From positions 4,496,056 through 4,560,055 of the forward strand of contig CM055093.1 of NCBI GenBank assembly GCA_029204225.1: a stretch of DNA of 64,000 bases. Direction: 5' to 3'. Position numbers and translations under genes: made by a program. Under the pieces are notes generated by a model that saw only the letters and a list, made by a program, of their open reading frames with translations, did not search any database and was not told the origin of the DNA. This document shows, piece after piece, positions 1 through 64,000 of the stretch (positions are counted from its first letter, which is position 1; each line of letters starts with the position of its first letter). Source of the DNA: Diphasiastrum complanatum (Eukaryota > Streptophyta > Lycopodiopsida > Lycopodiales > Lycopodiaceae).

Positions 1-405
1 TGGTAGAACAGCAGTATTAGGACCTTTAAGCACATCTGCCCAGGATCGGACAACGGTATGATGCTGTTCCACTTGACTTTCAAGCTGTTAGATCTTAGCT
101 GAAGTAGTCGAATGAGAGGAAGCTTCAATTTTGACAGCTGCAGCTTCTTTCTTGAGATCATCGATAGAGAGAATCTAGTTTCTAAAGATGAGATTGAATA
201 GCTTGGATAATAGCTTCAAGAGAAAGAAGTTTTTTCCGATGTTCGTTGAGATATTCATAGGAACGTAACTGATCTGCACGAATGACGGAGATCATAAAGG
301 CTAGAGGCAAAAGTCATTCCTCTTCTAGGGTATTCGGGGTCAAAGGAGAGGAGAGAAGAGAGAAGAGAGAGGAAATGTTTGAATGTGTTAGGTTAATGTC
401 CATTG
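1..405 (-). pseudogene. LINE ORF1 fragment (LINE-G), cut by window edge
   Basis: Read on the minus strand, the segment opens with an ATG near 405, a Ser/Leu-rich start, then a coiled-coil-like stretch (around SYEYLNEHRKKLLSLEA) and, near position 30, the motif QVEQHHTVVRSWADVLKGP. The same 'Q..E.....SWA.L.K' signature lies in the ORF1 proteins of the better preserved LINEs in this window (47.5, 52.2, 43.25 and 62.6 kb), always just before the RNA-binding domain. Several stops and frame changes interrupt it, so it is dead. The downstream half lies outside the window. ORF1 of LINEs is an RNA-binding chaperone that coats the element RNA. Family assignment rests on the motif only. Confidence 0.6.
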
Positions 406-498
406 TTAAATTGACTCTGACGGAGAGAAACTAGAATAAGAGTTAAGAGAAGTAAGATCTTAGGTGTGCAGTAGTATTAGCCGCTACTAATAGGTAAA

Positions 499-550
499 TT
501 GGCCATCAGGCCCTCGCTGGCTGGCCAGCAGGCCCTTGATGGCTGGCCAA
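499..550. repeat. GC-rich imperfect dyad
   Basis: TTGGCCATCAGGCC at 499-512 is nearly the reverse complement of the segment ending GATGGCTGGCCAA at 550, around a central GCTGGCCAGC palindrome. It sits between the LINE fragment and the gypsy remnant. No function is visible. Confidence 0.4.
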
Positions 551-751
551 CGTGGTTGTCTATTGTCGTTGGCCTCAAAGGTCTCAAGGTTAAAGCAGCA
601 GTGGATTTCCTACCGGATATGTAAGAAATGCTGCTACAACGTAAAAATGGCTTAGGATAGAGCCCAGTTTTACACTTGGAAAACAGAGCAAGATCTTAAA
701 CTAAGATTCCCATATTTCTTTCCTTAGAAGAGAAGTCTTTTAAGGGGGAAG
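551..751 (+). pseudogene. Gypsy-0 pol 3' end and polypurine tract
   Basis: The plus strand encodes VGLKGLKVKAAVDFLPDM, matching the integrase C-terminal region of gypsy-2 (VGLKGPKGLKVKATVDFL at about 55.3 kb, minus strand), then degenerates through stops. It ends at a purine run (AAGGGGGAAG, 742-751), the expected polypurine tract just before a 3' LTR. The LTR resumes at 6381 because copia-1 is inserted here. Upstream pol has been lost, so this is a 3' relic of an element of the gypsy-2 family. Confidence 0.65.
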
Positions 752-1167
752 TGTCAGAATTTGTGATACAAATTCTAGATGAAGTTACTAGTCCTACTAG
801 CACTCACACAAAAACAAGCATAGAGAGAATTCAGATCATAGGAGAACTGAGCAATGGTCTAGCATATTGGAATTATTGTGGTGGGGCGCCAGCATACTTA
901 AATAGTTTCTCTAATGAATGAGAAAAGCTAAGAGCCTAAAGCAAATAGCAAAATAGCAAAAGCTAATTGCTAATAATACTACCTATATTTGGTAAAGACC
1001 AAAAATGAACTAAGTACTAAATAGATCCTAATCTATTAGTAGTGCGCCAACCTACATGCATAAGCAATAAAAAATGATTTTACTATAAATAGAATGGCCC
1101 CTATTATAGCACGCAGGCATGGCCAAACTATCATTAAGGGGTATCAAATAAACATTAATTCCTAACA
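752..1167 (-). repeat. Copia-1 3' LTR
   Basis: 416-bp LTR with TG...CA ends, a near-identical direct repeat of 5955-6372. The purine run AAGGGGGAG (complement of 1168-1176) immediately precedes it in the element's sense, as expected for the PPT. Small indels separate it from the 5' LTR, for example around positions 1010-1020. Confidence 0.92.
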
Positions 1168-1928
1168 CTCCCCCTTAATGTTTACTTTGTTATCTATTAC
1201 TCCTAGAAGTTCTCTAAACTTCTGAAATTTGTTTTTGCCAAGTCCTTTGGTAAAGATATCTGCAACTTGTTCTTCCGTAGGGCAATAGATAAGCTCCACT
1301 TCATCACTTTGAATTTTCTCTCTAATGAAGTGATGTTGTACTTCAATGTGCTTTGTCCTGTTGTGAAAAACTGGATTTTTCGCCAATTTAATACAACTCT
1401 GATTGTCGCACTGAAGTACCGTAGGTGAATCTTGTACCATATGTAGATCATGTAGAATCCTTCACAACCTTCACATGTTGCACTTGTAGTAGCTCAATAT
1501 TCTGCCTCTGTAGATGATAAAGCAATAGTATGTTGCTTCTTTGAACTCCAAGAGATAGCACCAGAACCAAAACTAAAAACATAACCTGTAGTAGATCTTC
1601 GGACTTCTGCATCTCCAACCCAATCAGCATCTACATATCCCTGTAACTTCAAATCATCCTGTCTACCATAGAGAATACCAAATCTCAAAGTGCCCTGGAT
1701 ATATCTGAGTATCCGCTTAGCAGCTTTTTAATGAATCTACTTAGGCTTAGCCATAAACTGACTAACCATACTCACAGCATAAGCAATATCTGGTCTCATA
1801 GTAGTTAGATAGATTAAGCTTCCAACAAGCTTTCTATATAATGTTTCATCTACATCCTGATCTTCCTCAGCTTTAGTAAGCTTACATCCACTGTCATATG
1901 GTGTAGAAATAGGCTTGCACTCTGACAT
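1162..1928 (-). pseudogene. Copia-1 RT C-terminus and RNase H
   Basis: In minus-strand order the pieces read KPISTPYDSGCKLTK, TLYRKLVGSLIYL and TTMRPDIAYAVSMVSQFM (1737-1928), GYVDADWVGD...RRSTTGYVF and ALSSTEAEY (1494-1688), and LQCDNQSCIKLAKNPVFHNR with HIEVQHHFIREK (1162-1440). These are the standard end of copia RT followed by the RNase H domain. The catalytic-type acidic residues D (VDADW), E (STEAEY) and D (CDNQS) are visible. Frameshifts near 1450 and 1700 split the domain into three frames. Confidence 0.88.
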
Positions 1929-1981
1929 ATTGAACTTTCCAGAAGTTCATGAGCATACTTAGATTGAGAAATAAATAGCCC

Positions 1982-2767
1982 CTATGCTACTCTCCATACC
2001 TCAATCCCAAGAAAAAATTGTGGTGAACCAAGATCTTTCATATCAAACTCTGATGAGAGATCCTTCTTGATTCCCTGAATCGTACTATGATCTGATCCTG
2101 TAATAACAAGATCATCCACATACATCACTACAATTACAATATGATTATCCCTGATCAAAACATAAAGTGTATGCTCCGAACTACTTCTCTGAAAGCCAAG
2201 CTCCTCAAAGTATGTGTCAATCCTCATGTACTGGGTGCCTTCTTAAGTCCATATAGTGCCTTGTCCAACCTGCAAACCTTGTCTTCATGTTCTGCTACTA
2301 TGTATCCCTCTGGCTGCTCCATGTAGACTTCTTCCTCTAGAAATCCATTCAGGAATGCACTCTTTACATCCATTTGTTGAATATCCCATCCAAACTGAGC
2401 TGCCAATGATAAAACAGTCCTCATAGTAGTAGACTTAGCAACTGGTGCAAAAGTTTCCTCATAGTCAATCCCTTCCTGTTGAGCATAACCTTTTGCCACC
2501 AATCTTGCTTTATGTTTATCTATAGAACCATCTGATTTGTACTTAGTTCTATAGACCCACTTGCATCCAATGGCCTTTTCACCTGCAGGTGAATGAACAA
2601 GTCTCCAAGTCTTGTTCTTCATGATTGAGTCGTACTCCTCATCCATAGCTTTCCTCCAAATATCCTCCTTTTCAGCCTCTCTGAAAGTAGATGGATCCTT
2701 GGTTTCTAATATTGTGGCCATATATGCAAAATGTACATCATCCTTAGAAATGATGAATGTATAGCCA
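1982..2767 (-). pseudogene. Copia-1 reverse transcriptase
   Basis: This is the RVT_2-type RT core. Motifs in order are WRKAMDEEYDSIMKNKTW, GCKWVYRTKYKSDGSIDKHK, ARLVAKGYAQQEGIDY, ETFAPVAKSTTMRTVLSLA, QMDVKSAFLNGFLEEEVYM, the YVDDLVITG catalytic box and FDMKDLGSPQFFLGIEV. A frameshift near 2225 separates fingers/palm from the YVDD box. The N-terminal edge is abrupt because the adjoining 2768-2979 segment is in the opposite orientation. RT copies the element RNA into DNA in virus-like particles. Confidence 0.9.
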
Positions 2768-2979
2768 AAGGCTTTAAACAAGGTAGATTGTTTAAGCTTG
2801 ATGCTAATGTTGCAGTGGAGAGTGTTAACTTGGCAAAGGTGGAGTTATCAAAGGTGGAACTGTGGCACAAAAGGTTGGGCCACCCCAACTACAAAGCCAT
2901 GGAATCTATGGTAGCAAAGGAGCTTGCAGTTGGACTCCCCAAGCATTTGTCAAAGTGTGGGAAGATATGTGAAGCATGA
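2768..2979 (+). mobile_element. Reversed copia GAG-pre-integrase patch inside copia-1 pol
   Basis: The plus strand is open and encodes GRLFKLDANVAV then ELWHKRLGHPNYKAMESM and GLPKHLSKCGKICEA, the GAG-pre-integrase domain of a copia polyprotein (LWH.R.GH). Everything around it in copia-1 is coded on the minus strand. Copia-1 has its own such domain at 4182-4350 with different sequence. This is therefore a foreign, inverted fragment of a second copia family, not a duplication of the local one. Confidence 0.75.
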
Positions 2980-4170
2980 AGCCTCTCAAAGACTCACAAA
3001 CTACCCTTCTCAAGATCTACATCAAGATCAAACTCTATCTTCATGATGATCCTCCTATCGAACCTCTTGTCGATCTTGATCTTCATGTTGTTTTTCAAGT
3101 CTAGCCAATCTCCTAGTTCCATGCATACTGGACTCTCCCTGTTCCATAATGATACTATCCTTGATAGTTTCATAGTACCATCTAGGCAATCTTCTAGCTT
3201 CTGATGTAGGATGCTTCCTGCCTGGTGAAGTAGGAGGTGATTAAGTATCCCATAGTCTCACCTTCCTCTTTCCTATCTCAACCAAAGTCACTTTAGGTTC
3301 TTGGATTGGCTAGGCGATTCGATTCAAGAGAAAGTAGCCATCAAAAAGTGGCAAATGACCGTAAAATAATAGCAAGTTAATTATTGCACTTTTAAGGGAT
3401 TCCTCCATCTTGATCCTTATCAAAATAAATCTCTGTATCTTTATAAGTTGCCTCCTCATCAAAAACTACATCCCTACTTATGATTATTTTCTTAACCTCC
3501 AAGTCATTTAACCTGTATCCCTTCTCTTGACTATCATAACCAAGAAATAAACACTTGGTCGCCTTAGAATCCAATTTGCTCCTTGAATCCTTAGGTATGT
3601 AAAATAAGCAATACTCCCAAACACTCTTAAATGACTTACATCTGGCTCCCAACCCGTGTAAGCTTCCTCTGGAGTTCGATTCTCTACAACCTTTGTAGGA
3701 CTTCGATTCAAAAGATAAACCGTTGTCTTAACTACTTCACCCCAAAACATATTTGGAAGATTTTTACTCTTGAGCATACTCCTCGCAGTTTCCACTATAG
3801 ACCAGTTCTTTCCTGCAACTCCATTTTGTTGAGGCATGTCCGTGTTTGCAAATTGTCTTTTTATACCATGATCCTTGCAAAACACCTGAAATTCCGTAGA
3901 AAGATACTCTCCCCCTTTGTCCGAGCGAAGTATCTTAATTTGTCTATCTGTTTCTTTCTCCACTTGTGTCTTAAACCATGTGAAATATTTGAATGCTTCA
4001 CCCTTATTCTTCAGAAGATAAATCCATGTCTTCCTAGAATAATCATCCACAAACACCATAAAGTAACTTGCTCTCCCATAAGATTGAGTCGTCATAGGAC
4101 CACACAAATCTGTATGAACAAGTTCTAAAACATTTTTCGCCCTGAATGTACTAGGTAAAAATTTCTTCAT
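2980..4170 (-). pseudogene. Copia-1 integrase and IN-RT linker
   Basis: The core (3508-4170) shows ELVHTDLCGPMTTQSYG, FMVFVDDYSRKTWIYLLK, KILRSDKGGEYLSTEF, FCKDHGIKRQFANTD, MLKSKNLPNMFWGEVV and VYLLNRSPTKVVENRTPEEA. A shifted frame carries FKSVWEYCLFYIPKDSRSKL and the chromosome-side extension KATKCLFLGYDSQEKGYRL. The linker (about 3020-3260) has LPRWYYETIKDSIIMEQGES, as in copia-2. The third catalytic residue is gone: NGVAGKN stands where NGVAERKN is normal, so the D,D-35-E triad is incomplete. Integrase inserts the cDNA; this copy should be inactive. Confidence 0.88.
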
Positions 4171-4181
4171 ATGATGCTTGC

Positions 4182-4834
4182 CTAAGACACAGCCTCACAA
4201 ACCTTGTGATCAAAAACGACTTGAGGTAAACCTATAACCATGTTAAATTTCCTCAAGACTTGTAGATTTTTGTAATTCAGATGTCCAAACCTCTCGTGCC
4301 ATAACTTACTCCATGATCCAATATCCGCGACACTTGCATGATGATCCACCACCTGAGCTTGAAGTTTGTACAACCGCCCTGCAAGTATGCCCTCAGCTAC
4401 TACTTCATTATTTTTCCTCTTGATGAGACACCGTTGTTCATCAAACTGCACCACCATGTGTTGCTTTGCAATAGCTGATCCTAAGAGTAAGTTTTTCTTG
4501 ATTCCTGATACATAAAGCGCATCCTTTATGTTTCCAATCTTCCCTGAAGGTAGTTGTACTTGTACTTTTCCAACTCCCTTTATATCATATGTGTAGTTGT
4601 CTCCCAAGTTCACATTTGACCCATCATCTAATTTTGAAAGCCAGTCTCACCTAGGTGTCATGTGCCTCGAAGCTCCTGAATCGATAAACCAATAGTCTTC
4701 TTCCTTCGAGAAGCCACCACCAAAGATGTCGATGCCGAAAACAACTCATAGTCTTCAAGATCCAAAACACTCAATTTTGCAAAAGATGTTTCTTCTTCTT
4801 CAGCAAAATTCCCGTCCTGCATCATTACAAAGTT
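4182..4834 (-). pseudogene. Copia-1 protease and GAG-pre-integrase
   Basis: At 4640-4700 the minus strand reads DYWFIDSGASRHMTPR, the copia aspartic protease active site (DSGA), followed at once by an in-frame stop. An open stretch (4182-4613) then carries LYVSGIKKNLLLGSAIAKQ and LWHERFGHLNYKNLQV, the pre-integrase HHCC-like region. The protease cuts the Gag-Pol polyprotein. The stop uncouples it from pol. Confidence 0.85.
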
Positions 4835-5281
4835 CTAATAGTCCAAAGGTAGACTATTAAGTACAATAAATACCAACACTGAATCTTGAACACTTTCTCC
4901 AACGGCAAAGTAGTCCGTTACTGATTCACCTGTACCCATCTTCAATGTATGAAGATTATTAGTCAAGAATAAGATTCGTGATTGATTTACCGTCTCATAC
5001 AAGTTCTTCAGTATATCCCAAGCCTCCTTGGGTCCAGCAGCATCTCTGATATGAGGTATAAATATCTCTAACTGACAAGTTGATGATATGATGAGCTTTT
5101 CTTCTACGTCTCTGATACTCCCACAACTCCCTGTCAGTGGTAGGAGGTATCTCAACGCCTGTGCGATATCCCAATATTCTCTATCTTGGAAAATATTTTG
5201 CATCTTGAATTTCCATATGCTGTAGTTCGTTTCATCTAGCTTGCTAGACTCTGGTAACACGACATCATTCAATCCTGCCAT
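4835..5281 (-). pseudogene. Copia-1 gag
   Basis: The start MAGLNDVVLPESSKLDETNY and YSIWKFKMQNIFQDREYWD match the UBN2/DUF4219-type gag of copia elements. KEAWDILKNLYETVNQSRI and LHTLKMGTGESVTDYF follow. The frame closes after 148 residues at a stop near VLNSLPLDY, before a zinc knuckle, so Gag is truncated. The ATG at 5281 is chosen because it matches the MASLGESLLGESRKLDGTNY start of copia-2. Gag forms the cytoplasmic particle. Confidence 0.85.
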
Positions 5282-5339
5282 AATACTGATCTATAGCAAC
5301 TTCCAACAACTTGATTTTGCTCCAATCAGCAAGCAGATC

Positions 5340-5660
5340 TATTAGAAAACCAGTGAACGGATCTTTCAGACAACCAGCAACAAATCTGTCAGACTACTAG
5401 GGAACAAATTTGTTAGACAACCAGCAAACAGGCCTGTCAGACAACCAGTGATCAGATCTGGCAGACAACAAGGAGCAGCTCTGTCAGATTACCAGGGAAT
5501 AGCTCTATCAAACTACTAGCAAACAGCTCTGTCAGACTACCAGTGAACAGCTCTGTAAGACTACCAGCGAACCAACTCTATCAGATAGTCACCAGCGAAC
5601 CAGCTCTGTCAGACTACCAGCGAACAGCTCTGTCAGACTATCAGTGAACAGATCCCAGAT
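5340..5660. repeat. Degenerate 24-28-bp tandem repeat in copia-1 leader
   Basis: About eleven imperfect copies of a unit resembling CAGCTCTGTCAGACTACCAG plus a short variable tail lie between the 5' LTR/PBS and gag of copia-1. The copies closest to 5600 are best preserved. Tandem repeats in leaders are usual sites of slippage; no function is evident. Confidence 0.75.
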
Positions 5661-5942
5661 CTGTTCTGCAGTGATCCAAGATTATAGACAGTCAGTGATC
5701 TGCAAGCAATCAATCGATTTCTACAATCAGTAGGCAGCAATCCAACATGCAGCCAACAATCTGTCTCAATCAATCTCAATGATAGACACCAGCAGCAGAT
5801 CTGATACCACCACCAGCGATCCAGGTGCAGAGATCCAGATCTGTTGTCTTCCCAACACCGTCAACTCTGCATGCAGCTTTGTCTCCTCCAATTAATCTTC
5901 TTGCAACCCTGCAAACAATCTCTCTCTTTTACCAAATAGCCA

Positions 5943-5954
5943 GCTCTGATACCA
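5943..5954 (-). other. Copia-1 primer-binding site
   Basis: GCTCTGATACCA on the plus strand (TGGTATCAGAGC on the minus strand) abuts the 5' LTR and equals the 3' end complement of initiator tRNA-Met, the usual primer for plant copia elements. Confidence 0.9.
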
Positions 5955-6372
5955 TGTCAGAATTTGTGACACAAATTCTAGATGAAGTTACTAGTCCTAC
6001 TAGCACTCACACAAAACCAAGCATAGAGAGAATTCAGATCATAGGAGAATTGAGCATGCTCTAGCATATTGGAATTATTGTGGTGGGGCGCTAGCCTACT
6101 TAAATAGTTTCTCTAATGAATGAGAAAAGCTAAGAGCCTAAAGCAAATAGCAAAATAGCAAAAGCTAATTGCTAGTAATACTACCTATATTTGTTAAAGA
6201 CCAAAAATGAACTTCTAAGTACTAAAAAGATTCTAATCTATTAGTAGTGCGCCTACCTACATGCATAAGCAATAAAAAACGATTTTACTATAAATAGAAT
6301 GGCCCCTATAATAGCACGCAAGCATGGCCAAACTATCATTAAGGGGTATCAAATAAACATTAATTCCTAACA
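5955..6372 (-). repeat. Copia-1 5' LTR
   Basis: 418-bp LTR, direct repeat of 752-1167, flanked outside by GGAAG (6373-6377) and inside by the primer-binding site. It would hold promoter and polyadenylation signals for the element; ATAAATAG near 6290 (plus strand) is conserved in both LTRs. Confidence 0.92.
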
Positions 6373-6380
6373 GGAAGGAA

Positions 6381-7533
6381 TGTTAGGGACCCGACCCCTC
6401 GGGTCCCGAACCTAACTTGACATCGGACATTGGATTGGGCCTATGGTCTTGACCAATGACTCACGGACTGCATGTGCGCCACTTGTCGGGATCAGGGATG
6501 TGTACTATGCATGGAGACTCCCACCTTCAGGGTATAGAAGGGGAGGAGCTCTCAGTTACCAATCATTCTATCTACCTAGGTAGTGTTTCACTGAATCGCA
6601 ATTCAATTCAGTTTGAATCGCGATTCCAATTCGAATCGGAATCGGCCGATTCAAATCGTCGCATCTGCTGAGCTTTGATATGTAACCAAAAACATAGTTG
6701 CAAGTTCATTTACTACTATGATGGAAGCTTCAGACTCGTGACACTTTAATTTGCAAATAGCTAGATCCCACAACTTTTTTCAGCGAATATGAGCATTGAA
6801 CAAAAGGATGTGTGATTTATCAGATATTGAAGTCCATGTTTTAGCCTTGGTGTATACACAAACACCCTTTATATGTCTGAAACTGAACGCATTTTATACT
6901 TGATCATGCATTACAATTGTAAGTGTTATGCTTCACAACTCTTTAAGCTTGCCCATTGAATCACACATCCCCTTTGTAACAGTGAAAATTGAAGCCTTTT
7001 GACATCTGATCAGCATGTTTGATGCTCGCAAACAAGATGATGATTCCTAACATGGAGGGTCAGCTTTTGGCAGACAATGTTCAAGTTTCTCTACTAACCA
7101 TAATGGTTACAACTATCGTTGGACTTGCAACTATGTTTTTGGCTTTTCTAAAAAATTGAGTTTTGAAACCCTAAAACCAATTCGCCGATTCGAAATTCCT
7201 AGGGCCCATTTGAATAGGTCGAATAGGCCGATTCGGCCAATTCCGATTCAACCGATTCCGAATAGGAAGGAAACTTTATACCTAGGAGTTGGTGGATGGT
7301 AGTGTGTTGGTGCATAGCCAGGATGGTGCTAGCAAGGGAAGGTGAAGGCTGTGAATTCTGATGGCGGTATGGGACATTGTTAGGGCAAGAGGTTGGATCC
7401 CGCTTGTCTTCAAGCCATAGGCCAGGGCACGGAGGGTGGACCTGGATTAGGTCTTACGGTGGGGTTGATCGTGAGCGTTCGGTTTCTTGTGCTAACCGAC
7501 ACTTGGCAATTTAGGGTTAGTAAGCATGTAAAA
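6381..7533 (+). repeat. Gypsy-0 3' LTR, interrupted by a hAT MITE
   Basis: The segment starts TGTTAGGGACCCGACCCC and matches the gypsy-2 LTRs (36490-36898, 54282-54726) in order: GGGCCTATGGTCTTGACC, the CTATCTACCTAGG block, then after the MITE AGTTGGTGGATGGTAG and GGGCACGGAGGGTGGACC, ending around TAAGCATGTAA. With the MITE removed it is about 450 bp, equal to the longer gypsy-2 LTR. The end at 7533 is approximate because the terminal bases have drifted. Confidence 0.85.
6581..7279. mobile_element. hAT-type MITE with 8-bp TSD TACCTAGG
   Basis: A 699-bp insertion splits the gypsy-0 LTR. TACCTAGG occurs on both sides (6573-6580 and 7280-7287) and once in the empty site at the homologous place in the 36.67-kb LTR. 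The ends are weakly inverted: TAGTGTTTCACTGAATCG at the left, TAAAGTTTCCTTCC as the complement of the right. Both subterminal regions carry many GATTCGAATCGG-like words in both orientations, typical of transposase-binding clusters. No reading frame was found, so it is non-autonomous. An 8-bp TSD points to hAT. Confidence 0.85.
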
Positions 7534-7739
7534 ATCAGACCGGCCCATAGGCACCTCCAAGATTATCGAGCATGATTGCAAGACCATGAGCTATTCAAAG
7601 AGAGATCATTCCTCTGATTGTCACTACAGGTGAGCATCATACACTTGTAACCTGATTCTTTAAACTTTTGCTATTGAATTTTGCAATGTGCATGCTGAAT
7701 TTGCATTGTCACTTGTGATTAAACATTTTTCGATTTCTT

Positions 7740-8490
7740 TTGTTGCAATAGGATCAGCTGCTAGGCATCATGCATCCACCACAGCCTATGTGGGCACCAT
7801 GTTCTTGAGAGCCATTTTGATGCTCATGAGTCGTTACTCCAGAATGAAATTTCAATGCTCGATGAGAATTAATTCCAATTTGTTATAGGTCAATACATCT
7901 ACTCACACATCATGCAAGCGATCAAGGAGGTGGGGCCTCAAAATGTCATGCAAGTCATTACTGACAATGCCACGAATTGCAAAGCCATGGAGGATTTGGT
8001 GATAGAATTATCCCACTATCTTTTGGACTCTATGTGTTGCGCACAACATTGACCTCCTGATTGAGGACATTACAAGTATATCCTAGTGACTAGTTACAAC
8101 TTACTGCTTAGTAGTAACTTCTATGATTTCTGCATCTAGATTGAACTTTGAAGTTTGAAGAGTCTACATCTCGTTAGTGTTGATTGAGGAGTCAACAATC
8201 TTGCTTTTGCTCTCAATTTTCAAAATCATGTATCTCGTTGGACCTAGTAACTAGTTTGTCTTTACTTTTCATCGTAACTCATACATGTGACATGACTTGC
8301 TTTTGTCCAGCTTTTCCTTAGGTGAAAGAGGTCCTTGATACTACATGGTTCTCCGTGACATTTGTCACCAAGAAACCAAAGGTCCTCGCAAATTATGAAG
8401 CGTTTCAAAAATTTGGAGATCCTTAGACCTGCTCCCACAAGGTTTGAGCTTTGAATCTTGATTCTTGATGATAGATTTGTTAGAGTTAGT
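7740..8490 (+). pseudogene. hAT transposase (DUF659 region), decayed
   Basis: Plus-strand pieces in changing frames read QYIYSHIMQAIKEVGPQNVM and QVITDNATNCKAMEDLVIE (about 7888-8005), FWTLCVAHNIDLLIEDI (about 8022-8075), and VKEVLDTTWFSVTFVTKKPK with LANYEAFQKFGDP (about 8320-8425). These are the DUF659 signatures of hAT-like transposases, seen also at 58.2-57.8 kb. The gap at 8076-8319 may be an old intron. Stops and a frameshift after KFGDP show it is dead. The 8512-9064 MITE is inserted in its tail. Confidence 0.75.
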
Positions 8491-8511
8491 GTTCACATTG
8501 TTACCCCTAAT

Positions 8512-9064
8512 CTGAGTTGCAGCGGATTGCGATCCACTGCAAAAACTTTTGGATCGTGCGATTCGGAACGCCAGCGATCCGCGACCCGGATGAAAATTTT
8601 TTTTTTTTTTTTTGAGTTTAATACTAACTAAACCTTAATTGAATGGTGGACATGCTTTTCCAATAAATATCAAAAATCAGTTTTGAAATGGTGTCTTGAT
8701 GCCAATGGTTTGCAGATCTACTGATTCCGTACGATAGAAAGAGTTAAAAGGAGCCTTCCTTAGAGTGGCGGGAATTGTATACTTCTTGTGGAATAGCTGA
8801 AACCATCTACTGATGTCCTAATTCTGAAACCATATGGAAATGCAGCCAGTTTTCTTAAACCATCTACTGATGTCCAGATTTCTAATCAATGTAGCCTACA
8901 GCCATCTGAAACCAAGCAACAGATCTGCATAACAATTGCTTTTTTAATATCCTTTCACATGATACCCATATTGGCAACTATACAAAAAAACAAAAAAATT
9001 TGTGTTCCGGGAAACCCTAATGGGAAATCCCGGATCGCGTTCCGGAACGCGGACTGCAACTTTG
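8512..9064. mobile_element. hAT-type MITE with 8-bp TSD CCCCTAAT
   Basis: The 553-bp insert starts CTGAGTTGCAGCGGATTGCG. The complement of its right end is CAAAGTTGCAGTCCGCGTTC, so the terminal inverted repeat is C(T/A)(G/A)AGTTGCAG. CCCCTAAT flanks both sides (8504-8511, 9065-9072). A T17-type homopolymer lies near 8600 and GC-rich subterminal words (GGATCGCGTTCCGGAACGCG) near 9035. It encodes nothing and is a non-autonomous hAT. Confidence 0.85.
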
Positions 9065-9089
9065 CCCCTAATGCATCTAGGATTGAGCA

Positions 9090-9475
9090 GGATTGTTTAT
9101 CTTAACTTCAATACTAGATCAACCAAGAAAGCTTGAAAAACTTAGCTATGGAAAACATCACATACAAGGAGAATTGCATAAGCACCTAACCACACCAAAT
9201 GTTAGAAGAGGAAATGAATTGCTAGAGAGAGAGACGAGGGCGTGGGTCCTCCAAGTCCCTTGTGAGGTAAGCACCTCAATTACATGCATGGAAAGTCTAG
9301 GTGTCAACCGTATGAGTGAGCTACTTGGCCAAGTGGGCCACTTGCACTAATTAACTCAACTTACAAAAGGGGGGTCTCATGTATTTAATTACTAACATGC
9401 CCCCATGAGTTATGTACAACTTACAACTTAATTAGTGCTTAGCCAAAGGGGTAAAATAGGCATTACTCTTCAACA
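9090..9475 (-). repeat. Copia 3' LTR (copia-2 family)
   Basis: The segment matches the copia-2 LTR (35658-36064) over most of its length, from TTAACTTCAATACTAGATCA to GGCATTACTCTTCAACA. On the minus strand it follows the purine run AAGGGGGTG. The last ~30 bp at the low-coordinate end do not match, so the outer LTR edge is truncated or replaced. It belongs to the pol remnant at 9476-9860. Confidence 0.85.
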
Positions 9476-9860
9476 CACCCCCTTAATGGCAATTTTTTTC
9501 AAACTGACACCCAACAAAGTTCTAAACTTTTCAAACTTATCTTTAGTAAGTGGTTTAGTAAAGATATCAACTATCTGGTCGCTAGTGTCACAATAAATTA
9601 GATCGATCTCTCCACTGTCCACTTTCTCCCGTATGAAGTGCTGGTCCACCTCTATGTACTTTGTCCGTGCATGATAGACTAGATTTCTCGCAAGCTGAAT
9701 GCAGCTTTGGTTATCACAATGCAACAATGTAGGTCTTACTTGAGCAATCTGCATATCCTCAAGTAGACGGCGTAACCAAATGGCTTCACAAGCGGACCTC
9801 GTAGTCGCCCTGTACTCAGCTTCAGTAGATGATAGGGCAATAGTAGGCTGCTTCTTGCTC
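9476..9860 (-). pseudogene. Copia RNase H C-terminal end
   Basis: The minus strand encodes LLHCDNQSCIQLARNLVYHA, KYIEVDQHFIREKVDSGEID, SDQIVDIFTKPLTKDKF and RTLLGV, the end of a copia polyprotein. Upstream codons give EAEYRATTRSACEAIWLRRL. The frame is open for about 94 codons to its stop near 9470. Coding homology ends abruptly at 9860, where LINE ORF1 sequence in the opposite orientation begins. It is a second copy of the copia-2 family; it overlaps the same coding portion as 31497-31722 and so is not the missing end of copia-2. Confidence 0.88.
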
Positions 9861-10157
9861 GAACACTTTGTGTGAGAAAGTATTTGAGGGGAGTTCCTCA
9901 GTTATCTCAGCCACCATCTTAGAAGAGCGATCAAGGGAGCAAAAAGCCCATAACATCAGGGTTCGAGGGATACCAAACACACAGGATGCCATTGCCGAAG
10001 CTACGAGTTTTCTCGAGTCCACTCTAGGACATGTGACAGATGGGCTAGATACAGCTTGGAGGACCACCAGAGATGCAGCCACACTAATCATTCGCTTCAC
10101 ATCCCTAGACAGCCGCAGAGAGGCTTTACGCTGTAGAGCCCAGTTATGTGGCCTTTC
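9861..10157 (+). pseudogene. LINE ORF1 RNA-binding domain fragment (LINE-F)
   Basis: The open plus-strand frame shows SSVISATILEERSREQKAHN, NIRVRGIPNTQDAIAEATSF, LGHVTDGLDTAWRTTRDAAT and LIIRFTSLDSRREALRCRAQ. These align to the RRM-like core of ORF1 in LINE-D (62.5-62.3 kb) and LINE-A (43.3-43.5 kb). Similarity stops after RCRAQLCG. Only about 100 codons remain, with copia fused on one side and unassignable DNA on the other. Confidence 0.8.
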
Positions 10158-11524
10158 AAAAGTTATGAACTTTCCAAATATTTGGATAAAAGATGTAAAT
10201 GATTGTTACTAATAATAACAGCCACCATGAAAAAAAATTATAAACTAGGTTTTACTCATGTTGCACAGCTTTCTTCACTTAGAAGTCGTAGGGGATGAGA
10301 AATTTTTTTCTACAAGATCTATAACCTCGGTGATTATTATGTTGCACAGCTTATTTTACTTCCAAGTGGTAGGGGCTGAAATTCTCACGTGAAAATATAA
10401 CAATATCAATTAAACCAACTATAACTTATCCAAAATCATCGTTCTTTGGACTAAAACCATAGTTACTAGAGAGGGTGTTTAGGAATAGAGTGGAGTTGTT
10501 CCTGCTTTGACTGCAACATGAGAAACTTGAGGAACAGGAGGGAACATTCTCGTTGCGAAGGGAATGCATTCCCAACTTTTCCCCTTTCAGCTTGAGGTTT
10601 GGGACCAATTTTTTCCCTTATTGCACAATTTTTTTCCATGTTGGTTCAATTCGGTCCAATTTTTTCACGCACTAGGCCTATTCTTTTCTTCCTAGCATAC
10701 ATATTATCTATAATTTGAGTGCTTGTAATTTCTTCTAAAGAGCTAAATACTGAAATCTTCATTTTGTTTTCTTAGTGATGTAGTGTTCCCTTGTTCCTCC
10801 CCCCTCAAAAACATTCCCATGTCTAGGGGTCCAAACATTCCTATTCCTTGTTCCCTAGCAACTATGACCAAAACGCCAAGTAGCTTGTTCTATGATTAAG
10901 GTAGCAATTCTTTAAAAAAATTGAAGTCAACTAAACTTCTTGGTCCTAAACTTAACATTTAGAACTAAAAGATTCTCCATTTTGACTTTCTATGAAGGTA
11001 AATCTGCATTAAAAAATACTATACACACATAAACAAATATCTACCTAAACTAATTAATGATAGATTTGAATGCCAATCAAGTTACACTTAGGGTTTGCAC
11101 CTCAAAGTTCTGTCATGTTGACACCATACAACTTTCATCGAAAAATATTTGAAAATTCCTTCATGGTTACGTGTACTAATGTTGCATGATTAATATCATT
11201 ATGTGTTCTGAGCTTCTTGACCCTTTTCTATGCATCCCCTTAGTCACAATAATTCATGGTTCATGCGATACACTGAACGAACCAATCAAAGATTATGATA
11301 GCTACAAATGTACATCTTCAATAGTTATTAAAAGCTCAGGCCTACTTATGTCAATGTTAATTTAATGTAGAGAAAAACTCTTCAATTTCGAATGTGATGT
11401 ATATTTGCTATTTGGTAAAATAAAAACCATCAGTGCATTTTTCACCTTAGAAGAAGTTGAAGAATGCAAGAATCTTTTCATATTGAGTTTCTAAATATGC
11501 CTACAAGATCCATTGAAGCATTAC
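10158..11524. other. AT-rich stretch without a recognisable gene
   Basis: No coding exon, RNA gene or element end could be recognised on either strand. I looked here for the next LST8 exon (expected to continue VPEVDTAVRSL) and did not find it. The stretch is probably the intron 3' of LST8 exon 5. Confidence 0.5.
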
Positions 11525-11602
11525 CAGCTCAAAACTGCAAGAGTTTGCAGTAAGATCCCACACACGGATATTGCCATTTTGATCTCCTGAAATCAGCTCT
11601 GT
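11525..11602 (-). CDS. LST8: LST8 exon 5 (by homology): WD40 segment
   Basis: The 78-bp exon encodes [20 protein letters not shown] then SCSFEL (26 codons). It lies between a canonical acceptor (...GATACAG before ACAGAG) and donor (GTAATG). It is the C-terminal half of WD repeat 3 of LST8, the beta-propeller subunit that stabilises the TOR kinase domain in TORC1/TORC2. In known plant LST8 the next residues continue into a segment absent from the remaining window, so the 3' exons must lie beyond a very long intron or be lost. Phase and residues join cleanly to exon 4. Confidence 0.88.
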
Positions 11603-11814
11603 CTGTATCATGGTGAGCCACAAGACTACAAAGTTGTAAAACGTTTCTTTTGGTAATGCACTTCTACTACAGTAATCTAAAAGTGAGTCGTCTTCTGAAA
11701 CTGTCATCGCTAACTCTCCAAATTGGTTCAAACTGACATGCACTATCTGCTACACTAAATCAGAATCAACAAGGCACAAAAAGAGTTGCAACAAAAAAGA
11801 CAATAATGGCACAC

Positions 11815-11884
11815 CTGATTTGGGTGCAGCACAACTGTATTCACCGCTGCACGACTTTCATATTCTCTTTGGAAACCTGGAGCT
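11815..11884 (-). CDS. LST8: LST8 exon 4 (by homology)
   Basis: The 70-bp exon completes the split Arg codon of exon 3 and encodes APGFQREYESRAAVNTVVLH then PNQ. Acceptor ...TCATAG and donor GTGTGC flank it. The intron to exon 5 is only 212 bp, which suggests the original compact structure. The sequence [20 protein letters not shown] across the exon 4/5 junction is highly conserved in the plant family. No stop or frameshift occurs. Confidence 0.88.
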
Positions 11885-13033
11885 CTATGATCAGCAAAGT
11901 ACCCAATTCCAGTCAAGAAAGAAAGTTTTAATTCGTAGATTTTTGCAATGTGAACATTTGAAAGAATATAGAGCCATTATATAATAGCCAATTTTACTGG
12001 GACAAAAACTCAAAATTTCCAAAACTCTGAAAGGACTTAATTAGGCCTGTTATGTTTATGACACCTTCACAGTACAATTTACACCTTCACAGTACAATTG
12101 ACACTTTTATATAGCTGCAATGAACGTGCCCTTAAACAAAGACATATAAAGACAGAAAATAAATTCTGCTATTAATGGAAGTCCTTTCATTCATGATTTG
12201 CTATCTTTCCAAAAAGATCACATATCATTTCTAAGTTATCATAAGATCCTAGCTGAATCTGATTCTCAATTGATTTTCCCATTCTGTGCTCTTTAATAGC
12301 TTGAACCTAGTAAGTGTACTTGATCAATGAGTTGCAAAAGCATGTCATTTGCAAAACCCACATTCCAAGATTGTTCTATGAAGGGTAGAGGTAAGGAACT
12401 GGGACAACTCAATAATAAGAGCTTTCACAAAAGGGAAAAAAAAAAACTCAATAACGGAGTAAATATGACAATGAAATGTTATACAGAGAACCATGAGCTT
12501 TACAACACAAAGACAAAAGCAAATTAGGGCCTTTGGAGTAGCTAAAGATCATATCTTCTGGCTTTTTTATACAAAGATATTGATGGAGAAGACTAGAACA
12601 ATATTGAAGTACAACCAAGAACACCTCTTTCAGGCATAGAGAAGGATGCTTTCACATTGGTGTTCTCCTTTCCTAAGGTGCATATTAACTACCTTGAGAA
12701 AAGGAGGGTGCCAAAAATTTAAAACTTCCATAACCCTTTACCAATCTTGATGCAAAATTACATGATTCAAAACCAAAGATACTTCTTAGACATCCTGAAA
12801 ATAAAAAGGAAAACTGATGCAGATGGAGTACCAAGAATACAATCATTGTCGTGACTTGTAATAAAATCTAGCATTAAAGAAAAGGTTGAACTAGGAAGAA
12901 TCAGTACTCGAGGACTATAAATTTTACTCAGAAACAAAATGTACAAATAATGTCCGAGTTGCAACTCGGATTGATTTTTCAGAAAAGAAGGTTTTTGTCA
13001 TTTTGTAACTCCTGACTCCTGAATTCTTCCACT

Positions 13034-13036
<3 letters not shown>
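11885..13036. other. LST8 intron between exons 3 and 4 (proximal part)
   Basis: Unique-looking AT-rich intron DNA. A short direct repeat (ACACCTTCACAGTACAATT, twice near 12060-12090) is the only structure noticed. No other element ends or genes were found. Confidence 0.55.
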
Positions 13037-13111
<75 letters not shown>

Positions 13112-13184
13112 AAGCTTTATTAATGTCTTTTCCATGCCAAAGGCATATAAGACTAATGAAGTACATGTCAAGTATGTGGTAACC

Positions 13185-13231
<47 letters not shown>
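13037..13231 (-). mobile_element. LINE 3'-end stub between two (GA)n tracts
   Basis: Two GA runs (13037-13107 and 13189-13231) enclose about 80 bp that read, on the minus strand, CTTGACATGTACTTCATTAG, TATGCCTTTGGCATGG, then GACATTAATAAAGC. The same string ends LINE-D at 61283-61350. This is a heavily 5'-truncated copy of the window's LINE family, flanked by CT repeats on both sides in its own orientation. It sits only 6 bp inside the intron from the LST8 exon 3 donor GT. Confidence 0.85.
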
Positions 13232-13233
<2 letters not shown>

Positions 13234-13239
13234 GGGCAC

Positions 13240-13352
13240 CGTAAATCCCATATTTTAACAGTTCCATCTTCGCTGCCTGAAAACATCCATTTTCCATCAC
13301 ATTGGAAGCCAACAGCTGTAACATTGTTGGTGTGTGAATCATAATTGACCAC
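13240..13352 (-). CDS. LST8: LST8 exon 3 (by homology): WD repeats 2-3
   Basis: The 113-bp exon encodes [37 protein letters not shown] and the first two bases of an Arg codon. [12 protein letters not shown] is the classic WD40 D-strand and WD signature. The acceptor is ...TTTTGCAG. The donor is GTGCCC, a weak match to the plant consensus. Immediately downstream comes the CT-flanked LINE stub, so the insertion probably replaced the intron sequence next to the splice site. Reading frame and residues are intact. Confidence 0.92.
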
Positions 13353-14825
13353 CTGCAAAATCAAACAAGTAAAACATTCAAGATGTAAAATAGCTAAATC
13401 GGCCCTTGGGATTACATGAAGGTGATGCAAGCTCTATGTTGGACATGCTTAAGTCAAATTTCCACAAAATTAAACTAAGTTCTAAAAATCAAGCTTAGAG
13501 CAAAGCATTATAAAGCCAAAACCCTCTCTAATGGACAACAATCCCAACAGTAGTTAGGAAGAGGTAAGGACAAAAACAGAGTACATTGTAATCACCAAAA
13601 CTCAAAAACCTACCTAGCTCATGCTCATTATATAAGAATAAACAGCCCAACTATAAATGTAATTCTAGAATAAATGTTCTCTTTAAATTAATCTAAAGTT
13701 TCAAGTCATGCCTACATATAACATATATGAAATATGTGAAGTCGTGATAAAAAATCGTAAGGCACAATCCGATGCATATGATTGCTATATCTATGATATC
13801 ACAAGGAGGTGAAAAGATGTCGAACTTGTCAAGTAGACGTGAGGGGTATACTAGGAGAGATGGTAGCCTTGATCAAAAAGAGTCCCGAATTAGGTAAGTG
13901 CCAGCCATGGGTATTTGCTAATGCTAGGGGATGTAGTCTCGAATGACACGACTCTCGATTGATCTGAAGATAGCCTTCACCAATATAGGCGGCATAACAA
14001 ATTCAGCTAGGATGATTACATGTGGGACTGAGGATGTACAAATCATACATGATAACATACATCTTTGAACACATGAGAATATAGCCCAATCATAACTCAT
14101 AGGCTCAATACCCTAGGCCTAGGCCTCTATCGCATACATGGTCCGGGGATCTCGTATATGTCGTCTGAAATAAAGCTATTTCATATTGACTAGAGAAAAC
14201 TGGTCATTCCCTAATCAACAACTGGGCACATTTCTCATGCAAATATAGGAACAGATAAGAAAACTCCCAGGTATGCATAGGATGATACAATCTCTAGAAG
14301 TTGGCAATCCAGAGTCAGAATATAGTGCTGCATAAAGGAGCAAGATGTATTGAGGATCATTAGCTTTGGGCTTCTTTACCCCAAACTCCAAACCTCTATC
14401 ATAGCATAAGGAAGATAATGTACCAATGTGTTGTTGCAAGCAATTAGGGACTCAGCTTATTACATTCATCGTGTCCTAATTTTATTACTTTGATTTATGC
14501 ACCAGCAAGCCTTGGGCCCTTCTTTATTCATGTACGAGCCGATGGCCATTTATTCATTTATTGGCTATTGGACTATATGATTATGGAGTGGAGGTCCTCC
14601 TGGTTGTTCGTAGGCCTACAGGGGGGCGCAGTATTTTCTATTGTAGTTCTGAAATACTAATCTCCAAAGCAAGCAATAATCACACGAAGTCACTGACAAT
14701 GGACATGAGTAAAACCAAAACCAAAAGGAAAACAAAAGCTGCTCCACTGCTTATTCTCTGATAAAAAAAAGGGGATCTTTACTTTACAGATTATCACACA
14801 CTACTGAAAGTTTTGGTGCCAAGAA
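13353..14825. other. LST8 intron 2-3, gene-free proximal part
   Basis: No exon or transposon ends recognised. The sequence is moderately AT-rich with occasional short open frames that show no family resemblance. Confidence 0.5.
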
Positions 14826-14907
14826 CCTGGTGGTGAGGTCACATCAAGAAGATCATAAGGAAACGGCCTGGTGGTCAGGTTACATCAAGAAGATCACAAG
14901 CAAACGG
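14826..14907. repeat. Tandem duplication, two 41-bp units
   Basis: CCTGGTGGTGAGGTCACATC at 14826 and CCTGGTGGTCAGGTTACATC at 14867 begin two adjacent 41-bp units that differ at a few positions. They lie just downstream of the copia fragment and may be part of its degraded 3' region. Confidence 0.8.
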
Positions 14908-15049
14908 CCACAGGCCAGAATACTTTAGGGCATACCTTAAGAATAAAGTCATTGCATTCGTAGGACTTTACCTTTTCGTCTCACATCTGAATTGCACAGT
15001 CCAACAATGCCCTTCTCAATTCAGATGCTATTCAACAGGTTTTAATGAT

Positions 15050-15875
15050 AATTTACTTCTAAGAAATGCAAACCTTTCTCTAAGTAAGCCCTTTGTCAAG
15101 ATGTCTGCAATCATGTCAAGTGTTGGGCAGAAACTTAAAGTGAGATTACCTTCTTCCACTAAATTTCTCACAAAGTGATATTGTAATGCAATGTGTTTAC
15201 TATGCTTATGAAAACCTGAATTCCCACTTTAAAACATACATCCCTGATTGTCATTAAACAAGATAAAGTCATCTATCATGATTCCTATCTCATCAACTAG
15301 CTTTTTCATCCAAATGTATTCCTTTGCAGCCTGGCACACTGCAACATATTCTGCTTCTGTAGTTGAAAGTGCCATTGATGCATGTTTGCAGTTCACCCAG
15401 ATTATAGGTCCCCCCCTGCTGTCTGAATCTGCAAAGCCTGTCAGTTCAATTCAGTACCCCCATAGCTGATTCCGAAATCCTTTGTCCCCTTCAAGTAGCG
15501 AAGAACTCGTTTGGCCAACCAATGGTCGATACCGGGATTATTCAAAAACTTACCTAATTTTCGAACAGCAGTTGCTATGTCGGGCCTGGTACAAAGCATC
15601 GCATACATTAATGAACCTACCAGGCTCCTATACGGATACATCATCATAGATAATTTTTCTTCTTCTGTGTTAGGGCTCATCCCCTTGGTCAGATGCACTC
15701 CCACATCCAATGGAGTACTCACAGGGTTGCAGTCACTCATACTCAATCTTTCCAGCATTTCTTCAATGTATTTAGCTTGGCTCATCATGGTATTCAGATC
15801 ATGGCTCCTAGTGATCTGAATGCCCAGAAAGAAATGAAGCAACCCCAGGTCTTTTATTTCAAATTCATTCATCAT
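15050..15875 (-). pseudogene. Copia RT C-terminus and RNase H (copia-3 fragment)
   Basis: The minus strand shows MNEFEIKDLGLLHFFLGIQI, SQAKYIEEMLERLSMSDCNP, VSTPLDVGVHLTKGM, YRSLVGSLMYAMLCTRPDIA, then RNase H pieces ALSTTEAEYVAVCQAAKEYI, KHIALQYHFVRN and FCPTLDMIADILTKGLLREK. A frameshift near 15440 and a stop near the DNQGCMF motif break it. RT motifs before DLGLLHFFLG, including YVDD, are absent. The fragment lies in the LST8 intron between exons 2 and 3, in the same strand sense as the gene. Confidence 0.85.
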
Positions 15876-16365
15876 GTTTTTCTTGCATGGATTCGCCTCT
15901 ACTACATTGTTTTCAATAATTATGACAAATTGCTCTTCTTCTGCAAATTTATCAACAAAGTGACCTTGCTTGTTCTTGCCCTTCTTTTGATCACTTTACT
16001 TCTTTCGCCATTCAAAAGCGAAAAGGGCCATACTTGCCACAATAGTTGCCGTTGCCCTTCCTCTTGGGTGCAGATGAGCAATTGGTGCTTGTCTCCTCTC
16101 CAATCTGCAACTTGGACATTTGTTGCTCCAAGTTTTGCTTTGAGTTCTTTGTCTTCACCTTTCTTCTCAAAGTTTTGTTTCTTCTTAGAAACAAACACGT
16201 GTTCTAGATTATCTTCAAAAAGATTCTTCCTTCATAACTCCCCAAAGGCTGGAAGCCTCTCCCTAGATATACAGAACATCACATAGTCTTGAAAGTGGAA
16301 TGATAAACTATTCAAGACTACGGGAGCAATACTCCTCTCACTTATTAGGCTCATCTGATGCAATA
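15876..16365 (-). pseudogene. Copia-3 gag remnant, fused to RT by deletion
   Basis: The minus strand carries VVLNSLSFHFQDYVMF, a stop, then EDNLEHVFVSKKKQNFEKK and CGKYGPFRF. These parallel copia-2 gag (VLNNLSFNYQDYLMSL, EDNLEHAFASKKKQNFQKK, CNYCGKYGHLAFEC). Directly downstream comes RT sequence, so protease, integrase and most of RT are missing: an internal deletion of about 2.5 kb relative to copia-2. Upstream, homology stops at 16365, where a gypsy fragment begins; the copia leader resumes at 19195. Confidence 0.82.
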
Positions 16366-18050
16366 CCAACGATAGTGCATCAGCGACCACATTGTCCTTC
16401 CCTCTTCAAAGACGAATTTCCACGAAATTCCTGCATCAGCTCGGCCCACTGAGCTTGGTGGCCTTTCAAATCTAGTTGAGTGCAAAAATACTTCAAAAGT
16501 ATGATGATTTGTCTACACATAAAACTCGGCGCCGTATAAATAATGTCTCCACACCTTGAGCGCATGTACTCGCATACAGCTCTTGCTCCTGTGCGGGTCT
16601 ACCATCTTGGCTCAACACTGCACCTACGGCAATGCCACTTGCATCTGTCTCTAGGTCAAACAGTTTATGGGTATCAACAATCTTGAGGACGTGGCCAACA
16701 CCTCCATCAAGTTCTCAAACTTGTGCTAAGCTTCAGCAACCCACCGAACTACAATGTTGTTTTTCCATAACTGGTCCATCAAAGGAGCAGCTACCCTGGA
16801 ATAGCTCCTAACGAACTGCCGGTAGAACTTGCAAAAACTTAACAAAATAGGAGAGGCGAAAGGTGAATAACTAGGACGGACGTACCCCAGCAGTAATACA
16901 AATCCAACATCTTTTTGACTTCCTCTTCCTCTTAAGGCTCATCTTATAAGGAGGCCTACATACCGGACTTGCCCCTGGAACAAGCTCAATACGGAGCTCC
17001 ATGTTCCATCTAGGCGGCAATCCCTCTGGCATATTACTAATTAGCATGTTTTAAAACTGAGTGCGGATGGACTTCTCCAACTCACTTGTTGGGTCACATC
17101 TTGGCTGTAATGAAACAAGATGCAGATGTAAATGAAGTTTCTTGTGGTTCATTAGCGAGTGTGCTTAGCTGATGATTACCAAAACAAAAATCAAAATTGA
17201 ATCTCCATTCTCTTTATTTGCATACATTCACTCCCCCCTTTAAGACATGAGACATTCCCTCATGTGTGACCTTATATACATGCAAAAGAGAAAAAAAAAC
17301 TATAACAGGATGCCTACTCATCGTCGCTTACTAATGAGTCTTCCAAAATCTCCTCATCCTTGTCCTCATCTTGACACTATGTAGAACATGGAGCGTCGTG
17401 TCCGTGCCGCGAGGAAAATCTTTGACAGATGCTTGCCAAGACAAAAAAAACACAATCCGTCTTTCTTGGCCTTGTTTGTTTGCTCTGGACTGAGGGGAGA
17501 CTTGTTGTAAGCATGACGAGCCATAGGAGATGCCTCTTTGCACTTCAAATTCTATTGCATCTGGATAGGATCCCTCTGCGAGAAGTCCTTCTGACCAGCT
17601 TGGCCAAACTCTCGCGAACACTTTTTCTGGGGCCAACTTGCCACTCCAAATTCAGCCTTGTTACACACGTTACCTTCGAAGTTAAGGGTTGTTGCAATGG
17701 CCTCCTCCAAGGTCTTTCACCCTTCATTAAGCACTGAAGGCCTCAACTCTTCGCGAAGGCCAAAAGTGAATTTGTGGACTACCAGCCACTCGGGAATCTC
17801 TTCTGGAATCTTGATAAGCGTCTCACGATACTTATCAGCATAAGGATAAGGCAGAGCATGCTGTGAGGAGGACGCAAAACCACCAGCTATAGAGAAGAGC
17901 ATCGCTCGCATCTCTGTGACGGTCTTCTCCATACTATCCATGCGAGCTTGCACAGAAGAGGAAACACCAACAGGCGAACTAGCAGCCATTGTAGGCGGGT
18001 TACGGTCAAGGCTAAGCATAGGGCAAGGTGGGGTGGTGATTGGAGGGCAA
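16366..18050 (-). pseudogene. Gypsy gag-pol fragment nested in copia-3
   Basis: On the minus strand, gag-like codons begin near 18019 (SLDRNPPTMAASSPVG; ALPYPYADKYRETLIKIPEE; KFTFGLREELRPSVLNEG). A shifted zinc-knuckle region follows (CFFCLGKHL near 17440). After a large gap, an RNase H end appears (LKYFCTQLDLKGHQAQWAEL then GKDNVVADA near 16370). Most of protease and RT is deleted or scrambled (16560-17330). The fragment ends exactly inside the RNase H motif, where copia gag restarts. It is a rearranged Ty3/gypsy element. Confidence 0.75.
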
Positions 18051-18813
18051 CAGGAGGGCTAAAAGGTATATTGACACAGTAGTCTTCCATAATGAACAAA
18101 AAAAACACAAAAAAAACAAACTCTCTTTCTGAATGTACACAAAAAGATATGATTTTTCTTGTGAAAAGGGAAAACATAAAGTAAAATAAATCAACAAAGA
18201 TAGATCACTCCCTGGTTCCCAAAGACGTAGTATGGATGACCGATGAAGAGGTTGCCGGAAAAAACTGAACTTTTGTCGACTTTTTGCAAAAACAGGTGAA
18301 AAAAACAGCCAAAATCAATGTGAACTTATGCACGCTCAGATCTACAAACAGGCTGAAGGTACTACTATAGTAGGTCGCCCTCCTGTAAGGATTCTCCGTG
18401 CCAAATCTCAGGTCAAAGGGACATACGGCGAAGAAGTTATGACGTTCCCACTCCAAAACCTCTAAAAAAATGTCCAAAATCTGTTTTTTTGAGCAGAATT
18501 AGCAAATTTCGAAATCTTTTCTCAGATTTTCAGCCTCCCTAGCAGCAATCCAGCACCCACAATAGCCTACCAAAATCTCACTGCAACCTGACACCTATAG
18601 GAGAAGTTATGTCAATTGAAGTGCTGATTTTTTTTCCCTGTGATGGACCTGTAGGATGTTTTGAAATTTTCTGATCTGAAGAACACCTATAACAGTTGTC
18701 TCCACGATTTCACCCCTCAAAAACCTTCAAAAACAAGCAAAAACCAAAGATTTCCCCACTTTCTCTCTCTAGAACGGGCGATTCTCTCTCTAGAAAGACG
18801 CACTGATACCAAT
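18051..18813. other. Gypsy leader between LTR and gag
   Basis: No coding domain. Purine/pyrimidine-biased sequence with a repeated CTCTCTCTAGAA word near 18765-18795. Next to the LTR is CTGATACCAATTG, which resembles the complement of a Met-tRNA primer site (TGGTATCAG). It is interpreted as the 5' untranslated leader of the fragment at 16366-18050. Confidence 0.6.
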
Positions 18814-19103
18814 TGTGACAAGCAAGTCTCTCCAAGCTCATGAATTCTAGAAGGCCGGTGTGTAGAATGAACCTCCCCGGCTAGCATCTTGTCACTGACG
18901 GCTAAGATCCCGACGGTCAAAACACACCGCATCTCTGACAGCTTGTCAGGCGGCCACACCGGCAGGTCACTGCTTGTGACGCATCTGTCCCAGCTTGGGA
19001 CAGATGTCCTCGTTGGTCACCGACCCTTGCCAATACTAGGCCTCAGGCCCTCTGGTAACCGGCCGTGCCGAGGTCATGATAGAGCCGTAACTGGGCTCTA
19101 ACA
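18814..19103 (-). repeat. Gypsy 5' LTR, 290 bp
   Basis: Bounded by TG (18814) and CA (19103) in either reading and preceded, in element sense, by the primer-site remnant at 18803-18811. It contains a repeated, partly palindromic core (GTCCCAGCTTGGGACAGATG). No second LTR was found at the other end of the fragment. A pyrimidine run (CTCCCCCCATC) follows at 19104, like a PPT complement. This may mean LTR-LTR recombination before truncation. Confidence 0.65.
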
Positions 19104-19194
19104 CTCCCCCCATCTATCCTCCTGCGTTTTTGAAAAAAAAAAATAATCTGCGTTTCTGTCCCAGAAATGCGTTTCTGTGCAACTATACCAACAA

Positions 19195-19355
19195 CTATCC
19201 AACAGTGCAAGAATCAACCCGAGTCCTATAGATCAAAAGCGCCCTCCTACAAGAGGAAGGTGCTTGTGGAAGATGAGAATCTTCTCAAGAATCTAAGCAT
19301 TGATGGTTCTTTCACTCTTAGACTCACAACCTACACAACCTGCTTTGGCAATCAA
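19195..19355 (-). mobile_element. Copia leader fragment (copia-3)
   Basis: The segment is close to 35500-35650, the leader of copia-2 between gag and the primer-binding site. Shared words include CAGTGCAAGA, CTATAGATCAAAAGC, GGTGCTTGTGGAAGATGAGA and TCTTCTCAAGAATCTAAGCA. With 15050-16365 it forms one copia element, divided by the gypsy insertion at 16366-19103. Its LTRs are missing. Confidence 0.8.
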
Positions 19356-19439
19356 CTCTAGCAATTGAAATCCTATATAGTCAATGACGAAGGATTGCAG
19401 GAAATGGCTAATAGCATTCAAGTAATATCCAATGGCAGT

Positions 19440-19770
19440 TCTTGGCATGATTTCCTTCTTTGGGCAGCAATGGTGGTCTTTCTGGGTAGCAACGAGCCAT
19501 GCAGCAGCTACACTAGCAAGAGCAAAGCTTTAACAACCCCCAAGTATGAAGGTTCAATTCTCAGGAAAGTGGCTCTTGGAATCAAGTGAGTTTCCCAAGC
19601 AATAATGGAATTCCCAGGCAACGATGAACTTCCTAGGCAGCAATGAAATCTATGCATTCTTCCAAAGCAGCAATGGCAGGCTTTCTGAGATTGTGCAGCT
19701 CCCAGGCAGCCCAACTTCTCCAAAGGCAGCAATGGACTCGAGTGGATTCAGTCTCATCTAGCAATGGATT
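19440..19770. repeat. Degenerate repeat of an AGGCAGCAATGG-like word
   Basis: Words such as GGGCAGCAATGG, AGGCAACGATGA, AGGCAGCAATGA, AAGCAGCAATGG and AGGCAGCAATGG recur every 25-45 bp. Spacing is irregular and it is not a perfect minisatellite. It lies inside the LST8 intron between exons 2 and 3. Confidence 0.6.
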
Positions 19771-20391
19771 CAAGTGTGATTCTAACTTAGGAAGCATATA
19801 AATGCCTTCGATTGAAAACTGTCAACACTTATATCACTTGACATAATTAAATGGATTTTGAAGCTCCTTTAACTGTCCTTCTTGGCTGAAACTTCCTTCT
19901 TGTTTGAAATTATTAACACATTTCGAGAATGGAGTTACACCACGTTAAAATATATTTTTGAGGATAATGTGTATGCCACTTGTGCCTTAACTTTATGCCA
20001 CAATCAAAGTTGCATTTGCTAAATTATGACAGTGATAACCAATCTTTCAAAGAAAACTGCACTCATTCCTCCTCTCGCATAAAGTATACAAAATGTGATA
20101 CAGTGTATTCAAACAGATTAAAGCTTTGGTTGGTTGCTAATATGAAGATATCATCATCATCAAACAATTTTCTAAGCTATCATTGCTTAAAAAAACATTT
20201 ACCAGCAATAAATTGTGAAAAATTGAATCAACCAGAATATTTACAATTACATATGTCAGTCCTGAAACAATTTTCTAAATGAAAGTATTCACATATTTCA
20301 AATAACATATTTATCAGTTCATGCTGTAGGTAAACAGCTGAAATATAAATACAAGTGCAAACAAACAAGGATCAACACATTAATGTTGCAG

Positions 20392-20496
20392 GAATGGCAG
20401 TCTCCTGTGGCTATTCAAGTCATCATGGATTCAAGCAATGAAAGGGTAGGCTTCATGACAAGCTGCCTCATGTTAGCCGATGCTAAACATCATAAG
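20392..20496 (+). other. Candidate orphan exon on the strand opposite LST8
   Basis: A 105-bp window is open in the plus frame and bounded by TTGCAG (ending 20391) and GTAATC (from 20497). It encodes EWQSPVAIQVIMDSSNERVG, then [15 protein letters not shown]: 35 codons with no stop and a protein-like composition. It lies 26 bp from LST8 exon 2, on the other strand. I do not recognise the family. It could be a captured host exon, an antisense gene's exon, or chance. Confidence 0.3.
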
Positions 20497-20522
20497 GTAA
20501 TCACTAATGTCAGAATACTTAC

Positions 20523-20624
20523 TGGTTGAGTATGATTGGAATTGACATCAAACAACCGAATGCGTGGATTACCAGCTGCAGCCAGATATTGCTTGTCGGG
20601 AGTGATCTCGAGCCTATTGACTTG
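20523..20624 (-). CDS. LST8: LST8 exon 2 (by homology): WD repeats 1-2
   Basis: The 102-bp exon encodes [34 protein letters not shown], with acceptor ...CTTTTTCAG and donor GTAAGT, both strong. [15 protein letters not shown] and IRLFDVNSN are hallmark LST8 residues. Exon 1, which should encode the initiator Met and WD repeat 1 (SYDHTIRFW-like), was not found between here and the hAT element at 21.1 kb. It is therefore missing or lies behind further insertions. The intron to exon 3 spans 7.17 kb and holds copia-3 and the gypsy fragment. Confidence 0.92.
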
Positions 20625-20845
20625 CTGAAAAAGAAGAAAAATAACCAGTTGAATTGAAAAACTTTCAATCTGCATTATCAAATAAAACTTATTACAACAG
20701 TGTCCAAACTAAAAAATATGATCACAAACTTCAACTTATGTTCTGAGAAAGAAATTACCGAGTTTTGAGCAAAGAATATATACATATATCTATATATATA
20801 TATATCTAAGGAAGCGGACCCTGGACGCAGACACCCGTCACGTCC

Positions 20846-20900
20846 GCGTCCGGACGCATACACCCCAAAGCGAAATAAAAGCAATTTATGGGGTGTATGC
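20846..20900. repeat. Hairpin with overlapping palindrome
   Basis: GCATACACCCCA (20856-20867) and TGGGGTGTATGC (20889-20900) form a perfect 12-bp stem with a 21-nt loop. The perfect palindrome GCGTCCGGACGC (20846-20857) overlaps its left arm. The surrounding GTCCGCGTCC-rich DNA looks like a degraded repeat. A (TA)-rich microsatellite lies just before it (about 20780-20810). Confidence 0.7.
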
Positions 20901-22132
20901 CCGCTCCTGTTAAAAAATAGGAAAACGGTACCCAAAAACATTTGCAACAGACCTAACCACTGCCCCCATGACTCCCATGTCTGATATCTACAGAATCGGA
21001 CACAAAAGAGCAACAATTTATAATTTTTGAGTCTCCAAAACTCTGTCTCGTGCCCTCGCTATCTCTCTCTCCCTAACGAATCTATATTTTATAAGTATAT
21101 AAATACAGGTAAACGATGCGCTCCCCGGATGAACCTCAAGAACTTACTACTTATGCTCCACAGTGTCATTCAACACAGGGAATGTCAAGACCTACACAGT
21201 ACCATGGCCTATGCGATGAGATAGGTTTAGGGTTTTGGGAGGTACAACTAATCGGAGCAGGTCCTGGAAGATGTCCGCGGCACAACGAACGGAAGCAAGA
21301 AGCAGAATTTCACGAGAGCCAGCGAGAGATAATGGCGCGACTACCGGAGCTGCAACCGAGTGCCCTACGACTCTCGGACCTGCTCCCCCCTACCCCAGCT
21401 GGCGAGGGCGAGGAAACGCAGCGGATTGGAATTAACTTCATCGCAGAACAGCTGGCCATGGTCCGGGAAAGGGACCCTCGTCGTCTGGCCAACCAGTAGG
21501 TCTTGTGGTTCCATGTAGTGAATGGCACAGTTCTGATGACCATTCACTCTTCTGGTGACCATTCACTCCCTGTAGTGAATGGCACAATTCTGATCACCAT
21601 TCACCACTATTAGCAGCAGTTTTGTTGCAGTTGTTTTCATCAAGCTACGGAATCGAGGACGCACACCACACAAGCACCTCAAAACGCGCTAAAATGTTGG
21701 CCTTTTGTTTGGTTTGGGATTTAGGGTCTGGGGAACAAACAACCAGAAGGGGGATATCAAAGATATTGTTGAGCAAGATTGTGTTGATGATGAGGAGTAC
21801 AAGCCTGCAGTTAGCCAGGAAGAAAGTTCGAGCTCTTCCATAAGTCTGAAGTGTGACAGAAGTATTGAAGTTGCTTGGTATATGACAGGGACAGTGTGAG
21901 TGAAAGTCAGTTAAAGCATGTTTTTCAATAAGAACACAGTTTGAAAGGTAGTTTTATGGGCTTCACTACCCATTTCCTGAACTCAGACACCCAAGGAAGG
22001 GGCATATATCAGGCAATGATCAATACCCTTTCATCTGGATATTTGGCCAAGAAGCTATGCAAGAAAGCAATGGTCACAAATGTCCTTCCAGTGCATGGAG
22101 ATGATAGGAGTAATTCTGACGCCAGTATGTGT

Positions 22133-22328
22133 TCCCGGATTTTACCACATCATCAATTGCTCCGTCTTCGACTCCACGTCAAACGTTTTTGGTGAGCCTC
22201 CAAAGACAGTACCCACTGTTTTCTGATCCACTAATCAAAAACCAGCTGGTGTTTTCTCTGAAGGCTCACCAAAAACGTTTGACGTGGAGTCAAAAACGGA
22301 GCAATTAATGGCATGGTAAAATCCCGGA
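22133..22328. repeat. Foldback with 66-bp arms
   Basis: Arms 22133-22198 and 22263-22328 are nearly exact reverse complements (TCCCGGATTTTACCA... and ...GGTAAAATCCCGGA; GACTCCACGTCAAACGTTTT and its complement). The loop of 64 nt contains no frame. It lies in hAT copy I and has no counterpart in copy II (homology resumes near 22330), so it may be a small foldback/MITE insertion. Confidence 0.8.
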
Positions 22329-22967
22329 GTACGTGAAGGCAACACAACGACTCCTTTCGTCTGTGTGCCCTGGAAGGACCTTTTTGGCCATTGCTTTTTT
22401 GCCGGCCGTCCGTCTGTTCCTCGTCTTATCTGTTCCCACAAGTTCCTATTGAGGTTGTCCACTGGCCGAAACAGACGGCACCTAAAACGGATCCCGTTTG
22501 GAGAAACTGGGCCGTCGGACGGAAAGCTGCAAAACTAGTCCATTTCACGTGACCTAATTGCGACTCTCTCCCGTCGAAACGCCATTTTGACCGAACGATA
22601 CCCGAATTGAGCCAGGCTCGATCTGTTGGGTTCATATCGGGATCACGAACCTGTGGACTGTATTCCTGGACCACTAATGCACTCTACACAAGTTTAAGTG
22701 AATGCTACACAAGTGTTGCACATACCTGTGGTGCAATGCCTACGACACAATGAGGACGTGGGGTTGATGATGTTTATGGATGTGGTTATGATGATTATGG
22801 TTGTGGCTGGTTTTGATGGTTATGGCTGTGAGGTTGTGGGTTTATGATGATTTGTTAGGGTTTAGGGTGTTATGTTAACTGTGCCATTTGTTAGGGTGTC
22901 GAGTTTAGCGTGTCATGTTGAATGGTTGAACATGATGCATATGTTATGAGAGAGATGCAGATGTGCT

Positions 22968-22970
<3 letters not shown>

Positions 22971-23017
<47 letters not shown>
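22971..23017. repeat. (CT)n microsatellite in hAT copy I
   Basis: Uninterrupted CT for 47 bp. hAT copy II has a much shorter, imperfect GA tract at the homologous reversed place (60089-60110). Confidence 0.95.
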
Positions 23018-23020
<3 letters not shown>

Positions 23021-23266
23021 TTCCACGGAGCAAACCATTTCTAACTAACCATTCAAATTTCAAAGAGCTAACCATTTGTAAGCAATCATGATAATCTAGC
23101 CATGACACGAATAAACTGTAAAAAAATATATACATCTCATCTGATGCCAGTATACATGATAGTCTATGTGTATCAATATCTACAAGTCTGTGCTAAAAAA
23201 ATCATCCCTCTGCGTGCCAGATGCATCCTCAGGGGGTCAAATACAAAGTCTGGCTGGGAGTCTGGA

Positions 23267-23624
23267 TGTTACGAGCTCGTAACCAGTGCCGAACCCTAGA
23301 GAACACAGATAGGTCAGATACCACAGTCAGGGTCGTGTCCAGCGTACATGACCAACAGGGCAAGACAGTGTGAGTAGTGTGCCCCAGCACGGTCCATAGC
23401 CATGGCGGGCCTAACACAGCCTAGGGACCCTGTCAGCAGGATAGGGCCCCCAATTGGGTCCCGACGTGCAGTCGGCCACGTCAGTGCCACGTGGCCGACA
23501 CTTGGCAGTTGCATGCTACCAGTCCTCACACTGGGCTAGGAGGGGCTTACTCTATATCAGGGAGTAGGCAAGGTTGGGTGGATCAGTTACTGTTTGCCCT
23601 ACTGTGGTGTTAGGATCTATTACA
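23267..23624 (+). repeat. Gypsy-1 5' LTR
   Basis: TG...CA ends, 358 bp. It begins with the perfect 16-bp palindrome GTTACGAGCTCGTAAC (23268-23283), which is retained in the 3' LTR. Differences from the 3' LTR seen by eye: C/T near 23343, A/G near 23453, C/G near 23590. Confidence 0.95.
23488..23560 (+). promoter_or_regulatory. G-box and TATA-like element in gypsy-1 LTR
   Basis: GCCACGTGGC (G-box core CACGTG at 23488-23493) follows a nearby GCCACGTCA motif, and CTCTATATCA lies at 23550-23559. In plants, ACGT-core boxes bind bZIP/bHLH factors in stress- and light-responsive promoters. The order is that expected for an LTR promoter, with the transcript start soon after 23575. The second LTR has the same elements. 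Activity is inferred only. Confidence 0.5.
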
Positions 23625-23625
23625 C

Positions 23626-23638
23626 TGGTATCAGAGCC
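23626..23638 (+). other. Gypsy-1 primer-binding site
   Basis: TGGTATCAGAGCC, one base after the LTR, is complementary to the 3' end of initiator tRNA-Met. Confidence 0.92.
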
Positions 23639-24335
23639 ATCTCCATCCTAGGGAGTTCAGGACAGCAGTAGAGAAAGCTATCAGAAGATAGGAAAGATTT
23701 CTCAGATTCTCAGAAAAGAATTGAGGAGGAAAATCGCTGTAGGAACAGCTTTCAAATCCTTGAAATTTGCTGGGAATTTACAGTTGTTTGAGGCACAATC
23801 CCTTGTAGAAGCTCAGCGCTGAAAAATCAGGGATTTACCCTTGATTTTTATGTATCAGTTGTGGATTTTTTAGCACATTTTAAATAGAAAACGTGGAGCA
23901 GGTCCAGCGCTGCCAAATTGGGTGGGAGCTTCAAATTTGGAGTGAAATTTTCTGGAATTTGGAGCGGATCTGAGACAGAATCGTGGGTGCAGGTCCAGCG
24001 CTGAAGGTCTTTGGCAGGAACCACAAGTTTGCAACTGTTTTGGGTCCTAAAACGGGAATTTTGGAGCAAAAAGTATACACCTCAGACAGCGAGGGAAGGG
24101 GCCAAGACGATCAGAAGTTTGTTTCTTTTTCTTGGTACCTTGATCTCTGATTTTTCCGGACAGCAGATCTGAAAGCAGTGGAGGAAGAGCTGAAAGGGCT
24201 TTTCTTGATTCTCTCTGTGGAAGTACAGTTCTCAGAAAGAGCTAAGTTTTCTTTTCCCTCCTTGTACAGTTGTAAATTAGTCTTTTAGACTTTTTTTCCT
24301 TCAGAAGTTAAGGTAGCTCTCTTTCAGTTCCGAAG

Positions 24336-25775
24336 ATGACCACTCCTCAGGGACCTGATCAACCCCCGGAGAGAGGCTTCGACGAACTTGAAACAGAAGC
24401 CTTGGCTTACAGAAAAGGGAAGGAACCCATGGAAGTAGAAGAACAGGAACAGTTCGCCGAAGAACTCGACGAACTGGTTACCAAGGAGCAGTTCCTCCAA
24501 TTGGTAACAGAAGTGGATGAACTGAAGCTGGCATTAGCCAATTTCAAGTCCAGTGTGGACGACTCGTTCGCTGAACTCAAAAACTTGATTTTGAGCTCTG
24601 CGAAAGGAAGCCTTCCCTCCACCTCTCAGTTATCCCCTTCTCCACTTCCATCAATTTCGGGTGAGACTTTACGGTCTCACCCCAGTGTTTTTAAAGATTT
24701 AAAGCCTCCTACTTTTAATGGGGAAGAGAAGGATAGAAATGCAGATATTCTACAAACCTTCCTCAGCAAATGGAAGAACATTCATGCTCTTAAACAGACC
24801 CCTGACCATTTGCAAGCAATTGAGGCCAGTCTTTCTTTAGGGCCTATGGCCTATAAGTGGTGGTTAAATCTCCAGGAGACTGGGCAGACTCCCCGGTCAT
24901 GGAAAGCTTTTGAAGAAGCTTTCCTAAGAGAATTTCTACCAGAGAATGAACTTGATAGAGCCTGGGAAGCCTGGGAAAGAACAGTAATGGACAAGTCCCT
25001 CATCCAATATATCTCGTAGTATCGAGAGGCAATTTTAAAGATTAAAAATATGGATGACTATCAAAAAATTAGGGGATTTGTCCGTGGCCTCAAAGATGAA
25101 TATAAAGTAGAGGTCCAGAGAAACTCGCCTACTACCCTTGAGCAAGCTCTTAGATATGCTCAAATCTATGATGATTCAGTGGGTAGGAAGAGAGCGAGAC
25201 AACAACCACTTTCTGAGCAGCTTCCTCAGAAAGACTTTCAATTTAAAAAGAAATTTTTAAAAAGAAAGAAAGAAGATAAATTTAAAGGTGAAGCTCCTCA
25301 GAAACGCCCTTCACTCATACAGCCCTTAAAACCAGATGATTTTGAGAAAGCCAAACAAGAACGTTTGTGCTTTGTGTGTATGGGCAAGGGACACACAGTC
25401 AGACAGTGTCCCAAGGGGCCTTTCACTAAAAAAGATAAAAAACAAGTTCATCTTGTTCAGACTGTATGTTTCCCCAGTGACTCGGCAGCTTCCGAGATCA
25501 AAGTGTATCATGAAGATCATGAACACTGTTGCCAGCTGACCTCTGCAATGCTAGCGAGACCCTTCAGCTTTGGGCCGCATGACCTAGTACGTATGCATGG
25601 GAAAGTTGGTAACCAGTTAGTAAGAGTCATGGTTGATGATGGGGCAACCCATAATTTCATCAACCACACCCTGGTTAAAAAGCTTAAACTACCAGAAGTA
25701 CCTAGTCAGCATAGGTACATAGTTTCATTAGCTAAGGGTGAAGATAAAAAAATATGGGAAACTATGGTAAGTTAA
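24336..25775 (+). pseudogene. Gypsy-1 gag and protease, amber-interrupted
   Basis: Frame from MTTPQGPDQPPERGFDEL. An acidic coiled-coil region (residues ~30-90) is followed by the retrotransposon gag core (PPTFNGEEKDRNADILQTFL; MAYKWWLNLQETGQTPRSW; AFLREFLPENELDRAWEAWE). An in-frame TAG at 25017 follows LIQYIS. The frame continues YREAILKIKNMDDYQKIRGF to the zinc knuckle CFVCMGKGHTVRQCP (about 25367-25410) and protease VMVDDGATHNFINHTLVKKL (about 25627-25685). The frame ends at TMVS, 21 bases into the pol frame. The DDG at the protease site also occurs in gypsy-2, so it is probably normal for this lineage. Confidence 0.9.
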
Positions 25776-28700
25776 ATCTTGGTATTCAGGGGTACCAAGA
25801 TCAAATAAACTTTCAGATAATGCACCTGGATCGAACAGACATTGTTCTCGGGAGAGATTGGCTCTACAGTTTAGGACCTTCCCTCCACAAAAACTATCAG
25901 GAGAACACCCTCAGCTTTCAGTATAAAGGCCGAGAGATCCAGTTGCATGGGGAGCATGATGTTCCCAACAGCCCTATGGTCTGCAGTTCAGAGCTCTGTC
26001 AGCTAATCGGAGACGAAGACCATCAGGTATTCTTATGTGACTTTCAGTTTATTCCTGAAGTTTCTATTTCCAGTTCTATTCAGCAGAAAATCAGTAAATT
26101 AGAAACTTTATTGTCTAAATTTAAAGATGTTTTTCCTGAAGATTTGCCACATGGTTTACCACCTAGCAGAGAGGTAGATCATGTAATAAACCTAGTACCA
26201 GGTACAGCACCTGTTTCTAAACCTCCGTATCGGGTCAGCCGAACAGAGGATGAAGAAATAACTAGGCAGTTAACAGACTATCTTGGGAAAGGCCAAATTC
26301 AGACCAGTAGTTCACCATGGGCCTCACCAGTCCTATTGGTGAAAAAGAAGGAGGGGTCTATGCGTCTTTGCGTAGATTACAGAGCCCTCAATAAAGTCAC
26401 AATTAAGAATAAATACCCTATGCCTCGGGCAGACGAGTTGTTTGATCAACTCGACGGGGCTAAGTTTTTCAGCAAAATAGACCTCAGATCGGGATATCAT
26501 CAAGTCCGTATAAAATCGGAAGATGTCTCGAAAACAGCTTTTAGGACTCGTCACGGTCATTATGAGTTTAAGGTGATGCCATTTGGGCTCACAAATGCTC
26601 CAGCTACCTTTATGACCTTGATGAACAGTGTCCTCAGACCATACTTGGGTAAATTTGTAGTCGTATTTTTAGATGACATCCTCGTTTATAGCAAAACCAG
26701 GAAGGAGCATCTAAAACACCTCAGAAAGGTGTTTCGACTGCTCAGAAAGCATAAGCTTTATGCTAAACAATCCAAGTGTGAATTCTTCGTTGAAGAAATA
26801 GCATATTTGGGTCACATTATCTCTTCAGATGGGATTAAGATGGACCCAAATAAGGTTAAAGCCATACTCAGTTGGCTGAGACCTCAGAATATTTTGGAAC
26901 TTCAAATCTTTCTTGGTCTGGCGGGATATTACAGACGATTTGTCAAGGAATATGCTCAGATAGCAGTCCCTATGACAAATCTCCTTAAGGGGAAGGGAAA
27001 GGAGTTCATTTGGGAGTCCGCACAACAGGAGAGCTTTGATGCTCTCAAAACAGCCTTAGCTACAGCACCAGTTTTAAAGGTCGTCGACCCCAATCAGCTA
27101 TTTGTGGTCGAAACAGATGCTAGCGACTTTGCAGTAGGTGCTGTGCTAACTCAGGGTGGACGACCAGTTGCGTTCGAGAGTAAAAAACTCGAGCCAGCAC
27201 AGACTAGGTATAGTGCCTATGAAAAGGAACTCTTTTCTATAGTCCATGCCCTTAAGACTTGGAGGCATTATTTGTATGGTGCCAACTTTGAGGTCCTGAC
27301 AGACCATGAGAGTCTCAGATACCTTTGCAATCAACCTGAGCTTAGAGGTCGGAAAGCTCGTTGGGCAGAGTTGATGCAAGAGTTTGACATGTCTATCAGA
27401 TATAGGCGTGGAAAATTCAATACAGTAGCAGATGCCCTTAGCAGAATGCCTATGATAAACGAGCTGAGTTTTACTCAGATTCGTAATGAGTTACTCGAGT
27501 CCTTGAGAGGGAAATGCCAGTATGATGCATTCTTCTCTATTATCTGGAACTCAGTCCAGAACAGACAGTTACAGACTCCAGAACCAGTTCCCGGGGCTGG
27601 TGCCAGTTCATCCAAGAATACGGCAGCTTCCGTTGAGGATGATGATGAGTCCGAGTATACGTCATCAGATGACGTTGAGGATTCTGAGCCTGTATTACCC
27701 AAGCAAACCCCAGTGGTTGAGGGTCAGTTGACTCAAGGATTCAAATGGAAACAGTATTCCATTCAGGATGAGTACTTGCTCTATAGAGATAGAGTATGTG
27801 TCCCCAATTCAGAGGATTATAGGCAGCAGGTCCTATATGAATGTCATGACAATCCTAGCGCGGGACACCCAGGCATAAAGAAGACCTATGAGCTTCTTCG
27901 TAGGCAATTTTTCTGGCCCAGTATGAAAAAGGACGTCCACCAGTATGTAACCAGTTGCCAGAAATGTCAAGTAAATAAAGCAGAGCGTTTAAAGGCAAGA
28001 GGGTTGTTGCATCCCTTAGAAATACCAGCTGGTAAATGGGAGAGTGTCTCCATGGATTTTATAGTAGGCCTGCCTAAAACCCAAAAGGGTAATGACGCTA
28101 TATGGGTCACAGTTGACCGTCTGACCAAAATGGCTCATTTTATTCCGACCAAAACAACCGTTAGAGCTCCAGAGTTAGCGAGGTTGTTTGTAGACGGGCT
28201 ATTTAAATTGTACGGTCTACCTTCCGGCATAGTCAGCGACCGGGACAGTAAGTTTACTGGAAATTTTTGGAAGGCAGTATTCCATCATCTCCATACTAAA
28301 CTTAATATGAGTGCCACCGACCATCCACAGACGGACGGTCAAACAGAAAGGGTAAATCAAGTGCTGGAGGATATGCTTCGTGCATACGTCAGCAAGAAGC
28401 AGACTAATTGGGAAGAATATCTCTCGATATTAGAGTTTGCTTACAACAGTACCAAACATTCAGCTACGAGATACAGCCCATTTATGCTGATGTACGGTTT
28501 TCAGCCACGCTCACCCACAGTTGTAGGGTTTAAACAAGAAAAAGTTGAAGCAGCCAGAAACTTTTTAGAAGACCTAAACCAGATGATAGAACATGCTAAG
28601 CGTAGCATTAGACAATCCCAGGATCGAGCCAGGCATTATGCAGATCCACACAGACGGGATGTGCAGTTCTCCACTGGTGAGAAAGTCTACTTGAGAGTCC

Positions 28701-29110
28701 CAGTTGACTCTAAAACCCTCAAATCAGGAGTGTGTGCTAAGTTGTCTCCAAGGTATTGTGGTCCCTTTACCATCAGTAGGAGACTAGGCGAGGTCACCTA
28801 TGAACTAGAACTCCCACACAGCAGTAAGGTTTTTCCAGTCTTTCATGTAAGTCAGTTACGAAAAGCCTTAACCAGATCAGATAATCTGGTAGGGGACAGT
28901 GTTCTAGTTCTCCCATTGGATCCTCAACAACCTCCACATGAACCAGAGGAGATTCTTGATAGTAGAGAGACGCAGACTCGTCATACTCTATACCGAGAAT
29001 ATCTGGTTAAGTGGAATGATCAGCCTGTTGAGAATGCCACGTGGGAAAGAGGCAGCGTCCTTCGCAAGATTTTTCCAGACTTTGTCTTAGAGGACCAAGA
29101 CGGTTCTTAA
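25754..29110 (+). CDS. Gypsy-1 pol: RT, RNase H, integrase, chromodomain
   Basis: 1118 codons open. Protease tail [22 protein letters not shown] with [59 protein letters not shown] and the [11 protein letters not shown] catalytic box; RNase H with [44 protein letters not shown] and ADALSRM; integrase with a zinc HHCC finger ([20 protein letters not shown] ... [13 protein letters not shown]), D in [11 protein letters not shown] in IVSDRDSKF and E in [10 protein letters not shown]; a C-terminal chromodomain-like [19 protein letters not shown]. All catalytic residues are present. It is read one base off gag; I see a mutation as more likely than programmed shifting. Chromodomains steer integration to marked chromatin. 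Confidence 0.95.
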
Positions 29111-29121
29111 GGGGGAGGGAG
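29109..29121 (+). other. Gypsy-1 polypurine tract
   Basis: AAGGGGGAGGGAG directly precedes the 3' LTR, overlapping the pol stop; it primes plus-strand DNA synthesis. Confidence 0.9.
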
Positions 29122-29479
29122 TGTTACGAGCTCGTAACCAGTGCCGAACCCTAGAGAACACAGATAGGTCAGATACCACAGTCAGGGTCGTGTCCAGTGT
29201 ACATGACCAACAGGGCAAGACAGTGTGAGTAGTGTGCCCCAGCACGGTCCATAGCCATGGCGGGCCTAACACAGCCTAGGGACCCTGTCAGCAGGATAGG
29301 GCCCCCAGTTGGGTCCCGACGTGCAGTCGGCCACGTCAGTGCCACGTGGCCGACACTTGGCAGTTGCATGCTACCAGTCCTCACACTGGGCTAGGAGGGG
29401 CTTACTCTATATCAGGGAGTAGGCAAGGTTGGGTGGATCAGTTAGTGTTTGCCCTACTGTGGTGTTAGGATCTATTACA
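29122..29479 (+). repeat. Gypsy-1 3' LTR
   Basis: 358 bp, same length as the 5' LTR, followed by the CTGGA target duplication and then hAT copy I sequence. Confidence 0.95.
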
Positions 29480-29484
29480 CTGGA

Positions 29485-31490
29485 GGCATCTGGGACTCCT
29501 CCAAGTCTGGGCCAACGCCTGCCAAGAGATGACTAGAAAAATCATTGGTGCGTCCCCTCTTGGCTGGCCTGCCTCTAGGTCTGCCGGAAGGAACCCTCTA
29601 TGGTACACTCCTGCCTGGGGGTCTCCCTCTACCACGGGGGGGTCTCTAAGAAAAACCAACTGCCTGTGATGCTCTGAGTCGTCTCTGCGCTATTTGTCTC
29701 TGGGCAGCAGCCTCTGTCTCCCTCGCAAACTCTGACCAGCCATCATCTGAAAGGGGGCACGAAGCGGGAGTACTGGGTGGGGCACGTGGACCATCCCCCG
29801 CAAGGTCGACCGTCTCGTCTGAATCATATGTGGGCTCATCAACTGAGGAGGGCAATGGAACGTCAGCAAGGAGTGGGGGTGATCTCCTCGGTGTCAGCAT
29901 CATCCTCGGGATCACCCCACAGAGCATGCCGAACAACATCGTCTGGATCAATCTCTGGCTCTGCCTCATGATCGGCCGCTGCAACCAGGCACTCATCAGG
30001 ATTGACCTGCAGAAGTCAATCATTAGTGAGAATAGCCGAAGCAACTATGAGGGCATTAAACTGAATGTCTTAAACTAATACGAAAGCAAACGATAGAGCA
30101 TAGACATATACCTGCAAGAGTAGGGAGCCTACGCCTCCTGCCCTCATGTTGTCTGTGATGCGTTGAACCACCCTGGTGTTGGTGTTGCAGTACACCAAGT
30201 CATTGCATCGCTCAGTCGTCAGATGGTTCCGCCTGTTCATGTGAACAAGGCTGAACGCAGACCAGTTCCGCTCGCACACGCAAGCAGAACAGTCCTGCAT
30301 TAATTGGCAACCACTCGAGTGAGTACCCTCCTTGTAGAGAAAATGTGAAAACTGGTTGGATGAATGAGATTAGACAACATACCTGTGAAAGGACTCGGAA
30401 CGCGAGCGTCCTCAGGTCTGGCTGTCCAGCGTCGTAGCTCTCCCACCATGATACCGACAAGAGCCTGTTCTCTCGGACACGTGCAAGGTCCTCGCCGAAC
30501 AGCCCCAGACAGTGCCTGAAATAGAGCAATGATACACGTGAGTACAACGGAGCCTACACAGGGACATTGAGCGAACGAAAGCAAACGATAGAGCAAGAGT
30601 CTATCTGTAACTGAGCCTCTGCTCCTCGAGCCTTCTGCGGATACCAATGTCGCTGCTGAGGAGCGGATGTATGAGAACCAGTCCGCACGCAGCTCTGCAT
30701 CGTCATACTGCCTCTCGCTCTGAAACAGCGGATGCAGTATGTGGGCCACACTGTGAATGGGCCGGTGAAACTTATCCCATCGTCGCCGCCACAACCGCCT
30801 GATAGGCTCCAACCTGTGGACCATACCATGCGGAGGCAACAAATACATACCATCGTGTTGCGGCAGCAAGACGAAACAGAGTGCGAAATGGAAGAAAGGA
30901 TGGTGAGACAGAAAAAAGTTATACCTGGAGAGACTCGCCTATGCGGTCCATGAACTCGTAAATGAGGCCCATCGTGCACCCCTTGCGATCAACGAGCCTC
31001 AGAACAGAGTAGATGGGGCGCATGACGTCCATCAGCTACTGCATATCCACCTAGAAAGGCTCCATGAAGAGGATGTCGTGGAAGGCCAAGCCCTCTGGGG
31101 CCGTGGACAGGTCATGGCGGTGAACTCTGTAGAAGTAGCCATGCGCCGCAAATCACCCTTGAGGTTGTGTAGCCGCTCAAGCATGATGAACTGGTAGGCG
31201 AAGCGGGTGCGAGCGGGCTTCTTCAAGTCGAGCCTGCATTGACAAACGAAATGAGAGGCACACATGAAATGAGCCAAAAAAAAAGAAGCATCTTGAACGA
31301 GCCAAAAAATAAGTAGCATCTTACCTGCTGAATGTGCGGAAAAGGGCAGTCATGCGGTGTGTGACGAAGTCCACAACCGCAAGTGCCCTCGTGAGAATCT
31401 CACTGACCCAAGGCAGGCGCCCGATGGAATGCAAGAGGAGGTCCCTGCCGCCCCCCCGGAATTAATTATCAGAGGGTGTCTGGCACCCAC
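29485..31490 (-). pseudogene. hAT copy I transposase, C-terminal exons
   Basis: Minus-strand exon-like pieces in order: LHSIGRLPWVSEILTRALAV (about 31460-31327); LDLKKPARTRFAYQFIMLER and, after a frameshift and stops, MRPIYSVLRLVDRKGCTMGL (31230-30925); RLEPIRRLWRRRWDKFHRPI, HSVAHILHPLFQSERQYDD (to 30613); WWESYDAGQPDLRTLAFRVL (30510-30385); DCSACVCERNWSAFSLVHMN, LTTERCNDLVYCNTN (30300-30110). These are the hAT dimerisation signatures (WW..Y....P.L..LA.R.LSQ; CERNWS.F). The last exon is acidic, then AT-hook-like (RGRGRPPG). A TAG follows AVGFS where copy II has CAG. Gypsy-1 cuts the exon; copia-2 replaces everything upstream of 31490. Confidence 0.82.
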
Positions 31491-31496
31491 CTGCCT

Positions 31497-33241
31497 CCAA
31501 ATGCTGGTCCACCTCTATGTGCTTCGTCCGTGCATGATAGATTGGATTCCTCGCAAGCTGAATGCAACTTTCGTTATCACAATGTAACAATGTAGGTCTT
31601 ATTTGAGCAATCTGCATGTCCTCAAGTAGACGGTGTAACCAAATGGCTTCACAGGCGGACCTCGTAGTCGCCCTGTACTCAGCTTCGGTAGATGATAGAG
31701 CAATAGTAGGCTGCTTCTTGCTGCACCATGATATAGCCCCTGAACCTAGGCTGAAACAATAGCCTGTCGTTGATCTCTGATCAACTCTATCACCTGCCCA
31801 ATCAAAATCTGAATAACCTTCCAGCTGAAGGTCCCCGTCATCTGTGTATCCAATCCCATAAGTCATTGTCCCTCTCACATATCGTAGGATCCGCTTGGCT
31901 GCCTTCCAAATGTGCTTCGGTAGGCTTACTCATGAATTGACTTGCGATCCCAATCGCATAAGCAATATCTGGCCTGGTGGTAGTAAGGTAAATCAGGCTG
32001 CCCACCAATTGACGATAGAGCGTCTCATCTGCAAATGCTGGACCATCATCTTTTGATGGCTTGTTGCTTGCATCCATGGGTGTGCTGATTGGTTTGCTTT
32101 CTTGCATGTTAAACCTCTTCAATAATTTCTGTGCATACTTTGCCTGTGAGATAAAAAGACAACGCTTCCCTTTCCAAACTTCAACTCCTAGGCAATAGTG
32201 TAGCAAACCCAAATCTTTCATCTCAAACTCACTAAAAAGTTTTTTCTTAACACAAGCAATAAGCTTCTTATTGCTTCCTGTGATGAGTAGATCATCCACA
32301 TAGAGCACAACAACCACAAAGTCTTCTCCTTGCCTGAAGACATAAAGGTTGCAATCAAACTTACTCTTCTCAAACCCTTGCCTTGCAAAGTACTCGTCAA
32401 TTCGGCTATACCAAGCCCTTGGCGCCTGTTTGAGCCCATACAAGGCTTTCCTAAGCCTGCAAACCAGATTCTCCTTGCCTGTTATCTCAAACCCCTGCGG
32501 TTGTTCCATGTAAACCTCCTCCTGTAGGTGCCCATTAAGAAAGGCACTCTTGACATCCATTTGATGGACATCCCAATCAAAATATGAGGCTATGGCCAAA
32601 ACGGTCTTGATAGATGTCATCTTAGCAACAGGTGCGAATGTCTCATCATACTTTAGCCCCTCCTGCTGGGCGTAGCCTTTCGCCACCAACCTTGCCTTGT
32701 ACTTGTCCACTGTTCCATTGGCATGAAACTTGGTCTTATAGACCCATTTGCAACCTATTGGTTGCTTCCCTTTTGGCAATGTAGTGAGCTCCCATGTGTC
32801 ATTCTTGACAATGGAGTCGTACTCCTCCTGCATGGCATGTTGCCATACCTTTTCCTTCACGGCTTCGTGAAAGAACTGTGGCTCATCTGCATTCAGGATA
32901 GTGGACATAAGAGCAAAGTTAGTCTCTTGTCTCTCATGAGACCTAAGAGATCTTTTGACACCTTGTTCACTGCTCTCTCCTTCTTCCATCATTTGACCTT
33001 CTTTGATTGTTTCCCAATACCACCTAGGTAGCTTCTTCCTAGCGGTAGGTGATGTGGATGGTGACCACGTATCCCATGGTACTGTCTTAGTCTTCCGTTT
33101 GTCCCCAACTTCGGCTTCTGGTACTTGGCCAAAAAGGCAAGTCCTTTGGTATATGTGCATATGCCGTACACCCAAATACTCGTAGGCTGCCCACTTTGGG
33201 CTTGTTGCCACTATATGCTTCTTCTGGCGTGATTCCTTCAA
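31497..33241 (-). pseudogene. Copia-2 RT and RNase H
   Basis: A long open piece (33241-31838) carries LPRWYWETIKEGQMMEEGES, VWQHAMQEEYDSIVKNDTW, GCKWVYKTKFHANGTVDKYK, ARLVAKGYAQQEGLKYDETF, QMDVKSAFLNGHLQEEVYM, the YVDDLLITG box, FEMKDLGLLHYCLGVEVW, KPISTPMDASNKPSKDD and LVGSLIYLTTTRPDIAYAIG. A frameshift near 31860 leads into RNase H (GYSDFDWAGDRVDQRSTTGY, ALSSTEAEYRATTRSACEAI, LHCDNESCIQLARNPIYHA). Catalytic motifs are intact, but the last ~50 codons of the polyprotein are missing. Confidence 0.92.
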
Positions 33242-33761
33242 CTGCTTTGGTTGGACTTCTATTCAATAGAAAAACAGCAGTTGCTACCGCTTCCGCCCAA
33301 AAGGAATTTGGCAACCCCTTTGCCTTGAGCATGCTCCTTGCACACTCAACTATAGACCTGTTTTTCCGCTCAGCCACGTCATTCTGCTGCGGTGTATGTG
33401 GAGCAGTAAACTGTCTCTTTATCCCACATGCTTTGCAAAGGTCTTTGAACTCATCAGAAATATACTCACCACCCTTATCTGACCTGAGAGTCTTTAACCT
33501 CTTCCCTGTGTGGTTTTCCACCATAGCTTTCCACTGTTTGAAGTATTTGAACGCTTTAGATTTCAGCTTCAGAAAATAGACCCATACCTTCCGTGAGAAA
33601 TCATCTACGAAGGTCATGAGATAGTATGCCCCCCCTGCTGATTTGACCTGCATGGGACCGCATAAATCTGAATGCACAAGCTCAAGAATTTCCTTGGCCC
33701 TGGTAGCTTTTTCCTTTGGAAACTTTTTCCTCTGTTGCTTTCCTAGTGCACAAAGCCTCAC
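33087..33761 (-). pseudogene. Copia-2 integrase
   Basis: ELVHSDLCGPMQVKSAGGAY, YLMTFVDDFSRKVWVYFLKL, KTLRSDKGGEYISDEF, QFTAPHTPQQNDVAERKNRS and FLLNRSPTKAVEGITPEEAY form a complete rve core with D, D and E (in DVAERKN) present. NGVAERKN is normal, so NDVAERKN is a single change beside the catalytic Glu. It overlaps the preceding and following frames through small frameshifts near 33690 and 33150. Confidence 0.92.
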
Positions 33762-34662
33762 ATGTATCTGAAGAAGACTTAATGCTAGGAAGATCTACTA
33801 CCATGTTGTGCTTGTTCAAAACTTGCAAACTTTTATAGCTCAAATGACCATATCTCTCGTGCCAAAGCTTGTCCCAATTAGTGTCCCCTGCTGACAAGGC
33901 CTCTTGGCTAGGAATGGTTGTGTGAAGTTTGTAAAGACCTCCTTCTTGCATTCCCTTGGCTACCACCTTGAAGTTTTGAATTTTGTCTTTTACCAAACAT
34001 GTAGAATCATCAAACTCTACCACCATGTTTTGTTTGGTAATGGCGCCAACAGATAGCAAGTTCTTAGCCAACCCTGGTACATGCAACACACTCTTGATTT
34101 CTTTCACCTCACCTGATGACAGCTGCACTGCAACTGTGCCTTTGCCCCTCACCATACGTGTAGAATTATCTCCAAGGCATACATGCTGACCATCTCCTGT
34201 CTCCTCATAGGTGTTGAACCAATCTCTATGAGGTGTCATGTGCTTTGAGGCTCCAAAATCAATGTACCATCCACCAAATGTGGATTCAGATGATAGGACT
34301 GCGGTGAATAGTTCAAGCCCACCAGATTGCTCCTCCTCTGCAACTTTGTCAATAAAGTGACCCTGCTGGTTCTTTCCCTGGTCACTTTGTTTCGTCCTGC
34401 ATTCAAAAGCCAAATGCCCATACTTGCCACAATAGTTGCAGTTGCCCTTCCTCTTGGGTGTAGATGAGGAATTGCTGCTTGACTCCTCTCCAACCTGTAA
34501 CCTGGACACCTGCTGCTCCAAGCTTTGCTTTGAGTTCTTCTTTTTGCCTTTCTTCTGAAAGTTTTGCTTCTTCTTAGAAGCAAATGCATGCTCTAGATTA
34601 TCTTCCCTTTCAGAAAGATTCTTCCTTCTCATCTCCTCCTGGAAGACCACATAACTCTCCAA
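33682..34662 (-). pseudogene. Copia-2 gag C-terminus, protease and pre-integrase
   Basis: Zinc knuckle CNYCGKYGHLAFEC, protease region GGWYIDFGASKHMTPHRDWF, VCLGDNSTRMVRGKGTVAV, LHVPGLAKNLLSVGAITKQN and pre-integrase LWHERYGHLSYKSLQVLN. The usual protease triad DSGAS reads DFGAS (Ser to Phe), which should impair activity. It follows the gag N-terminal frame after a one-base change near 34670. Confidence 0.9.
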
Positions 34663-34672
34663 AGGTTGGGAG

Positions 34673-35188
34673 TTACTCCCTAGCAGAAAGGGACATCAGA
34701 TAGTCTTGATAGTTGAATGACAAGTTGTTCAAGACTATGGGGACAATACTCTTGTCACTTACTTTCTCTCCAACTGAAGCAAGCTGGTCCATTAGGTCCT
34801 TGACCTTTGTGATATGATCACCAATTGTTGCACCTGCTTCCATCTTGAGAGTATGTAACATGTTTTGCAAATACACCAGCTTGGCTGAATCCATTGTTTC
34901 AAACATAGACTTCAGAATAGTCCAAGCATCCGCTGCATCCCTTGCATTGCAAATGTGAGGAATAATATTGTCCTTGACAGAAAGATTGATTATCCTATGA
35001 ACTTTCTGTCCCCCGTTCATGTAGTTCTTCAATTCAGGATCAGATGTTGGTACAGGCTCTGTACCTGCCATCACCTCCCAACAATTCTTGTCCATCAAGA
35101 TATTAGCCATCTTGAACTTCCACACTCTGTAGTTTGTGCCATCAAGTTTTCTAGATTCACCCAGCAAACTCTCCCCAAGACTAGCCAT
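34673..35188 (-). pseudogene. Copia-2 gag N-terminus
   Basis: MASLGESLLGESRKLDGTNY, VWKFKMANILMDKNCWEVM, DAADAWTILKSMFETMDSAK, LHTLKMEAGATIGDHITKVK and VPIVLNNLSFNYQDYLMSLS. The Met at 35188 is chosen over an upstream in-frame Met because gag homology begins there and it matches copia-1. The frame runs out near the zinc-finger domain. Gag builds the particle in which reverse transcription occurs. Confidence 0.88.
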
Positions 35189-35657
35189 GCTATAATCTGT
35201 GCTCAAACAGAAGCTCAACCTGAAAAAGATCAGAAAAGAAACAACTTCCAGCAACTAGGGTTTGACCCCAAACTAGGGTATGTAGCCACTTGAAGGCAAC
35301 CCTTCAGCTCCTGCTTTTGTCTTTGCCACTTGGTATGGCCTCACTAGCATAAGCACTAGGCCCCACTGGAACAAAAACCAGAAGCCCCTACACAAAGTGC
35401 GCCCTACTTTTATGTAAGCTCCTCCAGAAAGACTCCCCAAAACTTAGCCAGATTGAGAAAGTTTTTGGATCATCCTACTCCCCTTGCCAATAGCTCTCCA
35501 ACAGTGCAAGACTCAACCTGATCTGACGCCTATAGATCAAAAGCTCCCTCTTTCAAGATTGAGGTGCTTGTGGAAGATGAGAATCTTCTCAAGAATCTAA
35601 GCACTGAAGTTTCTCTCACTCACAGACTCACAGGCTAGACAACCTGCTCTAATACCA

Positions 35658-36064
35658 TGATGATTTGCAAGACCCAGCTATGGAGTATCTTAACTTCAAT
35701 ACTAGATCAACTATGAAAGCTTGAGAAACATAGCTATGGAAAACATGACATACAAGGAGAATTGCATAAGCACATCACAAACTCAAAAGTTAGAAGAGGA
35801 AATTTATTGCTAGAGAGAGAGAGAGGAGGGCGTGGGTCCTCCAAATCCCTTGTGAGGCAAGCACCTCCTTTACATGCATGGAAAGTCTAGGTGTCAACCA
35901 TCGGAGTGAGCTACTTGGCCAAGTGGGCCACTTGCACTAATTTACTCAACTTACAAAAGGGGGGTCTCATGTATTTTAATTAAAACATGCCCCATGAGTT
36001 ATGTACAACTTACAACTTAACTACTGCTTAGCCAAAGGGGTAAAATAGGCATTACTTTTCAACA
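35658..36064 (-). repeat. Copia-2 5' LTR with adjacent primer site
   Basis: 407 bp, ending on the plus strand ...TTTTCAACA at 36064. GCTCTAATACCA (35646-35657) is the complement of a Met-tRNA primer site with one change. It is homologous to 9090-9475. The target duplication cannot be checked because the 3' LTR is missing. Confidence 0.88.
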
Positions 36065-36487
36065 TGCTTAGCTCTCACTGTACTATGAATGTAAGAGGAC
36101 CATCCATCACTATCTCGAAAGCGAGCCAACACTCTCCCATACAATTTGATGATAGCAGCAATGATCTCCCGAGAAAAGCCAAGCGATGCTAGGTGCTGGA
36201 GTAAAAGGTGTCTCAGAACAGAATCAAAGGCTTTGCGGAAATCCACAAAGCAACAATAAACCCTCTGCTTCCTAAACTTAGCCTCCTCAATAATGCATCT
36301 CAGGATGAATATCTGGTCAGCCGTGGAGTAACCAACGCGAAAACCTGCCTGTCCCATAGCATATAACCCCTCTGTCTCTGCCTGTGAGCTAACAATAGAC
36401 TGCAAAACGGATCCATATAGCTTGGCCATAGTATGACTGATCATAATAGTGCGGTAGTTGTCTACAATCAAAGGATCCCCGACTTTG
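36065..36487 (-). pseudogene. LINE RT fragment (LINE-E), 3' continuation of LINE-C
   Basis: The minus strand encodes GDPLIVDNYRTIMISHTMAK, LYGSVLQSIVSSQAETEGLY, AMGQAGFRVGYSTADQIFIL, RVYCCFVDFRKAFDSVLRHL and LYGRVLARFRDSDGWSSYIH. These are RT domains 1-4 of the window's LINE family, including the FVDFRKAFD catalytic Asp. It breaks at 36065 through copia-2 insertion and at 36487 through gypsy-2. The part upstream of GDPLIVDNYR is LINE-C's end at 54281, on the far side of the inversion. The open frame running into the LTR beyond 36490 is not part of the gene. Confidence 0.88.
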
Positions 36488-36489
36488 AG

Positions 36490-36898
36490 TGTTAGGGACC
36501 CAACTCCCTTGGGGTCCCAACCCAGACTTGAGACTGGACAATGACTGGGCCTGTAGACTTGACCGGTGACTCGTGAACCTGCATGGTTGTCATGTGTCAT
36601 GATCCAGGAGTGCACATGGCTTGGAGTCTCTCTCCTTGGAGGTATACAAGGGGAGGAGGACTCATTTGCCATCCATTCTATCTACCTAGGAAGAGGTGGA
36701 TGGAGAGCGTGTGCACGGCTAGGATGTTTGCTAGCATGAGGCAGGAGATGGCTGAGGTCGGATCCAGCTTGATACGGTCACAGGCCAGGGCACGGAGGGT
36801 GGACCCGGATTAGGTCCTATGGCGGGGTGGAACGTGAATCATTCGGTCTCTTGTGGTTAACCGGCACCTGGAGGTTTGCAATAAGTAAGATTGTAACA
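36490..36898 (+). repeat. Gypsy-2 5' LTR
   Basis: 409 bp, TGTTAGGGACCC... to ...ATTGTAACA. It lacks about 36 bp present in the 54282-54726 LTR, between GGCTGAG and GTCGGATCC, probably a short-repeat deletion. Confidence 0.9.
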
Positions 36899-36900
36899 TA

Positions 36901-36913
36901 TGGTATCAGAGCC
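36901..36913 (+). other. Gypsy-2 primer-binding site
   Basis: TGGTATCAGAGCC two bases after the LTR; Met-tRNA type. Confidence 0.9.
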
Positions 36914-37825
36914 ACTGCATGCTAAAAGCAGGTGCGTTGATCCGTGGTAGATTTCTTGTAATTTACGATGCTTCTGACGGAATTAAAACGGGCTTAAATC
37001 GTGTTTTTATGCACATTTGAAGTTTCCTTCTTTTTGCTGTTTTTTGAGTTTTTAAGAAAAAAGGCAGTAAAAGGCCCTTAGTATGCTGCCACGTGGCACT
37101 GTCCAGAGTCTGGACAGGTGGCAGAGGGGAGCGGCCGCAATTCCGCTCAGATCCAAAGTATGGGATCTATATTAGAAGGGCCCCAGCGTTTTAAAAAAAC
37201 ACTTTCTTGTTAACTGTCCAGCGATGGACATTTCTTCAAGAAAGGTTTCTTAATTAAAAAAAATTGTATTGGATCCTCCCTAGCGCTGCCACATGGCACT
37301 GTCCGGGTCAGGACAGGTGGCACCTTCAAGCGGAAATCTGTTCCGCTCAGGATTGGAGGCCCGAGTCTCTGTTTCATGGGCCAGAGACGTCAAATAAAGA
37401 TACTTTTGACCAGGTCCCGTTGGAAAACAGCGATGGAGCCTCGGTTTTGATCTGATCATTCCAGAAAAGGAATGTTAGCCAGCGATGAGGGTACAGGGGG
37501 ATCTGGCTCCCTACTGGCCAGAATTCTGGTGGGTGGCCAGTGTGCTACTGTGGAGCCAAGGTGGCAAAGTATGGCCACTTGGCAGGCTGTGGGAAAGCAT
37601 GGAGAGGGAGGCATACTTCTCCTATGCATGGTTTTTCTTGAGAACTGGAGGTGGAGGTGGTGGTGCATCCTCTTCTTGCTCTCTCTTAATCCATTTGGCA
37701 GCCATGGACAATACCATTTGGTTTGTGAAGAGAGAGCAAGAGTAGTTTTGTATCTACCTTCCTTGAGTAGCTTTTGATTCTCTTCTATCATCACTTCTTA
37801 ATTCACCTCTCTTCTCCTTGTAAAA

Positions 37826-38949
37826 ATGGAGCCTACTCCTACTACACAGCCTATGTCCCCTGTTCATGAGGCTATAGTATCTGCCTCTGTTTTAGACCCT
37901 GATGCTTTGATGCTGGCTATTAACAGTCTACAAAAACAGATTGTGGATATGCAAGCTATCAGCAGGATCTCAAGGAATTGACGCAGCTAAGGCAATTGGT
38001 GCATCAACCCTTGTTCACTCTTGAAGTTTTTGCTGGGGAAAAGAAGGATAGAACCCCGGAGGCGGTCTTGCAATGGCTGGATCGATGGAATTCGCATTTT
38101 TCCATGCACGATTCATCCGAGGACAACAAGTTCAATCTCGCCGTCATGTACCTGCGAGGTAAAGCATTTACCTGGTGGCAAGATATAAGGGGTAAGCTTG
38201 AAGTTCCTAGGAATTGGGAGGATTTTTGTAAGGCCTTTAAGGCGGCCTTCCTTCCTATTCTTGATGATTTTGAATTTTACCGTTAGTATGCAACGATCCA
38301 TATGGGGAACCGGCCCTTGGATCAGTATTTACAAGACTTTCAAGAAGTCTATTCTCGTTTTGCAACTAGAATAGATCCTGTGTTAGTAAAGTTGCATTTT
38401 ATACTTGGGTTGCCAAGAGACTACCAGCTAGAGGTCAGGCGGAACCAGCCTCTTGCCCTCAAGGATGTTGTTCGCTTCGCCAGAATCTACGATGTTACTC
38501 GTATGATGGCTAAGCCTGAGACTGGTGTCTTACCCGACGTAAAGGGTAAGAAGCCTTTCTTTCCAAAGAAATCGAAAGACAAGGCAAAGGAAGGGGCTTT
38601 AGGTTCAGGGAAATTGAAGAAAAGATCTACCTTGGACCAGGAAACCTTTATGAAAGCCAGAAGCGACAATCTATGCTTCAATTGCATGGAACCAGGTCAT
38701 GTCGCGAAGGAATGTCCAAAGAAACGAAAAGCTAAAGGGGCATCTTTTAAGACGCCAGGTAACTCTAGCATATCCAGTGTAAATCTTTCCTTTGCTGGTA
38801 ATTCTGTGTGTGAGCATTGTTGTTTTAATACGGCTGTTTTTGGCCCTCATGACCTCATTCGGATGAAGGGGGTTGTGGGTGGTCAAGCCGTAACTGTTTT
38901 ATTTGACGATGGTTCCACAGATAATTTTATTAACGCTAATTTATTGTAG
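37826..38949 (+). pseudogene. Gypsy-2 gag and protease start
   Basis: The start MEPTPTTQPMSPVHEAIVSA is followed, after a frameshift near 37965, by gag core PLFTLEVFAGEKKDRTPEAV, FTWWQDIRGKLEVPRNWEDF and FKAAFLPILDDFEFYR. A TAG at 38284 interrupts; the frame continues LDQYLQDFQEVYSRFATRID, zinc knuckle CFNCMEPGHVAKECP and protease VTVLFDDGSTDNFINANLL, closed by another TAG. Between 36914 and 37825 lies an untranslated leader with no domain. The amber is not at the same gag position as that of gypsy-1. Confidence 0.88.
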
Positions 38950-38958
38950 AAGCTAAAG

Positions 38959-41439
38959 GTGGAAAGAAGGCAAAGTGACCACCGATACACAATAAAGCTG
39001 GCAATTGGAGCAGAAAGCCAAGTTTGGGACCAGATAGTCCCACGTCTACCAATAGAGATTCAAGCCTATAAGGATAAATTAGACTTTCATATTATGAATC
39101 TAGATAGGGTAGATGTTATACTTGGTAAAGAGTGGTTCTATGAGAGGAACGAGTCTATGAAGAAAAACTATGTAACACACAGTTTGTCGTTCTTACATAA
39201 CGGCTCACTCATAGAATTGAATGGGAATGTTGATATTTCTACTCCCTATATGCTTTCTGCTTTGGAAACTGTTAAATGCATGGATATTGTGGACTGCAGT
39301 TCTTACTTATGTTGGTTAAAAGATTTTACTTACCATGAAGAACGTAGTTTGCAATTTTACAATCTCCAAATGGAACTAATGTTTAACAACCTAAAGCAAG
39401 AAAATTCACCGGAAGGTGAAATTTTTAGGAAGCCTAGACAAGAATTTAACGATGTGTTTCCTGAGCAGCTTCCTGAGGGTCTTCCCCCCTCTAGGGGTGT
39501 TGACCATGGTATTAAACTGATTCCTGGTAGTTCTCCTATATCATTGTATCCATATAGGATGAGTACTACTGAAGAGGATGAGGTTTATAGGCAACTGCAA
39601 AATTATCTTAAGATGGGCCATGTAAGGCCTAGTAAATCTCCCTGGGGGGCACCTGTGCTCCTTGTTGATGAAAAGACGAGGTACTCGTATGTGTGGACTT
39701 TAAAAAGTTGAATAAATTAACGATTAAAAACCGTTATCCCTTGTCGTGAATGGATGAGTTGGTTGATCGATTGCATGGTGCAAAGTACTTCACCAAAATC
39801 GATTTGAGATCAGGGTATCATCAGATTCGCATAAAAACTAAGGACGTTGAAAAAACCGGGTTTAGAACTAGGTACGACCATTATGAGTTTCTGGTTTTAC
39901 CATTTGGCTTGACAAATGCTCCAGCAACTTTCCAACAGATGATGAACGATCTTCTTCGTCCATATCTGGGAAAGTTCGTAATAGTCTACTTGGATGATAT
40001 TCTCATCTTAAGTAAGACCTTGGAGGAGCATGAGGAGCATCTAAGGACTGTCTTATAGTTACTTAGACAGGAGAAGCTTTTTGCCAAGGAGTCCAAATGT
40101 GTGTTCTTCCAGAAAAGGTTGTTATGCCTTGGTCACATCATTTCGGACCATGGGTTGGAAATTTACCCAAATAAAGTCCGACAAGTACGTGAATGGCCTA
40201 TCCCTAAACCATCCGGGAGGTTAAGTCCTTTTTGGGCTTTACGGGGTTTTTTCATAGATTCATCTTGAACTATGCATTAATTGCATTGGCCTTGACGAAT
40301 GTCCTCAGAGGGGCTAAAAAAGTGAGCCGGCACAGTAAGTTCAGTCCTCTACCTGGACTGAAGAGTTGAATCAGAGTTTTGAGAACCTCAAACACTATGT
40401 AACTACAGCGCCTATTTTACACAGTGGATCCTAACAAGCCGTATGTACTTGAAACGGATGCCAGTGACTATGCTATAGGCGCAGTCCTATATCAGGATGG
40501 TAGACCGGTAGCTTTTGAAAGCAAGAAGTTGGACCCTGCTCAAAGGCGGTATTCCACCTATGACAAGGAACGTTTTGCTGTTATTCATGCCCTGAAAGTT
40601 TGGAGACATTATTTGTATGGCTCCCAGTTTACTATAGTTACTGACCATCAAGCGTTAAAGTATATTAACAATGCGGTCGTAAGGCTAGATGGTCAGAGAT
40701 GCTCCAAGGATTTCATTAGGACATTGAGTACCGGAAAGGTACTTCTAATAGTGTCGCGGATGCCTTAAGCCGGATTGGAGAGGTTAATCAGTTAAGCTTT
40801 TCTGAGATCCAATCTGAGTTGTATCTGTCCTTAAGAGATTTGTGTAAGACCGATAGGTACTTCGGTCGTATTTGGCTAGACGTCTTGGCAGGTTCTTCTA
40901 GATCTAGTGATGAGCTTGGAATGTAGGATTCCAAGATTTCTCCTCTGACAAAATACAAAATACCTTCCATTAGGAATGGGTTACTTTTCCGGAATGGAAA
41001 AGTTTGTATGCCAGAAAATGATGATATAAGGGCCCAAATCCTGCAAGAATGTCATGACAACCCGTGTGCAGGGCACCCTGGCGCTCAAAGGACACTTGAC
41101 TTAGTAAAAAGGAACTTTTACGGGCCAAATTTAAAAAGTCAAGTGGAGGCATATGTTCGCAAGTGTGTGCAATGCCAAGTTAACAAAGCTGAAAGACTTA
41201 AGGCAGCTGGTTTGTTAATGCCCTTGGAAATTCCCGAAAGAAAGTGGAAAAGTATTTCCATGGACTTTGTGGTTGGGCTACCTCGGACGAGGAAGCATAA
41301 TGATGCCATTTGGGTAATAGTTAACAGGTTAACTAAAATGGCGCAGTTCATACCAACCAAGCAAACTGTCAAAGCTTCTGAACTTGCACAACTTTTCGTG
41401 GAAAAGTTGTTCAGGTTGTTTGGTTTGCCCATTTTTTTG
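38959..41439 (+). pseudogene. Gypsy-2 pol to mid-integrase
   Basis: Protease tail (IMNLDRVDVILGKEWFYERN), RT N-terminus (FPEQLPEGLPPSRGVDHGIK), then frame changes near 39700. RT core [40 protein letters not shown] and [13 protein letters not shown], a scrambled connection (40060-40420), RNase H VLETDASDYAIGAVLYQDGR and VWRHYLYGSQFTIVTDHQAL, then the integrase zinc finger ([33 protein letters not shown]) and the start of the catalytic core (KSISMDFVVGLPRTRKHNDA). It ends at GLPIFL. Confidence 0.9.
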
Positions 41440-41628
41440 ACCTATTTTGGTAGGTAAAAGGCAATAATTAGATATTAAAAATATTAAAAAAAAATATTAA
41501 AAATGGTACCGCCCTGGTACCGCTGATCCTAGGGCGGTACCGTACCGGCAGTATCATACCAATGGTACCAGAGGCCACTATGATATATATATACAAAAAT
41601 ATATAGATAGATAGATAGATTTTCAAAA
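41440..41628. other. AT-rich DNA with a GGTACC hairpin at the inversion edge
   Basis: GGTACCGCCCT (41505-41515) and AGGGCGGTACC (41531-41541) make a perfect 11-bp stem; further GGTACC/GTACCG words follow to 41570. Then come TA and (GATA)n runs. It directly adjoins the integrase break at 41439. Confidence 0.7.
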
Positions 41629-42377
41629 GATGCAGATAACTTCAGGCTGTTTCCACTAAGGACGAGTCGTTTTGATGGCACACCAAGGGAGGCCAGAGTG
41701 TGTCAGATTTGTCCACTTGGAGAGATTGAGGACGAGGATTATTTCATTTTCAGATGCCCAGTTTATCATGAGATTAGAGGACGATACCATTGTTTATATC
41801 GTGACTCCTCTGGATCACTCCAGGCTCTGATGACATATGAGGATCCTCGCTGTGTAGCCTTGATGATGATGCTTTTGAGACGAGACTTAGTCAGTGCCCA
41901 GATCAGTTTGGATCTCCAGACCAATATCACATATTTCTTTTCCAGACGCAAACGAAGGCCCACAGACTATATAGAGGACAAATCGGAGGATGAGATAGAT
42001 ATTCCAGTCAAAGACAGGCATCGTGCCAAACGTCGGTGCATCAGACAGAGTTATTCCTCCAGCAGGACGAGGCAGAGCAAGAAACATATTGTCCACAGGC
42101 CCAGGCAAAGGCAGTTTCACTCCTCACATCCAGAGCATTCCACGATTTTGATTACGTCCTACTTTAGGGATTGAGCCGGAACTTGAGGCTTGTTTTTACA
42201 TCACGATATATATGTGTTCCTTTCTAGTTCAAGAGAGAGATATACAGCATATCTATTTCAAATTGTTTTACACAATTTCTACTTAGTATGTTTTCTTTTA
42301 CAAAGACGTTTTTTACACTCCTAGAGTGTCATACACACTTGAGATGTACATTTATTCAGTCCTAAAAGACATCAATA

Positions 42378-42380
<3 letters not shown>
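41629..42380 (+). pseudogene. LINE-H: 5'-truncated LINE, ORF2 C-terminus and 3' UTR
   Basis: The open frame 41698-42174 encodes CQICPLGEIEDEDYFIFRCP, VYHEIRGRYHCLYRDSSGSL and QALMTYEDPRCVALMMMLLR, then a basic Arg-rich tail. C..C...(x~12)..C with H/Y residues is the ORF2 C-terminal cysteine motif, also seen in LINE-A (45.25 kb) and LINE-B (51.1 kb). The 3' UTR ends ACATCAATAAAG directly before a CT tract. Everything upstream of the C-terminal domain is missing, as in typical incomplete target-primed insertions. Confidence 0.85.

Positions 42381-42425
<45 letters not shown>
42381..42425. repeat. (CT)n tract between LINE-H and LINE-A
   Basis: 45 bp of CT: tail of LINE-H and 5' flank of LINE-A. 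Confidence 0.95.
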
Positions 42426-42429
<4 letters not shown>

Positions 42430-42576
42430 TGGAAAAGCGATCGAGTGATCTGAAAGCGGGGAACATAAAAATGGTTCTAGAAAATCCTCTGATGTAGGTT
42501 CCCAAAGATCCTCTGTAGCACAAATTCCATTCAAGTGGCCAGCTTCTACCTCCATCGCTACTGCTAGGATGGTGGC

Positions 42577-43640
42577 TTGCTAGCCTCCATGGCAAAAAAT
42601 AAGGGGAGCCCTCGCTCCCCTCCTATGTCCGCCACCCCATCGCTATCTACCCCTACCCCTACCCCTACCTACCCCTCGCTGGCCCCTCCCATCCCCTCGC
42701 TTCCTGATCATACATCGCTGCCTACCTCTCCTACCCCCTCGCTGGCCCCTTCCATCCCCTCGTTGGCTGTCCATCCCTCGCTGGCTGTCCATCTCACTCC
42801 CACCCCCTCGCTGCCTGCTCCCACCCCCTCTATGCCTATACCCACTCCTCCTGCTCCCACCCCCTCGCTGGCTCCCTCTGTTCCTTCTACATCGTTGGCT
42901 GCCCAGCAGGATTCACCCCCCTCACATCTTTCTTGGCCCTCTCCTCCCTCCTAGGTTCCCCTGCCCCCTCTCACTATCCCCTCTCATTCCCTAAAGGAGC
43001 CTACTCTCCTACCGAGGCATTTGAACAGTACCTCCTCTCTTGCATAGAGCAGATTGCACTGGAATCTAGCTATCTAAGGACTGAAATGGGCCAAATGAAA
43101 ACCACAATACAAGCTATGGCAATCAAGAAGCAAACTTTGATGGCCCGGATCATCTCTTTGGAAGAGGCCTTGAGCAAGAAGGACGAACCAGCCAGCACCA
43201 CCAACACAAAGATCCAAGAAGTGGAGGAACAGATTGAGCAACATAAGGCGGAGACCAAAACATGGGCCTCTCTATTCAAAGAAGACGGTAAAGAGAGTAC
43301 ACACTTTCAATAGCGTCATCTCAGCGACCATATCTGAAGAAGAGATGCGGAAGTATAAATCTATGAATGTTCGGGTGCAAGGCATTGAGGATACTAAGGC
43401 TCCAATTACCGAAGCAACCAGTTTCCTCACAGATACACTTTCCCACCATCACAACGGAATGGAAAGAGCGTGGAGAACTAAAACAGATCCATCTACACTC
43501 ATCATACGGTTCACGGGAATAGAGGGAGGAAGGTTTTCAGCAAAGCCAAAGCATTGGGCAAAAGGGTGGTCTATCAGGAGGCCTGATACATTGAGCCTCA
43601 AAAATCTGAGGCATAGGGATTTGGGCCCCCCGGACTTAGG
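42577..43640 (+). pseudogene. LINE-A ORF1
   Basis: The start MASMAKNKGSPRSPP resembles that of LINE-D (MARRTRGSPCSP). A long Pro/Ser/Thr-rich N-terminal region (PTPSLAPSIPSL-type repeats) follows, then in a second frame a coiled coil (LRTEMGQMKTTIQAMAIKKQ; EEQIEQHKAETKTWASLF). A third frame has the RRM-like core (YKSMNVRVQGIEDTKAPITE; RAWRTKTDPSTLIIRFTGIE). Frameshifts near 42945 and 43290 break it. ORF1 presumably binds LINE RNA. Confidence 0.85.
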
Positions 43641-43667
43641 AGCGGTTCGGGGGCCCTCACAAAGGCA

Positions 43668-45817
43668 TTGCGGTTGAGTTTATGGAACTGCAATGGTATC
43701 CACTCTTCAGCCACAGCGGGAGATTTTAGAGATTTTTGTACTACAAGGGATATTCTTATACTTACAGAGACGCATGAGAGTCCTGAGAGAGACTTCCTTG
43801 CATTGAGGGATTTTGCTGGCTTTCTACCTGCAGGGGGAAGACAAGGGCACTAACTAGTCGCGGTTCAGGAGGTGTTGCTTGCTTATTTCGAGACTCTCTC
43901 CAGTCATGGGTCGAGTTACCACACACTGACGAGCAGGCTCGCTATATATGGATCAAGTTGGACCATAGGCTGATGGAGTTAGATCGTGACATTTTCATGG
44001 CTTCCCTCCAGAGACATCAGCTTTCGCCTCAGAAGAGGAGTCACCTTTCATGGATATTTCATCGGACATTATACATATGAGGATCGAGAATATATTCTTC
44101 TAGCGGGGGACTTCAATGCCAGAACTGGGTCTAGGCAAACAGAATTTCACAGAGCAGCAGATGATCCACAGCGGATACATGCTCTTGATTGTGATAATCT
44201 TGGTCTTATACGGCGATCGACGGATGCAGTGGGTCCAGTTACATCATATAGGGAGCAGATGCTTCAGTTGGGCGAGGCTCATGGACTGGCCTTTTATAAT
44301 GGCCTTCTTCAGCTGCCAGGCTCTGGTGACTACACTTGCTTCCCACATAGTGGAGGACATAGCATCATTGACTATTTCATGGGTTCACCGTCTCTCCTTC
44401 ACTCCATTTCATCCTTATCTGTACACCGCACCACTCTTTCTGATCATTCGTATCTCTCCCTCTCTGTCGATCATCTCCCCATCACGCATATCGTATCTAC
44501 CCCTACAATGAAATCCACATACCGCTACACTTTGCATAACACACCACTCTACAGAGAAGCCCTCTCTGATCTCCTTACCTATTTCCCACATGAGCATACT
44601 CTAGAGGAGCAGTCCCTCTTTCTTGTCCAGACCATCCACACTCTAGGAATGCATCCACCTCCATTAGAACCTCATATATACTCACTCCCATCTTCCTCAT
44701 ATGGCCAAAACCATATCTCGTGTCTACCATAGAATCACCAAGAAAAAGAAAATTGTATACGAGATTAGCCAAGGTAAGAAAATGATGGATCTCCTCTTTA
44801 GTTCCTCTTCAGGTTCATATTGTGACTTTTATACAGAGGTTGGATGATCTTCAGGACGGGGGTACACACCATGTTGTTGCGGCTCTATCCTCATCCCGAC
44901 GCCTACAGGGACACCTTTTCTCATGGTATTCCCAGGCCTGTCGTCTCCTCTCCACATTGGGTATCCAGATCACTGACCTACCTGCAGGCACCCACCAGTA
45001 CATCAGAGGACTCCTCTACAGATCATATCTTCATATCACTTGGCAGGGTCCATTGGGGACCAAGAGTGAGTTTTATCGTACACACTTTCTATCTCTTGAT
45101 CCAGCTGGTTGCCCCATAGTATCTGGTTACTTGTTGAGGAGTATATCACACAGATTGCGGATAGAGATGGGTCAGTTTCGGATTTCCTCACATCAGCTGG
45201 CCATTGAGACCGGCAGATACAATGGCACCCCACGAGAGGACCGGCTTTGTAGCATGTGTTCTATGCATGAGATTGACGACGAATCACATTTCCACTTCAG
45301 ATGTCCAGCCTACTACGAGATTCGGGGGAGGTATTATTGCTTGTTCAGAAAGCACCCAGCTACACTTTCTGCCCTGATATCTTATGAGGACCCCATGATC
45401 TGGGAGATGTCAGACTTGAGGAGGAGACTCGATATTGATACACATTCCTTGATACAGTTGAGCATCAGTGAGTGCATATCCCGTCGGAGACAGAGATCCA
45501 AGGTACCCATAGGCTACGATTCAAATGGAGAGGCCGAGATTCCAAATTCCTTCATACATCGGCAGCAGAGGCCATGTCGACGGCCAGAGAGACAGTTAGC
45601 TATCAGGCCACAACCCAGAGCGACACAGCAGCAGAGACGACACCAACAACCTACCCGGCGGCAGAGGTCCATGGCACATCCAGTGACACCTTCACAACAT
45701 ACCATTCACCATTTTTTCCAGGCTGATAGGCATCATGATATTTCCAGGCTGTTGGACCCTGACTGGGCCAGCCATCTTTATGCATTGTATTTGCAGTTAT
45801 TGTTTATAGATGATTGA
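43668..45817 (+). pseudogene. LINE-A ORF2: endonuclease plus C-terminal domain
   Basis: APE-type endonuclease motifs: RLSLWNCNGIHSSATAGDFR, DILILTETHESPERD, YILLAGDFNARTGSRQ, then STIMDYF-like SIIDYFMGSPSLLHSISSLS and TTLSDHSYLSLSVD. The last pair are the SDH-type catalytic motif. After the deletion, an open 331-codon frame carries RLRIEMGQFRISSHQLAIET, GRYNGTPREDRLCSMCSMHE and FHFRCPAYYEIRGRYYCLFR, then a Gln/Arg-rich tail. No FVDFRKAFD or YADD motif remains. Confidence 0.87.
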
Positions 45818-46022
45818 GCTTTAAGCTCCTAATCTATGTGCACACTTGACATGTACCTTTTCTGAGTCCTATGTACCTTAGGGTATTCAAGGACATTAAT
45901 AAAATCTTTATTTCTTTCTCTCTCTCTTGTCTGAAGAGCATTTCCTATTCATATGTCAAACGAGAGAGAAAGAGAGAGAGAAAGTTGTATTAACGTCTAT
46001 TAATGCCAAAAGGCATATAAGA

Positions 46023-46529
46023 CCAAATAAGTACATCTCAAGTGTGATAAATACTGAAAGGAGCATATAAATGTCTCCATGTACAAACAACAACTACTAG
46101 CTAAAATGATTGGTCTATCAAGACCAGACAAAGTCTCTAATCTCTACTCTGCCCTCCAAACCTGGAAGTCTGAGATATGGTACAATGGGGTGTCGTGCAA
46201 CAATACTGTACAATATAATAGCTGTCCGAACTGTAGGGTAGCTCATGTCGCCACAGGACCACCACAGGTTGTCCTCAATCCTCGCTTTCTTCAGTAGTGG
46301 TCCTATGGCGACATGAGCTATCCTACAGTTCGGACAACTATTTTATTGTACTGTATTGTTACACGACAACCCATTGTACCATATCTCAGACTTCCAGGTC
46401 TGGAGGGCAGAGTAGAGATTAGAGACTTTGTCTGGTCTTGATAGACCAATCATTTTAGCTAGTAGTTATTGTTTCTACATGGAGACATTTATATGCTCAG
46501 CATTTATCACACTTGAGATGTACTTATTT

Positions 46530-46531
<2 letters not shown>
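46023..46531. repeat. Large foldback of two LINE 3' UTRs (235-241-bp arms)
   Basis: 46023-46263 and 46297-46531 are reverse complements at roughly 90 percent by eye, around a 33-nt loop. Both arms carry the LINE 3' UTR string TATCACACTTGAGATGTAC. The left arm is minus-oriented and runs out through the TATGCCTTTTGGCAT hairpin to a GA tract (45962-45983); the right arm is plus-oriented and passes straight into CT (46532). A transcript would form a long hairpin. Confidence 0.88.

Positions 46532-46586
<55 letters not shown>
46532..46586. repeat. (CT)n tract before LINE-B
   Basis: 55 bp of CT, at once the tail of the right foldback arm and the 5' flank of LINE-B. Confidence 0.95.
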
Positions 46587-46590
<4 letters not shown>

Positions 46591-46596
46591 GTGGAC

Positions 46597-46715
46597 AATG
46601 GAGCGATCTCTGAGGGGCGGATCTCTGTCCTGGAACGGACCTCTGTCTTGGAGCGGACCTCTCTCTCTCACACCTGGAGCGGACCTCTGACCTGGAGCTC
46701 TCTCTCTCTCTCATC
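46597..46715. repeat. 5' monomers of LINE-B
   Basis: Units close to GGAGCGGACCTCTGACCT (about 18 bp) recur about six times with drift and short CT interruptions. The same units open LINE-C at 51847-52080. They precede ORF1 by about 480 bp and may be promoter repeats. Confidence 0.75.
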
Positions 46716-47198
46716 GATGGTGACTGTCTGATCCTTCTCAGCATGGATCGATGCAATTCTGGAAGCATAGATTGAATTTTCTGTACTTCTTGTAGCGAGG
46801 CAGTTCGTGTTTCCAACATTTCTGGTAGAAAATCGGAATAAGACACTTTCTGATACACGAGTGCCGCTGATGATGAAAGCATGAATAAGCGATTGACAGC
46901 ACCAAAACACCTTCAGGGAGCAGCGATGAGGTGATGCTCTCACTGTGCTCAGAACTAGTGCTTAAGTTGAAAGCCAACGCTCAGATATTGCTTAGAAGAG
47001 CAGTCACGGAAGTAAACTTGCATTTGCTTACGATCCAGGATTGCGGATCCATGTCTTGAAGCCCGGATCCTCTTCTGTGGAATGCGATGTCAGAGAAGCG
47101 TCGCTGCAGCTGAGTGATGAGCCTCAAGTGAAAGTGAAGGAGTAATTGCTCAGAATTAGAGGAAGAACCATCAGGAGCAGCTCCAAGGCTCTGACGGG

Positions 47199-48005
47199 TT
47201 GGCCCTTCCTTGTCATACCTGGCCTTGTCCCTGCTTGGATATGGAACCAGCTACGCCTTCCTCTGCTCTCCCTCCTAATCCTTCTACTCCTCCATTTGTG
47301 CTATCTAAGGTCTCACCTCCAACTATCCCTCGCTCTATTCTACCGGAAGACGTTCATTATCATGTTGGGCAGTTGTATGCACTATTTTCAGAGGTACAAG
47401 GAGAAAATGCAGCACTCAAATTGGAGGTTCAAAAATTGCGGGATGAGATCAGCCAGCTGCGAACTCTATTACCATCATCTACTACGGATCTTGCAGAAAC
47501 TTCTAACAAGATTTCCAGCCTTGAGAAACAAGTAGAAGAGACGAAATCTTGGGCAGCACTGTTTAAAAAAGATAGTGGTATAATAGATTTGCCTACGAAT
47601 ATTTCAATTGACTCAAGATTAGAAAGTATGTTTTTGGAGCAAGAGAAAAGAGCCAAAAAAGCCCTTAATATTAGAGTGAGAGGCATTCCAAATGCTGGAA
47701 AACCTCTTGAGGAAGCCAAGGATTTACTTTGCAATAAACTCTCACACTCAACTGAGGGATTTGAAACTGCTTGGAGAGGCAAGTATGATGAGAATGTTCT
47801 ATTTATTAAATTCCAGTCTCTTGTACATCGTAACGCTGCCTTGAAACTTCGAGCCAAGCTGAAAGGGACTTTTATTTTTATGGACGATGATTTAACTCAT
47901 ACGCAATGGCTAGCAAGGAAAAAAATCATACAAGAAGCTAAGGGGAAAGGGCAACGGGTGGTGTTTATTGACGGCAAACCACGATACTATGAGCGCTCAC
48001 TATAG
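47199..48005 (+). CDS. LINE-B ORF1 (intact)
   Basis: 268 codons. A Pro-rich N-terminus (about 1-55); a coiled coil (about 60-125: YALFSEVQGENAALKLEVQK, LRDEISQLRTLLP, SSLEKQVEETKSWAALFKKD); then an RRM-like RNA-binding domain (about 150-215: KRAKKALNIRVRGIPNAGKP, FETAWRGKYDENVLFIKFQS); and a basic C-terminal domain (RAKLKGTFIFMDDDLTHTQW, QRVVFIDGKPRY). This matches the L1 ORF1p layout of coiled coil, RRM and C-terminal domain, with no zinc knuckle. An internal Met (MEPATP) at residue 15 is an alternative start. ORF2 may begin at 47968 and overlap its end. Confidence 0.85.
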   Translation: MALPCHTWPCPCLDMEPATPSSALPPNPSTPPFVLSKVSPPTIPRSILPEDVHYHVGQLYALFSEVQGENAALKLEVQKLRDEISQLRTLLPSSTTDLAETSNKISSLEKQVEETKSWAALFKKDSGIIDLPTNISIDSRLESMFLEQEKRAKKALNIRVRGIPNAGKPLEEAKDLLCNKLSHSTEGFETAWRGKYDENVLFIKFQSLVHRNAALKLRAKLKGTFIFMDDDLTHTQWLARKKIIQEAKGKGQRVVFIDGKPRYYERSL

Positions 48006-49290
48006 GGACTTGGGGCTCCCGGGCATGGGAGCAGCCCGAGATCCCCTGTCACTTCATATTGGCTTTTGGAATTGTAATGGCTTCCACTCTTCCTCTACAG
48101 GTGACTTGCAGTCCTATCTTGCTCGTACAGATATTTTACTGCTAGCAGAGACTCGTGAATCTCAATTTCGTCCTCTTCCTATGATGACAGATTTCTCTTG
48201 GCACTAAGTTTTTAGACCATTCCTACGAGGGACGACCTCCAGAGGCTCAGGTGGGGTGGCATGCTTATATAGAGACCAGTATAGTCATACTGTTAAGCTG
48301 GTTAAGAAAGATCCGTACGCTCGTTTTATATGGTTACAATTAGTTGGGCATTCCCTAGGCTTGGCTAGAGATATCTTCCTAGCAGTATGTTATATTGCTC
48401 CTTAGAGTTCGACATTTGCAGACTATGGTGGAAACCCTTTTCAGGTTTTATCAGAGGATATTTCTATCTTTTCTCCCTAGGGATATGTACTTTTGGCAGG
48501 TGACTTTAACGCACGGAATTTCATGCGATGACAGATTATCTCCAGCTTCGTACTTTGGATACAGGTCTTGTGCGGACATCACATGATGAGGCTACCCCCT
48601 CTACTACATTTGGTGAGCAGCTACTCAGGATTTCTGAGGCACATTCCTTGGTCATTCTGAACGGTTTATCACAGTGGCCAGATTGAGCAGCATTCACTTG
48701 TCATCCACATAGTGGCGGACATAGTGTGGTGGATTACTTCATTGGCTCACCAGCCTTGATTCCTCTCATTCAGAGCTTTACTATACTCTCTCCTACCCTT
48801 GCTGATCACTCACTGCTCTTACTCTCTGTTGGCCAGACCTCTCCCCTTCCAATCATTCGACCCAAGACGACTACACCTCACTTTGCTTTTCGTACACATC
48901 TCATCCCACGCTACATAGTCGCGCTCAACTCTCTTTTGCAAGATTTTCCCTTCTCCTCTCCTATTGAGCAACAGGCTAGCTTCTTGACGCTCTCCCTTAT
49001 ACAAGCCACCACCCAGGCCTTTCCCCCTAAGACATATCCCACTCATCGAAAGACCTATAATCGATGGTATGACCATGATTGCCAGGCCTTACATAAGCAA
49101 GTGGTATACGCCATGGCATCACTCTCCTAATCTTTTAGTACACGTACAAAAGCAATATCGTCATGTAGTTAATAAAAAGAAAAGAGACACTCTAACAAGA
49201 GATGGTCAAAAACTTATAGACTCCCTTTTCTTTTCCTCCTCTCTTTTCTGGAAGATTTTTTCTAAGAAATCTTCCTTACTTTCACCTATT
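47968..49290 (+). pseudogene. LINE-B ORF2 endonuclease
   Basis: The frame opens MTANHDTMSAHYRDLGLPGM and overlaps ORF1 by 38 bases. SLHIGFWNCNGFHSSSTGDL and DILLLAETRESQF are the first APE motifs (N, E). Past a TAA at 48205, shifted frames carry RGTTSRGSGGVACLYR, YVLLAGDFNAR, HSVVDYF-like SVVDYFIGSPALIPLIQS and PTLADHSLLLLSV. At least four stops or shifts occur. The phrase LG.PGMGA.RDPL before the domain is shared with LINE-D. Confidence 0.85.
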
Positions 49291-49301
49291 GATATTGACT
49301 C

Positions 49302-51540
49302 TTGGGTGAAGTATGCTACTTGCTTATACACTACAGATGCTCCGCCTATCCCTATCACTCGACCCGCTACTCTCTTTTTACCTCTGACCAAATTGAATTC
49401 GCGATTAGTAAAGCCCAATCCCATAAAGCGAAGGACGTCGACTCTCTTAACACAGACTTCCTCAAACCTGTCTCCCAGCTTCTCTCTCCTTACATTGCCC
49501 ACACTTTTAACTTGGCTGTTACCTCAGGCTTCCCCACCAACTGGTGCACGAACCTTCTCCATCCCATTCTCAAGGCTGGTGATCCAATGAACGTGGATAA
49601 CTATCGCACTCTCATGATCAGTCACACGATGGCAAAGCTTTATGGCTCAGTTCTGCAGTCTATGGTTGGATCCCAGGCGGAATCAAATGAGTTATTTGCT
49701 CTTGGACAGGCTGGCTTTAGACCCGGATACTCTACCATTGATCATGCATTTGTCTACGCTGCATCATAGAGGAGGCTCGACATCGGAGACAGAGAGTGTA
49801 CTGCTGCTTTGTGGATTTCCGCAAGGCCTTTGACTCAGTTCCACGGCACCTGCTACTTCAGCGCTTATCTTTACTTGGCTTCTCACAGGATATCATTATG
49901 GCTATCAGCGCCTTATATGAGAGGGTTTTAGCACGTTTCAAAGATGGCAGCAGCTGGTCGCCTTCTATCCAGAGCACAGTTGGAGTCAAGCAGGGATGTC
50001 CACTCTCTCCCACTCTTTTTGCATTGTACATTGATGATCTAGAGTGGATCATCAAGGAGGAGGGGGGTGATGGATGTCCTCTTGCTGATGTTATAATTCC
50101 TATCCTACTGTATGCGGATGATGTGGCATTGATATCCTCTACAGCCTCTGGATTACAGCGACATCTTGATGCTCTATATGGTTTTTGCTTAGTGTGGGGC
50201 TTGACGGTGAATATTGCTAAGACCAAAGTTATGGTGTTTAACACAAATCGGCAGCATATGAGAGATGACGCTTTTTATTATGATGCACAACAGCTGGAGA
50301 TTGTTACATCATACACCTATCTAGGTGTATTAGTCACCGGCCCCTTACTCACTTTTCGCTAAACTGATCTATATCGCCTGCGTAAGGGGCATGCTGCCTT
50401 GGAACATATGGAGAGAGTGTGTACTACTTACCATATTCATGATCCTACTACCATAGACCACCTTTTCTCTAGAGTAGTCTCACCTGTGGCTATGCACTCG
50501 GCGGAGGTCTGGTGCCCAGGGATGTCTCAGAGTACTTGGAGAGACATCACTCGTCTGCAGATCACCATATTAGGGAGGATGATTCGTGAGAAGCCGTCAG
50601 TTCCTAATGAGATTCTTTTAGCGGAGTTCGCCTCACTCCCCATGGTGGTAGAGGCTATGTTTCAGATTGTTACCTTTCTACATCGACTTGAGACCATGGA
50701 TACTCACAGATACGTGAGGGTAGGCTTACTTCTTCTCAGACTATAGTTGGACAGCAGGCTAGGTCTTCTTGGTATGGTAATGTGGTGGCTTTCTTTCAGT
50801 CATGAGGCTTCTCGATGCTGGATCTCCCATAGGGAACTCATACATTTATCAGACAACAGCTGTATCGGAGATATTGTCACATAGTATGGGATCGTCTTGA
50901 CCATGAGAGAGTCAAGCTTACCTTCTATGGCGCACATATCTTACGCAGAGACAGTTTGGGACCCCCTGTTAGACCTTTATATCTCTCTCTTCCTCTTTCT
51001 TTTGGGCTTCGATACAGATTGGGACAGTTACGAGTCTCTTCACATCAGCTTGCTATTGAGACAGGCAGATATTCAGGCATTTTGAGAGAGCATCGGATAT
51101 GCCAGATATGCACATTGGGTGTAGTGGAGGATGAGTTTCATTTGATCTTTATATGCCCTACATACTATGAGATACGTGGCCGATATCACTGTTTATATTG
51201 TGACACCCCTATTACCCTCAGTACATTTTTGGAGTATCAGGATCCCAAATGTGTCGGCCTTTTACTACGAGAGATGCTTATGTTGAGAGCCTCTTTGCTA
51301 CCATCGGAGAGTATTATTGATTCTAGCCAGCATCTCATTACTAGCTTCTTTCAGAAGTGGGAGCGTGATGACCTATTAGATGATGAGGCAGTCATAGCGG
51401 TGAGGGCGAAGGCCCAGCGTGCTCAGCCACCACCTCTTGCCAGATCTACGCGCACCTCTAGAGCTACCAGAGCTCCTCGATCACAGCCCACAACTGCTAT
51501 GGGTATCAGACGCTTTTTTTCAAGATTGATATTTATCCTT
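49302..51540 (+). pseudogene. LINE-B ORF2 reverse transcriptase and C-terminal domain
   Basis: Shifted frames supply HPILKAGDPMNVDNYRTLMI, SHTMAKLYGSVLQSMVGSQA, LGQAGFRPGYSTIDHAF, YCCFVDFRKAFDSVPRHLLL, LYERVLARFKDGSSWSP, VGVKQGCPLSPTLFALYIDD, LLYADDVALISSTASGLQRH and WGLTVNIAKTKVMVFN: RT blocks with both catalytic boxes (FVDFRKAFD, YADD). A thumb-like stretch follows (AMHSAEVWCPGM...), then the cysteine motif RICQICTLGVVEDEFHLIFI, CPTYYEIRGRYHCLY. The NYRTLMISHTMAKLYG block differs from the PISL-type block of common plant L1 elements. Confidence 0.9.
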
Positions 51541-51829
51541 TTACTTTCCTCAGCAGAGCAGGCGGTTAAGCTCTTGCACCTGTACCCTCTTCAGAGCTGG
51601 AGGTTAAGCTCTTGTGTATCTGCTCTTTTTATGCATTTTATGATTCTATATTGGCTATGTCTTTTCCTAGCTCGAGAGAGTTCTATTTTGTCTTTTCCAT
51701 TTAGACTAGTGTTTTTTATTATGTTGTCCGACATGGACAATAATCCTACGAGACATGTACTTATTCATTCTGTCTTATGTGCCCTTGGGCACTCAACAGA
51801 CATTAATACATTTTCTTTCTTTCTTTCTT

Positions 51830-51846
51830 TTCTCTCTCTCTCTCTC
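51830..51846. repeat. CT tract between LINE-B and LINE-C
   Basis: 17 bp of TCTC directly between the LINE-B 3' tail (CTTTCTTTCTTT) and the LINE-C monomers. Confidence 0.9.
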
Positions 51847-52080
51847 GGAGCGGACCTCTGTTCTTAATACCTGGAGTGGACCTCTGTCATTAATACCTGG
51901 AGCGGATCTCTGACCTGGAGCGAATATCTGACCTGGAGCGGATCTCTGAGCGGCGCGAATCTGAGCAGATCTGAGCGAACCTGGAGCGGATCTGAGAAGT
52001 GGGTCTGAGCGGACCTGGAGCGCAGTTCTAGCGGACCTGGAGCGCAGATCTGGACTGGTGCTGACACCTGGACCAGACTC
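51847..52080. repeat. 5' monomers of LINE-C
   Basis: Ten or more degenerate units of the form CCTGGAGCGGACCTCTGA or CCTGGAGCGGATCTGAG, some separated by TTAATA. They are homologous to 46597-46715. Confidence 0.8.
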
Positions 52081-52189
52081 CTGCTGACGTGACCTACAGG
52101 GTCGTGCTACAACCACTGTCCTATGGCTCCACGCAACAAAAGAGGGGGAGGTAACTCCCCCCACTCTCCACCACGGAGACTTCGAACAA

Positions 52190-52694
52190 AATATCCAGCC
52201 TTGAGAAACAAGTGGAAGAAACGAAGACATGGGCAGTGCGTCTCAAAAACGATGGTAAGGTTGAATCCTCAAGCTTGATTCAACATGCATTTGTGAATTC
52301 AACACTAGAAGATGTCTTTTCCAAGCAAGAAAGAAGGGCTAAAAAAGCCTTTAATATCCGGGTTAGAGGGATTTCTGACGGAGATAAGCCCATTGAAGAG
52401 GCAAAAGAGCTGCTTTTAACTAAGCTCACACACACCACGGATGGATTTGATACACCTTGGAGAAGTAAGTTTGACACTAATGTCTTGTTTATCAAGTTTC
52501 GCTCTATGAACAGCCGCAACGCAGCTTTACGCCTTAGAGCCAAATTAAAAGGGACCTTTATTTTTATTGATGATGACCTTACACACACACAATGGCAAGC
52601 CAGGAAACAAATTATCCAGGATGCAAATGCAAGAAATCAGCGGGTGGTTTTCATTGAAGGCAAACCAGAAAATTTTGATAAAATTTCTCAATAG
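52190..52694 (+). pseudogene. LINE-C ORF1, N-terminally deleted
   Basis: SLEKQVEETKTWAVRLKNDG, ERRAKKAFNIRVRGISDGDK, FDTPWRSKFDTNVLFIKFRS, AKLKGTFIFIDDDLTHTQWQ and QRVVFIEGKPENFDKISQ align throughout with LINE-B ORF1 from residue ~108. The Pro-rich and coiled-coil halves have been lost by a deletion ending near 52185. The remaining frame is open to its TAG. Confidence 0.85.
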
Positions 52695-52739
52695 GGATTC
52701 GGGCTCCTAGGCAAAGGAGCAGCCTGAGATCCCCTAAGC

Positions 52740-54281
52740 CTTTACATATTGGTTTTTGGAAATGTAATGCCATACTATCATCTTCAGCAGGTGATTTCCA
52801 TTCTTTCATGCTGAAATGTGATATCCTTTTGTTAGCAGAGACTCATGAATCATTATATAGACCGCTCCCATCCATACAAGATTGCACCTAGCACTCAGCG
52901 CATCGGCCCTTTGTGAGAGGGAAGACCTCCCGTGGTTCTGGTGGTGTTGCATGTCTCACCAAGGATGTTTTCACTTCTCATTTTAAACTGGTCAAAAGTG
53001 ATCTATTTGCACGTTTTATTTGGTTTCAGTTCTTTGGTCACTGTTTGGGGCTTTCTCAGGACCTCTTTCTTGCAATTTGTTACTTTCCACCACAGACATC
53101 ATCTTTTGAAGATTTTGGTGGTGACCCTTTCCAGGCTCTCTTACATGATATAGTCAGCTTTGCACAGTGAGGCCTTATTCTTTTAGCAGGGGATTTTAAT
53201 GCTCGTACAAGCATCAGGCAGGCTGAGTTTCATGCAGAGAGTGACTTTCTACAGGTTCACACTTTAGATATGGGCTCTGACAGGACCTCACAGGATGCAG
53301 ATACTCCAACTACCCACTTTGGAGAGCAGCTGATTGGTTTAGCATAGGCTCATTCCTTAACCATTTTGAATGGCCTTCCTTGCTGGCCTTCATCATCTTA
53401 TTTTACCTGTCACCCACATGGAGGAGGACATAGTGTTGTTGACTACTTCATTGGGTCACCGGCTTTGATCCCATTTCTTCATACCTTCCACATTATACCT
53501 CCTACCAATTCTGATCACACTCTCCTACTTCTATCCCTTGGACATCATAGTACCACAGTCACAACACATGGTCCCACTCATCACCATCGCCCGATTTTCT
53601 CCCCATCTGGTTTTTCCCTTTACACCGAGTTCCTAATTACTTTTCTCCATGACTTTCCCTTCACCTCCTCAGTTGACCAACAAGCTGTCTTTTTATGCCG
53701 ATCTCTTTTGCAATATGCCAATACTGCCTATCCTTTGAAAACCTTCTCTTCGCATAAACACACCCACAACAAATGGTATGATACAGGGTGCTACCCACTA
53801 CATAAACAAGTTGTTTACGCTAGATACCACTGTCCTGACACCCTAGCCTTGAAACAAAAAGAATATCACAAAGTGACTCTGAAAAAAAAGACAGCTTATC
53901 TCAAGTCCTTTGGGACAAAAACTTGTTGATGCTATTGCCTCCCCATCCTCCCATTTCTTTTGGCGGATGTTCTCTAAAAACCCTTATAAACCCGCTCCTA
54001 TTGCTATTGAGTCATGGATAAATTATGCTCCTAAGCTTTATACAGTTGACTCTCTTTCCATTTCTCTTTCCCCACGCCCTTAAGAATTCACCCTCTTCAC
54101 CCCGTCCATGGTTGAAAGCGCCATCCAAAATGGTCAATCCCAAAAAGCCACTGATGTTGACCTCCTAAGTATGGACTTCCTAAAATTAGTTGCTCACATT
54201 ATTGCCCCATACATTTCACATATCTTTAACCAATCTGTCATCTTCGGTCTCCCCACATCATGGTGCACCAACCTTCCTCAA
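52740..54281 (+). pseudogene. LINE-C ORF2 endonuclease and RT start
   Basis: Pieces: LHIGFWKCNAILSSSAGDFH (Asn-Gly of the motif changed), LLAETHESLYRPLPS, RGKTSRGSGGVACLTKDVFT, ILLAGDFNARTSIRQAEFHA, HSVVDYFIGSPALIPFLHTF, NSDHTLLLLSLGHH and KWYDTGCYPLHKQVVYARYH. RT-side PSMVESAIQNGQSQKATDVD, FLKLVAHIIAPYISHIFNQS and LPTSWCTNLPQ reach the gypsy-2 junction. Stops at 52890, 53168 and 53347 and shifts near 53925 break it. Confidence 0.87.
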
Positions 54282-54726
54282 TGTTACAATCTTACTTACT
54301 GCAAACCTCCAGGTGCCGGTTAACCACAAGAGACCGAACGATTCACGTTCCACCCCGCCGTAGGACCTAATCCGGGTCCACCCTCTGTGCCCTGGCCTGT
54401 GACCGTATCAAGCTGGATCCGACCTCCCTCCCAGACGCGTCCCATACCACCGCCTAGGCTCTCAGCCATCTCCTGCCTCATGCTAGCAAACATCCTGGCC
54501 GTGCACACGCTCTCCATCCACCTCCTCCTAGGTAGATAGAATGGATGGCAAATGAGTCCTCCTCCCCTTGTATACCTCCAAGGAGAGAGACTCCAAGCCA
54601 TGTGCACTCCCAGATCATGACACGTGGCAACCATGCAGGTCCACGAGTCACCAGTCACGTCTACAGGCCTAGTCATCGTCCACTCTCAAGTCTGGGTTGG
54701 GACCCAAGGGAGATGGGTCCCTAACA
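54282..54726 (-). repeat. Gypsy-2 3' LTR (in inverted block)
   Basis: 445 bp, matching 36490-36898 in reverse orientation with a 36-bp extra block (complement of about 54420-54460). In element sense it follows the purine run AGAGAAGAGGGAA (54727-54739) and is followed by TTGAG. Confidence 0.92.
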
Positions 54727-54754
54727 TTCCCTCTTCTCTAAAAAAATTCCTTAT

Positions 54755-55627
54755 CTAAGGAAGGAAACCAGGGAATCTCATTTGAAGGTCAAGTTCCTTT
54801 TCCCAAGTATCATCATCCTCGGAACTTCCTTTCCAACGAACCAAGTACTTAGTTACCTGTCGATTTCTGAGCCCACGTTGACGTACGTCAACAATGGCCT
54901 GTGGTTCAGTAGGTACAAAGGATGAGAGGTCCTCCAGCTGAATTAAGTCCTCCTGAGGCATCAAGTCATCCTTTCCACCAAGTCGTTCCTTTAAACGACT
55001 AATGTGAAAAACTGGATGTACCTTAACACCTTGAGGAAGTTCCAGCTGGTACGCATTCCGATGGAGTTTCTTTACTATAAGGAATGGCCCTGCATAACGA
55101 GGTGACAACTTAGGACATTTTCCAATCCTTAGTACCTTAGAATCTTTTGGAATTCTAAGATATACCCAAGCCCCCTCCTCGTAGACCTTAGGTTGTCGCT
55201 TTTGATTAGCGTAAAACTGGGCTCTTTCCTGAGCCGTTTTTACGTTTTCGCGAGCAACAAGCAACATTTCTTGCATATCATGCAGGAAATCTACTGTTGC
55301 CTTCACCTTGAGGCCTTTGGGGCCTTTGAGGCCCACTGAAATGGGAGCCCCAGGCTGGAAACCATACATCAGAGAAAATGGACTAAAACCCGTCGCTGAG
55401 TGCTTTGCGCTGTTATACGCAAATTCAATCATTGGAAGGTACCTTTCCCAATCCGACTGCCTTCTGGAAACATATGCCCAAAGCATGTCTTCCATAGACT
55501 GGTTTGTCCTCTCTGTCTGACCATCCGATTCAGGATGATCTGATGACCCCAAACTCAAAGTGGTCTCTAATTTCTCAAAGACCGCTTGCCAAAATTTGCC
55601 AGTGAACTTTGGGTCTCGATCACTAAC
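54755..55627 (-). pseudogene. Gypsy-2 pol 3' part: integrase core end and chromodomain
   Basis: On the minus strand: VSDRDPKFTGKFWQAVFEKL (55627-55568), then after a small frame change near 55558 SLGSSDHPESDGQTERTNQS (catalytic D and E), ATGFSPFSLMYGFQPGAPIS, VYLRIPKDSKVLRIGKCPKL, SPRYAGPFLIVKKL, HPVFHISRLKERL and the chromodomain VTKYLVRWKGSSEDDDTWE. Frame 55558-54755 is open to the end of pol. Sequence beyond 55627 is not gypsy. Confidence 0.92.
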
Positions 55628-56115
55628 TCAGTAGGCATCTTTAGAATAGATAAGGTCCAGCCGTATGTGGCGGACTGTTGCTATGTAACTTTTGGCGGTT
55701 TAGTTGTAATGTTATCTTGATACAACGGCTGAATCAATATATAGTTGTTTTTTGAGCAACGCGAGCCTGGTCATGTGAAATGCAATCTCTGTAATTTTTT
55801 TAAGTGCAAATGTAATACATGTGTTTATGAAATGCGGTTGAGGTGTAGGGGTAATTGTTGTGCTCATTATGTAGGTGCATTTATGTGAAGCTATCATTCA
55901 CTTCAATCAATATTAGTTGAAAATAAGATTCACACACACACATAGAATTTGACATAAAATTGAAAATACAGCATCACATGTACAGAGCGACATACGCACA
56001 ATGTGCAACAAATAAAGTACGCCAAACACTGTATATAATGTGAAAAATGATCTGAGTACAATGGTAGACCGTCTGCTAGAGACAAACTACTGAAACTAAA
56101 ATAACAGAGCCACAA
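55628..56115. other. Non-coding flank of the minus-strand transposase gene
   Basis: No domain or element end recognised; a short (CA)n run lies near 55931. It is probably the 3' untranslated side of the gene at 56116-58796 and the second edge of the inversion. Confidence 0.5.
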
Positions 56116-58796
56116 TCAATGCTCTGGCTCTGACTCAGACGAATGCTCTGGAGACAACTCAGGGCCCCGAACTGACTCTCGTAGCCGATATCTCTGCCTG
56201 TCTGGAACTGGCATGGGCTGTGTATCTAAGGAGGAGGACTCGTCACTAGCATCATCCCAATCTGCCTCCGCATCAGCCCCCAAACAAGCCAAACCAACAA
56301 CACCTGCTCCAGCTGGCTGTAATCCTGCACCTCTAGCTGTACCTGGAGCCCTGCGTGGTCGTCCTCTCTTCCCTGGCAGTTTCTGTGCCTTGCCTTTCTT
56401 GTTCGATGCACCCTTGGGCCTTCCTGGTCTCTTGCGGACAAGAGGAGCTATCAATGCCTCATCACCCCCATGCAAATCACATGGCTGGCTAGGCTGGGCC
56501 CAAGCTGAGGCCGGCTGGGATAGGGAAGCAAAAGAGGGAACTCCCTGTGCACTTGAGCGAGGAGGATGAGCTCGTGGAGTGTGTGCCCGATGGGGCTGCT
56601 GCAGGTGGAGGAACTGGCTGTGCAGGAGGCGAGTACAACGGCGATATGTATTGAAAGGGGCGCTGCGGTGGCCGGTATTGGTACATCCTGGGTGCTGCCA
56701 AAGGGGGAGCTACTGGAGTGGGTGCTGCCAAAGGAAGAGGATGTGGAGTGGGTGCTGCCACTGGAGGAGGAGTTGGAGGAGCCACTGTGGATGTGGGCGC
56801 TGCAAGAGAAAACCTGGGCACAGATGGTAGCCTGCCATGGAGACCTGGTGCTGCAGAAGTGGACGACGATGGAGGGGCTGCAGGCCTGAATGGCATCGGT
56901 GGCACTGGAGGAGCTGTGCGGCGCACATATACCCTCTGAGGAGCTGGAGGAACTGTAGACACCTCATGCAGCTGCTCTGGCTGGGACTCTGTGTATGGCA
57001 TGCTGGCAAGAGATGAAGGGGGTGCCCTGACACTCGGCATCTGCTTCGCCTCTGAATCCAATGTGGCAATTAAGTCGTCCAGCTGGGCATCTGAATACAA
57101 ATGCTCTGGGCTCTGGGCCTCATCCTGTGCACCATCCCCTAAATCATCCTGTGCACCATCCTCTGAATCAACCCATGCCTCATCCCGTGCCTCATCATGT
57201 GCACCCTGTAGACCCTGCATGTCCTCCCAATCTGTGCAATCAAAGTCATCTAGTGCCTCCTCTGGTGTGTTGTCATAGTAACGGCCATGACTCTGTGCTG
57301 CACGCATCCAAACATCTGCGGGACCGGCATCTAAACCACTCTGCCCTCTATCAAGAGCCTCCTCCATCATGTCGACATAGGTAGGTATGCCACTGGCCCC
57401 CCCTGTGTGCCCTGCTTGTCTCCCGGTATAACCTGTGCCATGTGCCCTACCTCTGCCGCGTGATGCACCTGTGACCCCTGCCCGTGGCGTGTACCCTGCA
57501 CCTGTATGGTCTGCCTCATCTCTCTCTAAAAAACAAACTAGCAAACACTGAAAAGATAAAGAACAATTACAATACTGTACCGCTTACCTCTCTGGCTGCA
57601 AGATGGGCAGCTGCGGGAACTGTCCGATCCGGTCCATGAGCTCATACACCAATCCAAGTGTGGACCCCTCGCTGTCAGCCATGCGGAGCACAATGTAGAG
57701 TGGTCGAAGCAGTCCTAACAATGTCTGTGCATCCCTCCAGAACTAGTCTCCCCTCACCGTGGAAGAAAAGTGCTCCCCATCCTCCGTGCGCTGAAACGTA
57801 CTGGCACGCCAAAGATCAATGGCAACCATCTGTAGAAGTTGTGCCCTGCACCTAATCAGACGGTCGATGACCACCAGGTCGAATGCAAAGCGTGTGGGGG
57901 CTGGCTTACGGAGGTTCAAATGGCCAAACACCCGGAACATGGCAAGAACACGCCTCTTCCTGGTGACAAAAAAGAGGGCCTCGCGGACGATGGCTTTAAC
58001 CCAGGGAAGTGCACCTATGTCCCCCATCAAAAGGTCTATGTCGTGCGCTACACAGGGGGTATGGACGATGTGAGGGAACTCTCTCTCTAGCAGGACACCC
58101 ATCTAAACGCAGTTGGTGGCATTGTCCGTCACCACCATAACGACATGCTGGGGGCCTATGGACAGGATGGAACACCTAATGACATCGTACATGAACTCTG
58201 CAGATATGACTCTCCCCCCCCTACTGCAATCCACGGCTCTCATAAACTGTGTACCCATGCAGCTGGAGACCAAGATGTTGAGGATCGGCCTCCTCTTGAC
58301 ATCAGTCCATCCATCGCACATATGTTGCATCCATATGTGGCCCAGTAGCGGCGTAGAGGCTCCATCTCTCTAGACAAGGACTCAACCCTATCTCTCAGCA
58401 TGTGTGTGCGGACAACCTCTGAACCAGGGACTCTCCAGCTAGGGCTGACAGACTGTGCAAGGCAGAATGCCCTTTTGAAGGGCTCAGAATCGGTGATGGC
58501 AAAAGGTAGGTTCAGCTCGTAAATCAAACTGGCCACGGCCTGTGTGGCCTCTCTGTCCATGTGCGGCTGATGCGCGCCGCGAATGGTCTGCTGCACATGG
58601 GCTCTACCTGGTGGACGACGGGTGGTGGACCTCCAACACGGTGCACCAACCGTGACGGGAATGGACGATGACGCGACAGGCTGGGCACTAGTGGATGCAT
58701 CGGCTGTAGACGTGGAATGGGGAGAGTGGGATGCACTGGCAGGGATGGGTGCAGCAGCATAAGTTTCGTTCCCTCAATTTCCCTGAGCGGGCTCAA
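56116..58796 (-). pseudogene. hAT-like DUF659 transposase with Pro-rich, AT-hook C-terminus
   Basis: Minus-strand order: DREATQAVASLIYELNLPFA, ITDSEPFKRAFCLAQSVSPS (58560-58440); MEPLRRYWATYGCNI and a shift to CDGWTDVKRRPILNILVSSC, YDVIRCSILSIGPQHVVMVV, TDNATNCV (to 58103); FPHIVHTPCVAHDIDLLMGD, LRKPAPTRFAFDLVVIDRLI and WRASTFQRTEDGEHF (58080-57743); LLRPLYIVLRMADSEGSTLG (to 57600). After a possible intron an acidic, then Pro-rich stretch (57544-56490), and finally KRPGRPKGASNKKGKAQKL, PGKRGRPRRAPGTARG with two AT-hook cores (GRP), ending SSESEPEH. DUF659 is the hAT catalytic region. The dimerisation motif seen in copies I and II is missing here. Stops at 58102 and 57743. Confidence 0.75.
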
Positions 58797-59927
58797 GTGT
58801 ACTCACGCACATCGCTGCTCAATTGCAGGCACTGTCTGGGGCCGTTCGGCGAGGACCTTGCACATGTCTGAGAGAACAGGCTCTTGCGTGTATCATGGTG
58901 GGAGAGCTACGGCACTGGACAGCCAGACTCGAGGACGCTCGCGATCCGAGTCCTTTCACAGGTATATTGCCTAATCTCATTCATCCAACCAGTTTTCGCA
59001 TTTTCTCTACAAGGTCGGTACTCACTCGAGTTGTTGCCAATTAATGCAGGACTGTTCTGCTTGCGTGTGCGAGCGGAACTGGTCAGCGTTCAGCCTTGTT
59101 CACACGAACAGGCGGAACCGTCTGACGACTGAGCGATGCAATGACTTGGTGTACTGCCCCCCCACACCAACACTAAGGTGGTTCGACGCATCACGGACAG
59201 CATGAGGGCAGGAGGCACATGCACCCTATTGCTGCATGTATATTTGTTGCTCCATCGTTTTGCTTTCGTATTAGTTTAAGACATTCAGTTTAATGCCCTC
59301 ACGGTTGCTTCGGCTATTCTCACAAATGATTGACTTCTGCATGTCAATCCGAACGGTATCGTCTGCACTCATCGGGATTGACAGAGGTTGATGCAGACGA
59401 TACCGCTCGGCGTGCTCTGCGGGGTGATCCCGAGGATGATGCCGATGCCGATGAGACCACCCCCCTTCATGCTGACGTTCCATTGCCCTCCTCTGATGAT
59501 GAGCCCCACATATGATTCAGATGAGACAGTCGACCTTGTAGGGGATGGTCCACGTGCCCCACCCAGTACTCCCGCATCACGCCCCCTTTCAAATGATGGC
59601 TGGTCAGAGTTTGCGAGGGAGACAGAGGCTGCCGCCCAGAGATAGATTGTGCAGAGACGCTTGAGAGCATCACAGTCAGTCGGTCCTTCTCAGAGACCCC
59701 CTTGTGGCAGAGGGAGACCCCCAGGCATGAGTGTACCACAGAGGGTTCCTTCTGGCAGACCTAGAGGCAGGCCAGCCAAGAGGGGACGCACTGATGATTT
59801 TTCTAGTCGTCTCTTGGCAGGCGTTGGCCCAGACTTGGAGGAGTCCCAGATGCCAGACTTTGTATTTGACACCCCCGAGGATGCATCTAGCACGCAGAGG
59901 AATGATTTTTTTAGCACAGACTTGTAG
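58797..59927 (+). pseudogene. hAT copy II transposase, C-terminal exons
   Basis: Plus-strand homologue of 30545-29485. The exon near 58831-58965 has HCLGPFGEDLAHV, a TGA, then WWESYGTGQPDSRTLAIRVL and donor GT. The exon from about 59049 has DCSACVCERNWSAFSLVHTN and LTTERCNDLVYC. The exon from about 59385 has VDADDTARRALRGDPEDDAD, then after a shift YDSDETVDLVGDGPRAPPST and GWSEFARETEAAAQR. The tail (59649-59927) is QRVPSGRPRGRPAKRGRTDD, an AT hook, ending NDFFSTDL. The N-terminal and DUF659 parts are absent; at 58797 the sequence switches to the opposite-strand transposase. Confidence 0.8.
59354..59405. repeat. Perfect 14-bp stem hairpin in hAT copy II
   Basis: CGGTATCGTCTGCA (59354-59367) pairs exactly with TGCAGACGATACCG (59392-59405); loop 24 nt. 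It lies at the intron/exon border before the acidic exon; copy I does not have the exact stem. Confidence 0.85.
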
Positions 59928-61271
59928 ATATTGATACACACAGACTATCATGTATACTGGCATCAGATGAGATGTATATATTTTTTTACAGTTTATTCGT
60001 GTCATGCTAGTTTATCATGGTTGCTTACAAATGGATAGCTTTGAGAAATTTGAATGGTTAGTTAGAAATCGTTTGCTCCGTGCAAGATGAGAGAGAGAGA
60101 GAGAGATAGAGACCAGCACATCTGTATCTCTCATAACATATGCATCATGTTCAACCATTCAACATAACACGCTAAGCCCGACACCGTAACAAATGGAACA
60201 GTTAACATAACACCCTAAACCCTAACAAATCATCATAAATCCACAACCCCACAGCCATAACCATCAAAACAAGCAGCAACCATAGTCATCATAACAATAA
60301 CCATAAACATCATGAACCCCACGTCCTCATTGTGTCGTAGGCATTGCAGCACTTGTGTAGAATGCATTAATGGTCCAGGAATATAGTCCACAGGTTCGTG
60401 ATCCCGATACGAACCCAATGGATCGAGCCTGGCTTGATTCGGGTATCGTTCGCTCAAAATGGCCCTTCGACGGGAGAGAAACGCAATTAGGTCACGTGAA
60501 ATGGACTAGTTTTGCAGCTTTCCGTCCGACGGCCCAGTTTTCCAAACGGGATCCGTTTTAGGTGCTGTCTGTTTCAGCCAGTGGACAACCTCAATAGGAA
60601 CCTGTGGGAACAGACAGGATGAGGAACGAACGGACGGCCGGCTCAAATCGTCCATCTAAAGTTCGATGTTAAACAGGGCTTCAGGGACACTTTGTCTGGT
60701 CAGGACCTGAAAACTGGGAGATGTTTCAGAGCCCCCGTGTTGGTACTATGCCATAAGTAATTAGTAAGCCGTTGAAGTTCATCCGGGGAGAAATCGATCT
60801 CGTCAACCGAGCCATAGTAGTGTGTAGGTCTCGTGGTTCCCTATAGTGAATGACACAGTTTTGCATAAGTTATTAGTAAGCGGTTGAAGTTCGTCCGGGG
60901 AGAAACTAATCACATCATATAAGACATAGTAGTGTGTAGGTCTCGTGGTTCCCTGTAGTGAATGACAGTTTTGCATAAGTAATTAGTAAGTTGTTGAAGC
61001 TCATCCGGGGGGAAACCGATCTCATCATATAAGACATAGTAGTGTGTTGGTCTTGTGGTTCCCTATCTTGAGAGCTTGTACACATTTTAGCATCATGTAC
61101 ACTGGTATCAAAACAGATGTGTATATTTTTTTACAATCTATTCGTGTCATGACCAATTTATCGTGGTTGGTTAGAAATGGCCAAGTATGTGAAATTTGAA
61201 TGGCTGGTTAGAAATGGTTTGAATCACACAATTTTTATGGTTGGTTAGAAGTGGCTTGCTCTGTGCAAAAT
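59928..61271 (+). mobile_element. hAT copy II, distal non-coding region
   Basis: The 3' flank of the transposase gene. 59930-60110 (ending in a GA tract) is partly repeated at 61080-61283, suggesting a second partial copy in the same orientation. 60220-60660 matches hAT copy I in reverse. No genes. Termini are not resolved. Confidence 0.7.
60752..61075 (+). repeat. Three tandem ~110-bp units in hAT copy II
   Basis: Units start CATAAGTAATTAGTAAG at 60752, 60864 and 60974 and contain GAAGTTCATCCGGGGAGAAA and TAGTGTGTAGGTCTCGTGGT. A reversed unit start lies at 21120-21156 and a unit end at 21496-21520 in copy I. Such subterminal repeats are candidate transposase-binding sites. Confidence 0.85.
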
Positions 61272-61486
61272 GAGAGAGAGAGAAGAAGAAGAAGAAGCTT
61301 TATTAATGTCTTTTCCATGCCAAAAGGCATATAAGACTAAGGAAATACATGTCAAGTATGTGGTAACCCTGGAGCGTGTAAACGCCTCCAAAAACTGTAA
61401 TAAAGAAAAAAAAAGAAACATCTAGTACAAGTTAAGATAACTACATAAATGATAATCTCTGTGCATGGTAGTCAAATGTGTCCATG

Positions 61487-62120
61487 TCAAGATTCCAGGT
61501 CTGTATTGGCGCTGTAGAAGGATGTAATGAGAGCTGTAGCATGAGGAAGTGCAGGAGCCCGCTGACGTCGCCTGTGAACAGGAGCATGTCTGGTAGCAGT
61601 CCTGGCATTAAAGTTGCCAGTGAGAAGGACATAACCCCGATCTGTAAATCTGACAATGTCAGCGGAGAGATCAGTAAAAGGAGAGCCAGAGCCGTCTGCA
61701 AAGGAGGACGACTTTGGAGGGAAGTAGCAGGCAGCAATGAAGAGATCCCTATCCAAACCGATAGCTCGCCCAGTGATATGAGCCCATATGTATCGTGCCT
61801 ATGCATCATGTCGCAGAAACTCTATAACTGGTTGTAATGACTCTCGATAAAGATATGCAACTCCACCCGAACCTCTGCCACTCGCTGATCGAGTCTCTGT
61901 CCTATAAACTGAATTCCATCTGTAACCTGCAAATGTGGGTAGTCCTCTCTCTGGGCTCTCATGTGTCTCCATAAAAAATAATATATCTCTGCCTGTGATG
62001 AAGTCGGTAAGATCTCCAGCCGTGGATGATGAGTGTATGCCATTACAGTTCCATATTCCAAGATGTAGGTGGTGTGGAGGGGGTCCCGAGATGCTCCCAT
62101 GCCCGGGGACCCCAATTTCC
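61487..62120 (-). pseudogene. LINE-D ORF2 endonuclease fragment
   Basis: Minus-strand pieces: LGIWNCNGIHSSSTAGDLTD, ILFFMETHESPERGLP, SASGRGSGGVAYLYRESLQP, IGLDRDLFIAACYFPPKSSS and YVLLTGNFNARTATRHAPVH. The motif GDFNAR reads GNFNAR, losing the Asp that in APE nucleases contributes to catalysis. Sequence then becomes unrelated and passes into the 3' UTR, so RT is absent. Confidence 0.82.
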
Positions 62121-62179
62121 TATAGGTTGTTTCCGGATGCAGGACCATCAAGGTACCGAACAACTCCATCACGATAGAT

Positions 62180-63463
62180 TGCTCGTCTTCCGGTCGCTTT
62201 GGCGCTTTGGAGTGCTTGGCATCTCTCTTCAACTTGGATATAGGTAAGGTCATCATCCATGAAGATTTTCTCTCAATTTAGTTCTTTTCCGCAAGGTTGC
62301 CTTACGATATGTATGTGACGTGAAGCGGAGGACCAAGGTAGTGGTGTCTTTCCTAGTACGCCATGTTGTATCCAAACCATCTGCATTGTGTCCTAGGGTA
62401 GTGCATAAAAATCCTTTTGCTTCGTCAACGGCATTTTGGGTGTCCACTATGCCTCGCACCCTAATATTGAGAGCCTTGGAATCTCGAAGTTTCTCTTCCG
62501 TAAGAGTAGCGGAAATGAATGATGAAAAAGGGGGAGACTTACTTCCGTCATCGGCTGTCCAAGGTGGACTGGTAGCTTTGTTCCTGGTGATGATAGAAGC
62601 CCATGTGTTCGTCGATTCTTTGTGTTGGTTCAGTCGTTGTTCCAGATCTTGAATCTTCATCTTTGTCTCTTCTTCCGGCTGGGAAGCATATTTATTTTCC
62701 ATTTCTGTCCGGAGCTGTTGGTTCTTTGTGCGTAGGTGGATGATTTCCAGTTTCAGAGTTTGCACATCTGTCTGCAATTCTTTCAGTTGGTAGGCTAGAA
62801 AATTCTCGAAGGATTTGGAGGTGTAGTCGGCATGAGACAGGAAGGGGGTGTCTGGAGCAGCGTTGGTAGAGATGGGAGTCGAAGGGACAGGGGATGAGGG
62901 AGGGTTAGAGTGGCATTGTTGTTGCGTAGCAGTGGGGGCAGGTGTCTGTTGCGCAGCAGGAGGGACCTGTTGCTCAGTAGCAGGATGGCATGTGGAGGGG
63001 GAGTGGAGAGAAGGGGCAGCAGGTGGGCAGGACAGGGCAGCAGGTGGGGCAGAGGAGGAGGGCGGAGCAACAGATGGGTAGGGCAGGGCATTAGGTAGAT
63101 CAGAGGAGGGCGAGTGGGCAATAGGTGGAGCGAAAGAAGGGGTGGGCAGGGTAGTGGGTGGAGCTGAGGAGGGCAGCTGGTGGACAGTGGACAGAGGATG
63201 GCGTTGGTGGGCATCAGACGGAGCGGAGGATGGGTGGGCAGCAGATGGAGCGAAGGGAGGTGGAGCGGAGGAGGGGAGCGAAGCAACAGGTGGAGCGGAG
63301 GAGGTGGCCGAAGCAACAGGTGGAGCGGAGGGGGGGGGGAGCAGTAGGTGGAGCGGAGGGGGGTGGAGCGACAGTAGGTGTGGATGGGGGTGGGGAAGAG
63401 GATGATGGGGGGGGGTCGGGGAGGAGCGGGGGAGCAAGGGCTCCCCCTGGTTCTACGAGCCAT
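62180..63463 (-). pseudogene. LINE-D ORF1
   Basis: An open frame of 394 codons (63437-62253) has a very long Pro/Ser/Ala-rich N-terminus (about residues 1-200), a coiled coil (LAYQLKELQTDVQTLKLEII, RTEMENKYASQPEEETKMKI, LEQRLNQHKESTNTWASI), and the RRM-like core (RDSKALNIRVRGIVDTQNAV, GLDTTWRTRKDTTTLVLRFT). A shift at about 62258 moves to a frame encoding the C-terminal part (DDDLTYIQVEERCQALQS). The likely true start is MARRTRGSPCSP at 63463, one frame off because of a G/C homopolymer near 63410. The low-complexity head is unusual for LINE ORF1. Confidence 0.8.
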
Positions 63464-63508
63464 GGAGGTGGGAGAGGAGGGCGAGAGAAGAGAGGAGGGG
63501 GAGGGGGG

Positions 63509-63510
<2 letters not shown>

Positions 63511-63543
<33 letters not shown>

Positions 63544-63557
63544 TGAGAGAGAGAGAG
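63511..63557. repeat. (GA)n tract at the LINE-D 5' end
   Basis: GA with two AAGT interruptions; it reads as CT in the LINE-D orientation. Confidence 0.93.
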
Positions 63558-63902
63558 TGGACGTGGTATGGAAACTGTAAATGCTTGAGCTATTGTGGTA
63601 CACAAGCTCATCTTCATGTCTCTCAGATTGATAGCAGATGCACTTCATAGAAACACACCACCCCCGATAGCATTTCATGAACACATACATTACATTGCAA
63701 TACACCAGGCACGCGTTGCACAAAAAACACACCGTACATTAATTCATCAGATGTATCAAAATAACAATACGTATTCCCGCGATATATGGCTGGGGCTGTT
63801 CTTTACACTATGTTAGACACTAAATGCTGCCTCATCTACTGCCAAAAATTACATAACAACAATCAGCCACATACGGATAGACCCCATCTATTCTAAACAT
63901 TC
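63558..63902. other. Non-coding region between LINE-D and the edge gene
   Basis: Nothing recognised; probably the 3' untranslated side of the frame entering from the right edge. Confidence 0.45.
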
Positions 63903-64000
63903 CTATGGATCCTCCACTGACTCCTCGCCCTCGTCAGGTGCATTGTTCTGTCGCTCTCGTTCTGCCTCCCGGTTAGCCCGAGCTGCCTCCTGGTTAGCCC
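63903..64000 (-). CDS. C-terminal end of an unidentified protein, partial
   Basis: Minus strand: ANQEAARANREAERERQNNA, PDEGEESVEDP, then TAG at 63905-63903. Repeated AN(R/Q)EA words and an acidic end suggest a charged, helical tail. Its position beside hAT-related DNA makes another transposase C-terminus possible, but no family motif is visible in 32 codons. Confidence 0.4.
   Translation of the reverse strand, partial: ANQEAARANREAERERQNNAPDEGEESVEDP

Follow-up and report, generated by a model that had tools for sequence, protein, structure and literature searches.

A LINE family of the clubmoss Diphasiastrum complanatum that probably inserts preferentially into (CT)n microsatellites

The clubmoss Diphasiastrum complanatum carries a large LINE family, with two ORFs and an apurinic-type endonuclease, that probably inserts preferentially into (CT)n tracts and in one orientation. 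The best reading of the flanks is target-primed insertion into (CT)n, with the LINE's own CT tail as a favoured target. The same simple repeat lies on the 3′ side of 23 of 27 distinct termini and in front of all seven full 5′ starts, and it precedes three of six truncated breaks and one of 13 fragment edges.

We analysed a window of 64,000 nucleotides (contig CM055093.1, positions 4,496,056 to 4,560,055), in which the 5′ starts of LINE-A, B, C and D all adjoin CT tracts. The elements and tracts are as follows.

13108-13188, minus strand: LINE stub of 81 bp, 5′-truncated, with sense-CT tracts on both sides (13037-13107 and 13189-13230)
41617-42380, plus strand: LINE-H, 5′-truncated, with the C-terminal part of ORF2 and the 3′ end (tblastn, 3′ end profile); 5′ edge without CT
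42381-42425, plus strand: (CT)22.5, 45 bp, both LINE-H tail and LINE-A 5′ flank
42426-45903, plus strand: LINE-A, with ORF1, endonuclease, C-terminal domain and 3′ motif
45904-45928, plus strand: LINE-A pyrimidine tail with (CT)5
45962-46531, unstranded: inverted pair of LINE 3′ ends, arms 46024-46158 and 46401-46530, 94% identical
46532-46586, plus strand: (TC)27.5, a 55-bp run 3′ of the plus arm of the inverted pair and 5′ flank of LINE-B
46587-51810, plus strand: LINE-B, with 5′ UTR, ORF1 (47160-48002), broken ORF2 (endonuclease, RT, C-terminal domain) and 3′ motif
51811-51846, plus strand: (TTTC)n(CT)8, both LINE-B tail and LINE-C 5′ flank, its 16-bp CT run ending at 51846
51847-54280, plus strand: LINE-C, its 3′ side cut by an LTR-type repeat from about 54281
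61272-61297, minus strand: LINE-D tail, (CTT)n then (CT)6
61298-63510, minus strand: LINE-D, with ORF1, part of the endonuclease and the 3′ end
63511-63557, minus strand: CT-rich 5′ flank of LINE-D, a 30-bp CT run and then the start at 63510

An earlier note on this DNA had claimed that A (42426), B (46587), C (51847) and D (63510, minus strand) start right after CT, and both tracts and starts were found there. Its description of the A, B, D, H and stub tails as CT-rich, none of them poly(A), agrees with our 3′ end motif and profile search. The stub was said to lie between GA runs of 71 and 43 bp; the first is as described, and the second measures 42 bp. No (CT)5 lies in the 150 bases upstream of the LINE-H 5′ edge (about 41617). 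An RT core match was not found in LINE-A, nor an RT match in LINE-D, whose leader is C/T-rich.

The family is classed, from its sequence, as a non-LTR retrotransposon (LINE) by a LINE-type reverse transcriptase (RVT_1, E 9.1e-25) together with an upstream apurinic-type endonuclease. Against structures, the RT matched R2 chains from E 2.1e-20 and L1 ORF2 chains from E 3.6e-14; R2 structures thus score somewhat better than L1 ORF2. For the LINE-A endonuclease the matches, to Exo_endo_phos_2 (E 1.1e-5) and to Exo_endo_phos (E 0.0026), fall below the cut-offs. P0005, a sequence with PF03372 and PF00078, aligns through its residues 1-475 with the L029 copy (E 7.4e-66). Among the best 60 of 168 PDB matches to the ORF1 alignment, most are coiled-coil type proteins.

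Using motifs, we located 27 distinct 3′ termini of LINE copies in and outside the window, of which 23 have CT arrays of five units or more and four (L046, L050, L061 and L062) have only short pyrimidine tails. Poly(A), the typical 3′ end of flowering-plant L1 elements, was seen at 0/27, as was a GA array after the terminus. The CT length changes after insertion: L037 and L038 share a flank and have 35 and 9 units. TTTC units recur where B-type tails begin, and part of the pyrimidine tail is therefore probably element-encoded. The earlier note had held that CT fixed inside the element, at its 5′ or 3′ end, would speak against targeting; this probably applies in part, to the TTTC portion of the tail, and a fixed 5′ CT was rejected, as set out below. 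Upstream of the tail lies a conserved terminal hairpin, found in the window at these positions.

61298-61337, minus strand: conserved 3′ terminal hairpin with ATTAATAAA motif in LINE-D
51772-51810: the same kind of hairpin and motif in LINE-B
45866-45903: the same in LINE-A
13115-13153: the same in the stub

The hairpin covaries, with 93.8% of cells paired as against at most 49.4% when the pairing is slid. Eight cells are changed on both sides, a number reached by 0/500 shuffles; pairs with double changes number two, which 71/500 shuffles reach and which counts against covariation.

Copies outside the window, where our genome search gave 18,885 first-look candidates and collected only members close to LINE-B, show the same CT-flank pattern. 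All seven full 5′ starts follow CT: those of A, B, C, D, the L029/L017 copy (its region was picked arbitrarily) and the second LINE in L033, all with downstream ORF1 matches, and that of L059, which was placed by distance. Leaders compared by eye share no common terminal sequence after the tract, and because there is no conserved 5′ terminal sequence these starts are partly defined by the CT tract itself. In L033, a 92-bp CT run is separated from the LINE 5′ UTR by coding sequence of a chloride channel (closest in the PDB: plant CLC-a, E 6.8e-9; in Pfam: Voltage_CLC, E 1.7e-5, with 24.6 bits narrowly below the cut-off of 24.8); CT therefore lies at the edge of the insertion and not where the element begins. 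By chance, (CT)5 lies within the 20 bases upstream, strand-specifically, at 0.42% of positions in a 200-kb sample from arbitrarily chosen positions, which includes 4,926 bases of N. The genome is rich in CT tracts, this sample holding 26 of at least 10 bp and 13 of at least 30 bp.

Truncated copies give a mixed picture. Three of the six 5′ breaks judged individually follow CT, namely the stub, L075 (a 107-bp run) and L088 (a 12-bp run preceded by LTR-like sequence), and three (H, L072 and L083) do not. Four of these, L072, L075, L083 and L088, are the clear breaks among 20 fetches at apparent truncation points; the LINE continues upstream in 13, through frameshifts or internal deletions, and L079, L085 and L086, which by eye end at LTR-like sequence, were left out of the counts. 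We also placed 12 fetches by their distance upstream of C-terminal matches; only L059 fell on a tract with a probable 5′ start, and the other 11 copies are probably truncated or rearranged. By tblastn, three of these 11 (L057, L061 and L065) contain parts of other LINEs, and L062 contains a 3′ terminus whose tail is followed by a weak ORF1 match of another LINE. L001-L008 contain no match to this LINE. At 12 of 13 edges of older LINE fragments checked, H included, (CT)5 was absent from the 150 bases upstream; these are edges of homology, several of them beside LTR-type repeats or inverted LINE pieces, and they do not support the CT-insertion reading. Where a CT/GA tract does flank the 5′ side, CT is on the LINE sense strand in 10/10 cases (A, B, C, D, L029, L033, L059, the stub, L075 and L088).

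Tails often lead into a further LINE. Among 20 fetched 3′ flanks the query terminus was absent from six (L036, L041, L042, L043, L051 and L052; the L036 terminus belongs to an inverted neighbour and was counted among the 27), and L038 was dropped as having the flank of L037. Of the 13 distinct tails left, seven are followed by a like-oriented piece of another LINE, either at once or after no more than about 30 bases. LINE-B and LINE-C are 66% identical in DNA over 1.4 kb, and LINE-A and LINE-B about 48% within the C-terminal domain. Simple tandem duplication was rejected as the source of such chains, since the members differ too much, and chaining by insertion fits. The earlier note had explained the chain H-A-B-C in this way; the explanation suits its diverged members, although A and B are separated by inverted LINE 3′ ends; in the minus one of these, a GA tail (CT on the sense strand) occupies 45962-45985.

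Empty sites are available for LINE-D alone and on one side, as two paralogues of its 3′ flank have bare CT at that place; its 5′ flank gave no match to them.

60089-60106, plus strand: bare GA tract in a paralogue of the LINE-D 3′ flank, a one-sided empty site
22970-23017, plus strand: bare TC tract in the second paralogue

In the mechanism that we favour, the LINE RNA would end in the conserved hairpin, an AAUAAA-like motif and a U/C-rich tail, elements present in the DNA whose role we infer. The (GA)n strand of a CT microsatellite may be nicked, and its 3′ end may pair with the (CU)n tail and prime reverse transcription. A finished copy would thus have CT on both sides, as the flanks do, without visible target duplication, and would bring a fresh CT tract as the next target, which could account for the head-to-tail chains. 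Nicking on CT and priming by annealing would leave the same pattern. The earlier proposal that this lineage nicks or primes on CT is partly supported: the 23 tails, the seven full starts, the seven chained tails and the bare CT at two paralogues speak for insertion at CT, and the four tails without an array, half of the breaks, 12 of the 13 edges and the one-sidedness of the empty site speak against strict specificity.

CT tracts are abundant and present on most copies, so that CT-bearing LINEs and other DNA might instead have been joined within tracts by ectopic exchange or break repair, without targeted insertion. One LINE-D flank fits the paralogues and the other does not, as after an exchange, and many LINE fragment edges lack CT, rearrangement being common here. 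We consider this explanation unlikely, however, because the stub, only a short piece of a 3′ end, has CT to either side of it, because the L033 channel sequence and its LINE form one unit behind CT, and because chain neighbours belong to different subfamilies and yet keep one orientation.

That CT is fixed at both element ends, the element encoding its CT tail as well as a 5′ leader rich in CT, would agree with the TTTC units and with the leader of LINE-D, but we find it highly improbable: truncated copies lacking the 5′ end (the stub, L075 and L088) still have CT upstream, and post-tract leaders have, by eye, no common terminal sequence. CT as a fixed 5′ part was rejected on the strength of these truncated copies and of L033, where coding sequence of the host stands between CT and the beginning of the LINE; the bare CT at the two paralogues of the LINE-D 3′ flank also speaks against it. 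Microsatellites have also been proposed as landing pads for plant and human transposable elements (PMC12477314), and CT might be an accessible pad for many elements or have grown by slippage from pyrimidine-rich tails after insertion, as the unstable tail length of L037 and L038 would allow. Such an absence of element-specific targeting is very unlikely given the constant sense-CT orientation of 5′ flanks and the lack of GA arrays after termini, and tail slippage cannot put CT at a 5′ edge where the upstream DNA is non-LINE (D and the stub).

Preferential insertion into (CT)n can be extended to a possible, though doubtful, picture in which the LINE brings its target along and multiplies it, fresh (CT)n tails being preferred by the next copy and the upstream CT serving as the newcomer's leader or promoter. 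In the copy behind L040, a start codon stands one base past the tract, and its frame is open for 238 codons into ORF1. If the picture is right, a single repeat would act as target, as tail and as 5′ control, and the family would contribute to the CT richness of the genome.

The closest known animal precedent, which the earlier note did not name, is Kibi, a (TC)n-specific fish LINE of the Tx1 group with an apurinic-type endonuclease, reportedly described by Kojima and Fujiwara in 2004, a paper that PMC6515669 and PMC3747384 cite. Its likeness to the clubmoss family lies in the type of endonuclease and the association with TC/CT microsatellites, and the difference in the fish host; Kibi is not known to chain onto its own tail. 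Among animal LINEs that target microsatellites, a documented case is the fish element Togen, which is (TG)n-specific and NeSL-related and differs from the clubmoss LINE in its restriction-like endonuclease lineage, its TG target and its animal host (PMC4640811). In the literature searched we found no microsatellite-targeted LINE of land plants, although this does not prove that there are none. Bov-B/RTE elements also end in a microsatellite-like 3′ repeat, which may anneal to the nicked target, but they show visible target duplications with a Tn-TA signature (PMC13295347). Priming by tail-target pairing becomes directly testable in the clubmoss family.

Plant L1-clade LINEs have two ORFs and an apurinic-type endonuclease. 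According to PMC3747384, a conserved 3′ hairpin with compensatory changes occurs in one monocot L1-clade lineage, a likeness to the clubmoss family, whereas flowering-plant L1 families differ in ending in (A)n in 224/233 cases (other repeat 0, none 9; Table 3). Green-algal L1-clade families end in non-A simple repeats in 8/15 cases (Table 3), and these are CATA, CA, CAA and TAA, not CT; the passages of PMC3747384 consulted make no mention of insertion into such repeats. That source also poses the question of stringent 3′ recognition by the ancestral plant LINE, to which a clubmoss family that chains on itself, has a covarying 3′ hairpin and ends in CT in place of poly(A) would be relevant.

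The CT tracts and LINE starts that an earlier note had placed in the window (C2:4496056-4560055, from the 1.74-Gb genome of the clubmoss Diphasiastrum complanatum) were found at those positions on re-checking. The window features discussed here are listed below; CT refers to the LINE sense strand, A-D and H are LINE copies, and L numbers are sequences fetched from elsewhere in the genome.

42426-45903, LINE A
45962-46531, inverted pair of LINE 3′ ends
60752-61066, 110-bp tandem repeat beside D
61298-63510, minus strand, LINE D
13108-13188, minus strand, stub (81-bp 5′-truncated LINE piece)
13200-13360, minus strand, exon that we take to resemble LST8 of the TOR complex

For full LINE starts, the claim that they follow CT was borne out beyond the window. 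CT directly precedes 7/7 full 5′ starts: A, B, C, D, the L029/L017 copy and the second LINE of L033, all with an ORF1 match downstream, and L059, whose start was placed by its distance to a C-terminal hit. By chance, (CT)5 occurs in the 20 bases upstream at 0.42% of positions in an arbitrary sample. At A, B, C, L029, L033 and L059 the tract borders the 3′ end of another LINE; at D it does not. Starts in L040, L047, L048 and L053 also abut CT, with ORF1 confirmed in 4/4; these were reached by following tails, and so were found because of CT. In L040 with L066, the start codon lies 1 base past the CT tract and the frame stays open for 238 codons into ORF1. Long CT/GA tracts are plentiful in this genome: the 200-kb arbitrary sample (L009-L028) contains 13 of at least 30 bp, some of them in clusters (L022, L023).

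Truncated copies gave a mixed picture. CT flanking was confirmed at the starts of A-D, and the note needs correcting for truncated H, whose 5′ edge lacks it; judged singly, H, L072 and L083 have no CT upstream, and the stub, L075 and L088 do (at L088 a tract of just 12 bp, upstream of which lies LTR-like sequence). Of 13 fragment edges (window, L017, L029, L030, L033), one has (CT)5 within 150 bases: that of the second piece in L017, at a distance of about 100 bases. Such edges mark where protein or DNA similarity stops, and several abut inverted LINE pieces or LTR-type repeats, but they speak against strict targeting. About 9 bases past a possible splice donor of the LST8-like exon come the stub and its CT tracts.

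The 3′ ends were collected with a profile built on the final 40 bases ahead of the tail. Its 28 hits in all sequence collected, minus a repeated hairpin in L017 and duplicate L038, plus H (from a longer 3′-end profile), gave 27 distinct termini. Of these, 6 lie in the window (H, A, B, D, the stub and the minus arm of the inverted pair), 13 come from 20 fetched 3′ flanks, and 8 lie elsewhere (L017, L029, L031, L033, L036, L059, L061, L062). As with the window tails that the note described, CT prevails over poly(A): at least 5 CT units follow 23/27 termini, poly(A) follows 0/27, and L046, L050, L061 and L062 carry a short pyrimidine tail only. In L029 and L059 the CT array comes after a few repeats of a different short unit, and B-type tails often begin with a variable number of TTTC units, then CT. 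Covariation is seen in the hairpin upstream of the 3′ motif (18 rows used, 16 of them distinct), although, among five measures, pairs with double changes were at least as numerous in 71/500 shuffles and further pair types in 499/500. At two sites on C4, L037 and L038 have the same 3′ flank next to 35 and 9 CT units, respectively, so tract length alters after insertion. A probable solo LTR, recognised by eye, carries an internal CT tract that varies in length: 62 bp in L029 (about 1480-1960, inserted there in a LINE 3′ UTR) and 17 bp in L019 (about 1606).

A same-orientation LINE piece follows directly, or within about 30 bases, at 7/13 distinct tails (L034, L040, L046, L047, L048, L050, L053; L034 weakest, E 2.2e-4); the remaining 6/13 lead into other DNA. 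The proposed window chain H-A-B-C stood as to tracts and starts, with A separated from B by the inverted pair. Its arms are 94% identical, with a GA tail on the left, a CT tract on the right and no terminal hairpin in the plus arm; L033 (about 3602-3731) may hold a similar joint. A tblastn search found no RT core in A or D, which both keep the 3′ end, as do the apparently RT-less L031 with the window start, and L061; such copies seem internally deleted and possibly moved in trans. The C-terminal part of B (214 residues) gave at least 152 genome matches from 150 scored of 18,885 first-look candidates, which points to a probably large family. Beyond the window, flank statistics are weighted towards B-like members, since 13/27 termini come from best hits of this search.

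Evidence for an empty site is one-sided. Beside the 3′ side of D, 61092-61221 is a repeat with copies at 59947-60075 and 23031-23160 (81-82% identical), both running into bare GA/CT tracts (18 and 48 bp) where D's tail begins; the opposite flank of D has no match in either copy. The tandem repeat lies near a repeat family also at 22401-23254 and 59852-60642. In L033, a 92-bp CT run is separated from the LINE 5′ UTR by about 700 bases that hold chloride-channel coding sequence (4350-5045, CLC-a-like, fused to the LINE 5′ end). The reverse transcriptase likely switched from LINE RNA to host mRNA, and the CT tract would therefore mark the edge of the whole insertion.

A (GA)n strand may pair with the (CU)n RNA tail and prime reverse transcription. 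This fits the flanks, where the sense strand reads CT at either end and none of the tracts seen is GA instead. Endonuclease choice and pairing would both fit the CT preference. Given that some tails and breaks lack CT, either the preference is less than absolute or old copies have been rearranged.

ORF1 is predicted, in a low-confidence model, to form a long helix with an RRM-like part after it, and ORF2 combines an apurinic-type endonuclease, RT and a C-terminal C-C-H-C stretch recognised by eye. ORF2 has 407 relatives (34-47% identity for the first 17, among 120 listed), and its RT scores somewhat better against R2 structures than against L1 ORF2. Published papers treat plant LINE tails with a 3′ hairpin (PMC3747384), Togen and other targeted LINEs (PMC4640811), Bov-B (PMC13295347) and landing pads (PMC12477314), and mention KibiFr1 (PMC6515669). 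The literature searched yielded no CT-targeted plant LINE. The Kibi LINE reportedly targets (TC)n.
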